Shown here piece by piece: positions 1 through 64,000 of a DNA stretch of 64,000 nucleotides; position 1 is the first letter of the stretch; the number at the start of each line of letters is the position of its first letter. The stretch covers positions 1,488,001 through 1,552,000 of the forward strand of contig NZ_CANDOB010000001.1 of NCBI RefSeq assembly GCF_947387515.1, read 5' to 3'. Position numbers and translations under genes: made by a program. The notes beneath the pieces were generated by a model. It saw nothing but the letters and a program-made list of their open reading frames with translations. It did no database searches and had not been told where the DNA came from. This stretch comes from Alkalihalobacillus sp. CinArs1 (GTDB taxonomy: Bacteria; Bacillota; Bacilli; Bacillales; Guptibacillaceae).

Positions 1-40
1 TCGAGAGCTCCAATATATCCGTTTCTAAACGCTCACTTCC

Positions 41-168
41 GCTTTTCTTGGGCTAGCTGCAGCGTCCAGACCCTCGTGGCGCTTCACCTTTTCAATTGAA
101 CACACAAATCGTGTTCCCTTGAAAAGCTTCCACCGCCTTCGGGTCTAAGCGGACGCTTCCGCTTTTCT
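41..168. repeat. Structured intergenic repeat, copy 1
   Basis: The element starts and ends with the word gcttttct. It can fold: AGACCC (68-73) pairs with GGGTCT (141-146), GTGG (76-79) with CCAC (130-133), CTTTTCAA (88-95) with TTGAAAAG (119-126), and GAACAC (98-103) with GTGTTC (111-116). Bases 22-40 look like the tail of a further copy. It lies just beyond the tdk terminator. Related copies are at about 1403-1510, 1531-1658 and 17793-17922. Confidence 0.8.
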
Positions 169-181
169 AACTTCTAACTAA

Positions 182-205
182 AAAAACCCGGTTCCCCGGG
201 TTTTT
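182..205 (-). terminator. Rho-independent terminator of tdk
   Basis: Perfect 10-bp stem (AAAAACCCGG with CCGGGTTTTT, loop of four) followed on the minus strand by a T run, 8 bases past the tdk stop. Confidence 0.85.
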
Positions 206-212
206 CTTCTAA

Positions 213-830
213 CTATCTTGTAACTTCTTCTTGTTGTAAATCTCTAGCCGTTGGTTTGCCTGGAACCTTGTGGCAGTGGCGGCACCGTGGCTCATATGAC
301 TCTGAAGCTCCAACTAGAATGATCGGGTCGTCGTAGTGAGCTGGCTTGCCGTCGATCAGGCGCTGTGTTCTGCTTGCTGGTGAGCCGCAGACTACACAAA
401 TGGCTTGAAGCTTTGTAACGGACTCAGCTACTGTGAGAAGCTCTGGAACCTGTCCAAATGCTTTACCACGGAAATCCTGGTCAAGACCTGCCACGATGAC
501 GCGCACGCCTTCGTCAGCAAGCTGCTGGGCAACTTCCACAATTCCATCATCAAAAAATTGCACTTCATCGATTGCGACCATATCTGTATCTTCAGCCACA
601 CGATCAAGTATCGCTGTTGAGTCGTTTACCGGCACAGCAATAACCGATGTGCCATTATGAGACACAACGGACTCTTCACTATATCTGTTATCAACTTTTG
701 GTTTGAAGACCTGAACTTTCTGTTTCGCATAAGTTGCTCTTCTTACACGGCGGATCAATTCTTCTGATTTTCCAGAAAACATGCTACCGCAAATGACCTC
801 AATCCAGCCGTTGTGTTTCATGACATGCAT
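213..830 (-). CDS. tdk: Thymidine kinase
   Basis: Salvage enzyme that phosphorylates thymidine to dTMP with ATP in the cytosol. The 205-residue protein has the P-loop GSMFSGKS at residues 15-22, the DEVQFF motif at 88-93 with the expected catalytic Glu89, and four zinc-binding cysteines (145, 148, 183, 186), as in the type II thymidine kinase family. An AAAGGAG site lies about 10 bases before the first ATG; in-frame ATGs at codon 4 are an alternative start. It lies downstream of rpmE, the same order as in Bacillus subtilis, but has a terminator between it and rpmE, so it probably has its own promoter in 841-920. Confidence 0.95.
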
Positions 831-925
831 GCAACCGCTTCTCCTTTCTCCCTATCCCGAAAAGACATCGTCTAATCTATATATTCCCCTTTTAAAGGTT
901 TAAAACTCCTTGAAGTGTTAAAAAA

Positions 926-950
926 ACAGGCAAGAAGGATACTTGCCTGT
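926..950 (-). terminator. Terminator of rpmE
   Basis: ACAGGCAAG pairs with CTTGCCTGT (9 bp, loop of seven) and is followed on the minus strand by seven T. It lies directly after the rpmE stop codon. Confidence 0.85.
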
Positions 951-958
951 TCTTATCA

Positions 959-1165
959 TTAACCGTTAAGGTTGTATTTTTTTCTAAACTTATCTACACG
1001 TCCACCAGCGTCAGCAAACTTCTGACGTCCTGTGTAATACGGGTGACACTCTGAGCAAACCTCAACGTTGACCCCGTCTTGTTTTGTAGATCCTGTTTCG
1101 AATTCGTTACCGCAAGCACACTTAACCATTACTTTCTCATAACCTGGGTGAATTGCTTGTTTCAT
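959..1165 (-). CDS. rpmE: 50S ribosomal protein L31, zinc type
   Basis: Large-subunit ribosomal protein. The 68-residue product carries the CxC and CxxC cysteine pairs (KCACGN and CSECHP) of the zinc-binding L31 form, which in B. subtilis serves as a zinc store and is swapped for the zinc-free paralogue under zinc limitation. The start is set at the second in-frame ATG: the AAGGAG site abuts the first ATG (1174) and is 9 bases from this one, and the protein then begins MKQAIHPGY like its relatives. Confidence 0.95.
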
Positions 1166-1285
1166 GAATTTCATCTCCTTCCGCCCTGATTCCTTAGGAA
1201 ACAGAGTTATCTAAAACCGACAAACGAAGCTGACGGTTTTCTGCACATACAGAAGTATTATAGCAGGGAGCATACCACAATGCAA
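1166..1285 (-). promoter_or_regulatory. rpmE promoter and leader
   Basis: The minus strand has TTGCAT (1280-1285), a 17-bp spacer and TATAAT (1257-1262) preceded by TGC, a strong sigma-A promoter with extended -10. The roughly 85-base leader can form a hairpin with arms AAAACCG and CGGTTTT (within 1213-1240). Firmicute rpmE leaders are known to carry an autoregulatory L31-binding structure; that this leader is one is inference from position and hairpin only. Confidence 0.6.
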
Positions 1286-1402
1286 TCGATCATAAGAAAG
1301 CCATTTTCAGTTGTCTTTCCGCTGGGGATCTAGCTAAACAGGCTATACCCTCGTGTTTCGTGTTCCTTCGAAAAGCTTCCACCGCTTGTCGAAGTCCAGC
1401 TA

Positions 1403-1510
1403 CACAAGCCAAATCCTTCGGCCGTTTCACCCCCTCGGGCGAGACAAAAAACGTCTCATCCTCGCGGGCTCCAACGACCTACGGATTTAAACGGGCTCGT
1501 TTCGCTTTTC
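1403..1510. repeat. Structured intergenic repeat, divergent copy
   Basis: Same layout as the other copies but with different arms: outer AAATCC (1411-1416) with GGATTT (1483-1488) and inner GAGAC (1441-1445) with GTCTC (1453-1457). It ends in the same word TCGCTTTTC. Bases about 1330-1400 look like a further decayed fragment (they hold gtgttccttcgaaaagcttcc, known from the other copies). Together with the next copy this fills most of the rpmE-rho gap. Confidence 0.6.
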
Positions 1511-1530
1511 AGGTCTTAACGGCCAGCTCC

Positions 1531-1658
1531 GCTTTTCTTGATCCAGCTGCGCTTGCCAGACCCTCGTGGCGCTTCACCTTTTCGATTGAACACACAAATC
1601 GTGTTCCTTCGAAAAGCTTCCACCGCCTTCGGGTCTTAACGGCCAGCTCCGCTTTTCT
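1531..1658. repeat. Structured intergenic repeat, copy overlapping rho 3' end
   Basis: Arms: AGACCC (1558-1563) with GGGTCT (1631-1636), GTGG (1566-1569) with CCAC (1620-1623), CTTTTCGA (1578-1585) with TCGAAAAG (1609-1616), GAACAC (1588-1593) with GTGTTC (1601-1606). A 26-base direct repeat (ggtcttaacggccagctccg and following bases) at 1512-1538 and 1632-1658 flanks it, so this is a tandem copy joined to the one before. The last codons and stop of rho lie in it. Confidence 0.8.
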
Positions 1659-2901
1659 CTTTCTCAAACAAGTTGAACATTTCTTCGTTTGTCTTTGTTT
1701 TTCTTAGACGTTTCAGGAAGTTATCGACAAATTCAAACGAGTCGTCCATGCTCTTTCTGATCGTCCAGAGCATTTCAAGCTGTTCTTTTGGAAGAAGAAG
1801 TTCTTCTTTTCTTGTTCCGGATCTGCGAATATCGATTGCCGGGAACATGCGGCGCTCAGCCAGTTTGCGATCGAGGTGGAGCTCCATGTTACCTGTTCCT
1901 TTGAACTCTTCATAGATGACGTCATCCATACGAGAGCCTGTATCCACAAGTGCAGTTGCAAGGATCGTTAAGCTTCCGCCTTCTTCGATGTTACGGGCAG
2001 CACCAAAGAATCGTTTTGGTCTATGGAATGCTGCTGGATCGATACCACCAGAAAGTGTTCTTCCACTTGGTGGAATCACAAGATTATAAGCACGAGCAAG
2101 ACGTGTAATACTATCGAGAAGGATGACAACGTCTTTTTTATGTTCAACAAGACGCATCGCACGTTCAAGGACGAGCTCGGCTACTTTAATATGGTTATCT
2201 GGCGTCTCATCGAACGTCGAGTGAACAACGTCTCCATCTACGGAACGTTCGATGTCCGTTACTTCCTCAGGTCGTTCGTCGATCAGAAGAACGATGAGCT
2301 CCGTGTCAGGGTGGTTCGTTGTAATACTATTTGCGATTTCTTTTAGAAGCATCGTTTTACCAGCCTTAGGAGGTGCAACGATTAAACCACGCTGACCGTA
2401 TCCTACAGGAGCGATCATATCGATGATACGAGTCGAAAGGTTATTGGACTTGTTTTCAAATTCCATGCGCTTCTCAGGGTAGAGAGGCGTTAGAGCCGGA
2501 AAATGAACGCGTTCTTTTGATGAATCTGGGTCATCCCCATTAACTGCTTCTACATGGAGAAGACCATAGTAACGTTCGTTTTCTTTCGGTGGACGCACTT
2601 TACCAGATACGCGATCACCGTTTCGAAGGTCGAATCGACGAATTTGAGATGCAGATATATAAATATCTTCGGCACTCGGTGAATAGTTGATCGGACGTAA
2701 GAAGCCAAATCCTTCAGATGAAATAATCTCAAGAATTCCTTCCATGAAAAGGAGACCAGACTGCTCTGCCTGTGCTTTTAGTATCGCAAATACAAGTTCC
2801 TTTTTGTTCAGCTTACTGTAGTAGGAGACTTTGTATTTCCTAGCCTGCTCATACAGTTCTTTTAAATTCATTTGTTCTAAATCAGATAAATTTACTGCCA
2901 T
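1636..2901 (-). CDS. rho: Transcription termination factor Rho
   Basis: Hexameric RNA helicase that ends transcription of untranslated RNA. The 421-residue protein has the Rho N-terminal helical domain ([12 protein letters not shown]), the cold-shock-like RNA-binding domain (GFGFLRP), and the ATPase core with Walker A PPKAGKT and the Q-loop region [15 protein letters not shown]. The order glpX-rho-rpmE-tdk matches B. subtilis. The final residues (EKSGAGR) are encoded by the edge of an intergenic repeat, so the native C-terminus may have been replaced. The Shine-Dalgarno site before the ATG at 2901 is weak (GTGGTG). Confidence 0.95.
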
Positions 2902-3310
2902 GTTGACACCACACTTTTAATTTATAATAATGCTAGTTTTTCCTAGAAAAAAGGATTAAAGGAGAAGAGAGTACTACGGATATGAATAGCTGTTATTGCT
3001 TTCTAACTAAAGTTACGTACGAAAAAAGAAAGAGTTTGTGAGATCCCATGAGAGGCTAGTATTCTTTTCCATGCAGGTATCTCTTATGTGAGAGTAGAGG
3101 AAGTGCACAACGAAGGTATTGCTAAACGATCGTTTCTCTTGTGCTCAATTAAACATAGTTTAAAATTTTATAGGTTAAACCTCATGATAGGGTTAAATCT
3201 TCTTAAAGTACAGCAAAATAATGTAGCACCTTATAGTTTTACCAGATTCTTTAAGAATATTCAACATGAAATGAGCGATGCTGCTATCACAGCACCACTC
3301 TTTCCAAAAA
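2902..3310. other. 409-base gap between glpX and rho
   Basis: No supported gene. It should hold the rho promoter and a long rho leader; B. subtilis rho is known to be autoregulated through its leader. Short inverted repeats are visible (for example ctcttatgtgagag near 3080-3093 and tgctgctatcacagca near 3279-3294), but I see no convincing promoter or terminator. Confidence 0.5.
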
Positions 3311-4279
3311 TTAAGGCTTTATCACTAAGTCGGGTTTCTTTTTCAAGCTATGTTTGCCATCGATGAAGCGAACGGTTCCAGATTTTGCTCGCATAACGAC
3401 AGATTGAGTCGTTCCAGCCGTTCCTTTGAAGCGAACGCCTTTCAATAGCTCACCGTCAGTCACGCCTGTTGCAGCAAAAATGGCGTCTTCTCCTCTAACG
3501 AGGTCTTCCATGCGCAATACGCGAGAAACGTCTACGATTCCCATCTCACGGCAGCGGCGCATCTCTTCTTCGTTCTGTGGAAGCAGTTTACCTTGGATCT
3601 CACCACCGAGACACTTGAGTGCAACTGCAGCTAAGACACCTTCAGGGGCTCCCCCTGAACCAAACAGGATGTCGACTCCAGTATCTTCAAAAGCCGTATT
3701 GATCGCAGCTGCTACATCTCCATCTGTGATGAGCTTGATTCTTGCACCAGCAGAACGTACCTCTTCTATAATCTGTTCGTGACGTTTGCGATCCAATATG
3801 ACCGCCACGCAGTCTTCGATGTCTTTATTTTTTGCTTTTGCTACTGCTTTTAGATTATCTAGAACAGAAGCATTAATATCGACTTTTCCAACAGCTTCTG
3901 GTCCTACCGCAATCTTATCCATGTACATGTCTGGTGCATGAAGTAAGTTTCCATGATCCGCAACAGCAAGGACAGCGAGAGCATTCCATGTACCGGCAGC
4001 TACAATGTTTGTTCCTTCGAGTGGATCGACAGCAACGTCCACACGTGGACCATAACCTGTACCTAGCTTTTCACCGATATAAAGCATCGGTGCTTCGTCC
4101 ATCTCTCCTTCTCCGATCACGACGGTTCCTTTCATCGGAACGGTATCAAACACATCGCGCATAGCAGACGTAGCAGCATCATCTGCCTCTTCTTTTTTCC
4201 CACGACCCATCCAACGAGCAGAAGCAAGTGCGGCAGCTTCTGTTACTCGAACGAGTTCCATCGACAAACTTCTTTCCAT
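3311..4279 (-). CDS. glpX: Class II fructose-1,6-bisphosphatase
   Basis: Gluconeogenic phosphatase converting fructose 1,6-bisphosphate to fructose 6-phosphate. The 322-residue protein has the family's metal and substrate motifs GEGEMDEAP (56-64) and DPLEGT (85-90). GGGGAGGA precedes the ATG. It sits between murA and rho as ywjI (glpX) does in B. subtilis, and with fba and the transaldolase gene nearby it forms a loose sugar-phosphate neighbourhood. Confidence 0.93.
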
Positions 4280-4330
4280 TATGCTCTCCTCCCCAAAGTA
4301 CCCAGCAGTAAAACGCTTTCATTTTTATTA

Positions 4331-4366
4331 AAAACAGAAAAGCGGCTCAAACCGCTTCTTCTGTTT
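4331..4366 (-). terminator. Terminator of murA
   Basis: Long stem: AAACAGAA and AAGCGG on one arm pair with CCGCTT and TTCTGTTT on the other, followed on the minus strand by a T-rich tail. It lies between the murA stop and glpX. Confidence 0.85.
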
Positions 4367-4367
4367 C

Positions 4368-5657
4368 TTACGTATTCTCTACTTCTTTTAGCTCTTCTTG
4401 ATCCAACTTCTCACGCCAAACGCGTGCGCCAAGGTCACTGAGCTTCTCCACAAGTCGTTCATAACCACGATCGATGTGTTCAAGCCCAGATACTTCCGTT
4501 ACGCCTTCAGCCATCAATCCAGCTACGACGAGGGCAGCTCCTGCGCGAAGGTCTGATGCACGAACCTTTGCACCTTGAAGTCTCGTTGCTCCGTTGATAA
4601 TGGCAGAACGACCTTCAACTTTAACATTCGCTCCCATTCTACGAAGCTCATCAATGTGCTTAAATCTCGCTCCGTAGATCGTATCGGTTACAACACTACT
4701 ACCCTCTGCGTTTGTGAGGAGTGAGGTGAACGGCTGTTGAAGATCAGTTGGAAAACCAGGATATACAAGCGTTTTGACATCGACGCTCTTCCACCCTTGA
4801 CGTGGTGAACTGATGTACACTTGATCTTCATTCGTTTCGACCGTTACGCCCATTTCACGAAGCTTCGCGATGAGTGACTCTAAGTGTTGCGAGATCACGT
4901 TGTCGATTACGACCTCGTCCCCCATTGCTGCTGCCATGATCATGTAGGTGCCCGCTTCGATACGGTCAGGAATTATAGAATGATAGCAACCGTTAAGTTC
5001 GTCGACTCCATCGATTCGAATAACGTCCGTTCCAGCACCCTTGATCTTTGCACCCATGCTAGAAAGCAATGTGGCAACGTCGATGATCTCGGGTTCTTTT
5101 GCAGCATTTTCAATCACTGTTCGTCCTTTTGCACGAACGGCAGCGAGCATGATATTGATCGTTGCGCCAACGCTAACTACGTCAAGGTAAATACGCGCGC
5201 CTTTCAATTCGTCGGCACGAAGGTAGATCGCACCTTGTTCATTCGTCACCTTCGCACCGAGGGCTTCAAAGCCTTTAATATGCTGATCGATTGGACGTGG
5301 CCCTAGGTTACATCCACCAGGCAGGCCTATTACTGCTTTTTTAAATCGTCCGAGCATCGCACCCATTAAATAATAAGAGGCACGTAGTTTCTTAACCTTT
5401 CCGTTAGGCAACGGCATTGCAATCATTTCTTGAGGGTTTACCGTAAGCGTATTGCCATCCAGCTCAGCTTGTCCCCCAATTTCTTCTAAAAGATCACGTA
5501 GGATTCCAACGTCTGATATGTTAGGCAGGTGGTCGATCGTGACAGTGGATTCGGCTAATATAGCCGCCGGGATGAGTGCTACCGCACTATTCTTGGCCCC
5601 GCTCACCTGAACGGTTCCACTTAAGCGATGGCCTCCGGCGATCATCAACTTTTCCAT
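4368..5657 (-). CDS. murA: UDP-N-acetylglucosamine 1-carboxyvinyltransferase
   Basis: First committed step of peptidoglycan precursor synthesis: enolpyruvyl transfer from phosphoenolpyruvate to UDP-GlcNAc. The 429-residue protein has the substrate-binding SGAKNS (Lys22, Asn23), the catalytic and fosfomycin-reactive cysteine (Cys116 in [11 protein letters not shown]) and the RPIDQH motif. Length and neighbourhood match the second B. subtilis paralogue, MurAB (MurZ). The open frame extends 22 codons further upstream, but AAGGGAGA precedes this ATG at the right distance and the protein then starts like its relatives. Confidence 0.94.
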
Positions 5658-5771
5658 AATGGTCTCCCTTCTTCGTCCGCATCTTATTCCTGGCAATGGA
5701 TTTGTCGAAATGTGAAACTCCATAAGAATAGTATGGGCAAAAACAGGAAGTTCATGCCAATTCCATCTCGA

Positions 5772-6425
5772 TTAATCCAAGTCTTTTTGTACTTCGTTCC
5801 AATCAGAAAGAAACTTATCGATACCTTTGTCTGTAAGAGGGTGCTCTAGCATTTGTAGAACAACTTTCAGTGGCATCGTACCAATGTCTGCTCCTCTTAA
5901 TGCTGCTTCAGATACGTGAAGCGGGTGGCGAATCGATGCGGCAATAATTTCAGTCTCAATTCCATGTACAGCAAATAGATCAGAAATCTCAGAGATTAAA
6001 TCTAACCCGTTGTGTCCGATGTCGTCTAGTCTTCCAAGAAACGGTGATACATAAGAAGCACCGGCACGAGCTGCAAGTAGCGCTTGATTTGAAGAAAAGA
6101 CTAGCGTTACGTTTGTTTTTATTCCTAACTCAGAAAATGCCTTAACTGCTTTAAGACCTTCCTGGTTCATCGGTACTTTTACAGTGATGTTCGGAGCGAT
6201 GTTTGCAAGCTGTTTGCCTTCTTCGATCATATCCTCAGCTTTCATGGATACGACTTCAGCGCTGACTGAGCCTTTCACCAAGTCTGTTATTTCTCTCAAA
6301 CGATCATGAAAGTCTACGTTTTCCTTAACAACAAGTGATGGATTAGTCGTTACTCCAGCTACAACTCCCATATCATAAGCTTGTTTGATATCATCTAAAT
6401 TAGCAGAATCTATAAAAATTTTCAT
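5772..6425 (-). CDS. tal: Transaldolase / fructose-6-phosphate aldolase family protein
   Basis: Small class I aldolase of the non-oxidative pentose phosphate pathway or a fructose-6-phosphate aldolase. The 217-residue protein has the TTNPS motif (26-30) and the Schiff-base lysine in KVPM (Lys83). It resembles B. subtilis YwjH (TalA), which has the same neighbours, murA and fba. Transaldolase and aldolase activities cannot be told apart by eye. A possible CcpA site lies 25 bases upstream of the start. Confidence 0.88.
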
Positions 6426-6449
6426 TGTGTACGTCCTCCTCTGTTGTTT

Positions 6450-6463
6450 AGAAAGCGTTTACT
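6450..6463. promoter_or_regulatory. Possible CcpA (cre) site upstream of tal
   Basis: AGAAAGCGTTTACT matches the cre consensus TGWAANCGNTNWCA at all but the two end positions. It lies just downstream of the presumed tal promoter. Confidence 0.35.
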
Positions 6464-6561
6464 AAAAAATTTTAACATAAATTTCTATCTGATTTACGGG
6501 TTTGCCTAAAATTAGTTGAAAAATAGTCGTCAAGTAGGTGGAAGGGGAAGTTTATGGAAAT

Positions 6562-6591
6562 TATAAACCGCCCGGATTCGAGCGGTTTATA
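6562..6591 (-). terminator. Hairpin after fba
   Basis: TATAAACCGC pairs with GCGGTTTATA (10 bp). It lies 24 bases past the fba stop. The T run is poor, so termination may be inefficient. Confidence 0.55.
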
Positions 6592-6614
6592 CTATCTCCA
6601 TCTTTTATGAAGAT

Positions 6615-7478
6615 TTATGCTTTTTGAGAAGAACCGAATTCACGCATTTTACCGATTACTGTTTCTTTAATCGCATCACGTGCAGGTCCCATGTATTTAC
6701 GTGGATCGTATAGTTCTGGCTTTTCTTCTAGTACAGAGCGAACTGCTTTTGCAGAAGAAAGCTGACTTTCAGTGTTAACGTTAATTTTCGCATGTCCAAA
6801 TTTGATCGCTTTTTTCACGTCAGCAGTTGGAATACCAGTACCACCGTGAAGAACTAGAGGAACACCAGTCATCTTGCTGATTGTTTCCATGCGGTCAAAT
6901 CCAAGGTTTGGTTCACCTTTGTATGGACCGTGTACAGAACCAAGTGCTGGAGCGAAGCAATCCACACCAGTTTCGTTGATTAGACGCTCACACTCTTCAG
7001 GGATCGCGTATGCAGCTTCTGCATCACTAACGATAACGTCGTCTTCTTGTCCGCCGATACGGCCAAGCTCTGCTTCAACTGAAACGCCTACTGCGTGTGC
7101 AGCTTCAACAACTTTTGAAGTTAGAGCGATGTTCTCATCTAGCGGGTAGTGAGAGCCGTCGATCATAACAGAAGTGAAGCCAGCGTTGATCGCTTGCATA
7201 CACTTAGCGAAGCTTGATCCATGGTCAAGGTGAATCGCAACAGGAACTGTTACGTTGTATTCTTCCATCAATGCGTTCACTAGAGTCGTAACGGTTTTGA
7301 AACCACCCATGTAACGTGCAGCACCTTCGGATACTCCAAGGATTACTGGAGATTTTTCTTCCTCAGCAGCCTGAAGGATCGCTTGAGTGAACTCAAGGTT
7401 GTTCAGGTTAAATTGGCCAACAGCGTAGCCTTCTGCTTTAGCTTTTTCTAGCATTTCTTTCATAGAAACTAAAGGCAT
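6615..7478 (-). CDS. fba: Class II fructose-bisphosphate aldolase
   Basis: Zinc-dependent aldolase of glycolysis and gluconeogenesis that cleaves fructose 1,6-bisphosphate to two triose phosphates. The 287-residue protein has HLDHG (83-87) with the catalytic aspartate and a zinc histidine, and later the GSVHGPYKG and LHGGTG motifs of the phosphate- and metal-binding loops. AAGGAGGA precedes the ATG. It lies between spo0F and the transaldolase gene, as fbaA does in B. subtilis. Confidence 0.95.
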
Positions 7479-7686
7479 GGTACTTCCTCCTTGATATTAA
7501 ATAAGATTGCTCGGTCGGAACCTAAAGCATCGTTGTTAAAGAGATACTTGTTGTTAGAGCTCACAAAATGCCTTCTCGAAATAATCGGTCTTATTCAAGA
7601 TGGCACAAACACATAAATTTTATGTATGTACCGTGAAATTTCAATCGTCACTTGTGCAAACACTCCAAAAACACGGTTCTATTATA
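7479..7686 (-). promoter_or_regulatory. fba promoter and long leader
   Basis: The minus strand has TGC directly before TATAAT (7681-7686), an extended -10 element; the -35 is weak. That leaves a leader of about 190 bases before fba, with a near-palindrome acataaattttatgt around 7612-7626. No riboswitch class was recognised. Confidence 0.45.
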
Positions 7687-7761
7687 GCATATCAAATCTA
7701 CAAAAGAAGGGGAAAAAGCTTGATTTAATAGGATTTGTTTATGTAAGCGCTACCTCTTCTA

Positions 7762-8130
7762 CTAAGAGATCGCAGACAATTCTTTTTTTACAGCTTCTGT
7801 AATTTCATCGATATCAAAAGGTTTCGGGAAGTGCGTGATCGCTCCGAGATCCATCGCCTCATGAATCATGTCGAGCTCACCGTAAGCAGTCATGATGATG
7901 ACGAGTGCTCTTGCTTCCATCTTCTTAATCCGTTTTAAAATTTCCAATCCGTCCATGCCTGGAATTTTCATATCCAGAATCACAAGATCAGGATCTTCAT
8001 TCTTCACGATATCCAATGCTTGAACTCCATTGGCAGCTTGATAAGTTTGGTAGCCTTCTTTTTGAAAAATTTCATTAAGGAGGATCCGTATTCCGTATTG
8101 GTCATCAACTATTAAGATTTTCTTTTTCAT
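7762..8130 (-). CDS. spo0F: Sporulation phosphorelay response regulator Spo0F
   Basis: Single-domain receiver that takes phosphate from sporulation kinases and passes it to Spo0B, then Spo0A. The 122-residue protein has the acidic pair Asp9-Asp10, the phosphorylated Asp53 (ILDMKIPG), Thr81 and Lys103 (FPKP), with no output domain. A sigma-H type promoter lies upstream. The gene is flanked by fba and the DUF2529 gene as in B. subtilis. Confidence 0.95.
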
Positions 8131-8167
8131 ATCATTGCCTCCCGATTACAGATTCTATTTAGTATGA

Positions 8168-8192
8168 ATTCGCTATTTACAAGCATTATCCT
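8168..8192 (-). promoter_or_regulatory. Sigma-H type promoter of spo0F
   Basis: The minus strand reads AGGATAAT (8185-8192), a gap of 13 bases, then GAAT (8168-8171). This is the spacing of known sigma-H promoters such as spoVG (AGGATTT, 14 bases, GAAT). spo0F is a known sigma-H target in B. subtilis. Confidence 0.6.
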
Positions 8193-8270
8193 TCTTAGCA
8201 CGGCTCGCTTCCATCTTGCTATCACGTTATAATATGTATCGAACCATTTCTAAAGAAAGGCAGTGACCTT

Positions 8271-8801
8271 ATGCTAAAGATATTTACAACGCAATTGATG
8301 GGTAAGTTCAAACATATACAAGATAACCACGAGATGGTAATTGAAGATATATCACGCCTGTTAGCTCAAACGATTACCGGTGGCGGTAAGGTTTATTTTA
8401 AAGGGCAAAACGAACTTCAGGGCGTTGCTCTCGAAGCGATCGATGGAGCGGACGCTCTCCCATCATGCGCTATTCTTGAACCGAACACAGAGCTGACTGA
8501 TCGCGATACCGTCTTGATGTTTGGCAAGTTTAATGACGACTCATCATTTGCACAGCTCGCTACAGAGTATAAAGAAAGTGGAGCATCCGTCATAGGTGTT
8601 GCCGCAAGTCGTAAAAATGAAGCTCAAGCTCTCGAAGACACGGTTCACTTTTATATTAACACAGGGCTTACAACAGGACTCGTTCCGGACGAAGACGGTG
8701 AACGGATCGGTCACCCTTCCCTTCTTGTCGCGCTGTTTGTATACCATGCGATTTATTTAACAACAAAGGAAATTCTTGATGAGCACGGAATCGAGATATA
8801 G
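8271..8801 (+). CDS. DUF2529 family protein (YwjG-like)
   Basis: Conserved Bacillus protein of unknown function. The 176-residue product looks like a single alpha/beta domain, with a glycine-rich loop (TITGGGKVYFKG, about 36-47) and alternating strands and helices like SIS-type sugar-phosphate domains; that resemblance is my inference. It is divergent from spo0F and convergent with pyrG, exactly the place of ywjG in B. subtilis. AAAGGCAG precedes the ATG. Confidence 0.85.
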   Translation: MLKIFTTQLMGKFKHIQDNHEMVIEDISRLLAQTITGGGKVYFKGQNELQGVALEAIDGADALPSCAILEPNTELTDRDTVLMFGKFNDDSSFAQLATEYKESGASVIGVAASRKNEAQALEDTVHFYINTGLTTGLVPDEDGERIGHPSLLVALFVYHAIYLTTKEILDEHGIEI

Positions 8802-8802
8802 A

Positions 8803-8832
8803 GAAAACAGGGTGTCAGCTGACACCCTGTTT
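8803..8832. terminator. Bidirectional terminator, DUF2529 gene / pyrG
   Basis: A perfect 30-base palindrome (15-base arms starting AAAACAGGGTGTCAG) with A and T tails on the two sides. It can serve both convergent genes. Confidence 0.9.
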
Positions 8833-8836
8833 TTTA

Positions 8837-10468
<1,632 letters not shown>

Positions 10469-10589
10469 TTAGTATTCTACCCTTATAAAAAGGGAAAGGA
10501 TTCATTCGATTGCCATTGTTTCTTAAAAGACGATTGACCGACGTGTTCCTATTCGAATGTATTGTCAGGTGCTTTTTAATAAAATAAAA

Positions 10590-10636
10590 AAAACAAAAGT
10601 GACACCTGTCCCATAGATGGGGGGCACTTTTGTTTT
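10590..10636 (-). terminator. Terminator of rpoE
   Basis: A 12-bp outer stem (AAAACAAAAGTG with CACTTTTGTTTT) encloses a smaller CCCATAGATGGG hairpin, with T and A tails. It lies about 90 bases past the rpoE stop. Confidence 0.8.
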
Positions 10637-10723
10637 ATATTAATCATTATATTATTCGTTTATTGGTGAAGCCCAAAAATGATTCTACCGACTTCGAGCC
10701 TGAAAGTCAAGAACTGACACAAA

Positions 10724-11227
10724 TTATTTGGTGTCTTCCTCGTCATCTTCAAAGTCTTCGTCATCATCATCGTCGTCATCGTCAAGATCTTCATCATCAA
10801 ACTCTTCTGCATCATCGTCATCGAAGTCTGCATCGAAGTCATCGTCAAGATCGTCAACTTCTAGATCATCCAATTCGTCCTCAAGGTCATCATCGAAAAC
10901 GTCTTCGTCGTCTTCAGACTTCTTGCGTTTCTTTGGCTTGATCGTCGTAGCGAGCTCTTCCTGGGATTGCTCAACAGGGTACCAGCTTTTCAGACCCCAC
11001 TGATTATCGCCAAGTGTTACGAAGCGGCCATCTGTATTTAGGTTCGTATAAACTTCAGCAAGACGTCCCTGAACCTCTTCAGATGAAAGTCCCTTCATAT
11101 CTCCAATCTGGCTCATTAGCGTGTAGAAAGAAACTGGTTTTCTCTCATCTTGCAAAATATAAAACATAATATCGATCATTGATGTCTCTTGAATGTCATC
11201 AGCAGACAACTGATTTAAGGTACTCAT
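10724..11227 (-). CDS. rpoE: DNA-directed RNA polymerase subunit delta
   Basis: Accessory RNA polymerase subunit of Gram-positive bacteria that speeds enzyme recycling and sharpens promoter selection. The 167-residue protein has a folded N-terminal HARE-type domain (residues 1-90) and then an almost uninterrupted Asp/Glu tail, typical of RpoE. The ATG at 11227 follows GAAAGGGAG; the frame also opens at a TTG seven codons earlier. Upstream of pyrG as in B. subtilis. Confidence 0.94.
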   Translation of the reverse strand: MSTLNQLSADDIQETSMIDIMFYILQDERKPVSFYTLMSQIGDMKGLSSEEVQGRLAEVYTNLNTDGRFVTLGDNQWGLKSWYPVEQSQEELATTIKPKKRKKSEDDEDVFDDDLEDELDDLEVDDLDDDFDADFDDDDAEEFDDEDLDDDDDDDDEDFEDDEEDTK

Positions 11228-11444
11228 AGTATCGGCACTCCCTTTCAATTCTCTCCTCTGAATACTTTACCCGAATGATATGAAAAACAAGCTATGTTAG
11301 GTATCCAAATAGATAGTTTTTCTTATTTTATAAAAATCATACCATTCATTATAAACAAATTTCCTCAATCTATGCTACGATTTTTAAACAAATCTAGTTC
11401 AATCGAAGGATTTGTCCAAAAAAGGCGTCTATTCGCAAACGTAA

Positions 11445-11471
11445 TAGGAGGAAGGACTATCCTTCCTCCTA
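11445..11471 (-). terminator. Hairpin after icmF
   Basis: TAGGAGGAAGG pairs with CCTTCCTCCTA (11 bp, loop of five), 40 bases past the icmF stop. There is no T run, so it may be an mRNA 3' end stabiliser or a factor-dependent terminator. Confidence 0.45.
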
Positions 11472-11511
11472 CAATAATATGAACCGATTCGTTTGACAAG
11501 CTATTACCCGT

Positions 11512-14500
11512 CTACATATTTCGACGGTATTTCCCACCGACATCATAGAGCGCAGTCGTGATCTGACCGAGGCTCGCCACTTTTACCGTTTCCATCAATT
11601 CTTCAAAGATGTTTCCTTTCGTAAGAGCAGCTTGCTTCAAACGGCGAAGAGCATCTTCCGTTTCACCAGCATTTCTTTCCTGGAATTCCTTAAGGTTTGA
11701 AATCTGCTGTTCTTTCTCTTCTTTACTTGCTCTTGCAAGCTCCATGTTCCACTCTTCCTCAGCAGGTGGATTTGGATTCTTGTATGTGTTCACCCCTACG
11801 ATCGGAAGGTCACCTGTGTGCTTCAGCATCTCATAATACATCGATTCTTCTTGAATCTTACCGCGCTGATACTGAGTTTCCATCGCACCGAGAACGCCTC
11901 CGCGTGCATTGATGCGTTCGAATTCTGTCAGAACCGCTTCCTCAACGAGATCCGTTAGTTCTTCAACAATAAAAGATCCTTGAAGTGGATTTTCGTTCTT
12001 ACTGAGTCCGTGTTCTTTTGTAATGATCATCTGAATCGCCATCGCTCGACGCACGGATTCTTCCGTAGGTGTCGTAACTGCTTCATCATACGCGTTTGTA
12101 TGAAGTGAGTTACAGTTATCCTGAATGGCCATCAGCGCCTGAAGCGTTGTACGAATGTCGTTAAAGTCCATTTCCTGTGCATGAAGAGAGCGTCCTGACG
12201 TTTGAACATGGTACTTAAGCTTTTGACTTCTAGCGTTCGCTCCATATTTCTCCCTCATCACAGTCGACCAGATTCGTCTTGCTACACGACCGATCACCGT
12301 ATATTCAGGATCCAATCCGTTACTGAAGAAGAATGAAAGGTTTGGTGCAAACTTGTTGATGTCCATTCCTCTACTCAAGTAATACTCAACATACGTAAAC
12401 CCGTTCGCAAGTGTAAATGCGAGCTGCGAAATCGGATTCGCGCCAGCTTCAGCGATATGATATCCGGAAATAGAGACCGAATAGTAGTTTCGAACTTCAT
12501 TATTAATGAAGTATTCCTGAATGTCACCCATCATACGAAGTGCAAATTCAGTAGAGAAGATACACGTATTCTGCCCCTGATCTTCTTTTAAAATATCAGC
12601 TTGAACCGTTCCACGAACGGTGCTGAGCGTCATCGCCTTAATCTCGGCGAGCTCTTTTTCTGTCGCCTTACGCCCTTCTTTTTCTTCGAATCGCTGAACC
12701 TGCTGCTCAATCGCAGTGTTCATGAACATTGCGAGGATGATAGGCGCAGGCCCGTTGATCGTCATCGAAACGGACGTTGATGGCGCACAAAGGTCAAAAC
12801 CGGCGTACAGCTTCTTCATATCATCGAGTGTACAAATGCTTACACCGCTCTCTCCAACTTTCCCGTAAATATCAGGGCGGTAGTCAGGGTCTTCCCCGTA
12901 AAGCGTCACGGAATCAAATGCCGTACTCAAACGCTTTGCGTCATCATCTTTCGATAGATAATGGAAGCGGCGATTCGTTCGTTCAGGAGTACCTTCACCA
13001 GCAAACTGGCGCTTTGGATCTTCTCCCTTTCTCTTAAACGGAAACACGCCAGCAGTATAAGGGAACGAACCAGGTACGTTCTCTTTTAATACCCAGCGGA
13101 CGATTTCTCCCCAATCTTCATACTTTGGAAGAGAAACCTTCGGGATATCAATTCCTGACAAGCTCTTCGTCGTAAGCTCCGTTACGATTTCTTTGTCACG
13201 TATGACAGAGACAAACTCCTTACCGCTATACTTTTCTTTGACTTCTGGCCAGCTCTCAATAATTTTCTTCGTTTCAGGATGCATGTCGTCCATGTTGTCA
13301 TCCTTCATCTTGGAAAGCATCTTGATCGTTTCTTCGTTTTCTTCTTTTCCTTGAAGCATCTCGATCGTACCCTGAAGCTGGAAGGCTTTACGTGCGAGCT
13401 GTACCTGCTTCTCAACATACTCATGATAACGGCGTACAGAGCCTGAAATGTCTTGTAAGTACTGCTGGCGCTGTGGAGGGATGATTAGGTTGAGCTTCTC
13501 TACAATTTCACTCGTTTCGATGTTTGTAGCCCAGTCATTTCCACACTTTCGCTGAATCGTATCGATCATTGCTTTGAATAGGGTGTTCGTTCCAGGGTCG
13601 TTGAACTGACTTGCGATCGTACCGTAAACAGGCATCTTATCGAGGTCCTGTTCAAACAACATATGGCTACGCTGGTATTGCTTTTTTACATCACGAAGCG
13701 CATCCTCTGAGCCTTTTCGCTCATATTTATTAATTACGATAAGGTCAGCAAAATCGATCATGTCGATTTTTTCTAGCTGCGAAGGGGCACCGAATTCGCT
13801 TGTCATCACGTACATCGATACGTCCGCAATCTCAGCGATTTCTGCATCGCCTTGGCCGATTCCACTCGTTTCAATAATGATGAGGTCGTAGCCAGCCGCT
13901 TTGACGACAGCCATCGCCTCTCGAATGGAAAGAGATAGTTCTGTCTTAGACTTCCTCGTAGCAAGGCTCCGCATGAAGACGCGATCGTTATGGATCGCAT
14001 TCATACGAATTCTGTCCCCAAGAAGTGCACCACCCGTTTTTTGTTTCGTAGGATCGATTGAAAGGATCGCAACAGTTTTATCTTCGTATTCATTAATAAA
14101 GCGACGAACCAATTCGTCCGTTAATGAACTCTTACCAGCACCACCGGTACCGGTGATTCCAATGACAGGCGCTGATGTTTCCATTCCTTTAAGCTCTGTG
14201 AACACTTTCTCAGCCGTTGCAGCTACTTCATCAGATCGCTCAGCACCAAAACTCTCTGCAAGAGTGATCAAGCTTGATACAGCCTGAGGATCACGCTTGC
14301 TCACTCGCTCAAGCTGATTATCGATTTGCTTGAAGGTAGGGAAGTCACATTCCTTCATCATAAGATCGATCATGCCTTGAAGACCGAGGTCACTCCCATC
14401 GTCCGGAGAGAAAATTCTCGAAATCCCATATTCATGAAGTTCTTTGATTTCCTTTGGAATGATAACACCGCCGCCTCCACCATAAATGCGGATATGAGAC

Positions 14501-14775
14501 GCACCATTCTTTTTCAATAGATCGTACATGTATTTAAAATATTCCATGTGACCGCCCTGGTAAGAAGAGATCGCGATTCCTTGAACATCCTCTTGGATGG
14601 CAGCGTTTACAACTTCTTCTACGGAACGGTTGTGACCTAGGTGGATTACTTCTGCACCACTCGCTTGTAGAATGCGGCGCATGATGTTGATCGACGCATC
14701 ATGACCATCGAACAAGCTAGAAGCCGTTACAAAACGGACATGGTTAACAGGCTTTTTCGTTTCAGTTACACTCAC
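11512..14775 (-). CDS. icmF: Fused isobutyryl-CoA mutase
   Basis: Adenosylcobalamin-dependent mutase interconverting isobutyryl-CoA and n-butyryl-CoA (some homologues also use pivalyl- or isovaleryl-CoA). The 1087-residue protein has the fused order of the family: B12-binding domain (about 1-145, with the cobalt-ligand region DGHDAS, His25), a G-protein chaperone domain (P-loop GTGGAGKSS, 209-217) and the mutase barrel (from about 560). It ends an operon with a TetR regulator, meaB and acyl-CoA dehydrogenase, which fits breakdown of branched-chain amino or fatty acids. Confidence 0.93.
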
Positions 14776-14788
14776 ACTGTTTCCTCCT

Positions 14789-15427
14789 TCACGTTCTATT
14801 CGCAGTATTTATAGGGTTAAGCGCTTGAATGATGAACGCTTCTTGCATCTTCGTAAATTCTTCGATCGTGTAATGAGAGCGGAGCGCCCAACGCCTGAAC
14901 GCCCACATCTGCCCTTGCACAAGAATGTTGTGGGATGCTCCGTATACTTCTTCTTCAGTTAACTGAAGCATGCCTTCATCTACACAATCTTGAATCAACT
15001 TCTCAAAGATTTCTGCCATTCCGATCTCTTTCTTCAACACGTAAGGCAGCGTTTCATTCGGTAATGACTTCGCTTCTTGATACATGACGAGCACTTCATC
15101 TTGAAAGTCATCCATCACTTGATAAAACGCATGCAGCGCCTGCTTCAAACGATCGATTCCCTTCACACCCGGCTTGATCTGTTCTTCTAACCGCTCTCTA
15201 ACTTCATCGTAGATACTGTCACATACGAGATAGAGAACGTCTTCTTTTTTTCGAATGTATTCATAAAGCGTTCCGATACTGAAGCCCGCTACCCGAGCGA
15301 TCTCCCGCGTCGTCGTTCGATGAAACCCTTTTTCTTTAAAAAGGCTCACAGCCGCTTTTATCATTTGTTCCCGTCGTTTCTGGATCAGCTTTTCATCCTT
15401 CACCATCGAAGGAACGTTCTTTCTCAC
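14789..15427 (-). CDS. TetR/AcrR family regulator, FadR-like
   Basis: 212-residue repressor. The N-terminal helix-turn-helix is clear (about residues 18-65, including [21 protein letters not shown]), and the rest is the helical ligand domain. It is encoded between meaB and icmF, within the operon. Bacillus FadR is a TetR protein that releases palindromic operators on binding long-chain acyl-CoA. Two operator-like palindromes lie upstream of thl and fadF. Whether this protein or another FadR binds them cannot be told from sequence. Confidence 0.85.
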
Positions 15428-15448
15428 CGCATACCCAGCCCCTTCCCG

Positions 15449-16408
15449 TCAGCTTTTGTCTACTTTTTCTCCGTAATAGTCATCCAGTAGTCTGACTGCA
15501 GCTGAATAAGGGTCGATTGACCCCTCCTTAACTTCTTCTACCCAGCTTCTGTTCTCTTTCTCTTGCTCGATTAGCCGCTTCATCATCTCAGCATGAACGA
15601 CTTCGATCACTTCACGTTCTAGCGATGTTTTACGGCGTCGCTCTCGCTCACCAGACTTTTTCAAATAAGCGAGATGCTCCTTCAACCGCTCCCATACCTC
15701 ATCGATGCCTTGGTTTTGAACCGAGACCGTCTTTACGATCGGTGGGCGCCAATCTGCATCGTGCTTTACAATATCCAGCATGCTTTCAAGCTCTGCTAGT
15801 AATTTCGGTACACCCGACAAATCCGCTTTGTTCACGATGAACATGTCTGCGATCTCCATGATGCCGGCTTTGAACACCTGCACCACGTCACCACTTCCAG
15901 GATTCAATAACACAGCAATGGAATCAGCGATCTTCATGATGTCTAGTTCTGACTGTCCGACTCCTACGGTTTCTATCAAGATGACATCGAATCCGTACGC
16001 ATCCATTAGCCGTACCGTTTCTTTTGACGTACGTGATAACCCCCCAAGACTACCTCGTGTACCCATACTTCTAATAAAGACTCCTGGATCAGTGAAATGC
16101 TCTGCCATTCGAACGCGATCTCCCAGAAGCGCACCCCCACTGAATGGACTCGTTGGATCGACTGCTACAACGCCAACAGTGAGATCAAGCTTCCTGAGGT
16201 AGGTGATGAGTCGATTGACGAGTGAACTCTTTCCTGCCCCCGGAGATCCTGTTAATCCGATGTAATGTGCGTGACCTGTCATCGAATGGATATCCTTTAA
16301 CAGCTCTAGTTTTCCTTCTGCATCGTTTTCAACTAAGCTGATCGCTTTCGCAAGTGCACGTTCATCGCGTTTTGAAATTCGTTGTGCAAGAGAATCCATG
16401 CTACTCAT
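15449..16408 (-). CDS. meaB: Methylmalonyl-CoA mutase-associated GTPase MeaB
   Basis: G3E-family P-loop GTPase that protects B12-dependent mutases and gates cofactor loading. The 319-residue protein has the P-loop GSPGAGKSS (54-62), the switch region with [19 protein letters not shown] and the NKAD guanine-specificity motif. It is 40 bases from acyl-CoA dehydrogenase on one side and tetR on the other. It coexists with IcmF, which already has its own G domain, so it may serve a second mutase elsewhere in the genome. Confidence 0.92.
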   Translation of the reverse strand: MSSMDSLAQRISKRDERALAKAISLVENDAEGKLELLKDIHSMTGHAHYIGLTGSPGAGKSSLVNRLITYLRKLDLTVGVVAVDPTSPFSGGALLGDRVRMAEHFTDPGVFIRSMGTRGSLGGLSRTSKETVRLMDAYGFDVILIETVGVGQSELDIMKIADSIAVLLNPGSGDVVQVFKAGIMEIADMFIVNKADLSGVPKLLAELESMLDIVKHDADWRPPIVKTVSVQNQGIDEVWERLKEHLAYLKKSGERERRRKTSLEREVIEVVHAEMMKRLIEQEKENRSWVEEVKEGSIDPYSAAVRLLDDYYGEKVDKS

Positions 16409-16413
16409 CCTTC

Positions 16414-17556
16414 TTAATCAGCCAATAGCATCCTTGAAATAACTAGACGCTGAATTTCGTTTGTTCCTTCGTAGATTTGAGTGATCTTTGCATCTCTCAT
16501 AAAACGTTCAACCGGGTAATCTTTCGTGTAACCATAGCCTCCGAACACTTGAACCGCTTCTGTTGTTACTTCCATCGCGATATCGCCTGCATACAACTTG
16601 GACATCGCGGACTCTTTTCCGTACGGAAGTCCTTGACTCTCTTTCCAAGCTGCCTGGTAGGTTAATAGTCTTGCTGCTTCGATCTTTGTCGCCATATCAG
16701 CAAGCTTGAAGCCGATCCCTTGGTTTTCACCGATTGGTTTCCCAAACTGCTTCCGTTCTTTTGCATATGCCGTAGCAGCATCTAGTGCTCCTTGAGCAAT
16801 TCCAACTGCTTGAGCCGCAATTCCGTTTCGACCACCATCTAGCGTCTTCATTGCGATTTTAAACCCTTGCCCTTCTTCGCCAAGACGGTTCGCAACCGGA
16901 ACACGGCAGTCTTCAAAGATGATTTCAGTCGTTGGAGATGAACGGATTCCTAGTTTCTTTTCCTTTTTCCCTACAGAGAACCCTGGCGTATCGCTCTCTA
17001 CGATAAACGCTGTGATCCCTTTATGACGCTTTTCTTTGTCCGTTTGTGCAAAGACGATATAGATTTCTGCTTCGCCGCCATTTGTGATAAAGATCTTTGA
17101 GCCATTGAGGATGTAATGATCTCCGTCTAGTTTAGCTGTCGTTTTCATGCCGCCAGCATCTGAACCAGAGCCCGGCTCCGTTAAGCCATACGCCCCCATC
17201 ATCTTTCCTTCTGCCATCGGACGAAGGAACTTCTGCTTCTGTTCTTCCGTTCCAAATGCATTTACTGGCCACCCAGCGAGAGACGTATGTGCTGAAAGTG
17301 TAACCCCTGTCGAAGCACACACTCTCGAAAGCTCTTCAACAGCAATCACATAGCTCAAATAGTCAGACCCAATGCCGCCATATTCTTCTGACCACGGGAT
17401 ACCTGTTAAGCCAAGCTCAGCCATATGCGTAAAATGTTCACGGTCGAAGCGTTCTTCTTCATCACGCTCACCCGCTGTTGGTTCTACTTCTTTCTTTGCA
17501 AAATCACGGACCATTTTCCGTAGCATTTCGTGTTCTTCTGAAAGTTGAAAGTTCAT
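16414..17556 (-). CDS. Acyl-CoA dehydrogenase
   Basis: FAD enzyme of beta-oxidation that introduces the alpha,beta double bond into acyl-CoA. The 380-residue protein has family signatures in the middle domain ([14 protein letters not shown]) and near the C-terminus ([19 protein letters not shown]), with the catalytic glutamate expected in YEGTNEIQR. It shares about the same length and order of motifs with the gene at 17924-19060 and is likely a paralogue with another chain-length or branched substrate. AAGGAGAG precedes the ATG; meaB follows after 5 bases. Confidence 0.92.
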
Positions 17557-17660
17557 ATGAGGTTCTCTCCTTTTGATTTAGGTGTCGGTGGAGCGTTTTG
17601 TCATGGTGATCGTCTTGGTTGCGGCTCCTGTATTAGCGTTTTGACGGTGCGATGGACAGG

Positions 17661-17760
17661 TTATTGTCCAAAACTGAGATTTATTAGCTAAAATGAGAAT
17701 TTATTGTCCAAAAACGAGATTTATTAGCTAATATTTGATTTTATTAGCTAATTGGGATGG
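17661..17760. repeat. Intergenic array with a 20-bp period
   Basis: Five units start at exactly 17661, 17681, 17701, 17721 and 17741. Units begin ttattgtcca (first and third) or ttattagcta (second, fourth, fifth) and most have a GA-containing second half. The array lies in the 367-base gap between two acyl-CoA dehydrogenase genes, next to a structured repeat. Function unknown. Confidence 0.85.
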
Positions 17761-17792
17761 TTCTAGGGTTGAGAGGGGGATGTGGGCTCCCC

Positions 17793-17922
17793 TCCGCTTT
17801 TCTTGTCCAGCTGCAGCGCCCAGCCCCTCGAGTCGCTTCACCTTTCAAATTGAACACAAAGAGCGTGTTCATTTTGAAAGGTTCCAGCGCTTGTCGGGGC
17901 TTAACGGGCGCTTCCGCTTTTC
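17793..17922. repeat. Structured intergenic repeat, copy 4
   Basis: Arms: AGCCCC (17822-17827) with GGGGCT (17896-17901), CCTTTCAAA (17841-17849) with TTTGAAAGG (17873-17881), GAACAC (17852-17857) with GTGTTC (17865-17870). Both ends carry tccgcttttc. It begins one base past the stop of the upstream acyl-CoA dehydrogenase gene, so its RNA form would be that gene's 3' end. Confidence 0.8.
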
Positions 17923-17923
17923 G

Positions 17924-19060
17924 TTATAACCCCCTACTAATCACGATCTTCTGTATCTCACTCGTGCCTTCGTAGATTTCGCAGACTTTTGCGTCTCTGA
18001 AGAGGCGTTCTACTGGGTAGTCTTTTGTGTAGCCGTAGCCTCCGTAGACTTGGACGGCTTCGATCGATGCTTTTACGGCTGTTTTTGAGGCGAATAGTTT
18101 TGCCATGGATACTTGCTGCATGCATGGGATGCCCTGGTTTTTGAGATCTGCTGCGCGATAGGTTAGTAGTTTAGCAGCTTCTACTTCTGTTGCCATGTCG
18201 GCAAGCTTGAAGCCAAGGCCCTGGTTTTGGCCGATCGGCTTTCCGAATTGCTGTCTTTCTTTTGCATAGGAAACGGCGTAATTTAATGCTGCTTCTGCGA
18301 TTCCAAGAGATTGTGCGGCGATTCCGATCCGTCCGCTCTCGAGGTTTGCCATTGCGATCTTGAAGCCTTGCCCTTCTTCGCCGAGGCGATTTTCAACGGG
18401 TACGCGAGCGTCTTCAAAAATGATCTCCACTGTATTTGAACCGTTCAAGCCCATTTTCTTTTCTTTTTTTCCAATACTGAATCCCGGAGTGTCTTTTTCA
18501 ACGATAAACGCTGTAACACCTTTACTTCCTTTTTCATCAGGATTCGTACGTGCGAACACGACGTATGTGTCTGCTTCGCCTCCGTTTGTGATGAAGACTT
18601 TGGACCCGTTCAGTCTATAGTGATCACCGTCTCGGACAGCACGAGTTTTCATGCTACTCGCATCAGATCCTGAGCTAGCTTCAGTTAATGCAAACGCGCC
18701 AAGGTACTCACCAGAAGCGAGCTTTGGAACAAAGCGCTGCTTCTGCTCTTCTGTTCCGAAATTAAGAATCGGAAGAGTGCCTACAGAGGTATGCACCGAA
18801 AGGATGACACCGATCGTTGCGCTAACCTTAGAAAGCTCATGGATCGCGATGATATAAGACGTATAGTCCATTTCAGCTCCACCGTATGCTTCTGGGATTG
18901 GAATTCCCATCAAACCTAGTTCGCCCATTCTCTTGATGATGTCGCGCGGGAACTCATCCGTTTCCTCCATTTTCTCTACGAATGGCGCAATTTCTTTTTC
19001 AGCAAAATCTCTGACCATCTTCTGCATCATTTTTTGTTCTTCTGTAAAAACAAGCTCCAT
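17924..19060 (-). CDS. Acyl-CoA dehydrogenase, short-chain type
   Basis: 378-residue FAD-dependent dehydrogenase of beta-oxidation, similar to B. subtilis AcdA and MmgC. It has [17 protein letters not shown] (flavin- and substrate-binding region), [19 protein letters not shown] and the YEGTSEIQK segment that carries the catalytic glutamate. It follows hbd and thl, so the three genes give the first, third and fourth steps of a beta-oxidation turn. No enoyl-CoA hydratase is encoded in the block. Its stop codon is one base from a structured repeat. Confidence 0.92.
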
Positions 19061-19080
19061 CTCTGTTCCTCCTCGTGATG

Positions 19081-19935
19081 TTAATCCTGATACTGGTAGA
19101 ATCCTCTTCCAGTCTTACGTCCTAACCAGCCGGCCTTCACATATTTGCGGAGAAGCGGGCATGGGCGGTACTTATCGTCCCCAAAGCCTTCATGGAGCGT
19201 TTCCATAATATATAGACACGTGTCGAGTCCAATAAAATCAGCAAGAGTAAGTGGTCCCATCGGATGGTTCATACCGAGCTTCATCACTTGATCGATATCT
19301 TCTGGTGAAGAAACACCTTCATAAACGGTATAGATCGCTTCGTTGATCATCGGCATCAAGATGCGGTTCGATACGAAACCTGGAAAGTCATTTACTTCAA
19401 CTGGCGATTTTTTAAGGTCATGAGCAAGGTTTTCTACAGCAGCGAACGTCTCATCAGTCGTTGCAAGACCCTTGATGATCTCAACTAACTTCATGACAGG
19501 TACAGGGTTCATGAAGTGCATGCCGATGACTTTACCTGGACGCTTTGTTGCCGCCGCGATTTCAGTGATAGGAAGAGATGAGGTGTTCGTCGCAAGAATC
19601 GTATGGTCTTTTGCAATTTCATCAAGTCGTGAAAAGAGATTGCACTTTACTTCCATGTTTTCGACCGCTGCTTCGATGACGATATCAACTTCTTTTGCAT
19701 CATTTAGATCTGTCGTGCCTTGCAGAAGATCCATCGCTGCGACCAAATCTTGTTGAGAAATCCGCTCTTTTTTCACCTGTTTCGAAAGGTTGCTTCCGAT
19801 TCTTGAAAGACCTTTATCAATAAACTCCTGCTTAAGGTCGTTTAAATACACCTTGTAGCCGGACATCGCACACACCTGCGCGATCCCAGATCCCATTTGT
19901 CCTGCACCGATCACCATTACTGATTTGATTTCCAT
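19081..19935 (-). CDS. hbd: 3-hydroxybutyryl-CoA dehydrogenase
   Basis: NAD-dependent oxidation of 3-hydroxyacyl-CoA to 3-ketoacyl-CoA; similar to B. subtilis MmgB. The 284-residue protein has the Rossmann motif [10 protein letters not shown] (10-19) and the [13 protein letters not shown] segment with the catalytic histidine region. The start is placed at the ATG at 19935 because AAAGGGAGGA precedes it and the protein then begins [12 protein letters not shown]; the frame opens 20 codons earlier inside thl. Confidence 0.93.
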
Positions 19936-19954
19936 GTTCATTCCTCCCTTTCCG

Positions 19955-21133
19955 TTATACCTGCACCATGATTGCGTCGCCTTGACCGCCGCCACTGCAA
20001 ATCGCTGCGATACCTACGCCACCGCCGCGTCTTTTAAGCTCGTGGATCAGAGTGATCAAGATACGAGAGCCGCTCGCTCCGATCGGATGGCCTAGTGCCA
20101 CTGCACCGCCATGAACGTTCACCTTCTCTTCATCTAACGAAGCGATCTTTCCGCTAGCGAGTGCAACGGCCGCAAACGCTTCGTTAATTTCAAACAAGTC
20201 GATTTCTTCAAGTGTTTTCCCTGTTTTCTCTAATAGCGCATTGATAACAAGCCCTGGCGTTTGTGGGAAGTCCTTCGCTTCTACTGCGATCGCTGTATGA
20301 GCGAGAATCGTAGCCATCGGCTGCTTTCCTTCTTTCGCAGCACGTTCTTCAGACATCAATACAAGAGCACCCGCTCCATCGTTCACACCAGGTGCATTCC
20401 CTGCAGTGATCGTACCGTCAGCACCAAAAACAGGCTTCAGGTTACCAAGCTGCTCAACAGTCGTTCCTTTTCTAGGCGCTTCATCATGTTCCACCAATAG
20501 AGGATCCCCTTTACGCTGAGGCACTTCTACAGGTACGATTTCTTCTGCAAAAATCCCCTCTTCCATTGCCTTCACAGCACGCTCTTGGCTTCTGAACGCC
20601 CATTTATCCTGGTCTTCTCGAGATACTTCATATTCTTTTGCTGTCGTATTTCCGTACACGCCCATATGGCATCCATCGAACGAACACGTCAGGCCATCGT
20701 GCACCATAAGGTCGACGATTTTTTTATCACCCATTCGCATGCCCCAGCGCGCGTCCTTCAAAATGTAAGGGGCATTGCTCATCGATTCCATTCCACCTGC
20801 AACGATCACTTCTTCATCACCTGCACGAATGATTTGATCCGCCATCGTGACACTGCGTAAACCTGACGCACATACTTTATTGATCGTTTCTGTCTTTACT
20901 TCCCATGGAATTCCTGCGTGTCTCGCCGCCTGACGCGAAGGAATCTGACCTTGACCACCTTGGAGAACGGAACCCATGATCACTTCACCGACTTGATCTG
21001 CCTCGATACCAGCTCGTTTCAAGGACTCCTTGATCGCAATACCGCCTAGCTCAGGAGCTTCTAGTGACTTGAGTGCACCTCCAAATTTTCCAAATGGTGT
21101 TCGAACACCGCTTACGATTACTGTTTTGCCCAT
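19955..21133 (-). CDS. thl: Acetyl-CoA C-acetyltransferase (thiolase)
   Basis: Last step of beta-oxidation, thiolytic cleavage of 3-ketoacyl-CoA; similar to B. subtilis MmgA. The 392-residue protein has the acyl-accepting Cys88 ([10 protein letters not shown]), the GHPIGASG histidine motif and the second cysteine near the C-terminus (CSGGGQGDA). GAGGAGG precedes the ATG. It opens a gene series with hbd and the first acyl-CoA dehydrogenase, and has a cre site and a FadR-type palindrome upstream. Confidence 0.94.
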
Positions 21134-21156
21134 CTTGAAAACCTCCTCAATATAGT

Positions 21157-21170
21157 TGAAAACGCTGTCA
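21157..21170. promoter_or_regulatory. CcpA (cre) site upstream of thl
   Basis: TGAAAACGCTGTCA matches the cre consensus TGWAANCGNTNWCA at every position. It lies 24 bases before the thl ATG, where CcpA would block transcription. B. subtilis mmgA is a known CcpA target. Confidence 0.75.
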
Positions 21171-21191
21171 AAATATGAGTTCTTAAGCGAC

Positions 21192-21205
21192 TGAACGCTC
21201 GTTCA
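21192..21205. promoter_or_regulatory. FadR-type operator upstream of thl
   Basis: Perfect palindrome TGAACG-CT-CGTTCA, close in form to the Bacillus FadR box (TGAATG...CATTCA). Confidence 0.55.
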
Positions 21206-21223
21206 CCGCCTATCCACCTCATA

Positions 21224-21282
21224 ACACACAAAGGAAGGAGCTCATGCCGGAGTTCCTCCCGCATAAGCTACCTTTTGTGTGT
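21224..21282 (-). other. Long stem-loop between fadF and thl
   Basis: An imperfect stem of about 27 pairs: ACACACAAAGG, AGCT, ATGC and GGAG on one side face CTCC, GCAT, AGCT and CCTTTTGTGTGT on the other, with a three-base loop. It begins 2 bases past the fadF stop. There is no T run, so it may be a processing or stability element or a terminator of another kind. Confidence 0.65.
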
Positions 21283-21284
21283 AA

Positions 21285-23411
21285 CTATTGAACGATTTCA
21301 CGCTGCACGATCGAACGTTCAAGAATTTCGACGATATCGAGCGTTGAAACATCTTCTTCTACTTCTTTTGCTTTTGTTCCGTCACTCATCATCGTTAAGC
21401 AATATGGACATGCACTTCCGATAACGGACGGCTTAACGCTTAGTGCCTGTTCAGTTCGTGTTACGTTGATTCTTGAACCTGTGTCTTCTTCTGTCCACAT
21501 GAGGCCTCCGCCTGCACCACAGCACATTCCATTCTCACGGCTGCGATCCATCTCGATCACTTCAACCCCTGGAATACTACGTAAGATTTCACGTGGAGGA
21601 TCATAAACCTCGTTATATCTTCCTAAATAACAAGAATCGTGATAGGTGATTCGTTCATTCACTTCGTGCTTCGGCTTCAGTTTTCCTTCTTTAATCCAGT
21701 CATATAAAAGTTCAGTATGGTGATAAACCTCAGCTTCGAGTCCAAACTCTGGATACTCATTTTTAAGTGAGTTATAAGCATGAGGATCGATCGTAACGAT
21801 TTTAGAAATGTTATGCTTTTGGAATGTCTCGATGTTCTTCTGTGCAAGATCCTGGAACAAGAATTCATTTCCGACACGACGAGGTGTATCTCCCGAGTTC
21901 TTCTCTTTGTTACCAAGGATCGCAAATGAAATCCCTGCTTCGTTCATGATTTTAGCGAATGAAGCTGCGATCTTCTGGCTTCGGTTATCGTAAGAGCCCA
22001 TCGAACCTACCCAGAAGAGGTACTCAAACTCTTCCCCTGCTTTTTCTTTCTCTTTTACTGTAGGCACGACGATATCATCACGCATATCTCGCCAGTTTTC
22101 ACGCTCTTTACGGCTGATGCCCCATGGGTTACCTTGACGCTCGATGTTTGTGATCGCACGTTGAACGTCGCTATCCATCTTACCTTCCATCAAGACTAAG
22201 TGACGTCGCATGTCGATGATTTTATCTACGTGTTCGTTTTCGACCGGGCACTGGTCCTCACAGTTACGACAAGTCGTACAAGCCCAGATCTCTTCTTCTG
22301 TGATAACGTTTCCAATCAACTCATCACTTACAAGACCTTCCGCTGCAGCTGCTGTTTCCTGCTGGCCGCGCGCTTGATAAGCAAGTTGATTACCAGATGT
22401 ATCTGAGAAAGCATATGCTGGCATCCAAGGTGTTCTTGACGTTACCGCTGCACCTTTTTCTGTTAGATGGTTACGTAGCTTTACGATCAGCTCCATCGGG
22501 GAAAGGATTTTCCCAGTTGCTGTCGCCGGACACATATTTGTACAACGGCCACACTCTACACACGCATAGAGATCGACGAGCTGCTTTTGGTTAAAATCTT
22601 CAATCGTGTTAACGCCGTATGTTTCTTTGCTTTCATCTTCAAAATCGATCGAAGCAAGCTGTCCAACCTTATGTGTACGACCAAGAAATACGTTTACAGG
22701 TCCAGCGATTAAGTGAGCATGCTTGGACTGAGGTACATACACAAGGAACGTTAACAGTACGAGAAGGTGAATCCACCATGAGAAAAAGAATAGTGCGATA
22801 GCCGCAGTCTCGTTGATCCAAGAAAAAAGAAATGCGATCGCAGATGCGATAGGTGCGCTCCACGAATAGCCGATTTCATGCCAAATGATTTCCATCCCGT
22901 TCCCAAAAAGAACAGAAACCATCAACAATCCGATGAAAAGTAAAACGAGTCCTGCTTTAAATCCTTTTTTCAAACGAGCGATCGCTTCGATATATCGTCT
23001 GTAAAACGCCCATATTACTGCTACGAGGATCATGACAGTCACAAGTTCCTGGAAGAACGTAAACGCTGGATACAGTGGTCCGAGCGGTAAATGAGATCCA
23101 GGTGAAAGACCTTTGATGACCATGTCGATCGCGCCGAATTGGACGAGAAGGAATCCATAGAACATCATGACATGGATCGTTCCACTTTTCTTATCCTTTA
23201 ACAATTTCTTTTGCCCAAATACTTTTACGACGATCGCTTCGATGCGTTCTTTCATGGAGCGATCGAATTCTGCTTTCTTTCCTAGCTTAATAAATTCATA
23301 ACGCGTTTTAACAACGTACCCAAATAAGAAGAATGCGTAAGCGGTTACAACAATGAAAGCAATCCAGTTGATGATCAATAAAACATCCATGTTAGCAAAA
23401 TCTCCTTTCAT
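21285..23411 (-). CDS. fadF: Membrane Fe-S oxidoreductase FadF
   Basis: Membrane-bound iron-sulfur oxidoreductase (B. subtilis YwjF/FadF), proposed to take electrons from acyl-CoA dehydrogenases through ETF to the quinone pool. The 708-residue protein has several N-terminal membrane helices (about residues 10-260, nitrate-reductase gamma-like), two 4Fe-4S clusters (CVECGRCTNMCP and CTTCRNCEDQCP) and two C-terminal cysteine-rich CCG domains (MCCGAGGG in the second). Two starts are possible: the ATG at 23411 after AAGAAGGA, or codon 8 after AAAGGAG. A promoter with an operator and cre lies upstream. Confidence 0.88.
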   Translation of the reverse strand: MKGDFANMDVLLIINWIAFIVVTAYAFFLFGYVVKTRYEFIKLGKKAEFDRSMKERIEAIVVKVFGQKKLLKDKKSGTIHVMMFYGFLLVQFGAIDMVIKGLSPGSHLPLGPLYPAFTFFQELVTVMILVAVIWAFYRRYIEAIARLKKGFKAGLVLLFIGLLMVSVLFGNGMEIIWHEIGYSWSAPIASAIAFLFSWINETAAIALFFFSWWIHLLVLLTFLVYVPQSKHAHLIAGPVNVFLGRTHKVGQLASIDFEDESKETYGVNTIEDFNQKQLVDLYACVECGRCTNMCPATATGKILSPMELIVKLRNHLTEKGAAVTSRTPWMPAYAFSDTSGNQLAYQARGQQETAAAAEGLVSDELIGNVITEEEIWACTTCRNCEDQCPVENEHVDKIIDMRRHLVLMEGKMDSDVQRAITNIERQGNPWGISRKERENWRDMRDDIVVPTVKEKEKAGEEFEYLFWVGSMGSYDNRSQKIAASFAKIMNEAGISFAILGNKEKNSGDTPRRVGNEFLFQDLAQKNIETFQKHNISKIVTIDPHAYNSLKNEYPEFGLEAEVYHHTELLYDWIKEGKLKPKHEVNERITYHDSCYLGRYNEVYDPPREILRSIPGVEVIEMDRSRENGMCCGAGGGLMWTEEDTGSRINVTRTEQALSVKPSVIGSACPYCLTMMSDGTKAKEVEEDVSTLDIVEILERSIVQREIVQ

Positions 23412-23488
23412 GTCATTCCTTCTTGTAAGAACGCTTTACCTTGGATGTTGAACAAGAGTTGTGCTCCCCGACTGTTCGAACATTTTTA

Positions 23489-23502
23489 TGAAAACGCTTT
23501 TA
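23489..23502. promoter_or_regulatory. Near-consensus cre site in the fadF leader
   Basis: TGAAAACGCTTTTA differs from the cre consensus only at the next-to-last position. It lies downstream of the fadF promoter, a typical roadblock position. Confidence 0.6.
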
Positions 23503-23531
23503 AGTCAGAATGAAAGTAATTTTCTGAATAA

Positions 23532-23566
23532 AGTATAACATATTTTTCACTGAATGAGCATTCAGT
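23532..23566 (-). promoter_or_regulatory. fadF promoter with FadR-type operator
   Basis: The minus strand has TATACT (23532-23537) as -10. A perfect palindrome, ACTGAATG-AG-CATTCAGT on the plus strand (23549-23566), covers the -35 position. It closely resembles the known Bacillus FadR box, so repression by blocking polymerase is likely. Confidence 0.7.
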
Positions 23567-23639
23567 CAGGGATTTTTTTAGTTTTTATTATTTTGGGCAA
23601 ACTATTTTTATGGATTTTAGTTGAATCGAGGTGTGTTGA

Positions 23640-24818
23640 ATGGTCTTTTTATTAGTGATTGCTTTCGTGTTTTGGATCGGATTGGACCTTTTTCTAGGTG
23701 CAAGAAAACGAAGAAAAAACAGTTCGTCTATGAAGTCTGTACCGGCCGCCATGGAATTTTTCGCAGATGGTGACGATTTCTTTCGATCACTGCTTAAAGA
23801 CCTTGATGCAGCCGAAAATACCATCAATATGATGTTTTTTATTATTCGAGATGATAAAACAGGAAATGAGTTCATCGATAAGCTTTGTGAAAAAGCGTCA
23901 TCAGGCGTGAGCGTAAACGTGTTAGCTGATTTTATAGGAAGTAAAAGCATCAAACGTTCGACAATTAAACGGATGAAGGAATGCGGTGTGCGCTTCTCTT
24001 ATTCTAAAAAAGCATCATTTCCTCTTCTGTTTACGTCTTTAAACGAACGAAATCATCGGAAGATTACCGTAATCGATGGAAGAATCGGGTATATGGGCGG
24101 TTTTAATATTGGAAATGAATATGCAGGAAAAGATCCGAAGTTCGGCTACTGGCGTGACTACCACTTGCGTCTAAAAGGGGAAGTGGTCCACGAACTTCAA
24201 AAACAGTTTTTCAAAGACTGGTCACTTGAAAATCCTGATGCCAAACTAGCTGATGCCCTATTTCCACCCTTAACTAAAGGAGAGACAACTGTGAAACTTC
24301 ACGTTACGGATGGGAACAACGTCGAAGAGGTGTTTTGCTCTCTTATCGACAAAGCTACGAGCACCGTCTATATCGGAACACCTTACTACATTCCAGGATC
24401 TCAATTACAGAAAACGATACTGAATGCGATTCATCGAGGCGTGAGTGTGAAGATTATCCTTCCGATTCGAGCGGACCATCCTTTCGTGCAAGAAGCATCG
24501 TATCCTTATTTGACAGAACTTATTGAAGCCGGCTGTGAAATTCACCAGTACATGAATGGATTTTTTCACGCTAAAGTGCTGTTGATCGATAAAGAAATAT
24601 GTGACATCGGAACAGCTAATTTCGATCGAAGAAGTTTTACGATCAACGGTGAAATCAACTGCATTTTTCGTGATAAAGAGATGCTCAAACAAATCAAGGA
24701 AACGATCGACAGAGACATCGTTCAGTCAGAACTACTGGATATGAAAAGGCTCAAAAATCGGACGTTGAAAAACCGCCTGATCGGACCGCTTGCGAGGGTA
24801 CTCTCTCCGTTTCTATAA
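23640..24818 (+). CDS. Cardiolipin synthase (YwjE-like)
   Basis: Phospholipase D family enzyme that would join phosphatidylglycerol units to cardiolipin at the membrane. The 392-residue protein has one N-terminal hydrophobic segment (1-20) and two HKD motifs: His139-Lys141-Asp146 and His310-Lys312-Asp317, each followed by a G-x-N segment (GGFNIGNEY, GTANFDRRS). It is shorter than the ClsA type, which has two membrane helices. It is divergent from fadF, as ywjE and ywjF are neighbours in B. subtilis. Confidence 0.88.
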   Translation: MVFLLVIAFVFWIGLDLFLGARKRRKNSSSMKSVPAAMEFFADGDDFFRSLLKDLDAAENTINMMFFIIRDDKTGNEFIDKLCEKASSGVSVNVLADFIGSKSIKRSTIKRMKECGVRFSYSKKASFPLLFTSLNERNHRKITVIDGRIGYMGGFNIGNEYAGKDPKFGYWRDYHLRLKGEVVHELQKQFFKDWSLENPDAKLADALFPPLTKGETTVKLHVTDGNNVEEVFCSLIDKATSTVYIGTPYYIPGSQLQKTILNAIHRGVSVKIILPIRADHPFVQEASYPYLTELIEAGCEIHQYMNGFFHAKVLLIDKEICDIGTANFDRRSFTINGEINCIFRDKEMLKQIKETIDRDIVQSELLDMKRLKNRTLKNRLIGPLARVLSPFL

Positions 24819-24893
24819 GCGACGCTCTATGAACGGTTTCGTTCAATTGTACGAGGGAATGAATGTAGTAACACACATGAAAGGATGCTCTTA

Positions 24894-25850
24894 ATGAAAC
24901 TGCGGTTTGGCTATGTCTCACATGCACTTGCACTATATGAAGCAACCCCCGCTCGAACGATGACGTTTGCTCGCTATAGTAAACTTTCTGAAGAGGAACG
25001 AATGGAAAAGCTTCTTTCCGTTACAGATGCAAACTTAACGAATACATTACGTGCACTGCATTATAATATCGCACATGAAATAAACGTTTATCGAATGTCT
25101 TCTTCAATCGTTCCGCTTGCTACTCATCCTGAAGCGAAGTGGGATTATCACACGCCATTTCGAGATAAGTTTAAAGAAATTGGTGACCTCGTTAAAAAAC
25201 ATAATCTTCGAGTGAGCTTTCACCCAAATCAGTTTACACTTTTCACGAGTCCTAGAAAGCAAGTAACTGAAAATGCCATCATCGACCTTGATTACCATAC
25301 GTCAATGCTCGAACTGATGGGACTCGATAATCGATCCATCACAAACATTCATATCGGTGGTGCATACGGTGACAAGGAAGAAACGCTAGAGAGATTTTAC
25401 GAAAACTTTAACACGGTATCGGACCGGATAAAGGAAAGAATTACGCTTGAGAACGACGATAAAACATATAACGCCGAAGAAACACTAGAAGTTTGTGAAA
25501 AAACAGGAGTACCATTTATTTTCGATTATCACCATCATAAGGCCAATGAAGGAAACGGACTATCAAATGATTTTTTTGAACGAGTTGAAAAGACGTGGCA
25601 AGGTCGAGGCGTTCCCGTGAAGTATCACTTATCGTCGCCTAAATCAGAAAGTGCCTACAGAAGCCATGCGGACTACGTTGATCCAGAGTTCGCCGTACCT
25701 TTTATAAAAATGCTTAAGGAACATGGTGAGGATGCGGATATTATGATCGAAGCAAAGAAAAAAGACCTTGCCGCCCTTAAACTGGTAGAAGATCTTTCAT
25801 CGATTCGTGGAGTTAAACGACTGGATGGGAGTACGCTTTTATGGAAGTGA
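24894..25850 (+). CDS. uvsE: UV damage endonuclease
   Basis: UVDE-family TIM-barrel endonuclease that nicks DNA 5' to UV photoproducts; B. subtilis YwjD is the spore-associated homologue. The 318-residue protein has the family's metal-binding segments: SFHPNQF, NIHIGGAYGDKE, TLENDD and DYHHHK. The ATG at 24894 is preferred over one three codons earlier because GAAAGGA is better spaced. Its last 38 bases overlap the convergent hydrolase gene. Confidence 0.92.
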   Translation: MKLRFGYVSHALALYEATPARTMTFARYSKLSEEERMEKLLSVTDANLTNTLRALHYNIAHEINVYRMSSSIVPLATHPEAKWDYHTPFRDKFKEIGDLVKKHNLRVSFHPNQFTLFTSPRKQVTENAIIDLDYHTSMLELMGLDNRSITNIHIGGAYGDKEETLERFYENFNTVSDRIKERITLENDDKTYNAEETLEVCEKTGVPFIFDYHHHKANEGNGLSNDFFERVEKTWQGRGVPVKYHLSSPKSESAYRSHADYVDPEFAVPFIKMLKEHGEDADIMIEAKKKDLAALKLVEDLSSIRGVKRLDGSTLLWK

Positions 25851-26595
25851 GAAATGCGAGTACTGCATGATTAAATTCTCTAAATGATTTTGTTGGTATT
25901 TCATGAAATGTATTTGATACCCTAACAGTCCTTACAGACGGAACAGCTTTTTCATACATTGTCTGATAATGATGAAAATAAAATGCGAATTCACCCGTTA
26001 AATGTAATAGTGGAATGTGTAAATTGGAAAGCTGTTCTACACAAGAGTACAAGCGCCCTTTTACATAAAACTGTTTTAATACCTCTGGATCTGTCAATTG
26101 AAAATAAGATCGTAGTATTCGAAACTCAGCCTCCGTTTTGGCATGGCTTTTCGCTATAATCCAAGAAAGAGCTTTCAGGTTATATGCAAGAGATATACCT
26201 GCTTTAAACTCCAGATTAAGAAAAGGATCATTTACCTCAGGGAAACCTCCACATAACACGAGAGCAGCCACTCGATGTTGATGATGAATCGCAAATTCCT
26301 GAGCGATACTGCCTCCACTTGAATAACCAATAATAACAGCACGATCGATATGAAGAGCATCCATGAAATTCTCCAGATCATCTGCAAGCAGCGAGATTGA
26401 AAGCTCATCGTTACCAGATGAGCTCTTTCCATGTCCCCTCATATCAATCAGTAGCACACGAAAAAAACGTGTGAGTTCCTTTTGTTTATGGAAAACAGCA
26501 TGGCCCATTCCAGGAGGGTGAAGAAAGATTAATGGCAAACCTTCACCTTCGTCTTCATAAAATATTCTTACGTTTTTCAAATAAACAAATGGCAT
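25813..26595 (-). CDS. Alpha/beta hydrolase
   Basis: 260-residue alpha/beta hydrolase fold protein of unknown substrate. It has the oxyanion segment HPPGMGH, the DMRGHGKSS strand-loop, the nucleophile elbow GYSSGG and a late histidine (FHEIP or NHAV region). No signal peptide. AAGGA precedes the ATG at 26595; the frame opens 14 codons earlier. It is not part of the B. subtilis gene order here and its AT-richer look suggests an accessory gene. Confidence 0.75.
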   Translation of the reverse strand: MPFVYLKNVRIFYEDEGEGLPLIFLHPPGMGHAVFHKQKELTRFFRVLLIDMRGHGKSSSGNDELSISLLADDLENFMDALHIDRAVIIGYSSGGSIAQEFAIHHQHRVAALVLCGGFPEVNDPFLNLEFKAGISLAYNLKALSWIIAKSHAKTEAEFRILRSYFQLTDPEVLKQFYVKGRLYSCVEQLSNLHIPLLHLTGEFAFYFHHYQTMYEKAVPSVRTVRVSNTFHEIPTKSFREFNHAVLAFLTSIKAYSHPVV

Positions 26596-26623
26596 ATCAT
26601 CAGTCCTTATCTTGAATACATAA

Positions 26624-26654
26624 AATGCTTTCGTCAAGTTTGAGCGAAAGCATT
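26624..26654 (-). terminator. Hairpin after the XapX gene
   Basis: AATGCTTTCG pairs with CGAAAGCATT (10 bp), followed on the minus strand by TTTT. It separates the XapX gene from the hydrolase gene. Confidence 0.65.
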
Positions 26655-26674
26655 GTTATCTTACAAAATAATTG

Positions 26675-26845
26675 TTAATTAAAGAAAGCTCCTGAGAAGT
26701 ACTCATAAGCCCTAAAGCCAAGATAAATACCAATAATCCCCGCAATCCCTGCAAATGCTGGAGGAGCAGGAATAGGCAGCTTGAAAATTGCAAAAACCAA
26801 ACCGACAATAAATCCGGTCATAATTGCAAGTAAAACCATTTTCAT
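26675..26845 (-). CDS. XapX domain small membrane protein
   Basis: 56-residue protein, MKMVLLAIMTGFIVGLVFAI at the start, with two hydrophobic segments split by the KLPIPAPPAFAG signature of the XapX (DUF1427) family. AAAGGAGCG precedes the ATG. Function unknown; the family's small proteins are thought to sit in the cytoplasmic membrane. Confidence 0.85.
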   Translation of the reverse strand: MKMVLLAIMTGFIVGLVFAIFKLPIPAPPAFAGIAGIIGIYLGFRAYEYFSGAFFN

Positions 26846-27010
26846 AAAAATCGCTCCTTTTATTTAAGAGTATCCCCGTAATTAAAGAGGAATATGAAGA
26901 TGTTTGGAGCACTGTGGCTTCCAAAAACTCGGGTGTTAATCCGCTCAAAGTTGCAACTAGACTATTCTACCAAAAACATAACACAAGAAGCCATGGTATT
27001 ATTTACATAA

Positions 27011-27024
27011 CGATATCGCTTACA
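27011..27024. promoter_or_regulatory. Possible cre site upstream of guaD
   Basis: Minus strand TGTAAGCGATATCG matches the cre consensus at 13 of 14 positions. It lies between the XapX gene and guaD, 70 bases before guaD. Confidence 0.3.
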
Positions 27025-27093
27025 TCAAATACTAACGATAGGAATATCCTCTTCTTTGTCTAATAGTTTTTCACAAGGAGTGTGATGAGATAG

Positions 27094-27564
27094 ATGACAC
27101 ATGAAGGTTGGTTAAAAGAAGCGATAAAGCTTGCAACTACTAGCGTAATGAACAATCAAGGCGGACCTTTTGGTGCAATCGTTGTAAAGAATGGGCAGAT
27201 CGTTGGTCAAGGAAATAATCAAGTGACATCTACAAGCGACCCTACCGCTCATGCGGAAGTTGTTGCGATACGAAACGCATGCGCGAACATCGGATCTCAT
27301 CAACTTACTGGATGCACGATCTATTCCAGCTGTGAACCATGTCCGATGTGTCTTGGAGCCATTTACTGGTCTAGGCCTGATAAGGTGTATTTTGCTGCGA
27401 CTCGACTCGAAGCTGCAGCGTCAGGTTTTGATGATGCACTGATCTATAATGAAATCGAAAAACCGCCTGAAAAACGCATCATTCCCTTTCATCACATCGG
27501 TTTAGCGGAAAGCAAACAGCCTTTTGACGTTTGGGGGAGTAACACTGGGCGAATCGATTATTAA
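27094..27564 (+). CDS. guaD: Guanine deaminase
   Basis: Converts guanine to xanthine for purine salvage and nitrogen supply. The 156-residue protein has the cytidine deaminase-like zinc site: HAEVVAI and SSCEPCPMCLGAIYW. Length matches B. subtilis GuaD, and the segment DDALIYNEI and C-terminal tail are typical of the domain-swapped GuaD dimer. The AAGGAG site is about 13 bases from the ATG, longer than usual. Confidence 0.9.
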   Translation: MTHEGWLKEAIKLATTSVMNNQGGPFGAIVVKNGQIVGQGNNQVTSTSDPTAHAEVVAIRNACANIGSHQLTGCTIYSSCEPCPMCLGAIYWSRPDKVYFAATRLEAAASGFDDALIYNEIEKPPEKRIIPFHHIGLAESKQPFDVWGSNTGRIDY

Positions 27565-27570
27565 AACAAA

Positions 27571-27594
27571 AACGTCAGGAGAGATCCTGACGTT
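27571..27594. terminator. Bidirectional terminator, guaD / argS
   Basis: AACGTCAGGA pairs with TCCTGACGTT (10 bp, loop of four). The minus strand tail TTTTGTTTT serves argS; the plus strand tail is weaker. Confidence 0.8.
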
Positions 27595-27604
27595 TCTGTT
27601 TGAC

Positions 27605-29266
27605 TTACATTTTTTCAGGTGCTGTGACACCAATGATTTCAAGCGTGTTTTGAATCGTTTGTTGAACTGCCTTCATCAATTTGAAGCGAGCTGCACTTAG
27701 CTCTAGATTCTCGGGATCTAGTACGCGCTCCGCATTGTAAAAGCTATGCAGCGCTGCCGCAAGTTCGAACGCATAGTTCGTGATACGGTGTGTCATGCGT
27801 TTTTCAGCTGCTTCAGAGATTGCTTCAGGGAGCTCTCCAAGTTTCTTCAGAAGGTCGATCTCTTTTTCTGACGTGATGAGTGATAGATCTGCATCATCAC
27901 TAAGATCCATCTCTCTTCCCTGACGGAGCATGCTGCACACTCGTGCATGAGCGTATTGAACATAATAAACCGGGTTTTCATTTGATTTAGATACGGCAAG
28001 GTCCATATCGAAATCGAGATGAGAGTCTGAGCTTCTCATAGAGAAGAAATAACGCATCGCATCGATGCCAACTTCGTCCATCAATTCACGAAGGGTCACG
28101 GCTTTACCGGTACGTTTACTCATCTTCATCTTTTCGCCGTCTTTAAACAGGTTCACCATCTGAATGATTTCCACTTCGAGCTGCTCTTTTTTATATCCTA
28201 GCGCTTCGATCGCTGCTTTCATTCTCGGAATGTAGCCGTGGTGATCTGCACCCCAGATGTTGATCAGCTTATCGAAGCCACGATCGAGCTTATCTTGGTG
28301 GTACGAGATATCTGGTGTTAGGTAAGTATATGAACCATCACCTTTGATTAAGACACGGTTTTTGTCATCCCCATATTCAGTCGAACGGAACCATGTAGCG
28401 CCGTCTTCTTCAAATGTTTCTCCGCGCTCATGAAGCTTCTTAAGTACCTTGTCGATCTTACCGGACGTGTAAAGTGATGTTTCAGAAAACCAAACATCGA
28501 ACTCAACGCCAAATTCAGCAAGGTCTTTTTTCAATTTCTCAAGTTCGCGTTCAAGTCCGTATTCACGGAAGTAGTTGTAGCGTTCTTTTTCTTCGAGCTC
28601 TAGAAGACGGTCGCCTTCTTTCTCGGCTAAATCTTTTCCGAACTGTACGATATCTTGCCCTAGATAGCCATCTTCAGGCATTTCTTTTTCTTTACCGAGA
28701 GCCTGCATGTAACGTGCTTCAAGTGAAAGAGCCAGATTATGAATCTGATTACCTGCATCATTGATGTAGTATTCTCTTGAAACGTCATATCCTGCACGGT
28801 CAAGGATATTACAAAGCGTGTCACCGTAAGCCGCACCACGTGCATGGCCTAAATGAAGACTTCCAGTAGGGTTAGCTGAAACAAACTCTACTTGGATCTT
28901 TTCGTTTTTGCTGGCAGATTTCCCGTAATCACTGCCCTTTTCTAAAATCGTCGGAATAAGCTCATTCAAGTAGCTCGTATCCATAAAGAAGTTGATAAAG
29001 CCTGGGCCAGCGATATCGATTTGCTTGATTGATGCTTTGTCCATATCTAGATTCGCTTTAATGTCTTCCGCAATCGCTCTAGGCGCTTTTTTCGCAATAC
29101 GCGCGAGTTGCATCGCCATATTCGTCGCATAGTCCCCATGCGCCTTGTCTTTAGGGGATTCTAGAATGACTTCTGGAATCTCAGTTTCACTTGCGAGTCC
29201 CGCTTGAATGACGGCAAGTTTAATCTGCTCTTTTAACTGTTCTTTCTTTTGTTCAACACTATTCAT
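27605..29266 (-). CDS. argS: Arginyl-tRNA synthetase
   Basis: Charges tRNA-Arg. The 553-residue class I synthetase has the N-terminal additional domain, the HIGH-type motif HLGH (138-141), the KMSKR signature loop, and the anticodon-binding DALR domain at the C-terminus. Its ATG overlaps the stop of the DUF1934 gene (ATGA), so the two are translationally coupled. No T-box leader was seen upstream. Confidence 0.96.
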
Positions 29267-29691
29267 TGCCTTGCTCCTTTCCAGCTTAACGACAGCTCGT
29301 GTCGTTGTGTTTCATCTTCTTCTAGATAAAGAATATAGCGAAGGGTCAAACGCCCTTTGTTTTTTTCTCGATCGACCAGCTGCTCGATTCGTTCTGTACG
29401 AATCTGCATCGGCATGGAACCGAACGGCGTTTTATATAAACTTTCAGAGAGCTGTCCAGGCGCAAATCCCTGGCGCATCGAAAGTGCTCCTCTACGGATC
29501 ACCGTTACCTGCTCGTTATCTATTTTCACAGTTGTGGAAACCTGTCCAATTTCAAGGTTTTCTTCATATCGCAAATATAGGGAGTCGCCCTTTTCAACGA
29601 GTTTACCTTGAACGGTATGGTTAGAAGATTCTTTTTCTTTACCTGATTGAATTCTAGATTCAATCGTTAAATCGATCGGATGATCGCTCAT
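29263..29691 (-). CDS. DUF1934 family protein (YwiB-like)
   Basis: 142-residue beta-rich protein, probably a small calycin-like barrel (DUF1934); function unknown. It is coupled to argS by a 4-base overlap, the same pairing as ywiB-argS in B. subtilis. The ATG at 29691 follows AAGGACG; the frame opens 21 codons earlier. Confidence 0.85.
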
Positions 29692-29744
29692 CGCATTCAC
29701 GTCCTTACACATCGTTAACTTTCTTATTATATGAGAAAAAGAGA

Positions 29745-29765
29745 CTGTATTCAAATTGAATACAG
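29745..29765 (-). terminator. Terminator of speB
   Basis: CTGTATTC pairs with GAATACAG (loop of five), followed on the minus strand by CTCTTTTTCTC. It lies 14 bases past the speB stop. Confidence 0.75.
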
Positions 29766-29778
29766 CCTCAGTCCAAAT

Positions 29779-30657
29779 TTATTCCTTATGAGTCCAACCA
29801 AGCAGCATTTCACGAATGAATTTACTTGCTGCGATCGGTGTTTTTTCTGATGGGTCATAAACAGGTGCAACTTCCACTAAATCGGCACCAACTACGCGTA
29901 CGCCTGCGTTTGCGATCATTGTGATCGCTTCTAGTAGCTCTTTAGATGAGATGCCTCCAGCTTCAGCAGTACCTGTACCTGGTGCGTATGCTGGATCTAA
30001 TACATCGATATCGATCGTGACATAGACGTTGCGACCTTTTAAAGATGGAAGAACTTTCTTCAATGGCTCGACCACTTCGAATTTCGACATGTGCATGCCA
30101 GAGTCCTTAGCAAATTGGAATTCTTCTCTCATCCCGGAACGAATTCCAAACGAGTACACATTCTCCGCTCCGATCAAACCACAGATCTTTCGAACAGGTG
30201 TCGAGTGAGATAGTGCCTCACCCTCATATTCTTCACGAAGGTCAGCATGAGCGTCGATGTGGATGACAGCAAGATCGTCATACTTCTTGTTGAAGGCTTT
30301 TATAATCGGCCATGTCACAAGGTGCTCTCCACCCATTCCTAATGGAAACTTCCCTTTGTCGAGTAAAGAATCAATATACTCTTCGATGAGTTCGATGCTT
30401 CGCTTTGGATTTCCGAAAGGCAGTGGAATATCACCTGCATCGAAGTATCGAATCTCTTCAAGGTGCCTGTCCATATATGGACTGTACTCTTCAAGGCCTA
30501 AAGACGCTTCTCTTATGCGAGCGGGGCCAAATCTTGAACCAGGACGAAAGCTTACTGTCCAGTCCATCGGCATGCCATAGATCACAACATCACTATCATC
30601 AAAAGAAGGGTTACTTAAAATAAACACATTCCCAGAATATGCTTCATCGAATTTCAT
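29779..30657 (-). CDS. speB: Agmatinase
   Basis: Manganese enzyme hydrolysing agmatine to putrescine and urea. The 292-residue ureohydrolase has the metal-binding motifs GGEH, HIDAHAD and DIDVLDP. It follows speE after 11 bases, giving a putrescine-spermidine operon as in B. subtilis. Confidence 0.94.
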   Translation of the reverse strand: MKFDEAYSGNVFILSNPSFDDSDVVIYGMPMDWTVSFRPGSRFGPARIREASLGLEEYSPYMDRHLEEIRYFDAGDIPLPFGNPKRSIELIEEYIDSLLDKGKFPLGMGGEHLVTWPIIKAFNKKYDDLAVIHIDAHADLREEYEGEALSHSTPVRKICGLIGAENVYSFGIRSGMREEFQFAKDSGMHMSKFEVVEPLKKVLPSLKGRNVYVTIDIDVLDPAYAPGTGTAEAGGISSKELLEAITMIANAGVRVVGADLVEVAPVYDPSEKTPIAASKFIREMLLGWTHKE

Positions 30658-30668
30658 AGCTGCTCTCC

Positions 30669-31496
30669 TTACCTCAGTAGATCCTGCACAAATTTAGGGA
30701 GTGCAAAACAAGCTTTGTGAAGATCTTTCGTATAGTATTTCGTTTCGATGTCATGGAAACGGCTTTCTTCTACTTCAAGTGGGTCAACTTTTTTGGAGCC
30801 TATCGTAAACGTCCACAGTCCGCTTGGATACGTAGGGATATTTGCTGTATAAAGGCGCGTAATCGGGAAGATTTCCTTCACGTCGCTCTGCACTTGTGAA
30901 ATGAGATCTGCTTTGAACCAAGGGTTGTCCGTTTGAGCAACAAAGATGCCATCTTCTTTTAGTGCTTTTGAGATTCCCTCATAAAAGCCTCTTTCAAAAA
31001 GCTTCGCAGCAGGGCCAACTGGCTCAGTAGAATCGACCATGATCACATCGTAGTCGTTCTCGCTTTCAGCAATATGCATAAATCCATCAGCTACTAGTAC
31101 TTCGACACGCTCATTTTCAAGTTCGCCAGCAATTTCAGGTAAATATTTTTTAGAGTACTCGATTACTTTCCCATCGATCTCAACTAATACCGCTTTTTCT
31201 ACGGAAGGGTGCTTTAGAACTTCACGAATAACGCCACCGTCTCCCCCACCTACGACGAGGACATGTTTCGGGTTCGGGTGTGTGAACAAAGGCACATGCG
31301 CTACCATCTCATGGTAAACGAACTCATCTTTTTGAGTCGTCATGACCATTCCATCGAGAACGAGCATGTTTCCAAACTCTTCTGTTTCAATTACATCGAG
31401 ACGTTGAAAATCCGTTTGTTCAGTATGCAGCGTTTGTTTGATCTTTGCCGTGATTCCAAAACGCTCCGTTTGCTTCTCTGTATACCATAATTCCAT
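30669..31496 (-). CDS. speE: Spermidine synthase
   Basis: Transfers aminopropyl from decarboxylated S-adenosylmethionine to putrescine. The 275-residue protein has the N-terminal substrate-binding strands (MELWYTEKQ), the SAM-like nucleotide loop [12 protein letters not shown] and the catalytic segment [11 protein letters not shown]. The ATG at 31496 has GGAG 8 bases upstream; a GTG three codons earlier is less likely. Confidence 0.95.
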
Positions 31497-31687
31497 CTCT
31501 ATCACTCCTCAATTCTATCTCTTTATCTAAGTTCCCGATTCAGATGACTCAAAACAGGCTTAGTATAACGCAAATGACTGTATGTGAACCGAAAATCTTT
31601 CATGTTTTTTGCAGCTTCATCAATCGTGAAGCACAAGAAAAGTATAGTTCACTTTTATAAAAAAGCAAGAGGATTTTTCATCTGTTT

Positions 31688-32467
31688 TTAGAAAAGAATC
31701 ATCCATACGATCCCTGCAAGAATAAACCGATAGATTGCGAACGGAATGAGGCGGACCCGCTCGATAAAACGGATAAATGTTACAATGGCGATAAGCGCTA
31801 CGATAAATGACACGAAAAAGCCAACCGCGAAAACCGGGATGTCTGAAACCGTTAAGTATTGATAGCTCTTCAGTAAATCGTACCCGCTCGCAGCAACCAT
31901 CATCGGTACTGCTAAAATAAATGAGAATTCTGCAGCCGTCTTATGTGTTGTTCCTAGCAACACACCACCAGAGATCGTTGCTCCTGATCGTGAGAACCCA
32001 GGCCAAAGTGCGAGACATTGAAAGACGCCGATCGAGAAAGCCTGTTTTAACGTCAGTTCATCGAGGTCTTTCGTAACTGCAGCTGTCCTCTTCAGGTCAG
32101 CTAAAATCATAAGAATGCCTCCTAACACGAGTCCTATGACGACAGTTGAAGGAGAAAAGAGCGTTTTAATGACTCCGTGAAGTAAGAATCCTGCTACGAT
32201 CGCAGGTATCATTCCTAGAATAATGTGCATGAGAGAAAGTCCCCCCTTATTATCATCGAGGGAAAATAAATCTATAAATCTTTTTCGATACACCACAACT
32301 ACCGCAAGAATCGCCCCTAGCTGGATGACGATTTCGAACGTTTTCGCTCGTTCATCTACAAAGTTCAACCAGTACCCTGTCAGAATTAAATGACCTGTAG
32401 ACGAAACTGGTAAAAATTCCGTCAACCCTTCCACTATTCCAAGAATGATCGCAATCAACAATTCCAC
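31688..32467 (-). CDS. uppP: Undecaprenyl-diphosphatase
   Basis: Integral membrane phosphatase that recycles undecaprenyl pyrophosphate, the cell-wall lipid carrier; overproduction gives bacitracin resistance. The 259-residue protein has about eight membrane helices and both family motifs: [14 protein letters not shown] near the N-terminus and PGFSRSGAT in the middle. It is a single gene with no obvious partner. It neighbours a class A penicillin-binding protein, another cell-wall gene, on the opposite strand. Confidence 0.94.
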
Positions 32468-32609
32468 TGCACTCTCTCCCTTTGTAAAAATGAACTCATT
32501 CGTTTTATCCTATTCAAAAGTTGGACAATTATTTTTATAGATTGGCGTGTTTAAGAGTTTCTTGATTGTCACATACTAGATTTAAACAAGAAATGTGGGG
32601 GTGAACCAC

Positions 32610-34670
32610 ATGAAACCAATGAGTGAACGTTTTACCTATTGGAAACGCTGGGGGAAACTATCTTTACGTTTGATGGTTATCGGCTTACTTTTTATCGGTC
32701 TTTCCTTTGGATCGATCTATTTGCTTGCCGTTTTCGTTGGTGCTCCACCACTTCAGGTGCCACAAACAACGATTTATTATGATACGGAAGAACACGTTAT
32801 AGGAGAAAGCAACCAGAGTGGTCAGAATCGCTACTGGGTTCAGCTGGACGAGATTTCGCCGGCTTTGGTAGATGCTACACTCTCAATCGAAGACCGAAGT
32901 TTCTACGATCATTTCGGCTTTGATTTTAAACGGATCGGAGGAGCGGTTCTAGCTGATTTAAAAGCGATGGCGAAAGTGCAGGGAGCAAGTACGATCACAC
33001 AGCAATACGCGAGAAACTTATTCTTAGAACACGATAAAACGTGGAAACGAAAAGTACTCGAAGCGTTCTATGCCTATCGACTCGAAGTTCACTACTCGAA
33101 AGAAGAAATTCTCGAAGGGTACCTGAACACGATCTACTATGGACACGGAGCGTATGGTATTGAAGCAGCAGCGAGGTCTTACTTTGGAAAAGGTGCGGAT
33201 GAACTATCGGTTTCTGAGTCAGCCATGCTCGCTGGAATTCCAAAAGGACCGAGCTACTACTCCCCATACGCAGATGCCGATCGATCAAAAGAAAGACAGT
33301 CGACCGTATTGAACGCGATGGTCGCAACGAATAAGCTCTCAAAGGCTGAAGCGATCGAGGCTGAAAACGAAACGATGGCACTACAGGCGTTTAACGAAGA
33401 AAAAATAGAGTCCGAAACGGCTCCTTATTTTACAGCAGAAGTGAAGAAAGAATTACGAAATAAACTTTCATTAGATGAGCGAATTATTGAAGAAGGCGGA
33501 CTTCATGTCTATACGACATTAGATTCCGAGATGCAAGTTAAGGCTGAAGATCTTGTGGCGAATTCCATTGAGGAAAAAAGCGACATCCAAGCCGCGCTCG
33601 TTGCAATGGATCCAAAATCCGGAGCGATCAAGGCGATGGTTGGTGGACGAGACTACAAAGAAAGTAAATTCAATCGAGCTACCATGGCAAAGCGTACTCC
33701 TGGATCGACTTTCAAACCTTTTCTCTATTATGCTGCGATGAACAACGGTTTCACACCATCAACGCTCGTAAGAAGTGAGCCCACGAACTTTTATTACGAC
33801 GGTGATAAAAAAACCTATTCTCCTCACAACTATGGGGATGCATATGCGAACGATGAAATTACGATTGCGCAAGCACTCGCCCTATCTGATAACATCGTCG
33901 CTGTCAAAACACATATGTTTCTAGAAGAAAAGACTCTCGTTGAAACAGCAAAAACATTCGGGATCGACAGTAAGTTATCAGCGATTCCATCCCTTGCACT
34001 CGGCACGAAACCTGTAGGAATCTTAGAGATGACGGAAGCCTACAGTATGCTCGCAAACGGAGGGTTCAGTGTTAAACCTCATTACATTGAAAAAGTAACA
34101 GACCGTGATGGCAAGGTGATCTATGAGCACAAGTCGAAGAAAGAACTTCGATTAAAGCCAGAAGCTGCATTCGTCACAACGAGCATGATGACAGGGGTTT
34201 TCGATGAATCACTGAATGATTATACAAAAGTAACGGGATCTGGTGTCGATCATTTGCTAACGAGACCTGCCGCTGCAAAGACCGGTTCGACGTCGACAGA
34301 TAGTTGGATGGTCGGCTTCACACCACAACTCGCTACATCCGTATGGATCGGATACGATGAAGGCAAGAAACTGAATTATCGAAACGATGGGTTCTATGCG
34401 AAGAAAATTTGGGCTCAATTTGTTGAAGGTGCACTCGAAGGGGAAGAAGCAAAAGAATTTAAAGCTCCTGAAGGTGTCGTAGGAATCGACATCGACCCGC
34501 AAACAGGGAAGATAGCAGATGAAAACTGCCCGAACAAAAGGCTCACATACTTTATAGAAGGAAGCGAACCGCATGAGGTTTGCGACGTCCACGTCGGCCC
34601 ATCTCACCAGCAAGACATTCAAGAAAACAAGAAAGGATTCTTAGACCGCTTCTTTAACTGGATAAGATAA
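32610..34670 (+). CDS. pbpG: Class A penicillin-binding protein (PbpG-like)
   Basis: Bifunctional peptidoglycan glycosyltransferase and transpeptidase. The 686-residue protein has an N-terminal membrane anchor (about 17-44), the glycosyltransferase domain with Glu94 in IEDRSFYDHFG and GASTITQQ, and the transpeptidase with S366-T-F-K, S426-D-N and K557-T-G. It resembles B. subtilis YwhE (PbpG), a forespore protein, and sits near ywhD and speE as there. GGGGGTGA points to the ATG at 32610; the frame opens at a GTG five codons earlier. Confidence 0.9.
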   Translation: MKPMSERFTYWKRWGKLSLRLMVIGLLFIGLSFGSIYLLAVFVGAPPLQVPQTTIYYDTEEHVIGESNQSGQNRYWVQLDEISPALVDATLSIEDRSFYDHFGFDFKRIGGAVLADLKAMAKVQGASTITQQYARNLFLEHDKTWKRKVLEAFYAYRLEVHYSKEEILEGYLNTIYYGHGAYGIEAAARSYFGKGADELSVSESAMLAGIPKGPSYYSPYADADRSKERQSTVLNAMVATNKLSKAEAIEAENETMALQAFNEEKIESETAPYFTAEVKKELRNKLSLDERIIEEGGLHVYTTLDSEMQVKAEDLVANSIEEKSDIQAALVAMDPKSGAIKAMVGGRDYKESKFNRATMAKRTPGSTFKPFLYYAAMNNGFTPSTLVRSEPTNFYYDGDKKTYSPHNYGDAYANDEITIAQALALSDNIVAVKTHMFLEEKTLVETAKTFGIDSKLSAIPSLALGTKPVGILEMTEAYSMLANGGFSVKPHYIEKVTDRDGKVIYEHKSKKELRLKPEAAFVTTSMMTGVFDESLNDYTKVTGSGVDHLLTRPAAAKTGSTSTDSWMVGFTPQLATSVWIGYDEGKKLNYRNDGFYAKKIWAQFVEGALEGEEAKEFKAPEGVVGIDIDPQTGKIADENCPNKRLTYFIEGSEPHEVCDVHVGPSHQQDIQENKKGFLDRFFNWIR

Positions 34671-34678
34671 CGAATATA

Positions 34679-34705
34679 AAGCTGTCGAGAACTTCTCGGC
34701 AGCTT
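34679..34705 (+). terminator. Hairpin after pbpG
   Basis: AAGCTG and CGAGAA pair with TTCTCG and CAGCTT (one mismatch pair between). The tail is only moderately T-rich. Confidence 0.6.
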
Positions 34706-34769
34706 AAGTTTGTCTTATATAGTTGAATTGAATAGGAAGGCCAATCCGATTTGGTTTCATTGCAAACTA

Positions 34770-34896
34770 GTAGGAGTGACTACCGCTTGACTCCCGCGGA
34801 AGAACGGGCGACAGAGACCCCTGACCGGACCGCTTTTGTCCGGGAGGAGGCTAGGGCGCTCGTCCGCAGGAAAGCAAGCGGTAGTCATACTCCTAC
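34770..34896. repeat. 127-bp inverted-repeat element
   Basis: The ends are inverted copies: GTAGGAGTGACTACCGCTTG (34770-34789) against CAAGCGGTAGTC-AT-ACTCCTAC (34875-34896). An inner hairpin, CCGGAC (34825-34830) with GTCCGG (34838-34843), lies in the centre. It sits between two convergent genes, is GC-richer than its surroundings and codes for nothing. It differs from the gcttttct family. Confidence 0.75.
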
Positions 34897-34936
34897 GGCA
34901 ACGGGAGCACAGTAATATGATTTTCCAGGATTTTCC

Positions 34937-35191
34937 TTATCTCTTCACTTCTGGATCAGGCTTAATCAGTGAATCCAAATCTTGTTCGATGCTCATCCAC
35001 TTCTGTTCTGTCATCGTAATCGCATCCTTTACGCCTGCGTTATAAAAGGATGGACTTAACTCAGACATAACAAAATGAAGAAAGTTCTCTGCAGCGAGCT
35101 CACCGATCTCTTCATCACGCTCATTATAAAAGTATGTTTGAATTCGCTCGATCAAGTCTTGTTTTTTCTCACGGGGAAACTGTTTCCACAT
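34937..35191 (-). CDS. DUF2164 family protein
   Basis: 84-residue protein of unknown function. The segment EEIGELAAENFLHFVMSE followed by SPSFYNAGVKDA is typical of DUF2164. GAGAGGAG lies 8 bases before the ATG at 35191. It is downstream of ywhD but separated from it by a strong terminator. Confidence 0.8.
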   Translation of the reverse strand: MWKQFPREKKQDLIERIQTYFYNERDEEIGELAAENFLHFVMSELSPSFYNAGVKDAITMTEQKWMSIEQDLDSLIKPDPEVKR

Positions 35192-35235
35192 GTCGACCAC
35201 TCCTCTCACGTTTAAGAAAAGTATAACATCTCAAT

Positions 35236-35274
35236 ACAAAAGGACCCGGAGACATTTCTCCGGGCCCTTTTGTG
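35236..35274 (-). terminator. Terminator of ywhD
   Basis: Long stem: CACAAAAGGGCCCGGAGA faces TCTCCGGGTCCTTTTGT with one or two mismatches and a short loop. It lies about 90 bases past the ywhD stop. Confidence 0.75.
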
Positions 35275-35365
35275 TCCTAGCTATATGTGTTGTGTATCAT
35301 AATTTTAATCCTACTTCATCGAAAGCTCAAGCGATTTCATAACTTTTTCAAAAAAAGGTCATAAC

Positions 35366-35893
35366 TTACTTCTCAAGTGCCTCTTTCAACTCATCACTAG
35401 AGCGGTCGTAAACACCTTTATCGAAGTCGATCAAGTAGTTACGAAGCATTTCTCTAGATTTATCATCCATATTGTCGACGATGACCTTCCCTTTCATCGA
35501 CTTATCCATGTTGTTCACGTGTTCAGGCATACTCTTCCATGCACGCTTCGCCTCTGCGTTCAAGAAGAACTCACATGCTCCGATCCCATGATAAAACGGG
35601 CCTTCCTCACCTCTTTGAAGCGTTACCCATACGATCCATGCCGTATGTCCATCAGGAACTTCTTCTTTCGTTTTGACGAGCTTTTTACGCTTTTCAAGTG
35701 CACTTCTTGCGTGCAGTGCACCTATATCTACATAAACCTCGTCCGTCGTAGGATCGACGATAACAGGGGATACGTTGTCTAAATTAATGGTTCCGACCCC
35801 ATATCCTCCATGACCATCCGTAGAGTCACCACTCAAAATATTAAAGCCTGTTGAAGGCTTTTTCTTAGGCTTCTTTTCTTCATCTTTTGCCAC
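35366..35893 (-). CDS. ywhD: YwhD family protein
   Basis: 175-residue conserved Bacillus protein of unknown function. It begins with a lysine-rich tail (residues 1-14), then FNILSGDSTDGHGGYGVGTINL, typical of YwhD. No signal peptide or membrane segment. GGAGGTCG precedes the ATG. Near speE-speB and a PbpG-like gene, as in B. subtilis. Confidence 0.88.
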   Translation of the reverse strand: MAKDEEKKPKKKPSTGFNILSGDSTDGHGGYGVGTINLDNVSPVIVDPTTDEVYVDIGALHARSALEKRKKLVKTKEEVPDGHTAWIVWVTLQRGEEGPFYHGIGACEFFLNAEAKRAWKSMPEHVNNMDKSMKGKVIVDNMDDKSREMLRNYLIDFDKGVYDRSSDELKEALEK

Positions 35894-36007
35894 GTTGAAC
35901 GACCTCCTTTATTCATTATTCTCCGCTAACATTTTATCATATACACACTACAGTATTCATCCTGCAGCAATCGTGCCGATATAAAAAAGGAATTTAATAA
36001 TTTTCCC

Positions 36008-36036
36008 TTGCTAAAAAATCTTTTTACGAATAATAT
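36008..36036 (+). promoter_or_regulatory. Sigma-A promoter of the purine permease
   Basis: TTGCTA (36008-36013), a 17-base spacer, then TAATAT (36031-36036), 45 bases before the start codon. No purine riboswitch was seen in the leader. Confidence 0.55.
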
Positions 36037-36080
36037 AGAGATTGTGTTTAAAAATCGTTCGTATTTACAGGAGGTATTCC

Positions 36081-37397
36081 ATGCTAAACTCCTTTTTCAA
36101 ACTAAAAGAAAATGGAACAAGCGTTAAAACTGAATTATTAGCAGGTATCACCACATTCTTAACAATGGTGTATATCGTTATTGTAAATCCTATCATCCTT
36201 TCATCAGCTGGTGTGCCATTCGATACGGTGTTCATGGCAACCATCATCTCAGCTGTTGTCGGTACCCTTTGGATGGGTCTATTCGCGAACTACCCGATCG
36301 CAATCGCTCCAGGTATGGGCTTGAATGCTTACTTTGCCTTCTCCGTAGTAGGCAGCCAGCCCGGCGTATCGTATCAAGTAGCATTTGGAGCTGTTTTTAT
36401 TGCAGGAATCCTATTCATTATTCTTTCACTAACCCCGTTTCGTGAAAAATTGATCGAAGCGATTCCTACGAACCTAAAGCTTGGTATTACTGCAGGTATC
36501 GGTTTGTTCATCGCGTTCATCGGATTACGCATGACAGGAATCATCGTTGCTGACAAAGAGAATCTCGTTACACTCGGTGATCTCCATTCTCCAGAAGTAT
36601 TACTCGCACTCGGAGGGTTAATCATCACGCTTATTCTGATGGCCCGTAATATTCACGGTGCGTTATTCTTTGGAATGATCGCTACAGCGATCATCGCTAT
36701 TTCGACAGGACAGCTTGAATTTAAAGAAGGGATCGTTGGATCACCTTCGTCTCCAGATCTATTTATTTTCGGAAGTCCGCTACAAGCATTTAAAGATATG
36801 ATCGAGTACGGACTATATGCTGTTGTCTTCTCTTTCTTACTCGTTACGCTTTTCGATACTACTGGCACCATGGTAGGCGTCGCAGAACAAGCTGGTTTGA
36901 TGAAAGGGAAGAAAATGCCGCGTGCACGTCAAGCGCTTCTCGCAGATTCAATCGGTACAACAGTTGGTGCTGTTTTCGGAACGAGCCCGACTAGTGCTTA
37001 TATCGAATCATCTTCAGGCGTAGCATCTGGTGGTCGTACCGGTTTAACGTCTGTTGTGGTTGCAACCTTATTCATTGCCGCTGCTTTCTTCGGTCCACTA
37101 GTAGGTGCTGTTTCAGGACTTGCTGCGATTACTGCTCCAACGCTGATCATCGTCGGAAGCTTAATGATCAGTGCAGTTGGAAAGATTGAGTGGCATGAGT
37201 TCGATGAAGCATTTCCTGCTTTCTTAATCATCTTGACGATGCCTTTAACATCAAGCATCGCGACAGGAATCGCACTTGGCTTCATCACGTATCCTGTTCT
37301 TAAATTAGTAAAAGGAAAAGGACGCGAGGTACACCCGCTTCTCTATCTGTTTGCCGTTCTCTTCTTCTACCAACTCGCATTTCTTCCGCATGCTTAA
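36081..37397 (+). CDS. NCS2 family purine permease
   Basis: 438-residue transporter with about 12-13 membrane helices of the AzgA-like branch of the nucleobase-cation symporter-2 family, which carries adenine, guanine or hypoxanthine. Family segments visible are NPIILSSAGVP, APGMGLNAYFAF, FDTTGTMVGVAEQAGL and TSPTSAYIESSSGVASGGRTGL. The perfect AGGAGGT site fixes the ATG at 36081. Substrate cannot be set by eye; PbuG and PbuO types are both possible. Confidence 0.88.
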   Translation: MLNSFFKLKENGTSVKTELLAGITTFLTMVYIVIVNPIILSSAGVPFDTVFMATIISAVVGTLWMGLFANYPIAIAPGMGLNAYFAFSVVGSQPGVSYQVAFGAVFIAGILFIILSLTPFREKLIEAIPTNLKLGITAGIGLFIAFIGLRMTGIIVADKENLVTLGDLHSPEVLLALGGLIITLILMARNIHGALFFGMIATAIIAISTGQLEFKEGIVGSPSSPDLFIFGSPLQAFKDMIEYGLYAVVFSFLLVTLFDTTGTMVGVAEQAGLMKGKKMPRARQALLADSIGTTVGAVFGTSPTSAYIESSSGVASGGRTGLTSVVVATLFIAAAFFGPLVGAVSGLAAITAPTLIIVGSLMISAVGKIEWHEFDEAFPAFLIILTMPLTSSIATGIALGFITYPVLKLVKGKGREVHPLLYLFAVLFFYQLAFLPHA

Positions 37398-37401
37398 TCA
37401 C

Positions 37402-37430
37402 ATGACCTGCTCTTCAGCAGGTCATTTTTT
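37402..37430 (+). terminator. Terminator of the purine permease
   Basis: ATGACCTGC pairs with GCAGGTCAT (loop of six) and is followed by six T. Confidence 0.9.
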
Positions 37431-37517
37431 CATTTAATTAACGTTCCAATTCCCTTGAAATTCCACTATAATATTTATTTAAGAGAATAGTAATAAATTT
37501 CCTGTTGGAGGTATAAC

Positions 37518-38729
37518 GTGGACGTATTTATCGGGCGTCAGCCGATCTTAACAGTCGATAAGCAGCTGTTTGGTTACGAATTGCTGCACAGGACTGGAAA
37601 TCTTAATTCGTTTGATGGCTTAGATGGTAATCAAGCAACAGCTGAAGTCATCTCCAATTCCTATTTGACGTTTGGATTAGATAAATTATCAGATCATAAA
37701 AAATGCTTCATCAATTTCACGAAAGAGTTAATTCTTGATGAAACACCACTCCTCTTCTCTCCTGACTCAATCATTATCGAGCTGCTTGAGGACATTGACA
37801 TAACTGGAGAAGTGATCGAGAAGTGTGAAAGCTTTAAAGCGAAAGGATATACCATCGCAATCGATGACTTCACTGATTTCGGAAATTACGAAAGCATTCT
37901 ACATGTGATCGATATCATTAAAGTTGATTTCCTTGGAACATCAAAAGAAAAACGGATCGAGATCATGAATCGTTTTCGTCACCTTCCGATTCAGTTTCTA
38001 GCGGAAAAAGTAGAGACATTAAAAGAATTTGAAGAAGCCAAAGCGCTAGGATTCAAACTATTTCAAGGTTATTTCTTTAGCAAGCCTTCTATCCTTTCTA
38101 CAAAAGATTTGAAACCAATGCCCCAACTTTATATTCAGATGCTGGATGAAATCAACAAGCCTATGCCTGATATCCAGGCAGTCGCTACTCTTGCTGAAAA
38201 GGACGTCGCACTTTCTTATAAGTTGTTACGCTTGATCAATTCCCTCGGCCTTCAGGTAAAAGTCAGCAATGTTAGACAAGCAATCGTTCTATTGGGGCTA
38301 GCCGAAGTGAAAAAATGGATTCTGATCCTCATGTTTACAAAGGATTCTAATCAATCTACTGAAATTCTGCACCTGTCTCTTACGCGCGCAAAACTATCAG
38401 AGTTAGTAGCAAAGAAAGTAAACGTGAACCCGCACCAAGCCTCTCTCGTCGGAATGTTTTCGTTGCTCGATACGATCTTACAGCGTCCGATGGAAGAAGT
38501 TCTGAATGATTTACCGATAGATGACACATTAAAAGAAACCTTAACGAACGATCGAGAGACGGTTTATCATCACATTTTAACTATGATTAAAGCTCTAGAA
38601 CGGAACGACTGGCAAACGGTAGCCTCTTTCCTAAATGAGTTCAATCTAGCGAGTGAAGATCTTCAAAGTTCTTATATCGACGCTCTTAAATGGTCCGACT
38701 CTATCATTCAAGTAGCAGTGAAAGTTTAG
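37518..38729 (+). CDS. EAL and HDOD domain protein (YuxH-like)
   Basis: 403-residue signalling protein: EAL domain (about 1-200), then HDOD domain (about 205-395). Start is GTG, 7 bases after GGAGGTA. The EAL signature itself reads ELL (Glu21), but Asn66, Glu88, Asp116-Asp117, Lys135, Glu163/Glu166 and Gln183 stand where cyclic-di-GMP phosphodiesterases keep metal-binding and catalytic residues. So either an active phosphodiesterase or a binding protein is possible. It is monocistronic. Confidence 0.85.
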   Translation: MDVFIGRQPILTVDKQLFGYELLHRTGNLNSFDGLDGNQATAEVISNSYLTFGLDKLSDHKKCFINFTKELILDETPLLFSPDSIIIELLEDIDITGEVIEKCESFKAKGYTIAIDDFTDFGNYESILHVIDIIKVDFLGTSKEKRIEIMNRFRHLPIQFLAEKVETLKEFEEAKALGFKLFQGYFFSKPSILSTKDLKPMPQLYIQMLDEINKPMPDIQAVATLAEKDVALSYKLLRLINSLGLQVKVSNVRQAIVLLGLAEVKKWILILMFTKDSNQSTEILHLSLTRAKLSELVAKKVNVNPHQASLVGMFSLLDTILQRPMEEVLNDLPIDDTLKETLTNDRETVYHHILTMIKALERNDWQTVASFLNEFNLASEDLQSSYIDALKWSDSIIQVAVKV

Positions 38730-38735
38730 AAAAAA

Positions 38736-38760
38736 AGAGATGGCTCCTTGAGCCATCTCT
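38736..38760. terminator. Bidirectional terminator
   Basis: AGAGATGGCTC pairs with GAGCCATCTCT (11 bp, loop of three), with an A run on the left. It lies between the convergent EAL-HDOD and oxidoreductase genes. Confidence 0.85.
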
Positions 38761-38761
38761 T

Positions 38762-39793
38762 CTACTTCCATTCAACCGTTCGATTGTTTTCACTACTCTC
38801 TAGCGCCAGCTCGATACATTTGATGACGTTCAGCGCTTCATGAGCCGTAACGGGTGCTGGGGCTTTCTCTTTGATCGATCGCACGATACCTTCATAGTAA
38901 TGGTGATAAGCTCCTTGAACAGTACGAACTTTTTTCTCATTATCTCCTGTAGTAAGCGTGCCATAACTCTGTTCAGAGTCTTCACCCCATCCAGACTCGC
39001 CTGGAATGTGACCTTTCTTCAGCGCATCTTCCTGCGGATCGATGCCCCACTTCACATACGAACCTTCCATACCGTGTATTTGATAGCGCGGTCCGTGCTT
39101 GTGAACGAGTGAACCTCCATGCAGAATCACTCTCTTCTTCCCATACTTCAGTACGAGATGAAAATAGTCATCAGTCTTTGCGCCTTCACGCTGTGCGACG
39201 ACGTCTGCCATCACGCTGTCAGGTTCTCCAAATAACGTAAGAGCTTGATCGATCAGGTGAGAACCTAAGTCAAAAAGGATACCCGAACCTTTCTTATCTT
39301 GTTCTCTCCAACGCTCGCGTACTTCGCTCCGAAAACGATCATAGTGAGCCTCATACGTAACTACCTCACCTAAGGCATCGTTTTTCAACAGTTTCTGTAT
39401 CGTAAGAAAATCGTTATCAAAACGTCTATTATGATAAACGCTTAGTAGACATCCATTTTGTTCTGCAGCATGGATGAGTTCTTCGCATTCTGAAACACTT
39501 ACTGCAAATGGCTTTTCAAGAACAACATGCTTTCCTGCGTTCAGTGCTTTCATCGCCATAGGATAATGAAATTCATTTGGTGTCGTAATGACCACAAGTT
39601 CGATTTCGTTATCATCAAAAACGTCTTCGATAACAGGTACAACCTCCGCATCAGGCAAGGTATGCTTTACCTTCTCAGGGTTTGAAGAAACTACTTTTGT
39701 GATATGCATGTCTTTCACAGCCTTCATCACCGGAGCGTGAAACGTTGCCCCTGAAAACCCGAATCCTACGATCGCACATTTTATTTGTTCCAT
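38762..39793 (-). CDS. Gfo/Idh/MocA family oxidoreductase
   Basis: 343-residue NAD(P)-dependent dehydrogenase. It has the Rossmann motif GFGFSGATFH near residue 10, the EKPFAVS motif (Lys in the active site) and the downstream GSHLIDQ histidine segment. The family includes inositol and sugar dehydrogenases; B. subtilis IolW (YvaA) is a close type. Substrate not determinable. AAAGGAG lies 8 bases from the ATG at 39793. Confidence 0.85.
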   Translation of the reverse strand: MEQIKCAIVGFGFSGATFHAPVMKAVKDMHITKVVSSNPEKVKHTLPDAEVVPVIEDVFDDNEIELVVITTPNEFHYPMAMKALNAGKHVVLEKPFAVSVSECEELIHAAEQNGCLLSVYHNRRFDNDFLTIQKLLKNDALGEVVTYEAHYDRFRSEVRERWREQDKKGSGILFDLGSHLIDQALTLFGEPDSVMADVVAQREGAKTDDYFHLVLKYGKKRVILHGGSLVHKHGPRYQIHGMEGSYVKWGIDPQEDALKKGHIPGESGWGEDSEQSYGTLTTGDNEKKVRTVQGAYHHYYEGIVRSIKEKAPAPVTAHEALNVIKCIELALESSENNRTVEWK

Positions 39794-39960
39794 GAAGAAC
39801 ACTCCTTTACTTCAATATGAGTCTTTTGAACCTTTTTTCGTAATTTACCTAAGCTCGACATAATTCTGCAATATCTTCTGCAATGGAGGGATTATACTAG
39901 TCTTCAATAGGGTATTTATTGTAATAGTTTCGAAATAATTGTAATAAAAGGTGGAGATCG

Positions 39961-40395
39961 ATGATGAAAGAACGTTTAGTTTCGCCAGTGACAATCGGGA
40001 TAGGAATCGGTATTCTAGCCACTCTGATGTATGTACTGTTGTTAGAAGCCGGTAACTTTCAGCATAGCGTGATGAGTGGCAGCATCGCTCTTATTCTTGT
40101 TCTTATCATTTTTTCAATTCTAGGTATTGCTTGGATGCCTTCTCTCATCGAACGAAGAGAATCATTAAGTCTTTCTGCCGGCATCACCTTTCATGTGCTA
40201 TCATCCTTCTCGATCGTCTTTCTATTAGCAGAATCGATTCCTGGATTACAGCAGCTCATCCTTCCCTACCTAAGCACATTGATCTTTTCTCTCCTTATGA
40301 TAGGGCTAATCATTCTGAACGGCTTTGTTCTAACGAAAATTAACTTCAGCAAGCTACAAACGAGTCTTTCAAAAAGAATTCCAATAAAAGGTTAG
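39961..40395 (+). CDS. Four-helix membrane protein of unknown family
   Basis: 144-residue hydrophobic protein not recognised by me. Four membrane segments are visible (about 8-27, 38-59, 72-91 and 98-125), with a short basic C-terminus (KLQTSLSKRIPIKG). AAGGTGGAG precedes two adjacent ATGs. It is monocistronic and has a strong terminator. No catalytic motif is visible. Confidence 0.65.
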   Translation: MMKERLVSPVTIGIGIGILATLMYVLLLEAGNFQHSVMSGSIALILVLIIFSILGIAWMPSLIERRESLSLSAGITFHVLSSFSIVFLLAESIPGLQQLILPYLSTLIFSLLMIGLIILNGFVLTKINFSKLQTSLSKRIPIKG

Positions 40396-40397
40396 AC

Positions 40398-40431
40398 AAA
40401 AAGGTGCCGAATCAACTTCGTGCACCTTTTT
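40398..40431. terminator. Bidirectional terminator
   Basis: AAAAAGGTGC pairs with GCACCTTTTT (10 bp). It lies between the four-helix protein gene and ywgA, which converge. Confidence 0.85.
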
Positions 40432-40447
40432 CTATTGAACTCTTATT

Positions 40448-40951
40448 CTATTGAAGCAAGCGATTAAGACTAGAGATAAACGTATATGCCTCTTCGATCT
40501 CATCACTCGAGTAGTTTTGCTTTCGTTTGATCGTCTGAATCTTATCAATCACTTCTTCTTTCGTAAGTTTATCGAAAAACAACACTGTCGAAACAAGCTC
40601 TAGAAAACGTGAGCTTTCTCCATTCATTCTACAAATACATTCATTTAAAGATGGAAAGTCATGGTTATAATGGCTCAGGAATTCAGTTCCTTGATCCGTT
40701 ACGGAATACTTGTATTGATAATAGTTCCCTTTGCTTTCCTTCACTTCTCTGACGAGTCCAAGGTTGCATAGCTCTTCCACTCTGAGCGTCAATTCTTCGG
40801 AATAAGGTCCATAAAAGTGAAACTGATACTTCTCGTTAAATGGGAACTGTAGTTTTTTACAAATGTAGACGATTTTCTGAAGCTTTTTCCGTCCGATGAC
40901 TTCTCCCGCTTCTTTTAATACAGTGATGACTTTCGCATGATCTTCTAGCAA
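40448..40951 (-). CDS. ywgA: YwgA family protein
   Basis: 167-residue conserved Bacillus protein of unknown function. It starts with a helical segment and the KLQKIVYICKKL motif, then YQFHFYGPYSEEL, reminiscent of the Panacea-type antitoxin fold; that likeness is inference. It neighbours the HD protein ywfO. Confidence 0.8.
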   Translation of the reverse strand: MLEDHAKVITVLKEAGEVIGRKKLQKIVYICKKLQFPFNEKYQFHFYGPYSEELTLRVEELCNLGLVREVKESKGNYYQYKYSVTDQGTEFLSHYNHDFPSLNECICRMNGESSRFLELVSTVLFFDKLTKEEVIDKIQTIKRKQNYSSDEIEEAYTFISSLNRLLQ

Positions 40952-41018
40952 CCTGTACCCCTCCCCAATTTTCTTTTTACAGGTTGTCCAAAAAGCTTTC
41001 TTTATCTGATTTGGTTAG

Positions 41019-41037
41019 ACCTGCAGACCATGCAGGT
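41019..41037. terminator. Hairpin between ywgA and ywfO
   Basis: ACCTGCA pairs with TGCAGGT (loop of five). It is 16 bases past the ywfO stop, but its T run (ttcttttt) is on the plus strand side, so its action on ywfO is uncertain. Confidence 0.45.
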
Positions 41038-41052
41038 TTCTTTTTGAACAGG

Positions 41053-42336
41053 TTAATCTAATTGAAGCAATGACTTTATGCGACGAGTTACGTTCGTATC
41101 CCCCTTCAGGATTAAATCTGCGGGATAATAGAGCTTGTGATCTGTACGCTTCTTGCCTGAGATCGCTTCGACAACTTCGGATTCTCGAGAAAGTTCCCGA
41201 AGATCACCACCTGGCTTAAGGAGATGGATTGGAAGCCTTTCTTCTTCTTCTCCAGGTCGATAGAAATCATATGGAAGATCTGAGGAAGAGTCTACTTCAA
41301 GGTAATAGTCTGGATCGATGCCAGCTTCTTTAAATGAATCGTATAGCTCTCTCCAATCGTTCATCTTCTCCATCGGATTGAATTCAACATACTTGAATAG
41401 CCTTCGATTCATAAATCGCTCGCAAAGATCGCTAAGAATCTCGTCCTCTTCCTCTTGCCACATTTGGAAATAAAACATCGCAACAGATTCATCAAGCTTA
41501 AGAAAATCTTCAAGACTGATATTCTCATTAAACAGTGAGTAGAAATGGATCGGTTCGTACTTAAAGGAGTAACCTTCGAGATAAAGTTTCTTTGCACGAT
41601 GTAAGATCTTGCTTAAAATAACTTCCGCACTTCTTGTCACGGGGTGAAAATAAATTTGCCAATACATCTGATAACGACTCATGATGTAGTCCTCTACCGC
41701 ATGCATCCCACTCTGTTTGATGACGATCTGATCATCACCAGGTCTCATGACGCGCAAGATACGCTCGATATCAAACTGACCATAGCTAACGCCTGTGAAG
41801 TAAGCATCACGCAATAAGTAATCCATTCGATCCGCATCGATCTGGCTTGAAATAAGGGAAACAACTAGTTTGTTGTCATGCGTTTTTGCAATCACGTCTG
41901 CAACTTCTTCAGGAAAACGATCGCTCACTTTCCGAAGGATGCGATTGATTTCCGTATCACCCAATATGACCATGCGGGTAAAGTCTTCGTGATCGAGTCC
42001 AAATACCTTTTCGAACGAATGAGAAAACGGGCCATGTCCAACATCGTGAAGAAGCGCAGCACACATACTTAACAATCGATTTTCTTCGTTCCAACCGTCA
42101 TATTGAGAGAAGATTTCGTTAATCCTCCTGACGATTTCATAAACACCGAGTGAATGACTGAAGCGACTATGTTCAGCTCCGTGAAACGTTAAATAGGTCG
42201 TCCCTAACTGTCTAACTCTGCGAAGACGTTGAAACTCCTTCGTTCCAATCAGCTCCCAGATTAAACGGTAGCGAACATGTATGTAGCGATGAACTGGATC
42301 TTTAAAAACTTTTTCTTCGTTTAATCGTTCGAGCAC
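41053..42336 (-). CDS. ywfO: HD-domain nucleotide phosphohydrolase (YwfO-like)
   Basis: 427-residue HD-superfamily protein related to dNTP triphosphohydrolases of the EF1143 and SAMHD1 type. The metal site is seen as EHSRFSHSLG (56-64), LLHDVGHGPFSHSFE (His97-Asp98) and SSQIDADRMDYL. It would hydrolyse dNTPs or related nucleotides. It sits near ywgA, as in B. subtilis. Confidence 0.88.
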   Translation of the reverse strand: MLERLNEEKVFKDPVHRYIHVRYRLIWELIGTKEFQRLRRVRQLGTTYLTFHGAEHSRFSHSLGVYEIVRRINEIFSQYDGWNEENRLLSMCAALLHDVGHGPFSHSFEKVFGLDHEDFTRMVILGDTEINRILRKVSDRFPEEVADVIAKTHDNKLVVSLISSQIDADRMDYLLRDAYFTGVSYGQFDIERILRVMRPGDDQIVIKQSGMHAVEDYIMSRYQMYWQIYFHPVTRSAEVILSKILHRAKKLYLEGYSFKYEPIHFYSLFNENISLEDFLKLDESVAMFYFQMWQEEEDEILSDLCERFMNRRLFKYVEFNPMEKMNDWRELYDSFKEAGIDPDYYLEVDSSSDLPYDFYRPGEEEERLPIHLLKPGGDLRELSRESEVVEAISGKKRTDHKLYYPADLILKGDTNVTRRIKSLLQLD

Positions 42337-42396
42337 AGCGTTGGACTCCTTCCGTCAAATTCATCCCCTTATTATATCTCAAATCATACCAAAAAG

Positions 42397-42442
42397 AAAC
42401 CTTCCACTACCCGTCAAAAAGACAGGTAATAGAAGGTTTTTG
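42397..42442 (-). terminator. Terminator of the gltT-like gene
   Basis: AACCTTC, TACC and GTC on one side pair with GAC, GGTA and GAAGGTT on the other with small bulges; the minus strand tail is TTTCTTTTT. Confidence 0.7.
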
Positions 42443-42475
42443 TAAGGAGTATCTTCATCTGTTTACTGTTGTCGG

Positions 42476-43723
42476 TTATCCTTCAATCTCAGCAGCAGAC
42501 GTTGTATTCCCATTCCTTTTTTCTTCTGATTTTGTTACATAGAGAGCACAAGCCGCATCACCGGTAATATTAACCGCTGTACGCGTCATATCGAGCAATC
42601 GATCGACGGCAAGGATCAAGCCGATCGGCTCAACCGGGAGACCAACTTGGTTTAGGACCATCGCAAGCATGATAAGTCCTACACCAGGAACACCGGCTGT
42701 CCCAATACTTGCGAGAGTAGCAGTGACAACGACGATGATGAGCTGTGTGAAGGTTAGCTCAACACCCGTGATCTGCGCGATAAAAACAGTCGCAACACCC
42801 TGCATGATTGCAGTTCCATCCATATTGATGGTTGCCCCTAGGGGCTGAACAAAACTACTGATTTGTTTTGGAATCTTCAAGTTTTCCTGAGCAGTTTTCA
42901 TAGAAACAGGAAGTGTACCACTACTAGATGAGGTACTGAATGCAACTGCCATTGCTGGTGAAAAAGCTTTATAGAATTTAAGCGGATTCTCTTTACCCAG
43001 CAAGTAAATCGCACTACTGTATGTGACGAGTGCATGTATAAACAGTCCAGCCAGTACGACGATAAAGTACATACCCATGGATTGAAGTGCTTCTTTACCT
43101 TGACCACCGACAGCAGAGGCGATCAAAGCGAACGCTCCATATGGAGCAGTTTCCATAATGATTTTAACAAGATACATCATCACATCGTTACCTTGTTCCA
43201 TAAGGTCTCGCAATGCTTTGGTTTTGTCACCGAGTACCGCAAGCGCAAAACCGATGAAGATCGCGAAGGCTATGATTTGAAGCATGTTCCCTTCTGTCAA
43301 CGCCTGAACAGGGTTCGTCGGGATGATATTAAGAATCGTATCCATTACAGGAGGTGCTTCTTCTGCTTTAAAATCACTTTGACCAGTGAATGAACCTTCC
43401 ACACCAGGCTTGATTAAATAAGCAAGTGCCATAGCGATCGAAATAGCGATCGTCGTCGTGATTAGGAAAAACCCTACTGTCTTTCCTCCCATACGACCAA
43501 GTTTCTTAGGATCACTGATTCCTGCTGTACCTACTACGATCGAGAAGAACACGATCGGCACAACTAGCATCTTAATTAAGTTTAAAAAGATCTGTCCTAC
43601 AGGACCAAGAAAATACTTATCTACGGGTCCAAACGCATCTGGTGCAAACAAGTTAAAGATGACACCAACTAAAATACCCAATACTAAACCGGCGATAATC
43701 TTAACCGTTAGCTTCATGGACAT
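42476..43723 (-). CDS. gltT: Sodium or proton/dicarboxylate (glutamate) symporter
   Basis: 415-residue DAACS-family carrier for glutamate and aspartate. The re-entrant loop motif SSSSGTLP, the NMDGTAIMQG motif and the LDMTRTAVNITGD substrate-binding segment are present, with about eight membrane helices. A strong promoter lies 130 bases upstream. Gene symbol by family resemblance only. Confidence 0.88.
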   Translation of the reverse strand: MSMKLTVKIIAGLVLGILVGVIFNLFAPDAFGPVDKYFLGPVGQIFLNLIKMLVVPIVFFSIVVGTAGISDPKKLGRMGGKTVGFFLITTTIAISIAMALAYLIKPGVEGSFTGQSDFKAEEAPPVMDTILNIIPTNPVQALTEGNMLQIIAFAIFIGFALAVLGDKTKALRDLMEQGNDVMMYLVKIIMETAPYGAFALIASAVGGQGKEALQSMGMYFIVVLAGLFIHALVTYSSAIYLLGKENPLKFYKAFSPAMAVAFSTSSSSGTLPVSMKTAQENLKIPKQISSFVQPLGATINMDGTAIMQGVATVFIAQITGVELTFTQLIIVVVTATLASIGTAGVPGVGLIMLAMVLNQVGLPVEPIGLILAVDRLLDMTRTAVNITGDAACALYVTKSEEKRNGNTTSAAEIEG

Positions 43724-43854
43724 TACCCCTTTCGTGAATGGTTTATATGCAAGTCATTCGTTTGCTGTCTTGTTTTTATGAAAGCACTTCCACATTGTGA
43801 TATTGTTCGCTTTGCTTGCTCTCTTTCTCGCTAACTAGTAAACACACAAACATT

Positions 43855-43882
43855 ATTATAGCATTTTCACTAATTCTCGCAA
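43855..43882 (-). promoter_or_regulatory. Promoter of the gltT-like gene
   Basis: Minus strand TTGCGA (43877-43882), 16-base spacer, TATAAT (43855-43860) with a TGC extension. It gives a leader of about 125 bases. Confidence 0.65.
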
Positions 43883-43960
43883 AATTATATTTACTTAGTT
43901 AGTTTACAATTCCCCTGTTAAATAAAGGTTTTATAGCTAAAAAACCTTTAAAACTAAGAA

Positions 43961-43990
43961 GAAAGTACGAGATAAATTTCCCGTACTTTC
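43961..43990 (-). terminator. Terminator of the zinc-ribbon gene
   Basis: GAAAGTACG pairs with CGTACTTTC (9 bp). A second hairpin (TAAAGGTTTT with AAAACCTTTA, 43923-43950) follows. One or both probably end the zinc-ribbon transcript. Confidence 0.6.
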
Positions 43991-44011
43991 CAATGTTGAG
44001 GTGCTATGCTT

Positions 44012-44149
44012 TTATGCCGCATTAAAGGTATTATTACCACAACTTGGACAAGGTGGTAACTGATCACTCTCTTTCTCGATCGTCATTTCTTGACCACAGT
44101 TCGTACATTTATATGTACCTTCACCGGGTCTATCGGTCGCACGTGGCAT
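44012..44149 (-). CDS. Small zinc-ribbon protein
   Basis: 45-residue protein with two CxxC knuckles (KCTNCG and PCPSCG), a rubredoxin-like zinc ribbon. GGGAGGTGAAGGG precedes the ATG and the gene has its own terminator. It is too short for usual length cut-offs. Function unknown. Confidence 0.8.
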   Translation of the reverse strand: MPRATDRPGEGTYKCTNCGQEMTIEKESDQLPPCPSCGNNTFNAA

Positions 44150-44317
44150 CCCTTCACCTCCCATATTTATCTAGTATGTATATTCCACAAGTTTTACTAT
44201 GTTAAAACATCATAATATGTCATCTCCCGGGAAATATTGTCGCAATCTGTATTCTGAATGCTGGTATTTCTCGTGCTATAATAGCTAAAGATGATTTGTA
44301 ACAGAAAGGAAATAGCT

Positions 44318-45151
44318 ATGGCGAATGACTCAGTACTATATCAGCCAGAATGGCGAATAATAGATCAATCTACTCTTGGACCGTCTTTCGATGCACTTCA
44401 ATCGTTTGCAATGGATGATACGCTCTGCAACTCAACAGGTAGCGGGGATTCTTCACCAGTTATGCGATCCTGGGTACACCATGACACGGTTGTCCTTGGC
44501 ATACAAGACACACGACTTCCTTACATCGAACGTGGAATCGCGTACTTAAAACAACAAGGATACAAGGTCATTGTTAGAAATTCAGGCGGACTTGCAGTTG
44601 TACTAGATAGTGGTGTTTTGAACCTGTCGCTTGTTTTTGCAGAAAAAGAGCAGCAGGTTGGAATCGACAAAGGATATGAATCGATGGTCGATTTTGTACA
44701 GGAAATCCTTTCACCATATGGGGTTAATGTTGAAGATCGTGAGATTGTAGGCTCTTATTGCCCGGGCCGCTACGATTTGAGTATAGGCGGGCAGAAGTTT
44801 GCAGGAATTTCCCAAAGACGCCTTCGAGGAGGCGTTGCGGTTCAAGTTTATCTCTGTGTAGATGGAAGTGGTTCAGAGCGGGCAGCTTTAATTAAGGAAT
44901 TTTACGAACGCTCCCTCGGTGGCGAAGAAACGAAGTTCACGTATCCACGTATCGTTCCGGAGACGATGGCATCGTTGAGTGAATTGACGGGAGAAAGTTT
45001 GGCGGTAAGTGACCTGATGATGGGAACGCTTAAAACGCTGAATAAATACGCAGGGACTTTGACGACTCAACACCTTTCGATTCCAGAGTTATCCCTTTAC
45101 GATTACAACTACCAGCGTGTGTTTACAAGAAATGAGAAAGCACTTTACTAA
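44318..45151 (+). CDS. lipL: Octanoyl-[GcvH]:protein N-octanoyltransferase
   Basis: Amidotransferase of Bacillus lipoate synthesis: moves octanoyl from GcvH to the E2 subunits of 2-oxo acid dehydrogenases. The 277-residue protein has the RRNSGG-like [14 protein letters not shown], the catalytic Cys148 ([11 protein letters not shown]) and Lys160 (GGQKFAG), which fit LipL (B. subtilis YwfL) rather than a lipoate ligase. AAAGGAAA points to the ATG at 44318. Confidence 0.9.
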
Positions 45152-45160
45152 TATTAGAGA

Positions 45161-45192
45161 AAAAGCATCCGAACTTCGTTTCGGGTGCTTTT
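45161..45192 (+). terminator. Terminator of lipL
   Basis: AAAAGCA-CCGAA pairs with TTCGG-TGCTTTT around a five-base loop; the T tail is short. Confidence 0.75.
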
Positions 45193-45213
45193 AATATGAC
45201 GTGAGATTAGTGG

Positions 45214-45330
45214 TATATCCGCGAATTTCTAAATATATCCGCGATTATGGAGATTTATCCGCGATTTTTTAATTATATCCGCTAAATCTAACCCTATATC
45301 CGCGAAAACGTGAATATATCCGCGAAACTA
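45214..45330. repeat. Intergenic array with a 20-bp period, tatatccgcg type
   Basis: Six copies of tatatccgcg (one tttatccgcg, one tatatccgct) start at 45214, 45234, 45254, 45274, 45295 and 45315, so spacing is 20, 20, 20, 21 and 20 bases. The second halves vary and are AT-rich. It lies between the lipL and pta terminators, in 155 otherwise empty bases. Confidence 0.85.
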
Positions 45331-45347
45331 CCGTTTCATGCCAAAAA

Positions 45348-45376
45348 AAGACTGCCGATCGAGTGTCGACAGTCTT
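45348..45376 (-). terminator. Terminator of pta
   Basis: AAGACTG pairs with CAGTCTT, with an inner CGA and TCG pair, and seven A on the left give a T run on the minus strand. It lies 10 bases past the pta stop. Confidence 0.8.
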
Positions 45377-45385
45377 CAACGAACC

Positions 45386-46360
45386 TTATAACGTTTGCAT
45401 TGCTGTGATCAAAGCAAGCTTGTATACATCTTCTTCACTACAGCCGCGAGAAAGGTCATTTACAGGCTTGTTAAGACCTTGTAGAACTGGACCTACTGCT
45501 TCGAATCCGCCAAGGCGTTGAACCATTTTGTATCCGATGTTTCCTGCTTCGAGGCCTGGAAATACAAACACATTCGCTTGCCCTTCAAGCGGGGATTCAG
45601 GTGCTTTTTTCTTTGCTACTTCAGGGACGAATGCAGCGTCGAATTGGAATTCACCGTCGATAACAAGCTCAGGTGCTTTTTCTTTCGCAATCTTTGTAGC
45701 TTCCATGACTTTTTCTGTTTCAGGGGAAACAGCAGAACCTTTTGTTGAGAAGCTAAGCATCGCAACTTTTGGATCGATACCAAACATTTTCGCAGTTTCA
45801 GCACTAGAAACAGCGATTTCAGCAAGGTCGTTGCTATCAGGAGCAATGTTGATCGCACAGTCTGCGAACACATACTTCTGATCGTCCTTCACCATTACAA
45901 AAGCGCCTGACGTCTTCTTGATTCCTTCTTTTGTCTTGATGATTTGAAGTGCAGGGCGGACCGTGTCACCAGTCGAGTGTGCAGCTCCACTTACAAGGCC
46001 ATCCGCTTTTCCTGTATGAACAAGCATCGTACCAAAGTAGTTCACATCGAGAAGAATCTCTTGTGCTTGTTCTGCTGTTGCTTTTCCTTTACGGCGTTCT
46101 ACGAACGATTCAACAAGTGCATCCATGTCTGAATAGTTTGCAGGATCAATAATTTGTAGATCTTCATGAAGAGCAACGTTTAAAGATGACGCTTTGTCCT
46201 TTACTGCTGCTTCTCCACCAACAACGATTGGTTTTAGGATGCCGTCTTGAGCGAGACGATTTGCCGCAACAAGAACTCTTTCATCTGTTCCTTCTGGAAA
46301 CACGATCGTCGGTTGGCCGTTTCTTACCGTATCTTTCATGCTTGTAAAAAGATCACTCAT
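45386..46360 (-). CDS. pta: Phosphate acetyltransferase
   Basis: Interconverts acetyl-CoA and acetyl phosphate in overflow metabolism. The 324-residue protein has the family features AHSTGDTVRPALQI and SFSTKGSA and ends near the length of B. subtilis Pta (323). It neighbours lipL and hemQ as in B. subtilis (ywfL-pta-ywfI). GAGGTGA precedes the ATG at 46360. No clear cre site was seen upstream. Confidence 0.95.
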   Translation of the reverse strand: MSDLFTSMKDTVRNGQPTIVFPEGTDERVLVAANRLAQDGILKPIVVGGEAAVKDKASSLNVALHEDLQIIDPANYSDMDALVESFVERRKGKATAEQAQEILLDVNYFGTMLVHTGKADGLVSGAAHSTGDTVRPALQIIKTKEGIKKTSGAFVMVKDDQKYVFADCAINIAPDSNDLAEIAVSSAETAKMFGIDPKVAMLSFSTKGSAVSPETEKVMEATKIAKEKAPELVIDGEFQFDAAFVPEVAKKKAPESPLEGQANVFVFPGLEAGNIGYKMVQRLGGFEAVGPVLQGLNKPVNDLSRGCSEEDVYKLALITAMQTL

Positions 46361-46550
46361 TGTATTCACCTCATTAATTTGATTTCCAATCCCTACGATA
46401 CTCTTTTTTCCCTAAAAACAAAAATAAATCCGTAGTTGTAAACCCTTCCATTTAAAAGTTCTACTTTTCTGACTAATGTGCCGTTCCAAGAAACTCCTAC
46501 ATTGAGTAATATACTATAGAAATTGCTAGATATAGGAGGTGGCATAAAGA

Positions 46551-47642
46551 ATGAACTACCTACCTAATCGTTTAATGGTGAGCTTCATTCCCACTCTTTC
46601 TCGAAATAGGATTCTTGAAATTTTTGATATGCTCAACACTCCTATTATTGATGAAATTCAAGAATTCAACACATACACCATTTCAACTGAACCTCATTTA
46701 CTCAATATCATTGCTAAGCGCCTATCAAACTTCTATGGTGTAAAGCATGTAGACTATGATGGAATTATGGAAGCACAGCTTATTCCAAACGACCCTCTTT
46801 TTAAGTACCAGTGGGGAGCCTTGAAGATAAATTCAACTAGGGCGTGGAATGTGACGCGAGGTTCTACACTTGTTAAGATCGCCATTTTAGATACTGGTAT
46901 CAACACAAGACACCCGGACATTTATGGAAAAGTAATTTTAAGCAAAAACTTTACGCTTTCCCCTACATCTCAGGATTTAAACGGACATGGAACACATATT
47001 GCTGGTATCGCGGCTGCCATGACAAGAAATGATGTTGGTATCGCTGGTATCGGGATAAACCCTAAAATTATGAACGTAAAAGTATTGGATGATAATGGAC
47101 AAGGAAGCTTCAGTGACGTGGCTCGAGGAATCGTCTATGCTGTAAACAATGGTGCAAACGTAATTAATTTAAGTTGCGGAAGTGTTACGTCAAGTACCGT
47201 TATACAAAACGCCGTTCAGTATGCACAGGATAAGGGGGTTCTTTTAATAGCCTCAGCCGGAAACGCTGCTGCAAACCAACTTTTTTACCCTGCAGCATAT
47301 CCTCAGTGTATTAGTGTTGCTGCATTAGAACGAAACGATACGATCGCTCCTTTTTCTAATTTTGGTGCCCCATGGGTGGATCTCGCAGCACCTGGGGTTA
47401 GCATCCTATCTACTTTACCTACTCAAGAAAATAAAACTGGACAAACTGATTACGGATACCTTTCTGGTACATCTCAAGCAACAGCATTTGTAAGTGGCCT
47501 CGCTGCTCTTATGCTCTCTCTTAACCCAAATCCCAACATTGTGAGAAATAAGTTGAAAGCAACGACTGTCAACATCGATGGTACTGGAACGCTTTATCAA
47601 AACGGTAGGATCAACGCGTATATTGCCCTATTACATGTTTAG
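46551..47642 (+). CDS. Subtilisin-like serine protease (S8) without signal peptide
   Basis: 363-residue subtilase. The catalytic triad is intact: Asp114 (AILDTGI), His146 (LNGHGTHIAG), Ser308 (SGTSQATAF), with the oxyanion Asn238 (SAGN). Residues 1-85 look like a propeptide (I9-like). No signal peptide or membrane segment precedes it, and AGGAGGTGG 8 bases before the ATG argues that none is missed. The gene interrupts the pta-hemQ order of B. subtilis and looks AT-richer, so it may be acquired. Its function and place of action are unknown. Confidence 0.88.
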   Translation: MNYLPNRLMVSFIPTLSRNRILEIFDMLNTPIIDEIQEFNTYTISTEPHLLNIIAKRLSNFYGVKHVDYDGIMEAQLIPNDPLFKYQWGALKINSTRAWNVTRGSTLVKIAILDTGINTRHPDIYGKVILSKNFTLSPTSQDLNGHGTHIAGIAAAMTRNDVGIAGIGINPKIMNVKVLDDNGQGSFSDVARGIVYAVNNGANVINLSCGSVTSSTVIQNAVQYAQDKGVLLIASAGNAAANQLFYPAAYPQCISVAALERNDTIAPFSNFGAPWVDLAAPGVSILSTLPTQENKTGQTDYGYLSGTSQATAFVSGLAALMLSLNPNPNIVRNKLKATTVNIDGTGTLYQNGRINAYIALLHV

Positions 47643-47899
47643 GAATAGAATGTGCACATATCTTACGCCCACAAAAAGCGCCAACTCTTCTATAAAAGAG
47701 ATAAATAAAATGGTAAAGTCAGCATATCAAATTCTCTTTGGAGACTGGTTTGCTGTCTTTTTTCCTTTTTCATCAAAAGCTGGAACATTCTTTAGGACAG
47801 ATAGATCGTTCCACGCCTCAATCGCTTTCAAACAAGCAGAACTATTGGTATAGTAGAGGGTGGAGATTGATTGGATAATTATTAAGGAGTGGATCATAT

Positions 47900-48646
47900 A
47901 TGAACCAAGCAGCAGTAACTCTTGACGGCTGGTATTGCCTGCATGATTTCCGTTTGATGGATTGGACTGCATGGAAGCAGCTATCTAGCGAAGAACGTGA
48001 CAACGCAATGAATGAATTCTATTCTTTCCTTGAAAAATGGGAAGCTACAGCGAATTACAAAGAAGGAAGTCATGCGCTTTATTCCATCGTGGGACAAAAA
48101 GCAGACTTTATGTTGATGCTCCTTCGCCCAACAATGGAAGAACTAAATGAAATCGAAAATGCGTTCAATAAAACAACACTCGCTGAATATACAATCCCTG
48201 CTTATTCTTATGTATCTGTTGTAGAGCTCAGTAACTACATGGCAGGCAAAGACAGTGACCCTGAGAATGACCCTCGTATCCAAGCACGTTTGAAGCCAGA
48301 GCTATCTGAAGCACCTTATGTTTGCTTCTACCCTATGAATAAAAAGCGTGAGGGTAACGATAACTGGTACATGCTATCAATGGAAGAGCGCCGTGAAATG
48401 ATGCGCAGTCATGGACTCATCGGTCGAAGCTATGCTGGTAAGGTTAAGCAAATCATCACAGGTTCAGTCGGTTTTGATGACTGGGAGTGGGGCGTTACCC
48501 TATTCGCTGATGATGTTCTTCAGTTTAAAAAGCTTGTGTATGAAATGAGATTCGACGAAGTGAGCGCACGTTTCGGCGAATTCGGGAGCTTCTTTGTTGG
48601 AACTCATTTGCCGAAAGAACGCCTGCCTCAATTCTTATACGTTTAA
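47900..48646 (+). CDS. hemQ: Coproheme decarboxylase
   Basis: Last step of the coproporphyrin-dependent haem pathway of Gram-positive bacteria: removes two carboxyls from coproheme with peroxide. The 248-residue protein is of the chlorite dismutase-like fold and has the reactive tyrosine (Tyr144, CFYPMNKKR) and the haem-ligand histidine (His171, [14 protein letters not shown]). AAGGAG precedes the ATG. Equivalent to ywfI of B. subtilis. Confidence 0.94.
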
Positions 48647-48654
48647 CTAATATG

Positions 48655-48684
48655 AGCCAACGAAAACAGCTGTTTTCGTTGGCT
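48655..48684 (+). terminator. Terminator of hemQ
   Basis: Perfect 30-base palindrome (15-base arm AGCCAACGAAAACAG and its complement) followed by T residues. Confidence 0.88.
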
Positions 48685-48745
48685 TTTTTATGTGCAATTC
48701 CCGTTTATAAAAAGGCATATCATCCATTATCGAACATACAATGAG

Positions 48746-48963
48746 TTACGAAGGGTCATGGCATTTTCCTTTATCTTGAAGCAGCGAAATGGATGGGCGG
48801 TTTGCTCGAATCGTCCCATGCCACTCGGCAAGTCATGCACTGTGGTTCTTTAAGCCTTCAGGAACTTGCCCTATTGTACGATCAACTGATTTCAGGAAGG
48901 TTTAAAGCTCACTGCTTTTATCAACCTACCGAAAGTGAGTGCTCAGAAGTTTACTATGGCTAG
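48746..48963 (+). pseudogene. Decayed cwlJ (spore cortex hydrolase) fragment
   Basis: Conceptual translation gives pieces of the CwlJ C-terminal half in shifting frames: EAAKWMGGLLESS, then SASHALWFFKPSGTCP in another frame, then LLYDQLISGRFKAHCFYQPT back in the first frame, ending in TAG at 48961. B. subtilis CwlJ ends with the similar GDCPAQWYNQPF and RFKSHCFYQPTAETC. The first half has no room here (hemQ terminator at 48684). It sits directly upstream of gerQ, where cwlJ lies in the Bacillus cereus group, so it looks like a decayed cwlJ-gerQ pair. Confidence 0.65.
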
Positions 48964-48986
48964 GAGAACGCTTAAGGAGGGTTACG

Positions 48987-49472
48987 ATGAAAAATAAGCT
49001 CTGGAACAACGGTGGCGGCGGCTATGGACAGATGCCGCAGCAAGGACAAAATGGAATGGGGCAGATGGGGCAAATGGGACAGATGGGGCAACAAGGCCAG
49101 GGGCAGATGGGGCAGCAATCTTTTCCATCAGGATACCCGACGCAGGGCCAAGGGCAAGTACAGGGCGCAATGCAAGGGCAAGGATTTCCAGCTCAATTGG
49201 CAGTCGAGCAATCGTATATAGAAAACATTCTCAGGTTAAACCTTGGAAAAGTCGCGACGATCTACATGACGTTTGAGAACAACGAAAAATGGAATGCGAA
49301 AGTATTTAAAGGGATCGTGGAGGCAGCTGGGAGAGATCATATTATTATTTCTGATCCTCAGACTGGAAAACGCTATATCCTGTTGATGGTTTATCTTGAC
49401 TATATTACGTTTGATGAAGAACTTGAATATAACTACCCTGTTCAACAAATGACCTCATATTCTCCAAGATAA
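48987..49472 (+). CDS. gerQ: Spore coat protein GerQ
   Basis: Coat protein needed for the cortex lytic enzyme CwlJ to be placed in the spore; cross-linked by transglutaminase Tgl in B. subtilis. The 161-residue protein has a Gly/Gln/Met-rich N-terminal part (many GQMGQ units, residues 7-70) and a conserved C-terminal domain (from about 75: VEQSYIENILRLNLGKVATIYMTF). AAGGAGGG points to the ATG at 48987; the frame extends upstream into the cwlJ fragment. Confidence 0.92.
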   Translation: MKNKLWNNGGGGYGQMPQQGQNGMGQMGQMGQMGQQGQGQMGQQSFPSGYPTQGQGQVQGAMQGQGFPAQLAVEQSYIENILRLNLGKVATIYMTFENNEKWNAKVFKGIVEAAGRDHIIISDPQTGKRYILLMVYLDYITFDEELEYNYPVQQMTSYSPR

Positions 49473-49475
49473 ATC

Positions 49476-49507
49476 AAAAAACGGCCTGAATGCTCAGGCC
49501 GTTTTTT
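49476..49507. terminator. Bidirectional terminator, gerQ / ywdK
   Basis: AAAAAACGGCCTGA pairs with TCAGGCCGTTTTTT (14 bp, loop of four). Confidence 0.9.
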
Positions 49508-49875
49508 TATAGTTTTAATGCAGCAACTGCAAGAAGAATCCAAGCAGTGATGAATGCGAGACCTCCTAGTGGCGTGATCGCACCAAGAATTTTAATTCCA
49601 CTCAAGCTCAACACATAAAGGCTACCTGAGAAGAGGATGATCCCTGCAAACATGAGCCATCCAGCCCAGTTGATGAGCCCCGTTGATTGAAGCTTGTCTG
49701 CAACAACGGCAATGCCGATCAAACCAAGAGCATGATACATGTGATACTGAACACCTGTTTTGAACGTCTCTAACATTCTTTCTGACAATCGTCCTTCTAA
49801 TCCATGAGCGCCAAAAGCCCCAAGACCAACTGCTAGACAAGCGTTGATCGCACCGATGATCAAGAAAAGTTTCAT
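49507..49875 (-). CDS. ywdK: DUF423 family membrane protein (YwdK-like)
   Basis: 122-residue membrane protein with four hydrophobic helices and the LGAFGAHGLEGRL signature of DUF423; function unknown. GGAGGGT precedes the ATG. Next to gerQ as in B. subtilis. It may be read from the SigO-like cassette upstream, 89 bases away, because no terminator is seen between them. Confidence 0.88.
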   Translation of the reverse strand: MKLFLIIGAINACLAVGLGAFGAHGLEGRLSERMLETFKTGVQYHMYHALGLIGIAVVADKLQSTGLINWAGWLMFAGIILFSGSLYVLSLSGIKILGAITPLGGLAFITAWILLAVAALKL

Positions 49876-49964
49876 GAGTAACCCTCCGTATTGTTTCGTT
49901 CCATCTTCATCATAGCTAAAAGCGATTCATGCCACAACGTTTTTCATAAATGTTCATACATCAT

Positions 49965-50216
49965 TCACTCCTCGCGCTTATCTTTTTCTAATTTCATCGC
50001 AAACTCCTCAAAGTCAGGTACATCATCCACCTTGTATTTCCCCACTGCTTCGCACACCTTCACGAACAGCTCCTGGCGCAGGTCGTCTCTCGCTCCAAAC
50101 GACGTCTGTCTTAATTCTGATTGTATCTTTTTCTCAAATGTTTGTAGGATGAGGGAGAGTGCTTCCTCATCCTGCTTCTTAGCACGTTGTAAAAGGTTAT
50201 ATAATCTGCTTTCCAT
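49965..50216 (-). CDS. rsoA: RsoA-like sigma region 2 protein
   Basis: 83-residue protein with one helical domain. The segment ALSLILQTFEKKIQSELRQ and then DDLRQELFVKVCEAVGKY resembles sigma-70 region 2, as does B. subtilis RsoA, the partner of SigO. It has no region 4. It follows the YvrJ-like gene after 2 bases, in one cassette with the SigO-like gene. Assignment rests on motif look and on the gene trio. Confidence 0.7.
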   Translation of the reverse strand: MESRLYNLLQRAKKQDEEALSLILQTFEKKIQSELRQTSFGARDDLRQELFVKVCEAVGKYKVDDVPDFEEFAMKLEKDKREE

Positions 50217-50218
50217 AG

Positions 50219-50365
50219 TTATCCCTTCTTATCAGATTCCTGCTCTGCAATCACGTTCGATAAATTTTCAACTTTTCGCTCGAGTCTAATGAGTAGATAC
50301 AGTGATACAACGATTGGAAAACCTAAGTCACCGATCATCGTATTAATAATGTTTGTGATATTCAT
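50219..50365 (-). CDS. yvrJ: YvrJ-family small membrane protein
   Basis: 48-residue protein with one membrane helix (FPIVVSLYLLI, about 16-26) and a charged tail (RLERKVENLSNVIAEQE). Its ATG overlaps the stop of the SigO-like gene (ATGA), so it is translationally coupled. YvrJ-family proteins lie beside sigO in B. subtilis; function unknown. Confidence 0.75.
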   Translation of the reverse strand: MNITNIINTMIGDLGFPIVVSLYLLIRLERKVENLSNVIAEQESDKKG

Positions 50366-50928
50366 CGGATTCCCTCCTTCACGACTTCTCTTAATTTCTG
50401 CAGAGCACGTTTTCTGCGTCGGCTTACTGCCTGTTGAGAAACCCCTGAATCATTCGCTATCTCTGTGTCTGTTGCACCTTCACGATAGTAAAGGGTCAAC
50501 ACTTCTTTCTGCTTCGTAGTGAGTCTCTTGTACGCTCGGAACAGTGAATAGGACAAGAACTGCTGCTCAACTTCGTTTGAAGTATAGATCGGTGCACCTG
50601 CCATGAGATCGACCCAAGAATCTCCACTTTCCTTAACGGGTTGATCAAGCGTAAGCGGATACCTCATGCTGTTTAATCTACGTTTTCTGTCATAGTTTAT
50701 CGCCGTATAATGGACTAAACGTGATACATATGCAATGAAACGAATTTCGGCGTAAAACATGTGAAAAAGTTGATTCAGTCGATTTAGTGCTTCGTTATCA
50801 TTATCGTTAATCACATCGAGATAGCATCTCCAGCTTTCTTCATCTTGAATAAATGACCGGAAAAGGGGGTTTTTCATGAGCTCTCCATGAGCACCCTTTA
50901 TCATAGAATATGGACACTTTTGCTTCAT
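50362..50928 (-). CDS. sigO: SigO-like sigma factor subunit (region 4)
   Basis: 188-residue protein. Residues 131-185 form a sigma-70 region 4 with helix-turn-helix (KQKEVLTLYYREGATDTEIA, then SGVSQQAVSRRRKRAL). The front half lacks a normal region 2, as in B. subtilis SigO (YvrI), which works only with RsoA. The ATG at 50928 is preceded by GGAGAGGTGAGG; the frame opens 42 codons earlier without support. It has its own region after the flagellar terminator. Confidence 0.75.
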   Translation of the reverse strand: MKQKCPYSMIKGAHGELMKNPLFRSFIQDEESWRCYLDVINDNDNEALNRLNQLFHMFYAEIRFIAYVSRLVHYTAINYDRKRRLNSMRYPLTLDQPVKESGDSWVDLMAGAPIYTSNEVEQQFLSYSLFRAYKRLTTKQKEVLTLYYREGATDTEIANDSGVSQQAVSRRRKRALQKLREVVKEGIR

Positions 50929-50954
50929 CCTCACCTCTCCCTTCTCTTTTGTGT

Positions 50955-50971
50955 AGGATAGAAAGTATCCT
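50955..50971. promoter_or_regulatory. Inverted repeat upstream of sigO
   Basis: AGGATA-GAAAG-TATCCT, 27 bases before the sigO start codon. It could be an operator or part of the promoter; no known consensus was matched. Confidence 0.35.
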
Positions 50972-51024
50972 TTCTTGCAAAAATCACAACCACGAATTCG
51001 AACGTATGTTCTTATTTTAATTAT

Positions 51025-51051
51025 AAAAAAACTCATGTGTTCGCACATGAG
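51025..51051 (-). terminator. Terminator of the flagellar operon
   Basis: CTCATGTG pairs with CACATGAG (tetraloop), followed on the minus strand by seven T. It lies 33 bases past the yaaR-like stop. Confidence 0.9.
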
Positions 51052-51084
51052 CAAATACTTCCTATTTTTTCTAGTATAAACGAC

Positions 51085-51522
51085 CTAGAGCATTAAATCT
51101 ACCAACAGACCTTTTACTTCTCCTACGAGTGATAACACGTGCACACCTGACTTTTCTTTTTGTAATATTTCTTCTTGAAGATCGACTAACTTCTGCTCAA
51201 CTGTCTCGACGAGCTTATACGTTCTGTTTCGCCCTCTGTGGTCCATGCTGTTCTTTTCAGATAGTGACAAGCCCTGACCAACTGCTTCTTCAAGGAAATG
51301 CTTCACTAACCGTTTGTATGCCGTTAGGTTTTGGAGTGTTTTTTCTTTTCCTAGTACCTTGCCTTGTTCTTCAATCTGATGAAGCAGCCGCTGAAGTGCG
51401 GAGCCTTTCAACTCTTTTGCCGCTTCATTCATCACACCGTTGAACGGAGTAGGTGAAGATGATTTCATCGTATCTTTCTTAAGTGAATCGTGCATCACTT
51501 GAGTTGATTGCTGTATTTTCAT
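51085..51522 (-). CDS. YaaR (DUF327) family protein
   Basis: 145-residue helical protein. The C-terminal part (LVKHFLEEAVGQGLSLSEKN, then GRNRTYKLVETVEQKLVDL and GEVKGLLVDL) is typical of DUF327 (B. subtilis YaaR). Its ATG overlaps the swrB stop by 4 bases, so it is coupled to the last known gene of the flagellar operon. In B. subtilis, yaaR lies elsewhere, near the holB region. Function unknown. Confidence 0.8.
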   Translation of the reverse strand: MKIQQSTQVMHDSLKKDTMKSSSPTPFNGVMNEAAKELKGSALQRLLHQIEEQGKVLGKEKTLQNLTAYKRLVKHFLEEAVGQGLSLSEKNSMDHRGRNRTYKLVETVEQKLVDLQEEILQKEKSGVHVLSLVGEVKGLLVDLML

Positions 51523-51986
51523 AGCTGCTGAGACCTTCCGTGTATATTGACAATCAGTTCGACTTCACCAATACCGCAGTTCAAGAACTTTGCAATTTCT
51601 GTCATCGTAAAGCCTTCTTTGTATAGCTTGAGTGCTTGCTGCTTTCGATCGTTCCTCACTGAAGGGTGCTGAAGGACAGCCGCTGGCTTCTGATATGGCT
51701 GGTTTTCTTTCGGCTGCTGCGCCGGTACGCTTTCCTGAGGTGCAGCTTTCGACTGCTCAAGTACTCGAAGGCGCAAATCGATTTGCCCCTCTCGTTTTTC
51801 AACGAGTGTTTTCACTCGATCGATCAATTGATCGTTTTCTTCCTCGAGCTGTTCGATGTACGACTGCATACTCGACCTGACTTCTTCTTTTAAATTTGAA
51901 CCTTTGGACTGCTTAAGGAATAAGAGAACGATACACAAAAAGCTAACGAGATGTAGTGCTATGCTGATAAAGATGAAGATTACCAT
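51519..51986 (-). CDS. swrB: SwrB-like (YlxL) protein
   Basis: 155-residue protein with one N-terminal membrane helix (about 2-24), a charged coiled-coil part (25-80), a proline/glutamine-rich linker and a C-terminal helix-turn-helix-like segment (ALKLYKEGFTMTEIAKFLNC). This matches B. subtilis SwrB, which helps basal-body assembly and swarming. It is just downstream of sigD as there. The ATG at 51986 follows CGGAG. Confidence 0.8.
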   Translation of the reverse strand: MVIFIFISIALHLVSFLCIVLLFLKQSKGSNLKEEVRSSMQSYIEQLEEENDQLIDRVKTLVEKREGQIDLRLRVLEQSKAAPQESVPAQQPKENQPYQKPAAVLQHPSVRNDRKQQALKLYKEGFTMTEIAKFLNCGIGEVELIVNIHGRSQQL

Positions 51987-52000
51987 TGTATTCACTCCGA

Positions 52001-52786
52001 TTACATGGATTGTACATGTTCTTTATTCGCTCGAAGGGAACCTTTCATTCGTAGCAACGCTTTTGAATGAAGCTGAGAGACTCGACTTGTAGAAAGCTTT
52101 AAAATTTTCGCGATTTCTGTTAGAGTCAGCTCCTCAAAATATACGAGCGAGATTACTAGTTTTTCTTTTTCAGGTAGTCGATCGATCGTTTCGGTCAGAA
52201 TTTCTTTAATAAAATGCTCATGAATATGCTTTTCAGGTGAATCTGCACGTTCATTCTCGATCACGTTGTACCGTTCGATCTGCTGTTGATCTTCTTCATA
52301 TACAGGTTCGTCAACTGAAATCATAATCGAAAGAGAGGCGTCCTGTATCGTTTGTTGCACTTCTACTACCGACATCCCGAGGTGCTTTGCGACTTGCTCA
52401 TCTGTGCAAGATTTTTGGTTCTCTTGCTCCAATAGCGCATACGCTTCCTCGATCTTACGTGCTTTATCTCTCACAGAACGTGGTACCCAGTCGTTTTGCC
52501 TTAACCCATCGATGATCGCACCTTTTATCCGCCAGTTTGCATACGTCTCAAATTTAAGATCGCGCTCTAGTTCAAATTTGTCGATCGCGTCGAGTAGGCC
52601 ATTATAAGCAAAACTACTGATATCATCATGATGGACAGAGGATGGAAGTGCAGCCATATACCGTTTAACAGCATAATCCACAAGTGGTCGATAGAATGAC
52701 ACAAGATAGTTACCCGCTGCTTCATTTCGCTCGTTCTTCCATGCCTTCCAATATTCAATTGTCTGTTCGTCCATTTTGGATTTCAT
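52001..52786 (-). CDS. sigD: Flagellar sigma factor SigD (FliA)
   Basis: Sigma-28 class factor for late flagellar, autolysin and motility genes. The 261-residue protein has region 2 (FAYNGLLDAIDKFELERDLK and FETYANWRIKGAIIDGLRQ), region 3 and region 4 (LTLTEIAKILKLSTSRVSQL). It comes straight after flhG (25 bases); the cheB-A-W-C-D genes found between them in B. subtilis are absent. GGTGGTGA points to the ATG at 52786. Confidence 0.94.
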   Translation of the reverse strand: MKSKMDEQTIEYWKAWKNERNEAAGNYLVSFYRPLVDYAVKRYMAALPSSVHHDDISSFAYNGLLDAIDKFELERDLKFETYANWRIKGAIIDGLRQNDWVPRSVRDKARKIEEAYALLEQENQKSCTDEQVAKHLGMSVVEVQQTIQDASLSIMISVDEPVYEEDQQQIERYNVIENERADSPEKHIHEHFIKEILTETIDRLPEKEKLVISLVYFEELTLTEIAKILKLSTSRVSQLHSKALLRMKGSLRANKEHVQSM

Positions 52787-52811
52787 GGGATTCACCACCA
52801 ATGTCTTCCAT

Positions 52812-53675
52812 TTATTTATGAAACAACGTCTTCATAAGGAACCCTTTCACACCTAACTTATATTGTGTAGGAAGGTCAAGGTACGTCCTTGCGATCTGAT
52901 TAACTGCTTCTGAGGCTTTCGAACGTGGGTATTGCAACAAGTATGGCGTTTGTGCCATAACGGCTTTTCTTACTGCATCATCATCTGGAATGTAGCCAAG
53001 CACCTCGATCGGCTTGTTCAGAAGCTGTTTAGAAGCTCGTAAGAAGTTTGCCGATGCCTGTTCTCCTTCAAACTCGTTGATCGTACGGTTGACGATGAGC
53101 TTGATCGGTAGTTGATCATTCTTCATATGCAAGGCCTTCAGCACTGCATAGGCATCCGTGATCGACGGTGGTTCTGGGTTAAGAACGATAAAGATGTCAT
53201 CGGCTGCCTGAAGAAACCTCATGCTTTCCTGGGTAAGGCCTGCGCCCGTGTCCAAAATGATGTAGTCGACTTTACCTTGTAGACTACTAAATTCGTGAAA
53301 AAAGTGGTGAAGCTGATCCTCACTCATCGAAAACACCCGACCGATTCCATTACCCCCAGCGATGTAGGTTAGTCCGTTGACCCCGGTTTCAAGAACTTCT
53401 TCGAGTGGAAGTTTTTCTTCAAGCATCGAGATCAATGATCCTTTTGGCGTCACGCCCATCAATACGTCAACATTCGCCATGCCTACATCAAGATCCAGAA
53501 TCATTACTTTTTTATCGAGTGCTTCCATACTTAACGCTAAGTTCAAACAAATATTAGATTTGCCCACCCCGCCCTTACCGCTCGTTACTGCGATCACTTT
53601 TGTCTTCCGATCGCGAGGAGTAGACTGAGTCTGACTAGTAACCTTCTCTCGTAGTTTGTTAGCTTGATCTGCCAT
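52812..53675 (-). CDS. flhG: Flagellar number regulator FlhG
   Basis: MinD/ParA-type ATPase that controls number and placement of flagella and activates the FlhF GTPase. The 287-residue protein has the deviant Walker A GKGGVGKS (33-40) and a C-terminal amphipathic tail (FLMKTLFHK). It overlaps the flhF gene by 17 bases. Confidence 0.94.
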   Translation of the reverse strand: MADQANKLREKVTSQTQSTPRDRKTKVIAVTSGKGGVGKSNICLNLALSMEALDKKVMILDLDVGMANVDVLMGVTPKGSLISMLEEKLPLEEVLETGVNGLTYIAGGNGIGRVFSMSEDQLHHFFHEFSSLQGKVDYIILDTGAGLTQESMRFLQAADDIFIVLNPEPPSITDAYAVLKALHMKNDQLPIKLIVNRTINEFEGEQASANFLRASKQLLNKPIEVLGYIPDDDAVRKAVMAQTPYLLQYPRSKASEAVNQIARTYLDLPTQYKLGVKGFLMKTLFHK

Positions 53676-54840
53676 ACATCTTTTCCTCCATCACTAGATC
53701 AACAAGTGTTCCTTCTGTGGTCTTCAACATATCATCAGGCACGTTCTGTCCATTCGTAATGAGTGTGACTGGCAGCTTGTAATCTTCCATCAAGTTAAAG
53801 ATCGGGCCTCTTGCTCTCGTTTCATCCATTTTCGTTAAGATGACTTCCGTTACACCCACGCTCTGAAAATTATCTGTGATCACTTTTAAATCGTTGTATC
53901 TGTGCGTCAAACTGAGAACGAGACTAATCGCGATATCATTACTCGATACAAGCTCTTCAAGCTGGGAAATATACTTATACTGCTGATAGTTTCGTCCCGC
54001 TGTATCCATCAGGATCGTGTCACACTCAGAGAGCTTTCTGATTGCAAGAGCAAGGTCATCAGGTGATTGAACGACTTCTAAAGGAATCCCTAGAATATCA
54101 GCATACGTTCGAAGTTGATCGACCGCTGCAATACGGTACGTATCAGATGTGATCAAGCCAACTGACTTTCGTTCATTTAAAATAATATCTCCCGCAAGTT
54201 TTGCGATCGTCGTCGTTTTTCCTACACCTGTCGGACCAACAAAGCAGCGAATCTTCTTAGGGGAATTTGTCATATCAGGGTATTCCAGTGTACGTTTTTG
54301 AAGCCCTTGCCTCATCCAGGTGAATGCATCTTCTTTTGAAAACCCTGGAGAAAGTTTCGCTTTCATGAGTAAATCTGCCATAACTGAGGAACGGATCGAC
54401 TTTGAGAATTCATGGTCTTCGAGAAAGGCGTTCACAGGCTTCAGATGCACCGGTAACCTTTCTGTTTCCATCAACTGCATCATCATTTCCTTCATCGACT
54501 TTAGTTCACCCATCACATGGTGATCGTCCTCTTTCACGGGGTCGGGCTTTGGTTCTTGTCGTACCTCTTGAAGAGGCTCTTTGAAAGGTTCAGGTACTTG
54601 CTGTTCTCTTCGCTTCTTCTCTGATTCGAGCAGCGTCTGAAACTCGTCCTTTTTTTCTTTTTCTGCCTTATCTTCATCTAGTACAGCGAGGACTTCTAGT
54701 TTCGTCTTCTGAAAAAATCCGAGAAAGCCCCCTACTTTTATCTTCTTCGTATTTAAAATGACTGCGTCTTTCCCAAGATCCTTCCGAATCATAGGCATAG
54801 CTTCTCTCAAATGGTTAACGGTATATCGTTTTATTTTCAT
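53659..54840 (-). CDS. flhF: Flagellar SRP-type GTPase FlhF
   Basis: GTPase that marks sites for basal bodies. The 393-residue protein has an N-terminal basic B domain, a variable charged linker (about 55-110), an N domain, and the GTPase with G1 GPTGVGKTT (202-210), DTAGRN and TKMDE. Its start overlaps the stop of flhA (ATGA). Confidence 0.94.
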   Translation of the reverse strand: MKIKRYTVNHLREAMPMIRKDLGKDAVILNTKKIKVGGFLGFFQKTKLEVLAVLDEDKAEKEKKDEFQTLLESEKKRREQQVPEPFKEPLQEVRQEPKPDPVKEDDHHVMGELKSMKEMMMQLMETERLPVHLKPVNAFLEDHEFSKSIRSSVMADLLMKAKLSPGFSKEDAFTWMRQGLQKRTLEYPDMTNSPKKIRCFVGPTGVGKTTTIAKLAGDIILNERKSVGLITSDTYRIAAVDQLRTYADILGIPLEVVQSPDDLALAIRKLSECDTILMDTAGRNYQQYKYISQLEELVSSNDIAISLVLSLTHRYNDLKVITDNFQSVGVTEVILTKMDETRARGPIFNLMEDYKLPVTLITNGQNVPDDMLKTTEGTLVDLVMEEKMYGRSS

Positions 54841-56873
54841 GGCAGATTGATCACCCCTACACTCTGAACTTCAACATCAGGTTCTAATTCGCTGTAAGAT
54901 AGAATGGTTAAGTCAGGCATATATCGCTCAAGAAATTGTCTTAAATACATTCGAATAGCAGGAGAAGTTAATAAGATCGGCTGAATGCCAGATTGCTGCA
55001 GGCGGTTTACTTGCTGCAATACTTCCTGGTAAATAGCCTGAGACGTTTCAGGATCAAGTGCTAGGTAGCTGCCTTGATCAGATTGCTGCACAGATTCTGC
55101 AAATCGCTTTTCAAGTCTAGCACCAGCAGTTAGTACTTTTACCGCTTCACCAGGGGCTGCGATTTGAGCCGTGATCTGCCTTGATAACGCCTGTCTCGCG
55201 TATTCGGCTAACACGTCGGTGTCTTTTGTTCGAATACCATTATCGGCAAGTGATTCTAGTATCATATCGAGTGATCTGATCGACACTTTTTCTTTTAGTA
55301 ACCTCATCAAAACTTTTTGAACATCACCGATTGTAAGAACATTAGGGATGAGCTCTTCTAACACAGCCGGTGACGTTTCTTTAACGTTATCTAAAAGATT
55401 CTTCACTTCTTGTCGACTCAGCAGTTCGTGCGCATGCTTTTTGATCACTTCAGTTAAATGGGTCGATACGACCGATGGCGGATCCACGATGGTATAACCG
55501 GAAAGCTCAGCGCGATCCTTCATCTCTTCAGTCACCCAGAGAGCAGGTAGCCCAAAGGCTGGTTCCACCGTTTCGATTCCCGTAATCGTTTCATCTTCCA
55601 CGCCACTGCTCATCGCAAGATACTGGTTTAGCAAAAGCTCACCACCAGCAACACGGTTTCCTTTGATCTTGACCACATATTCATTCGGCTGTAGCTGAAT
55701 GTTGTCTCGAATGCGGATAACCGGTACAACGATTCCTAGTTCAAGTGCGATCTGTCGACGAATCATGATGACACGGTCAAGCAAATCTCCGCCTTGCTTT
55801 TGATCTGCGAGTGGAATTAAGCCATAGCCGAATTCAAACTCGATCGGATCAACATGCAGAAGTCCTGTCACACTCTCTGGACTCTTCATTTCTTCCGCTT
55901 CTTCTTCACCTGCGGCGGTCTCTACTTCCTCAGCTGTTTGGTCGAGATTTCGTTGCATCAACCAGCCTGAGTAGATAAGCAACCCTGCGATCGGAAAGGT
56001 TAACAGCGGATTGATCGGCGTCGCGATTCCAAGGAGTGCCACTACGGCACCAACGATGTACAACAACTTTGGATATGCAAAGATCTGCCCAGTAATATCC
56101 GTTCCAAGGTTGCCATCAGAAGCAGCACGAGTAACGACGATCCCGGTAGCTGTCGAAATTAAGAGTGCTGGTATTTGACTGACGAGGCCGTCACCTATCG
56201 ATAGAAGTGTAAACGTCGCCGCCGCATCTCCAACCGCCATTCCGTGAACAACCATCCCGATGATAAGTCCACCGATGATATTGATGAGCGTGATGACGAT
56301 ACCTGCGATGGCATCTCCTTTTACGAATTTACTAGCACCATCCATCGCACCATAAAAGTCTGCCTCTCGTTCGATCTTTTGACGACGTTCACGGGCTTCA
56401 CGGTCTGAAATCATTCCTGCATTTAAATCTGCATCGATACTCATTTGTTTACCTGGCATCGCATCTAGCGTAAAACGTGCTGCTACTTCAGCCACACGTT
56501 CGGACCCCTTCGTTATTACAATAAATTGAATGATAACAAGAATAAGGAAAACAAGGAGCCCTATTACAACACTTCCTCCAACCACGAATGATCCAAACGT
56601 TTCAATGACCTGTCCACCCGTTTTGTTTGTCAAAATCGATCGGGTAGTGGAGACGTTAAGGCCTAGCCTGAAAAGGGTTGTAAGCAACAGTAACGAGGGG
56701 AAGATCGAAAACTGCAATGCCTCTTTCGTATTCATCGCGACAAGAATGATCGTCAGTGCCAGACTGATGTTCATCATGATTAAGAAATCCAGCAATAGTG
56801 GAGGAAACGGAATAACCATCATGATCACGATCATGATGACTGATACGAGTACGGCATAATCCTTTAATTTCAT
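54837..56873 (-). CDS. flhA: Flagellar export protein FlhA
   Basis: Main membrane gate of the flagellar type III export apparatus. The 678-residue protein has about eight N-terminal helices with the conserved FHIPEP-type region (loop RFTLDAMPGKQMSIDADLN) and a large C-terminal cytosolic domain (from about 330) that docks substrates and chaperones. Start overlaps nothing; flhB ends 3 bases upstream. Confidence 0.95.
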   Translation of the reverse strand: MKLKDYAVLVSVIMIVIMMVIPFPPLLLDFLIMMNISLALTIILVAMNTKEALQFSIFPSLLLLTTLFRLGLNVSTTRSILTNKTGGQVIETFGSFVVGGSVVIGLLVFLILVIIQFIVITKGSERVAEVAARFTLDAMPGKQMSIDADLNAGMISDREARERRQKIEREADFYGAMDGASKFVKGDAIAGIVITLINIIGGLIIGMVVHGMAVGDAAATFTLLSIGDGLVSQIPALLISTATGIVVTRAASDGNLGTDITGQIFAYPKLLYIVGAVVALLGIATPINPLLTFPIAGLLIYSGWLMQRNLDQTAEEVETAAGEEEAEEMKSPESVTGLLHVDPIEFEFGYGLIPLADQKQGGDLLDRVIMIRRQIALELGIVVPVIRIRDNIQLQPNEYVVKIKGNRVAGGELLLNQYLAMSSGVEDETITGIETVEPAFGLPALWVTEEMKDRAELSGYTIVDPPSVVSTHLTEVIKKHAHELLSRQEVKNLLDNVKETSPAVLEELIPNVLTIGDVQKVLMRLLKEKVSIRSLDMILESLADNGIRTKDTDVLAEYARQALSRQITAQIAAPGEAVKVLTAGARLEKRFAESVQQSDQGSYLALDPETSQAIYQEVLQQVNRLQQSGIQPILLTSPAIRMYLRQFLERYMPDLTILSYSELEPDVEVQSVGVINLP

Positions 56874-56875
56874 GG

Positions 56876-57976
56876 TTAGTTTCCTCCTCCCGGATAGCCT
56901 TTGATACTGTAAACATAAGCGAGCACCTCAGCCACTGCTTTAAACAAATCCTCAGGCACACCTTCACCAATATCCACTTGGTGATAAAGCGCGCGTGCTA
57001 AGGGAACATTTTCAGACATCACGATGTCATGTTCTTTCGCTGATTCTTTAATTTTTTGAGCTACGTAATCCATCCCTTTCGCAACGACGGTCGGTACGTC
57101 CATTTCGTTCGGGTCATACCTAAGCGCAACTGCAAAGTGTGTTGGATTCGTAATCACCACATCCGCTTTTGGAATTTCTGAAATCATACGATTCATCCCA
57201 AGCTCACGCTGCTTTTCTTTGATGCGTGATTTGATGAGTGGGTCACCCTCACTCTTTTTATGTTCATCCTTAATGTCTTGCTTTGACATACGGATGTTTT
57301 TTTCAAAGTCATATTTTTGATAGACGTAATCAAGGATCGATAGAAACAACATGAGAATCGCTACCGCTAATCCTGTTTGAACGATCAATGAACCAATTAA
57401 CTCAAGGGCATCCCCCATCGAAATCTGGGAGATCACCATCATCTCTTCTCGTTTCCTCCATAAGACGATGAACGTGACGGCTGAGATGAATGTTATTTTA
57501 ATTAACGATTTTAAAAGTTCGACTAGTGTACGAGCCGAGAAAATCCTTTTCGCTCCCTTTATAGGGTTGATTCTCTCAAGCTTTGCTTTTAGTGGGTCTG
57601 TTGCGACTAGAAAGCCTACTTGCATGTAGTTTCCGATCACTCCCATAACGAGTGAGATGCCCATCAATGGCGCTGCAATAATCGCTGCTTGCCAAACGTT
57701 CTCTTTCATCAAGAGGTCGAGGTTCTTTTCTGTGAGTTCCCATTCTGGAATTCTCATGATGTTTCCCTTGATCATCGTTTGAAGTCCCTCTACCATCCAC
57801 CCGCCTATAAACGACATGAATAAGAACACGCCGATCATCATCAAAGCAGATGGAATCTCTGCACTTCTTGCAACCTGCCCCTTCTTCCGAGAATCCTGCT
57901 TCTTCTGAGGGGTCGCTTTTTCTGTCTTTTCTTGAGAAAAGAACTGTAGATTCATTTTCAAACGGTATGTACCCAT
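56876..57976 (-). CDS. flhB: Flagellar export switch protein FlhB
   Basis: Export apparatus protein that switches substrate type from hook to filament after self-cleavage. The 366-residue protein has four membrane helices and the autocleavage motif NPTH (277-280), then the cytosolic C domain. The ATG at 57976 is preferred to a GTG four codons earlier; another ATG seven codons later cannot be excluded. Confidence 0.94.
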   Translation of the reverse strand: MGTYRLKMNLQFFSQEKTEKATPQKKQDSRKKGQVARSAEIPSALMMIGVFLFMSFIGGWMVEGLQTMIKGNIMRIPEWELTEKNLDLLMKENVWQAAIIAAPLMGISLVMGVIGNYMQVGFLVATDPLKAKLERINPIKGAKRIFSARTLVELLKSLIKITFISAVTFIVLWRKREEMMVISQISMGDALELIGSLIVQTGLAVAILMLFLSILDYVYQKYDFEKNIRMSKQDIKDEHKKSEGDPLIKSRIKEKQRELGMNRMISEIPKADVVITNPTHFAVALRYDPNEMDVPTVVAKGMDYVAQKIKESAKEHDIVMSENVPLARALYHQVDIGEGVPEDLFKAVAEVLAYVYSIKGYPGGGN

Positions 57977-57980
57977 CGCA

Positions 57981-58757
57981 TTAACCACCCAGAATTTGAA
58001 TAAGCTGGCCCATCGTATCGATCATGTCTCTAAACACTCCTCTTAATAAAAAGAAAAAGGTCGGAATTGTGACTAGAATCAACACAAACCCTACAAAGAT
58101 CTTCAGGGGAAGGCCGACAACAAAGATGTTCACTTGAGGAACTGCTCTCGCTAATAGACCAAGAGCAACATCGACTAGAAATAACGATGCGACGATCGGC
58201 AGCGCCAGCTGAAATGCTGAGAAGAACATCCCTGAAAAGACTTCTGCTATAAATCTAGCAAGCGAATCACTCTCTGCCTGTCCAAGGAGCGATTCGGCTG
58301 GAAGAAGTTCATAGCTTTTAACGAGGCCATCGAGCATCATATGATGACCATCGACAGAAACGAGAAAAAGCAGCGCGAGCATGTACTTGAAGTTCCCTAT
58401 GATCGGCACCTGAGTACGCGTTTGGGGATCGATTACATTCGCCATAACAAAGCCCATCTGAAAATCAATAAATGCCCCAGCAACTTGGACCGTGTACAAG
58501 ATAAGGGTTGCGATAAAGCCGAGAGACAGGCCGATAAATAACTCTTTTATGATCAATAGTATGAATGCGAGATCTAGCGTCATGCTCTCAACTGAACCGA
58601 TGCCCGCCGTTACTAACAGTGCGATAAAAAATCCAAGGCTTACTTTGAACCGTGCCGGAACGCTTCGGGTTGAAAAAACCGGGGCAACGATGAAGAAGGA
58701 GGTCGCCCTCATGAATACGAGTAAAAACAATGGCAGGGCGTTTATGACACTTTCCAT
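57981..58757 (-). CDS. fliR: Flagellar export protein FliR
   Basis: 258-residue membrane protein with about six helices, part of the FliPQR export gate. Typical sequence: FLLVFMRATSFFIVAPVF near the start and AVPQVNIFVVGLPLKI near the end. Between flhB and fliQ as in most Firmicutes. Confidence 0.93.
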   Translation of the reverse strand: MESVINALPLFLLVFMRATSFFIVAPVFSTRSVPARFKVSLGFFIALLVTAGIGSVESMTLDLAFILLIIKELFIGLSLGFIATLILYTVQVAGAFIDFQMGFVMANVIDPQTRTQVPIIGNFKYMLALLFLVSVDGHHMMLDGLVKSYELLPAESLLGQAESDSLARFIAEVFSGMFFSAFQLALPIVASLFLVDVALGLLARAVPQVNIFVVGLPLKIFVGFVLILVTIPTFFFLLRGVFRDMIDTMGQLIQILGG

Positions 58758-58762
58758 TTACC

Positions 58763-59032
58763 TTACCCGATGAACCTATAGAGGTTTTGATAGAGATTCG
58801 TTGTATAATCTAGCATCATCGTTAACATCCACGGTCCAAAGAGAACGATGGTCAGCAGTACCGCAATGATCTTCGGTATGAATGCGAGCGTCTGCTCTTG
58901 TATTTGAGTCATTGCTTGAAATACGCTGACGATCAAACCGACACCGAGTGCGATGAGCAGTAGCGGTGCAGATATAATGATGACCGTGTACACAGCGTCT
59001 TCAGCAATCGAAATAACCAAATCCGGTGACAT
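58763..59032 (-). CDS. fliQ: Flagellar export protein FliQ
   Basis: 89-residue protein with two membrane helices; the start LVISIAEDAVYTVIIISAPLL and the AMTQIQEQTLAFIPK turn are typical FliQ. It lies between fliR and fliP. Confidence 0.93.
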   Translation of the reverse strand: MSPDLVISIAEDAVYTVIIISAPLLLIALGVGLIVSVFQAMTQIQEQTLAFIPKIIAVLLTIVLFGPWMLTMMLDYTTNLYQNLYRFIG

Positions 59033-59042
59033 GTCGTCCTCC

Positions 59043-59729
59043 TCAGAAGCTTAATAAAAGTGACTCGACAACTAAATACCAGCCATCGACGAGTACAAAA
59101 AGCAAAATTTTGAATGGTAAAGAAATCATAACGGGTGGTAACATCATCATCCCCATCGCCATCAGCGTGGACGCGACGACCATATCGATAATAAGAAAAG
59201 GAATAAAAATAACAAAACCTATTTGAAAAGCTGTCTTTAATTCCGATATAGCAAAGGCAGGGACAAGTGCGGTCAATCTGATGTCTTCGACCGACTCCGG
59301 TTTTTCTAGATTTGCATACTTATAAAAGAGCGCTAAATCTTTTTCACGCGTATGTTCTGCCATAAATCTTTTGATCGGCATCTCAGCAGCATCTAGCGCC
59401 TCTTCCTGCCCAATTTCTTCGTTCATATAAGGTTGCAGGGCTTCTGCATTGATTTCTGACAGAACAGGCGACATGACGAAAAATGTCAGGAACAACGCAA
59501 GACCAATCAACACCTGGTTTGGCGGCATCGATTGCGTAGCGAGCGCAGATCTAACAAACGAAAGGACGACTACGATTCTAGTAAAGCAGGTCATGAGCAC
59601 AAGAATTGCGGGGGCGATCGAAAGCACAGTCAGCAACAGGACGAGCTGAACGGTTACTGATACGTCTTCAGGTGCACTCGACCCAAAATCAAGGCCAGGG
59701 ATCGATAAACCGATAACGAAATCCATCAT
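59043..59729 (-). CDS. fliP: Flagellar export protein FliP
   Basis: 228-residue membrane protein of the export gate, with the [29 protein letters not shown] and [19 protein letters not shown] segments typical of FliP. Its ATG overlaps the fliO stop (ATGA). Confidence 0.94.
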
Positions 59730-60322
59730 AGTCGATCTCTCTTATCAGGATCGTGATCTTCCATATCCCGCTCCCATTTCGTTCGTTTTGAACGTTGACG
59801 GTTCAAACTGGATTGAAACAAATCCTTCAAGTCTTCTGACTGCTTTCGATTTAGAAAAGGAACGGTTTTCTGTTCTTCAGCATGAGCCATGATGACGTTC
59901 ATTTCTTCTTCATCCTTAATTTCTTTTAATAGATTGATATTCTCCCCAACACCGAGCATATAGAGTGAGTTTCCTGCTTTTATCATTTGAACTGACTTGT
60001 TGTTCCCAAGCGGGGAGCCCCCTACCGGTGTGAAGATGGAATGTTGCTGCATTTTTTGCTGTCGCTTCGCTAGAAAGCGAATAAGAAGGTAGATCAGTCC
60101 AACGACAACAACCGTGTAGAAAACGAGTTTTATCAAGAGAACAAAGATATTTGTGTCCTTGGATTCTACTTTCGGAGGCGTTTCGCTTTCCTGCTCTTCA
60201 GCTGGCTTCTCTCCGTCTTCATTAAGCCAATCGGTAACGCTTCCGTTAACCGCTTCTACGTGTGGAGTCATAACAAAAAAGCTAAGCACGAGTGCCATGA
60301 TGACTACGTAACGCTGTTTCAC
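59726..60322 (-). CDS. fliO: Flagellar biosynthesis protein FliO (FliZ)
   Basis: 198-residue protein with an N-terminal signal-like helix (about 5-25), an acidic external stretch, one membrane helix (about 57-85) and a basic cytosolic tail. FliO assists assembly of FliP. In B. subtilis the gene (fliZ) follows cheY; here it follows fliY directly, 18 bases away. Confidence 0.85.
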
Positions 60323-60340
60323 TCTCTAACACTCCTTGTT

Positions 60341-61420
60341 TTACCGCAACTTTGATAATCGCTCTGCTGCACTTAATATATCTGTCACACGGACACCGAA
60401 GTTCTCGTCGATCACGACGACTTCTCCTTTGGCAATGAGCTTCTGATTGATAAGAATATCGACTGGTTCACCAGCGAGCTTATCGAGCTCAAGGATCGAT
60501 CCATGTGAAAGCTCTAGAATATCTTTGACGATCCGCTTCGTGCGACCGAGTTCTACAGTGACTTGAAGAGGAATATCGAGCAGCATATTGAGATTCCGCT
60601 CTTCGGAATAAGGGTTTTGCTTTTGATTAAAATTCGTAAACTGCACGTTCTGAATTGCTGGTTCATGCTGTTTCACTTTTTCATCATAAGAACGCTCAGG
60701 CTCCTTCCATTCGCTTGCTTGTGTTCGTTCTGTTGGAGGCGCTTCTTCCACCATTTTTTCTGTTGTTTGTTCCTGAAGGTCTTCTTCACTTACGAGCAAT
60801 TCTGAGATCTGTTTTCCGATCGGTGCAGGCAGCACGTGGTGCACTGTCGTTTGAATGATCGAGCCTATCGAAAGGTCGAATGACGTATCGATCAATGCTC
60901 CACTTTGATTCAGTACGGAGTTGCTCCACTCCGATACAACTTGCAGGTTCAAGAATGTACCATTAAATGAAGATCCTGATGCCATACTCAGTCCTTTATG
61001 TAAGCTTTCCATGATGTGCGTGACGACCGATGTTAAACTCTTATCGATATTGTCTTCGTTCTCATCTCCGCTTACCACAGCCCAGATGTCAGCAATGTCC
61101 TGGGCATCTGGAGGATTCAACATGAACACCGCTTCACCTGAAGCCGCCCCTTCATAGCGGGTTGCTGCTTCTACATATGGAAAGGACACTTCTGAAATGC
61201 CTTCCTCTGATAATAGGTTTGTATGGATGTTCGATACGGTTACTTCCTCCATGAAAATAGAAGAAAGTGATGTAGAAAGGGTTCCTAAAGAGACGCTGAA
61301 CAACTCGTTCAATGCTTCTAACTCTACCTCTTGGAATTGTATTGTAGATCCTTCCTTACTAGCTGCAGTTTCCTGGAACAGAGCATTCAGTTCTTCTTGT
61401 GAAAGGCGATCATCTGTCAT
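60341..61420 (-). CDS. fliY: Flagellar switch protein FliY
   Basis: 359-residue C-ring protein: an N-terminal LSQEELNALF segment like the CheY-binding peptide, a CheC-like phosphatase domain and a C-terminal SpoA domain (from about 280). The first phosphatase motif keeps E35-x-x-N38; the second reads E138-x-x-H141, with His where Asn is expected. GAGGAGGA precedes the ATG at 61420, which overlaps fliM by 11 bases. The start is moved in by 25 codons. Confidence 0.9.
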   Translation of the reverse strand: MTDDRLSQEELNALFQETAASKEGSTIQFQEVELEALNELFSVSLGTLSTSLSSIFMEEVTVSNIHTNLLSEEGISEVSFPYVEAATRYEGAASGEAVFMLNPPDAQDIADIWAVVSGDENEDNIDKSLTSVVTHIMESLHKGLSMASGSSFNGTFLNLQVVSEWSNSVLNQSGALIDTSFDLSIGSIIQTTVHHVLPAPIGKQISELLVSEEDLQEQTTEKMVEEAPPTERTQASEWKEPERSYDEKVKQHEPAIQNVQFTNFNQKQNPYSEERNLNMLLDIPLQVTVELGRTKRIVKDILELSHGSILELDKLAGEPVDILINQKLIAKGEVVVIDENFGVRVTDILSAAERLSKLR

Positions 61421-62396
61421 TGCCCGCGTCCTCCTCTTCCTTAACCTCTGTAATTTGAATGGCCATACGGCCTTTCGAAGTTCCTGGATACCCATGGAAC
61501 TTTACTCTGTCATCTACTTTAACGATGAGGGGATCTGAAACATTTTCGTTCAGTCGAATCACATCGCCGATTTCTAAATTCAAAAACTCTTCGATCGTCA
61601 CTTCTGAATTGCCCAGTTCAGCAATAATCGTGAGGTCCGTCTTTCGAAGCCTTTTTTGCAACGCTTCACTCTCGAGAGGTTCAGGGTCTTTCTTTTGGTT
61701 CGATAGCCAGTGATGCGCTGATAACCTTGGCATGATCGGTTCAAGAACCACGTGCGGTAGGCAAACGCGCACCATCCCAGTCACATCTCCAACACTCACT
61801 TTGATCGTAACCGTGACAACCGTCTCGTTAGGAGAAACGATTTGAAGAAAGTGAGGATTCACTTCAAGCTCTTGCAGTTCCGTATTCAGCTTCAAAACCG
61901 AGTTCCACGCATCCTGAAAACTCTCTAGTATCTTACTGAAGATACGCTCCATCACCATCGTCTCGATCTCCGTTAAGTGAGATAGCTTATCTGGCTGAAG
62001 CCCCATTCCCCCGAGCATACGATCGAGCATAGCAAAGGCGAGGTCTGGGGATACTTCGAGCACCATCTGTCCTGATAGCGGCTTTGCGACAAAAAGACTT
62101 ATGATCGATTGGTCTGTAAGAGATTTCACAAACTCTTCAAACGACATTTGATCAACTGATTCAACGGAAGCTTGTACGATCGACCGAAGCTGTGCAGATG
62201 AGTATGTCGTCATGAGCCGTGCGTAGTTTTCATGAATTCTTGTTAGAATTCGAATATGGTCCTGCGAAAAACGAAGGGCACGTTTAAAGTCGTATGTTCG
62301 GACACGTCGCCCATCCAGCGGATCAGGACCTTTAGGTTTATCATCGATCGCAGATAATAATGCGTCGACAGTTTCAGGAGATAGCATATCAGACAA
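61410..62396 (-). CDS. fliM: Flagellar switch protein FliM
   Basis: 328-residue C-ring protein that sets rotation sense. A short N-terminal peptide (MLSPETVDALLSAI) resembles the CheY-P binding site, then the middle domain (FKRALRFSQDHI, GGMGLQPDKLSHLTEIE) and a C-terminal SpoA domain. A TTG start at 62396 fits GGAGG 8 bases upstream; ATG and GTG alternatives lie within a few codons. Confidence 0.93.
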   Translation of the reverse strand: MSDMLSPETVDALLSAIDDKPKGPDPLDGRRVRTYDFKRALRFSQDHIRILTRIHENYARLMTTYSSAQLRSIVQASVESVDQMSFEEFVKSLTDQSIISLFVAKPLSGQMVLEVSPDLAFAMLDRMLGGMGLQPDKLSHLTEIETMVMERIFSKILESFQDAWNSVLKLNTELQELEVNPHFLQIVSPNETVVTVTIKVSVGDVTGMVRVCLPHVVLEPIMPRLSAHHWLSNQKKDPEPLESEALQKRLRKTDLTIIAELGNSEVTIEEFLNLEIGDVIRLNENVSDPLIVKVDDRVKFHGYPGTSKGRMAIQITEVKEEEDAGNDR

Positions 62397-62426
62397 CGTT
62401 GTCACCTCCGTTCCTTTTACTAGCCA

Positions 62427-62615
62427 CTATTTCAACACGTGTATATCACGATAAAATGCCGTTACTCTTCTTTTCACTTCATCAACTGGCTCGAGTACAA
62501 CATAATGTTTTCCGTTCGTAAGGAAAATCATCGTATCTGGCGTTGCCTCAATCTTTTCGATATAAACTGCGTTAAGCGTAAAAGGTTCTTTGTTTAGTTT
62601 CGTAAGTGTAATCAT
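62427..62615 (-). CDS. flbD: FlbD (SwrD) family flagellar protein
   Basis: 62-residue protein; MITLTKLNKEPFTLNAVYIE and TPDTMIFLTNGKHY are typical of FlbD. B. subtilis SwrD boosts flagellar torque and swarming. fliL, which follows it in B. subtilis, is missing; fliM follows within about 30 bases. Confidence 0.9.
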   Translation of the reverse strand: MITLTKLNKEPFTLNAVYIEKIEATPDTMIFLTNGKHYVVLEPVDEVKRRVTAFYRDIHVLK

Positions 62616-62662
62616 AAGAACAGAACGAGCCGAGAAAGGGAACCTTCCTCAGCTCTTACCTC

Positions 62663-63436
62663 CTATCGTTTTAAGTTGACGATTTCTTGAAGGATTTCAT
62701 CTGAGGTGGTGATGACTCTTGAGTTAGCCTGGAACCCTCGCTGCGCAACGATCATTTCCGTAAACTCTTCTGTAAGGTCAACGTTAGACATTTCAAGCTG
62801 TCCGGAAACCACACGGGATGCTTCTGGGAGACCTTGAGTGAAATCTCCTGATTTAGGGGTTTCCATATACATTGAGCCTCCGTCTTTTGATAAGCCTGAA
62901 GGATTGCTTACTGTTCCCATGCTTATTTTCTTATAAAACGTAGGTTCACCGTCCGCACCAATCATACTGATCTCACCTTGTCGGTTGATCGTGAAAGGTC
63001 CGTCTAGCTCAATCTTCTCATTATCTTCGCCGAGAACGAAGTACCCTTGTGATGTAACGAGTTCACTATCGTTGTTCACATAAAAATTCCCTGACCTTGT
63101 GAGCAAATCTGTCTCTGTCGTTCCATTGTCAGTCGTGATTTCACGTCTTACTCGAAAATAGCCATCTCCTTCAATAGAAAGATCCGTCTGCACGCCAGTC
63201 GTCATAAACGACCCCGTTGTGTGTAACGTATCGATCGAGCCTTCTGTTACCCCAAGTCCCACTTGCGTTGAGTTAACCTGTCGATCACCCATGTTCTGGC
63301 TCAGCAAGTCTTGAAACATCACGCGGCTTTTCTTAAATCCTACCGTGTTTACGTTTGCGATATTATTACCGATGACATCTAACTTTGTATTAAACCCTTT
63401 CATACCTGATACACCTGAATACATAGAACGTAGCAT
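62663..63436 (-). CDS. flgE: Flagellar hook protein FlgE
   Basis: 257-residue axial protein. It has the N-terminal rod motif GVSGMKGFNTKLDVIGNNIA with NVNTVGFK, and the C-terminal SNVDLTEEFTEMIVAQRGFQ region with ANSRVITTSDEILQ. By place (after flgD and before flbD) and by size it is the FlgE/FlgG-type hook protein of B. subtilis. Confidence 0.92.
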   Translation of the reverse strand: MLRSMYSGVSGMKGFNTKLDVIGNNIANVNTVGFKKSRVMFQDLLSQNMGDRQVNSTQVGLGVTEGSIDTLHTTGSFMTTGVQTDLSIEGDGYFRVRREITTDNGTTETDLLTRSGNFYVNNDSELVTSQGYFVLGEDNEKIELDGPFTINRQGEISMIGADGEPTFYKKISMGTVSNPSGLSKDGGSMYMETPKSGDFTQGLPEASRVVSGQLEMSNVDLTEEFTEMIVAQRGFQANSRVITTSDEILQEIVNLKR

Positions 63437-63509
63437 GTGTTTTCCCCCTAGATTATAAGTCGCTGCTTCAATCGGTCCACAGCGTTAGGCCTCCAATTGG
63501 TCCAGCCTT

Positions 63510-63869
63510 TTAAATGATGAGTGCAGAATCGATCTTTGTTACGATTTGATTTTCCATCCGGTCTTGCTTCATCGCAGTGATTACCTTGTTGTTCTTCACA
63601 CTTACTACAAAAGCAAGGTCTTTCATAAGCAGAAGTGAATCTTGAGCTCCTTTTTCGCGAGCCGTTTCAACGCCTTCATTCAGCTTTTTTAGCTGAACAT
63701 CAGATAGCGAGATACCTTGCTGTGACAATCGTTCTTTTGCATGATGACTGAAGGATACTGGTTTATGTAAGGATTTCTTCAGCTGTTCTGCAAATGCCGA
63801 CGCCTTCTTTTTTGGGGCTATGAGCGGTTGATTAGGATGGTACCTCTCATGGACGTGTATATTCGTCAT
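63510..63869 (-). CDS. Small flagellar operon protein (TIGR02530-like)
   Basis: 119-residue basic protein of the kind found between flgD and flgE in Firmicute flagellar operons. Typical core: FSHHAKERLSQQGISLSDVQ, then ARDKGA-like AREKGAQDSLLLMKDLAFVVSVKN. Function unknown. GGGGGAG precedes the ATG at 63869, one base from the flgD stop. Confidence 0.82.
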   Translation of the reverse strand: MTNIHVHERYHPNQPLIAPKKKASAFAEQLKKSLHKPVSFSHHAKERLSQQGISLSDVQLKKLNEGVETAREKGAQDSLLLMKDLAFVVSVKNNKVITAMKQDRMENQIVTKIDSALII

Positions 63870-63870
63870 C

Positions 63871-64000
63871 TCACTCCCCCGTTTCAATTCGTTCTAGCGA
63901 AGAGATGTTCACCTGTTTTCCATCTTGAAGTTCTGCAAGAATAGCGCCTTCTTTGTACACTACTGCTGATACCTTCCCAGCACTTAGTACTTCGTTCTCT
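63871..64000 (-). CDS. flgD: FlgD, C-terminal end (cut by window edge)
   Basis: Partial frame running off the right edge; 42 codons and stop are visible, ending in QVNISSLERIETGE. Place before the TIGR02530-like gene and the hook gene fits flgD, the hook-cap (scaffolding) protein. Identity is from context; the domain with the clearest motifs is outside the window. Confidence 0.6.
   Translation of the reverse strand, partial: ENEVLSAGKVSAVVYKEGAILAELQDGKQVNISSLERIETGE

Follow-up and report, generated by a model that had tools for sequence, protein, structure and literature searches.

The window, a 64,000-nucleotide stretch of Alkalihalobacillus sp. CinArs1 on contig C1 of the source genome (G000), carries copies of a repeat unit beside the genes for thymidine kinase, Rho and an acyl-CoA dehydrogenase family protein. 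The features are listed below with scores from a covariance model, R1, which was built from 48 unit rows that include all four full window units, so that their scores are partly by construction.

1..48, minus strand: part of a second unit in the same array as 46..168, type B (GAAACGG), extending beyond the window
46..168, minus strand: full unit, type A (P3 AGACCC/GGGTCT); R1 111.5 bits, fold z -4.6
213..830, minus strand: thymidine kinase gene (tdk), with the array on its 3' side
1325..1385, minus strand: decayed remains of one more unit, at the right end of the rho-rpmE array; 93% match over 28 nt, repeats D5 and D11
1389..1511, minus strand: full unit, type C (AAATCC/GGATTT); R1 99.4 bits, fold z -3.8
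1536..1658, minus strand: full unit, type A; R1 111.0 bits
1636..2901, minus strand: rho gene (open reading frame; Rho by NCBIfam), with the array starting at its 3' end
17786..17799, minus strand: trailing piece of the next unit (the rest of GAAAAGCGGAGGGGAGC after the full copy), from the sequence
17800..17923, minus strand: full unit, type A (AGCCCC/GGGGCT); R1 139.2 bits, site also in congeners
17924..19060, minus strand: acyl-CoA dehydrogenase family gene, the unit coming right after its stop codon

The four copies proposed by a sequence-only reading of this DNA are thus borne out by R1 at 46-168, 1389-1511, 1536-1658 and 17800-17923, all on the minus strand, with the ends of the second corrected from about 1403-1510. 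The next two R1 matches in the window are noise at 13 bits. A fifth unit crosses the window start (G000:C1:1487927-1488048, or window -73 to 48). The unit at 46..168 lies downstream of tdk and of that gene's terminator-like hairpin. At rho, the left end GAAAAGCGG of the unit at 1536..1658 falls within the reading frame and the rho stop codon (1636-1638) inside the unit, and the GAAAAGCGG of the unit at 17800..17923 starts 1 nt past the acyl-CoA dehydrogenase stop codon.

The family is a non-coding repeat of about 120 nt. Covariance model searches recover 46 copies in the source genome, and three congeners have 65, 70 and 104. Of 299 genomes sampled from the host's class, 44 carry copies. Blastn, which is independent of R1, gives 32 unit matches in the source genome. 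The carriers are many relatives of Bacillus, in many Bacillaceae genera, with dozens to about 100 copies each. Three features by which MITEs are recognised are present, namely the absence of coding capacity, the many copies and the intergenic location, in units of about 120 nt. A plasmid search with one unit as query and a phage search with another single unit gave no match.

Each unit consists of a 5-nt joint, mostly GAAAA with GTAAA or CTAAA at some sites, and a body of about 115 nt that folds as one long interrupted hairpin. As each full window copy folds better on the element strand than all 200 of its shuffles (z -3.8 to -5.5), the window hairpins are not due to chance. The fold and the loop bases CGA, UGGA, GAA, GAG and GCUGGACA are kept across units, and the arms vary in pairs. 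The outer arms singled out earlier (AGACCC/GGGTCT, AAATCC/GGATTT and AGCCCC/GGGGCT) form helix P3 of the element (minus) strand, and the inner arms named with them form its distal stem. In 48 units, 93.6% of the 1816 cells of the named structure are paired, and double changes occur in 30 of its 38 pairs. The claim that both sides of the arms change together is upheld by a covariation of 0.554 in these units, compared with 0.199 after shuffling (none of 500 shuffles reached 0.554) and with values of 0.056-0.112 when the structure was slid as a control. Covariation exceeds the shuffled and slid controls in three alignments, of which those fitted to the model (A3 and A4) lean towards its fold. 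Inversion of short arms, offered as the explanation that would undo the claim, does not account for the many double changes confined to single pairs, nor for 74 additional pair types.

On the element strand, G-U outnumbers A-C by 52:8, 128:32 and 215:33 in three unit sets, which is evidence against both a symmetric cruciform in DNA and folding of the complementary strand. When the three most wobble-rich pairs are left out, the excess is gone in A3 (18:17) and stays in A4 (36:11). The wobble pairs thus speak for the element strand as the one that folds, and these sequence comparisons give good support to a constraint on single-strand folding. Computed foldings succeed both for RNA and for single-stranded DNA, and the folded element strand may be either. 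The proposed selection on a folded hairpin is partly supported. The covariation and the G-U excess carry a constraint, which a host RNA function may or may not underlie, since units are exchanged between sites and the fold may persist because only foldable units move.

The strand bias also bears on the view that the units are intrinsic transcription terminators or insulators, which is highly improbable. The complementary strand does have a GC-rich stem followed by CTTTTC, and in one array (L324) it holds five terminator-like sites inside units, with seven in the stretch compared with 1.3 expected from shuffling. However, the wobble bias favours the other strand, sense copies lie inside atp, rRNA and tRNA gene clusters that are expected to be co-transcribed, and window positions 1-1800 contain two terminator-like sites of which neither is in a unit (2.0 expected). 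The sense-strand consensus has no U tract. Terminator function was set aside as unsupported on the sense strand and weakly supported on the complement.

Units stand head to tail and co-oriented in arrays, many of which start just a few bases away from a stop codon, 23S rRNA or tRNA. The statement that all copies lie 3' of minus-strand genes is true of the window (tdk, rho and acyl-CoA dehydrogenase) and fails in general, the upstream gene having the same sense in 34 and the opposite sense in 22 of 56 arrays from three congeners. In other genera, the distance from a sense stop codon to the array start is between -11 and +3 nt in 24 of 45 cases and in none is it 4-52 nt. Open frames of at least 60 codons end between -12 and +4 of the array in 33 of 87 cases in other genera, 11 of 30 in G010 and 11 of 26 in G007, compared with 8/145, 5/145 and 3/132 in controls; a 30-codon threshold gives a weaker test (63/145 against 38/145, 24/145 and 13/132). 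One array type lies 4 nt past 23S rRNA, ahead of 5S, and one array 2 nt past tRNA-Met, ahead of tRNA-Glu. Replication-strand targeting was rejected, as the element is on the leading strand by GC skew in 20 of 56 arrays and no rule is seen. Left ends of arrays at -35 boxes include striking cases at a SAM-riboswitch promoter, but overall they number 8 of 40 against 4.7 expected from shuffling, and no association is claimed.

Occupancy differs among congeners. On the 3' side of tdk, a same-sense array is present in the source species and G003, an opposite-sense array in G002, G012, G013 and G008, and no array in the other 8 of 14 congeners. The atpG-atpD site is occupied in 7 of 14 congeners and empty in 7, and presence/absence differences also occur at zwf and trpS. 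These patterns weigh on the possibility that the units are a structured 3' UTR RNA serving the host, in which the hairpin would protect or process the 3' ends of mRNA, 23S rRNA and tRNA under selection in place. The excess of sense arrays at stop codons over controls, the arrays after 23S rRNA and tRNA-Met, and the persistence of sites across species with compensatory differences are all consistent with such a role. It is nevertheless quite unlikely given the opposite-sense upstream genes in 22 of 56 arrays, the reversed or missing tdk arrays, the empty atpG-atpD sites and the fast turnover of units.

Array sites are common to species more than their units are, judging from sequence comparisons of G010 and G007. 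At 12 common sites with left flanks 94-99% alike, a counterpart at least 90% alike exists for only 10 of 25 G010 units, and 14 of the 25 match better elsewhere in G007; adding three less certain site pairs gives 12 of 32 retained and 20 of 32 better elsewhere. Of the arrayed units, 36 of 49 in G010 and 33 of 47 in G007 have their closest relative at another locus. Such comparisons show that replacement within arrays largely concerns entire modules, exchanged in register, and that their closest kin are often at other sites. Where neighbouring units differ in their P2 arms (65 pairs, in alignments fitted to the fold), pairing of the 3' arm with the 5' arm of its own unit stands at 0.916 and with that of the next unit at 0.609 (random 0.615), and the joints thus lie outside P2. 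A crossover inside this basal helix, suspected from one chimeric-looking unit, was rejected, as a unit's own P2 is broken in 1 of 65.

Homologous recombination and tandem slippage could produce this exchange with no dedicated enzyme, gene conversion at conserved joints spreading the units, and this account is rather unlikely. Runs of adjacent units 97-100% alike in three arrays (L187, L324 and L336) show tandem amplification, the conserved unit ends provide homology, and arrays at site C are concerted. On the other hand, neighbours in mosaic arrays are often just 59-80% alike, with about 20-25 nt shared at the joints, exchanges keep to unit borders, and presence at sites with unrelated flanks requires more than conversion.

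The joint tends to belong to the site rather than to the body, as far as the variants indicate. In none of 23 cases does the body's nearest relative at another locus have the same joint variant, and sites with GTAAA or CTAAA show it again at further joints. A variant joint is, however, repeated by the next unit in only 5 of 11 cases (0.23 expected). A right-hand joint copy is not universal: among 54 single units of other genera, 28 have one (control, 5 of 422 windows), which is often the start of a decayed next unit, and it was looked for and is absent in the 23S-5S copies. The signs of a target-site duplication, a further MITE feature, are therefore mixed, although in G010 direct GAAAAG copies flank the unit after acyl-CoA dehydrogenase. 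Joint-like words are also found at some empty sites: GAAAAAAGCGG occurs in rho in 12 of 12 array-less species, G001 has GAGAAAAGCC past the acyl-CoA dehydrogenase stop, G013 and G002 have GAGTAAAAC past zwf, and several array-less species have GATAAGAAAAGC beyond tdk. The word is absent or just loose at acyl-CoA dehydrogenase in G004, G008 and G012, at zwf in G000 and G003, and at several atpG sites; in the rho of G003, the native word is followed by the first unit at a distance of 18 nt. Lost units could also have left such words behind at empty sites.

Our proposed explanation, held with middling confidence, is that the family consists of non-coding, non-autonomous mobile hairpin modules, recognised by their fold and moved by a putative trans-acting enzyme. 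A recombinase, transposase or reverse transcriptase would recognise the folded element strand, as RNA or single-stranded DNA, and would join units at a short A-rich target that is thereby re-created or duplicated. Each array would grow at one and the same docking site, and the fold would be kept through the copying on of foldable units only. The covariation and the G-U excess speak for it, as do the relatives at other loci, the joints that lie outside P2 and go with the site, the joint-like words at empty sites, the differences in occupancy between species and the array starts at stop codons. Against it, unit exchange could be ordinary recombination between repeats, some empty sites lack a clear joint-like word, right-hand joints are not universal, and the plasmid and phage searches, with one query each, gave no match.

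The protein search, which covered Y1 proteins, found no enzyme for unit movement. An HUH (Y1) transposase, as a REP/RAYT or IS200/IS605 relative, is a very improbable mover, even with the single-strand fold, an A-rich directional target at one end and Y1 genes in 14 of 14 congeners. No Y1_Tnp match is found in 8 of 27 carriers (G026, G027, G143, G110, G150, G184, G246 and G251; the last five each had 11 candidates scored, every one of which matched R1), which rules out a Y1/RAYT partner as a requirement. In addition, the two Y1 genes that the source genome has on contig C1 are more than 100 kb from any R1 match, and the consensus GAAAAGC...GCTGGACA has no GTAG or GGAG foot, the tetranucleotide at the hairpin foot that is a motif of REP/RAYT or IS200/IS605 elements.

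The units are a widespread, abundant repeat of Bacillaceae and relatives that reached no Rfam family in the searched stretches, and their arrays make the 3' ends of rho, atpG, zwf and trpS, all housekeeping genes, differ between related species. Since the arrays change more quickly than the flanking DNA, are often placed directly at gene ends and retain little beyond the fold, what moves such hairpins is directly testable.

Among the 4227 Rfam families, none was matched at the gathering score by any searched unit, the search covering the window and a subset of units at selected loci. The only window match is an L31 leader, and nine further loci and eleven others gave tRNA, a SAM leader, an L21 leader and Bacillaceae-1 beside units. 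At E up to 1, a piece of L317 matched rRNA and gave sub-threshold hits, all outside the unit. With L155, sub-threshold microRNA and Ms_IGR-7 matches over units appeared at E up to 10, with 16-21 bits, and were taken as chance. Bacillaceae-1 RNA (RF01690) is likewise a structured motif of Bacillaceae, and two copies lie within one unit array of Metabacillus lacus (L155), but it has 67 nt, two small hairpins and another consensus, and the searched units do not match it. The CsrA context has an A two bases ahead of GGA, and the conserved GGA contexts of the units are without it. CsrA binding has been suggested for Bacillaceae-1 (PMC4333381).

A Bacillus MITE, bcr1 of the B. cereus group, is described as being, like the units, short, non-coding and intergenic with a conserved hairpin and signs of mobility (PMC2267715, PMC3733652). 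The units differ in occurring in many Bacillaceae genera, in keeping the fold while the arms vary and in forming mosaic tandem arrays at gene ends, and no conserved terminal inverted repeat is seen in their consensus. They may be related to the B. halodurans families Bhal-1 and Bhal-2, of 74 and 76 nt (PMC2267715). The unit family was not recognisable in the literature listings searched.

REP/BIME elements with RAYT and IS200/IS605 derivatives are palindromic, extragenic, directional and often clustered, as are the units, but the latter have 120 nt, a consensus without a tetranucleotide foot and carriers without a Y1 match. Pneumococcal BOX elements are modular intergenic repeats whose internal modules vary in number, a likeness to the units, whereas organism and sequence are different and BOX has distinct end modules. 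Integron attC sites are recognised as a folded single strand and carry a GTTRRRY core, and their modules join in register at a docking site. The units would resemble them in both the fold-recognised strand and the in-register addition, but their consensus has no GTTRRRY-type core and no cassette genes lie between them. It is possible, though unlikely, that they represent a new kind of mobile element, namely gene-less cassettes defined by their fold rather than their sequence, which a putative enzyme would copy through RNA or single-stranded DNA and insert in register at docking sites on gene 3' ends, including those of 23S rRNA and tRNA. If so, their counterpart would be SINEs, or an integron without cassette genes.

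The repeats of the window belong to a family of ~120-nt hairpin modules (units), each composed of a 5-nt joint, mostly GAAAA, and a body of ~115 nt, which follow one another head to tail in arrays. The window (G000:C1:1488001-1552000) contains four full units, all on the minus strand, together with pieces of further units. On the element strand, which is minus in the window, the order is GAAAAGC, GGA, helix P2 (basal), GUUUA, P3, CGA.., P4 and UGGA up to the distal stem and loop, followed by GAA, P4', .., GAG, P3', CUG, P2', GCA, GCU and GGACA (primes denoting 3' arms), and the linker from the GCUGGA end to the next joint measures 3-7 nt at 91 internal joints. The alignment A1, with 48 rows comprising 46 of 60 extracted units (14 distant or near-identical ones excluded) and two window units, contains 23 invariant columns, mostly loops, joints or closing pairs, and variable arms. 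In its 38-pair structure 93.6% of 1816 cells are paired and 30 pairs show double changes; covariation is 0.554 versus 0.199 when shuffled and 0.056-0.112 when slid, which bears out the sequence-only reading of arms that change in pairs with pairing kept. Covariation is 0.532 in A3 (110 matches to R1, the covariance model built from A1) and 0.709 in A4 (the best 150 of 170 matches in pattern-scan loci), both being alignments fitted to the model. The unit is under constraint to keep its fold, and this fold is obtained with RNA and with DNA parameters alike.

As wobbles appear as G-U on the element strand if that strand is folded and as A-C if its complement is, the G-U:A-C ratios on the element strand of 52:8 (A1), 128:32 (A3) and 215:33 (A4) bear on the folded strand. 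Among representatives at 80% identity the ratios are 37:18 in A3 (22 of 110 rows) and 83:15 in A4 (63 of 150), or 15 versus 3 and 47 versus 4 when counted by rows, and removal of the three most wobble-rich pairs leaves 18:17 and 36:11. The counts favour the element strand as the folded one, with a clear signal in A4 and a weak one in A3.

The unit was found by blastn in 38 of 61 relatives, including all 14 genomes of the genus (the source genome G000 and its congeners G001-G013), and model copies number 46 in G000 (including a weaker pair of 65 and 38 bits), 104 in G010, 70 in G007 and 65 in G003. In a class-wide model search with strict filters and 11 candidates scored per genome, 44 of 299 genomes, from 24 of 118 genera, proved to carry copies. 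Among named genomes, a pattern scan returned at least 117 stretches, of which 80 were used, from Bacillus, Rossellomorea, Mesobacillus, Neobacillus, Peribacillus, Metabacillus, Jeotgalibacillus, Halobacillus, Psychrobacillus and Alkalicoccus among others, with Alkalihalobacillus macyae and Pseudalkalibacillus hwajinpoensis providing the top-scoring named loci among those used, so that the window is probably from this genus. No description of the hairpin family was found in the titles and abstract openings of the literature searched, which covered few subscription papers.

Units dock at common sites that are occupied in some congeners and empty in others. The rho array is present in 2 of the 14, with 18 extra nt ahead of the first unit in G003, and in all 12 array-less congeners the coding sequence has GAAAAAAGCGG at the exact position of the array's GAAAAGCGG in G000. 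The acyl-CoA dehydrogenase site (window copy at 17.8 kb), readable in 9 of 14, carries units in G000, G003, G007 and G010, has been reduced by deletion to a remnant in G009, and lacks a unit in G001, G004, G008 and G012; the empty site reads TAGAGAAAAGCCGAG in G001, which the other three resemble only loosely, and in G010 the unit has the word GAAAAG on both sides, followed by G001-like sequence. An array lies between atpG and atpD in 7 of 14 genomes, the other 7 being empty, and trpS is occupied in 2 of 14. At zwf a unit is readable in G010, G007, G009, G011 and G004, remnants persist in G006, G005, G001 and G008, and the site is empty in G013, G002, G012, G003 and G000. The array at the thymidine kinase gene tdk has the same sense in G000 and G003, the opposite sense in G002, G012, G013 and G008, and is missing in the remaining 8, where several sites carry GATAAGAAAAGC.

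A short AT-rich repeat, TTATTGTCCAAAA / TTATTAGCTAA, with a period of ~20-40 nt, comes after several array sites (window 17661-17750 and flanks in L001, L018 and L346-L355) in numbers that differ among congeners, and a second, GC-rich intergenic repeat, ACTCCTGCGGGA...GAGGCTCACCGCC, adjoins arrays in several species (L063, L064 and L065 beyond the tdk array; flanks of L208 and L175). In L155, from Metabacillus lacus, copies of the Rfam Bacillaceae-1 RNA at 1802-1868 and 2234-2300 lie within the array, each in place of the left part of a unit shortly after a GAAAA joint. Window 1175-1206 is an L31 ribosomal protein leader (RF03156) upstream of rpmE.

For 56 arrays in fetched stretches of G010, G007 and G009, with simple ORF calls, 20 have both flanking genes in the array's sense, 14 lie between convergent genes downstream of a gene in the array's sense, 18 are antisense to both neighbours and 4 lie between divergent genes. 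Some arrays have a sense gene of 100 codons or more ending no further than 400 nt from their left end. In other genera (the 80 stretches used of at least 117) the left end of such arrays lies between -11 and +3 nt relative to the stop codon in 24 of 45 cases, with none of the 45 at 4-52 nt; the figure is 9 of 18 in G010, where four values of 264-265 are due to spurious ORFs in rRNA, and 7 of 13 in G007, whose sites are largely those of G010. Opposite-sense genes facing the right end have their stop at least 10 nt off in 43/43, 14/14 and 15/15 cases, respectively. An open frame of 60 or more codons terminates between -12 and +4 of the array in 33/87 (other genera), 11/30 (G010) and 11/26 (G007), versus 8/145, 5/145 and 3/132 in controls; the contrast is weaker at a 30-codon threshold (63/145 versus 38, 24 and 13). 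The units may have a function for the host at 3' ends. Arrays also lie beside RNA genes:

L317, 23S rRNA: end at 9482
L317, unit: 9487-9609
L317, 5S rRNA: start at 9661
L205, array: between tRNA-Met (end 7501) and tRNA-Glu (from 7221)

Seven of the stretches fetched from G010 and G007 have the L317-type flank, its annotation coming from L317. At another site (also L311 and L170) a SAM riboswitch lies ~49 nt from where the array starts in G007 and A. macyae (L343 9603-9712, L180 2148-2258), and in G010, A. macyae and P. hwajinpoensis the word TTGACA is separated from the array end by 4 nt.

Within arrays, units are replaced in register. The nearest relative lies at a different locus for 36 of 49 arrayed units in G010 and 33 of 47 in G007. 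At 12 sites common to both genomes, with left flanks 94-99% identical, 10 of 25 G010 units are matched at 90% or more by a unit of the same-site G007 array and 14 match better elsewhere in G007; with three site pairs of poorer flanks (0.85, 0.45, 0.46) added, the counts are 12 and 20 of 32. These comparisons drew on 57 of the 70 G007 units. In 65 adjacent pairs with differing arms, P2 pairing is 0.916 within the unit, 0.609 with the next and 0.615 at random, in alignments whose fitting to the fold biases towards own pairing; the basal arms of a unit evidently travel together. The joint tends to stay behind when the body travels, and at several loci joints belong to the site: GTAAAGC recurs at further joints of zwf, L315/L345 and the 12-kb array of L325, CTAAAGC at further joints of the gntK site (L314/L344/L285), and in all 23 cases the nearest body elsewhere of a variant-joint unit carries a different joint. 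Adjacent pairs beginning with a variant joint repeat it in 5 of 11 (0.23 expected), so the rule that the joint goes with the site is not absolute. Runs of neighbours 97-100% alike indicate that tandem amplification is also at work.

New sites are not easily explained by homologous exchange alone. The activity proposed here would recognise the unit fold and join units at an A-rich target. A transposase of the HUH family Y1 was considered as a requirement and rejected, as 8 of 27 carrier genomes are without Y1. Each of the 14 genomes of the genus has genes for Y1_Tnp with frames of ~190-300 aa, among them C1:1278553-1278885 in G000, where they lie far from the hairpin arrays, and by their length we take the encoded proteins to be RAYT-like.
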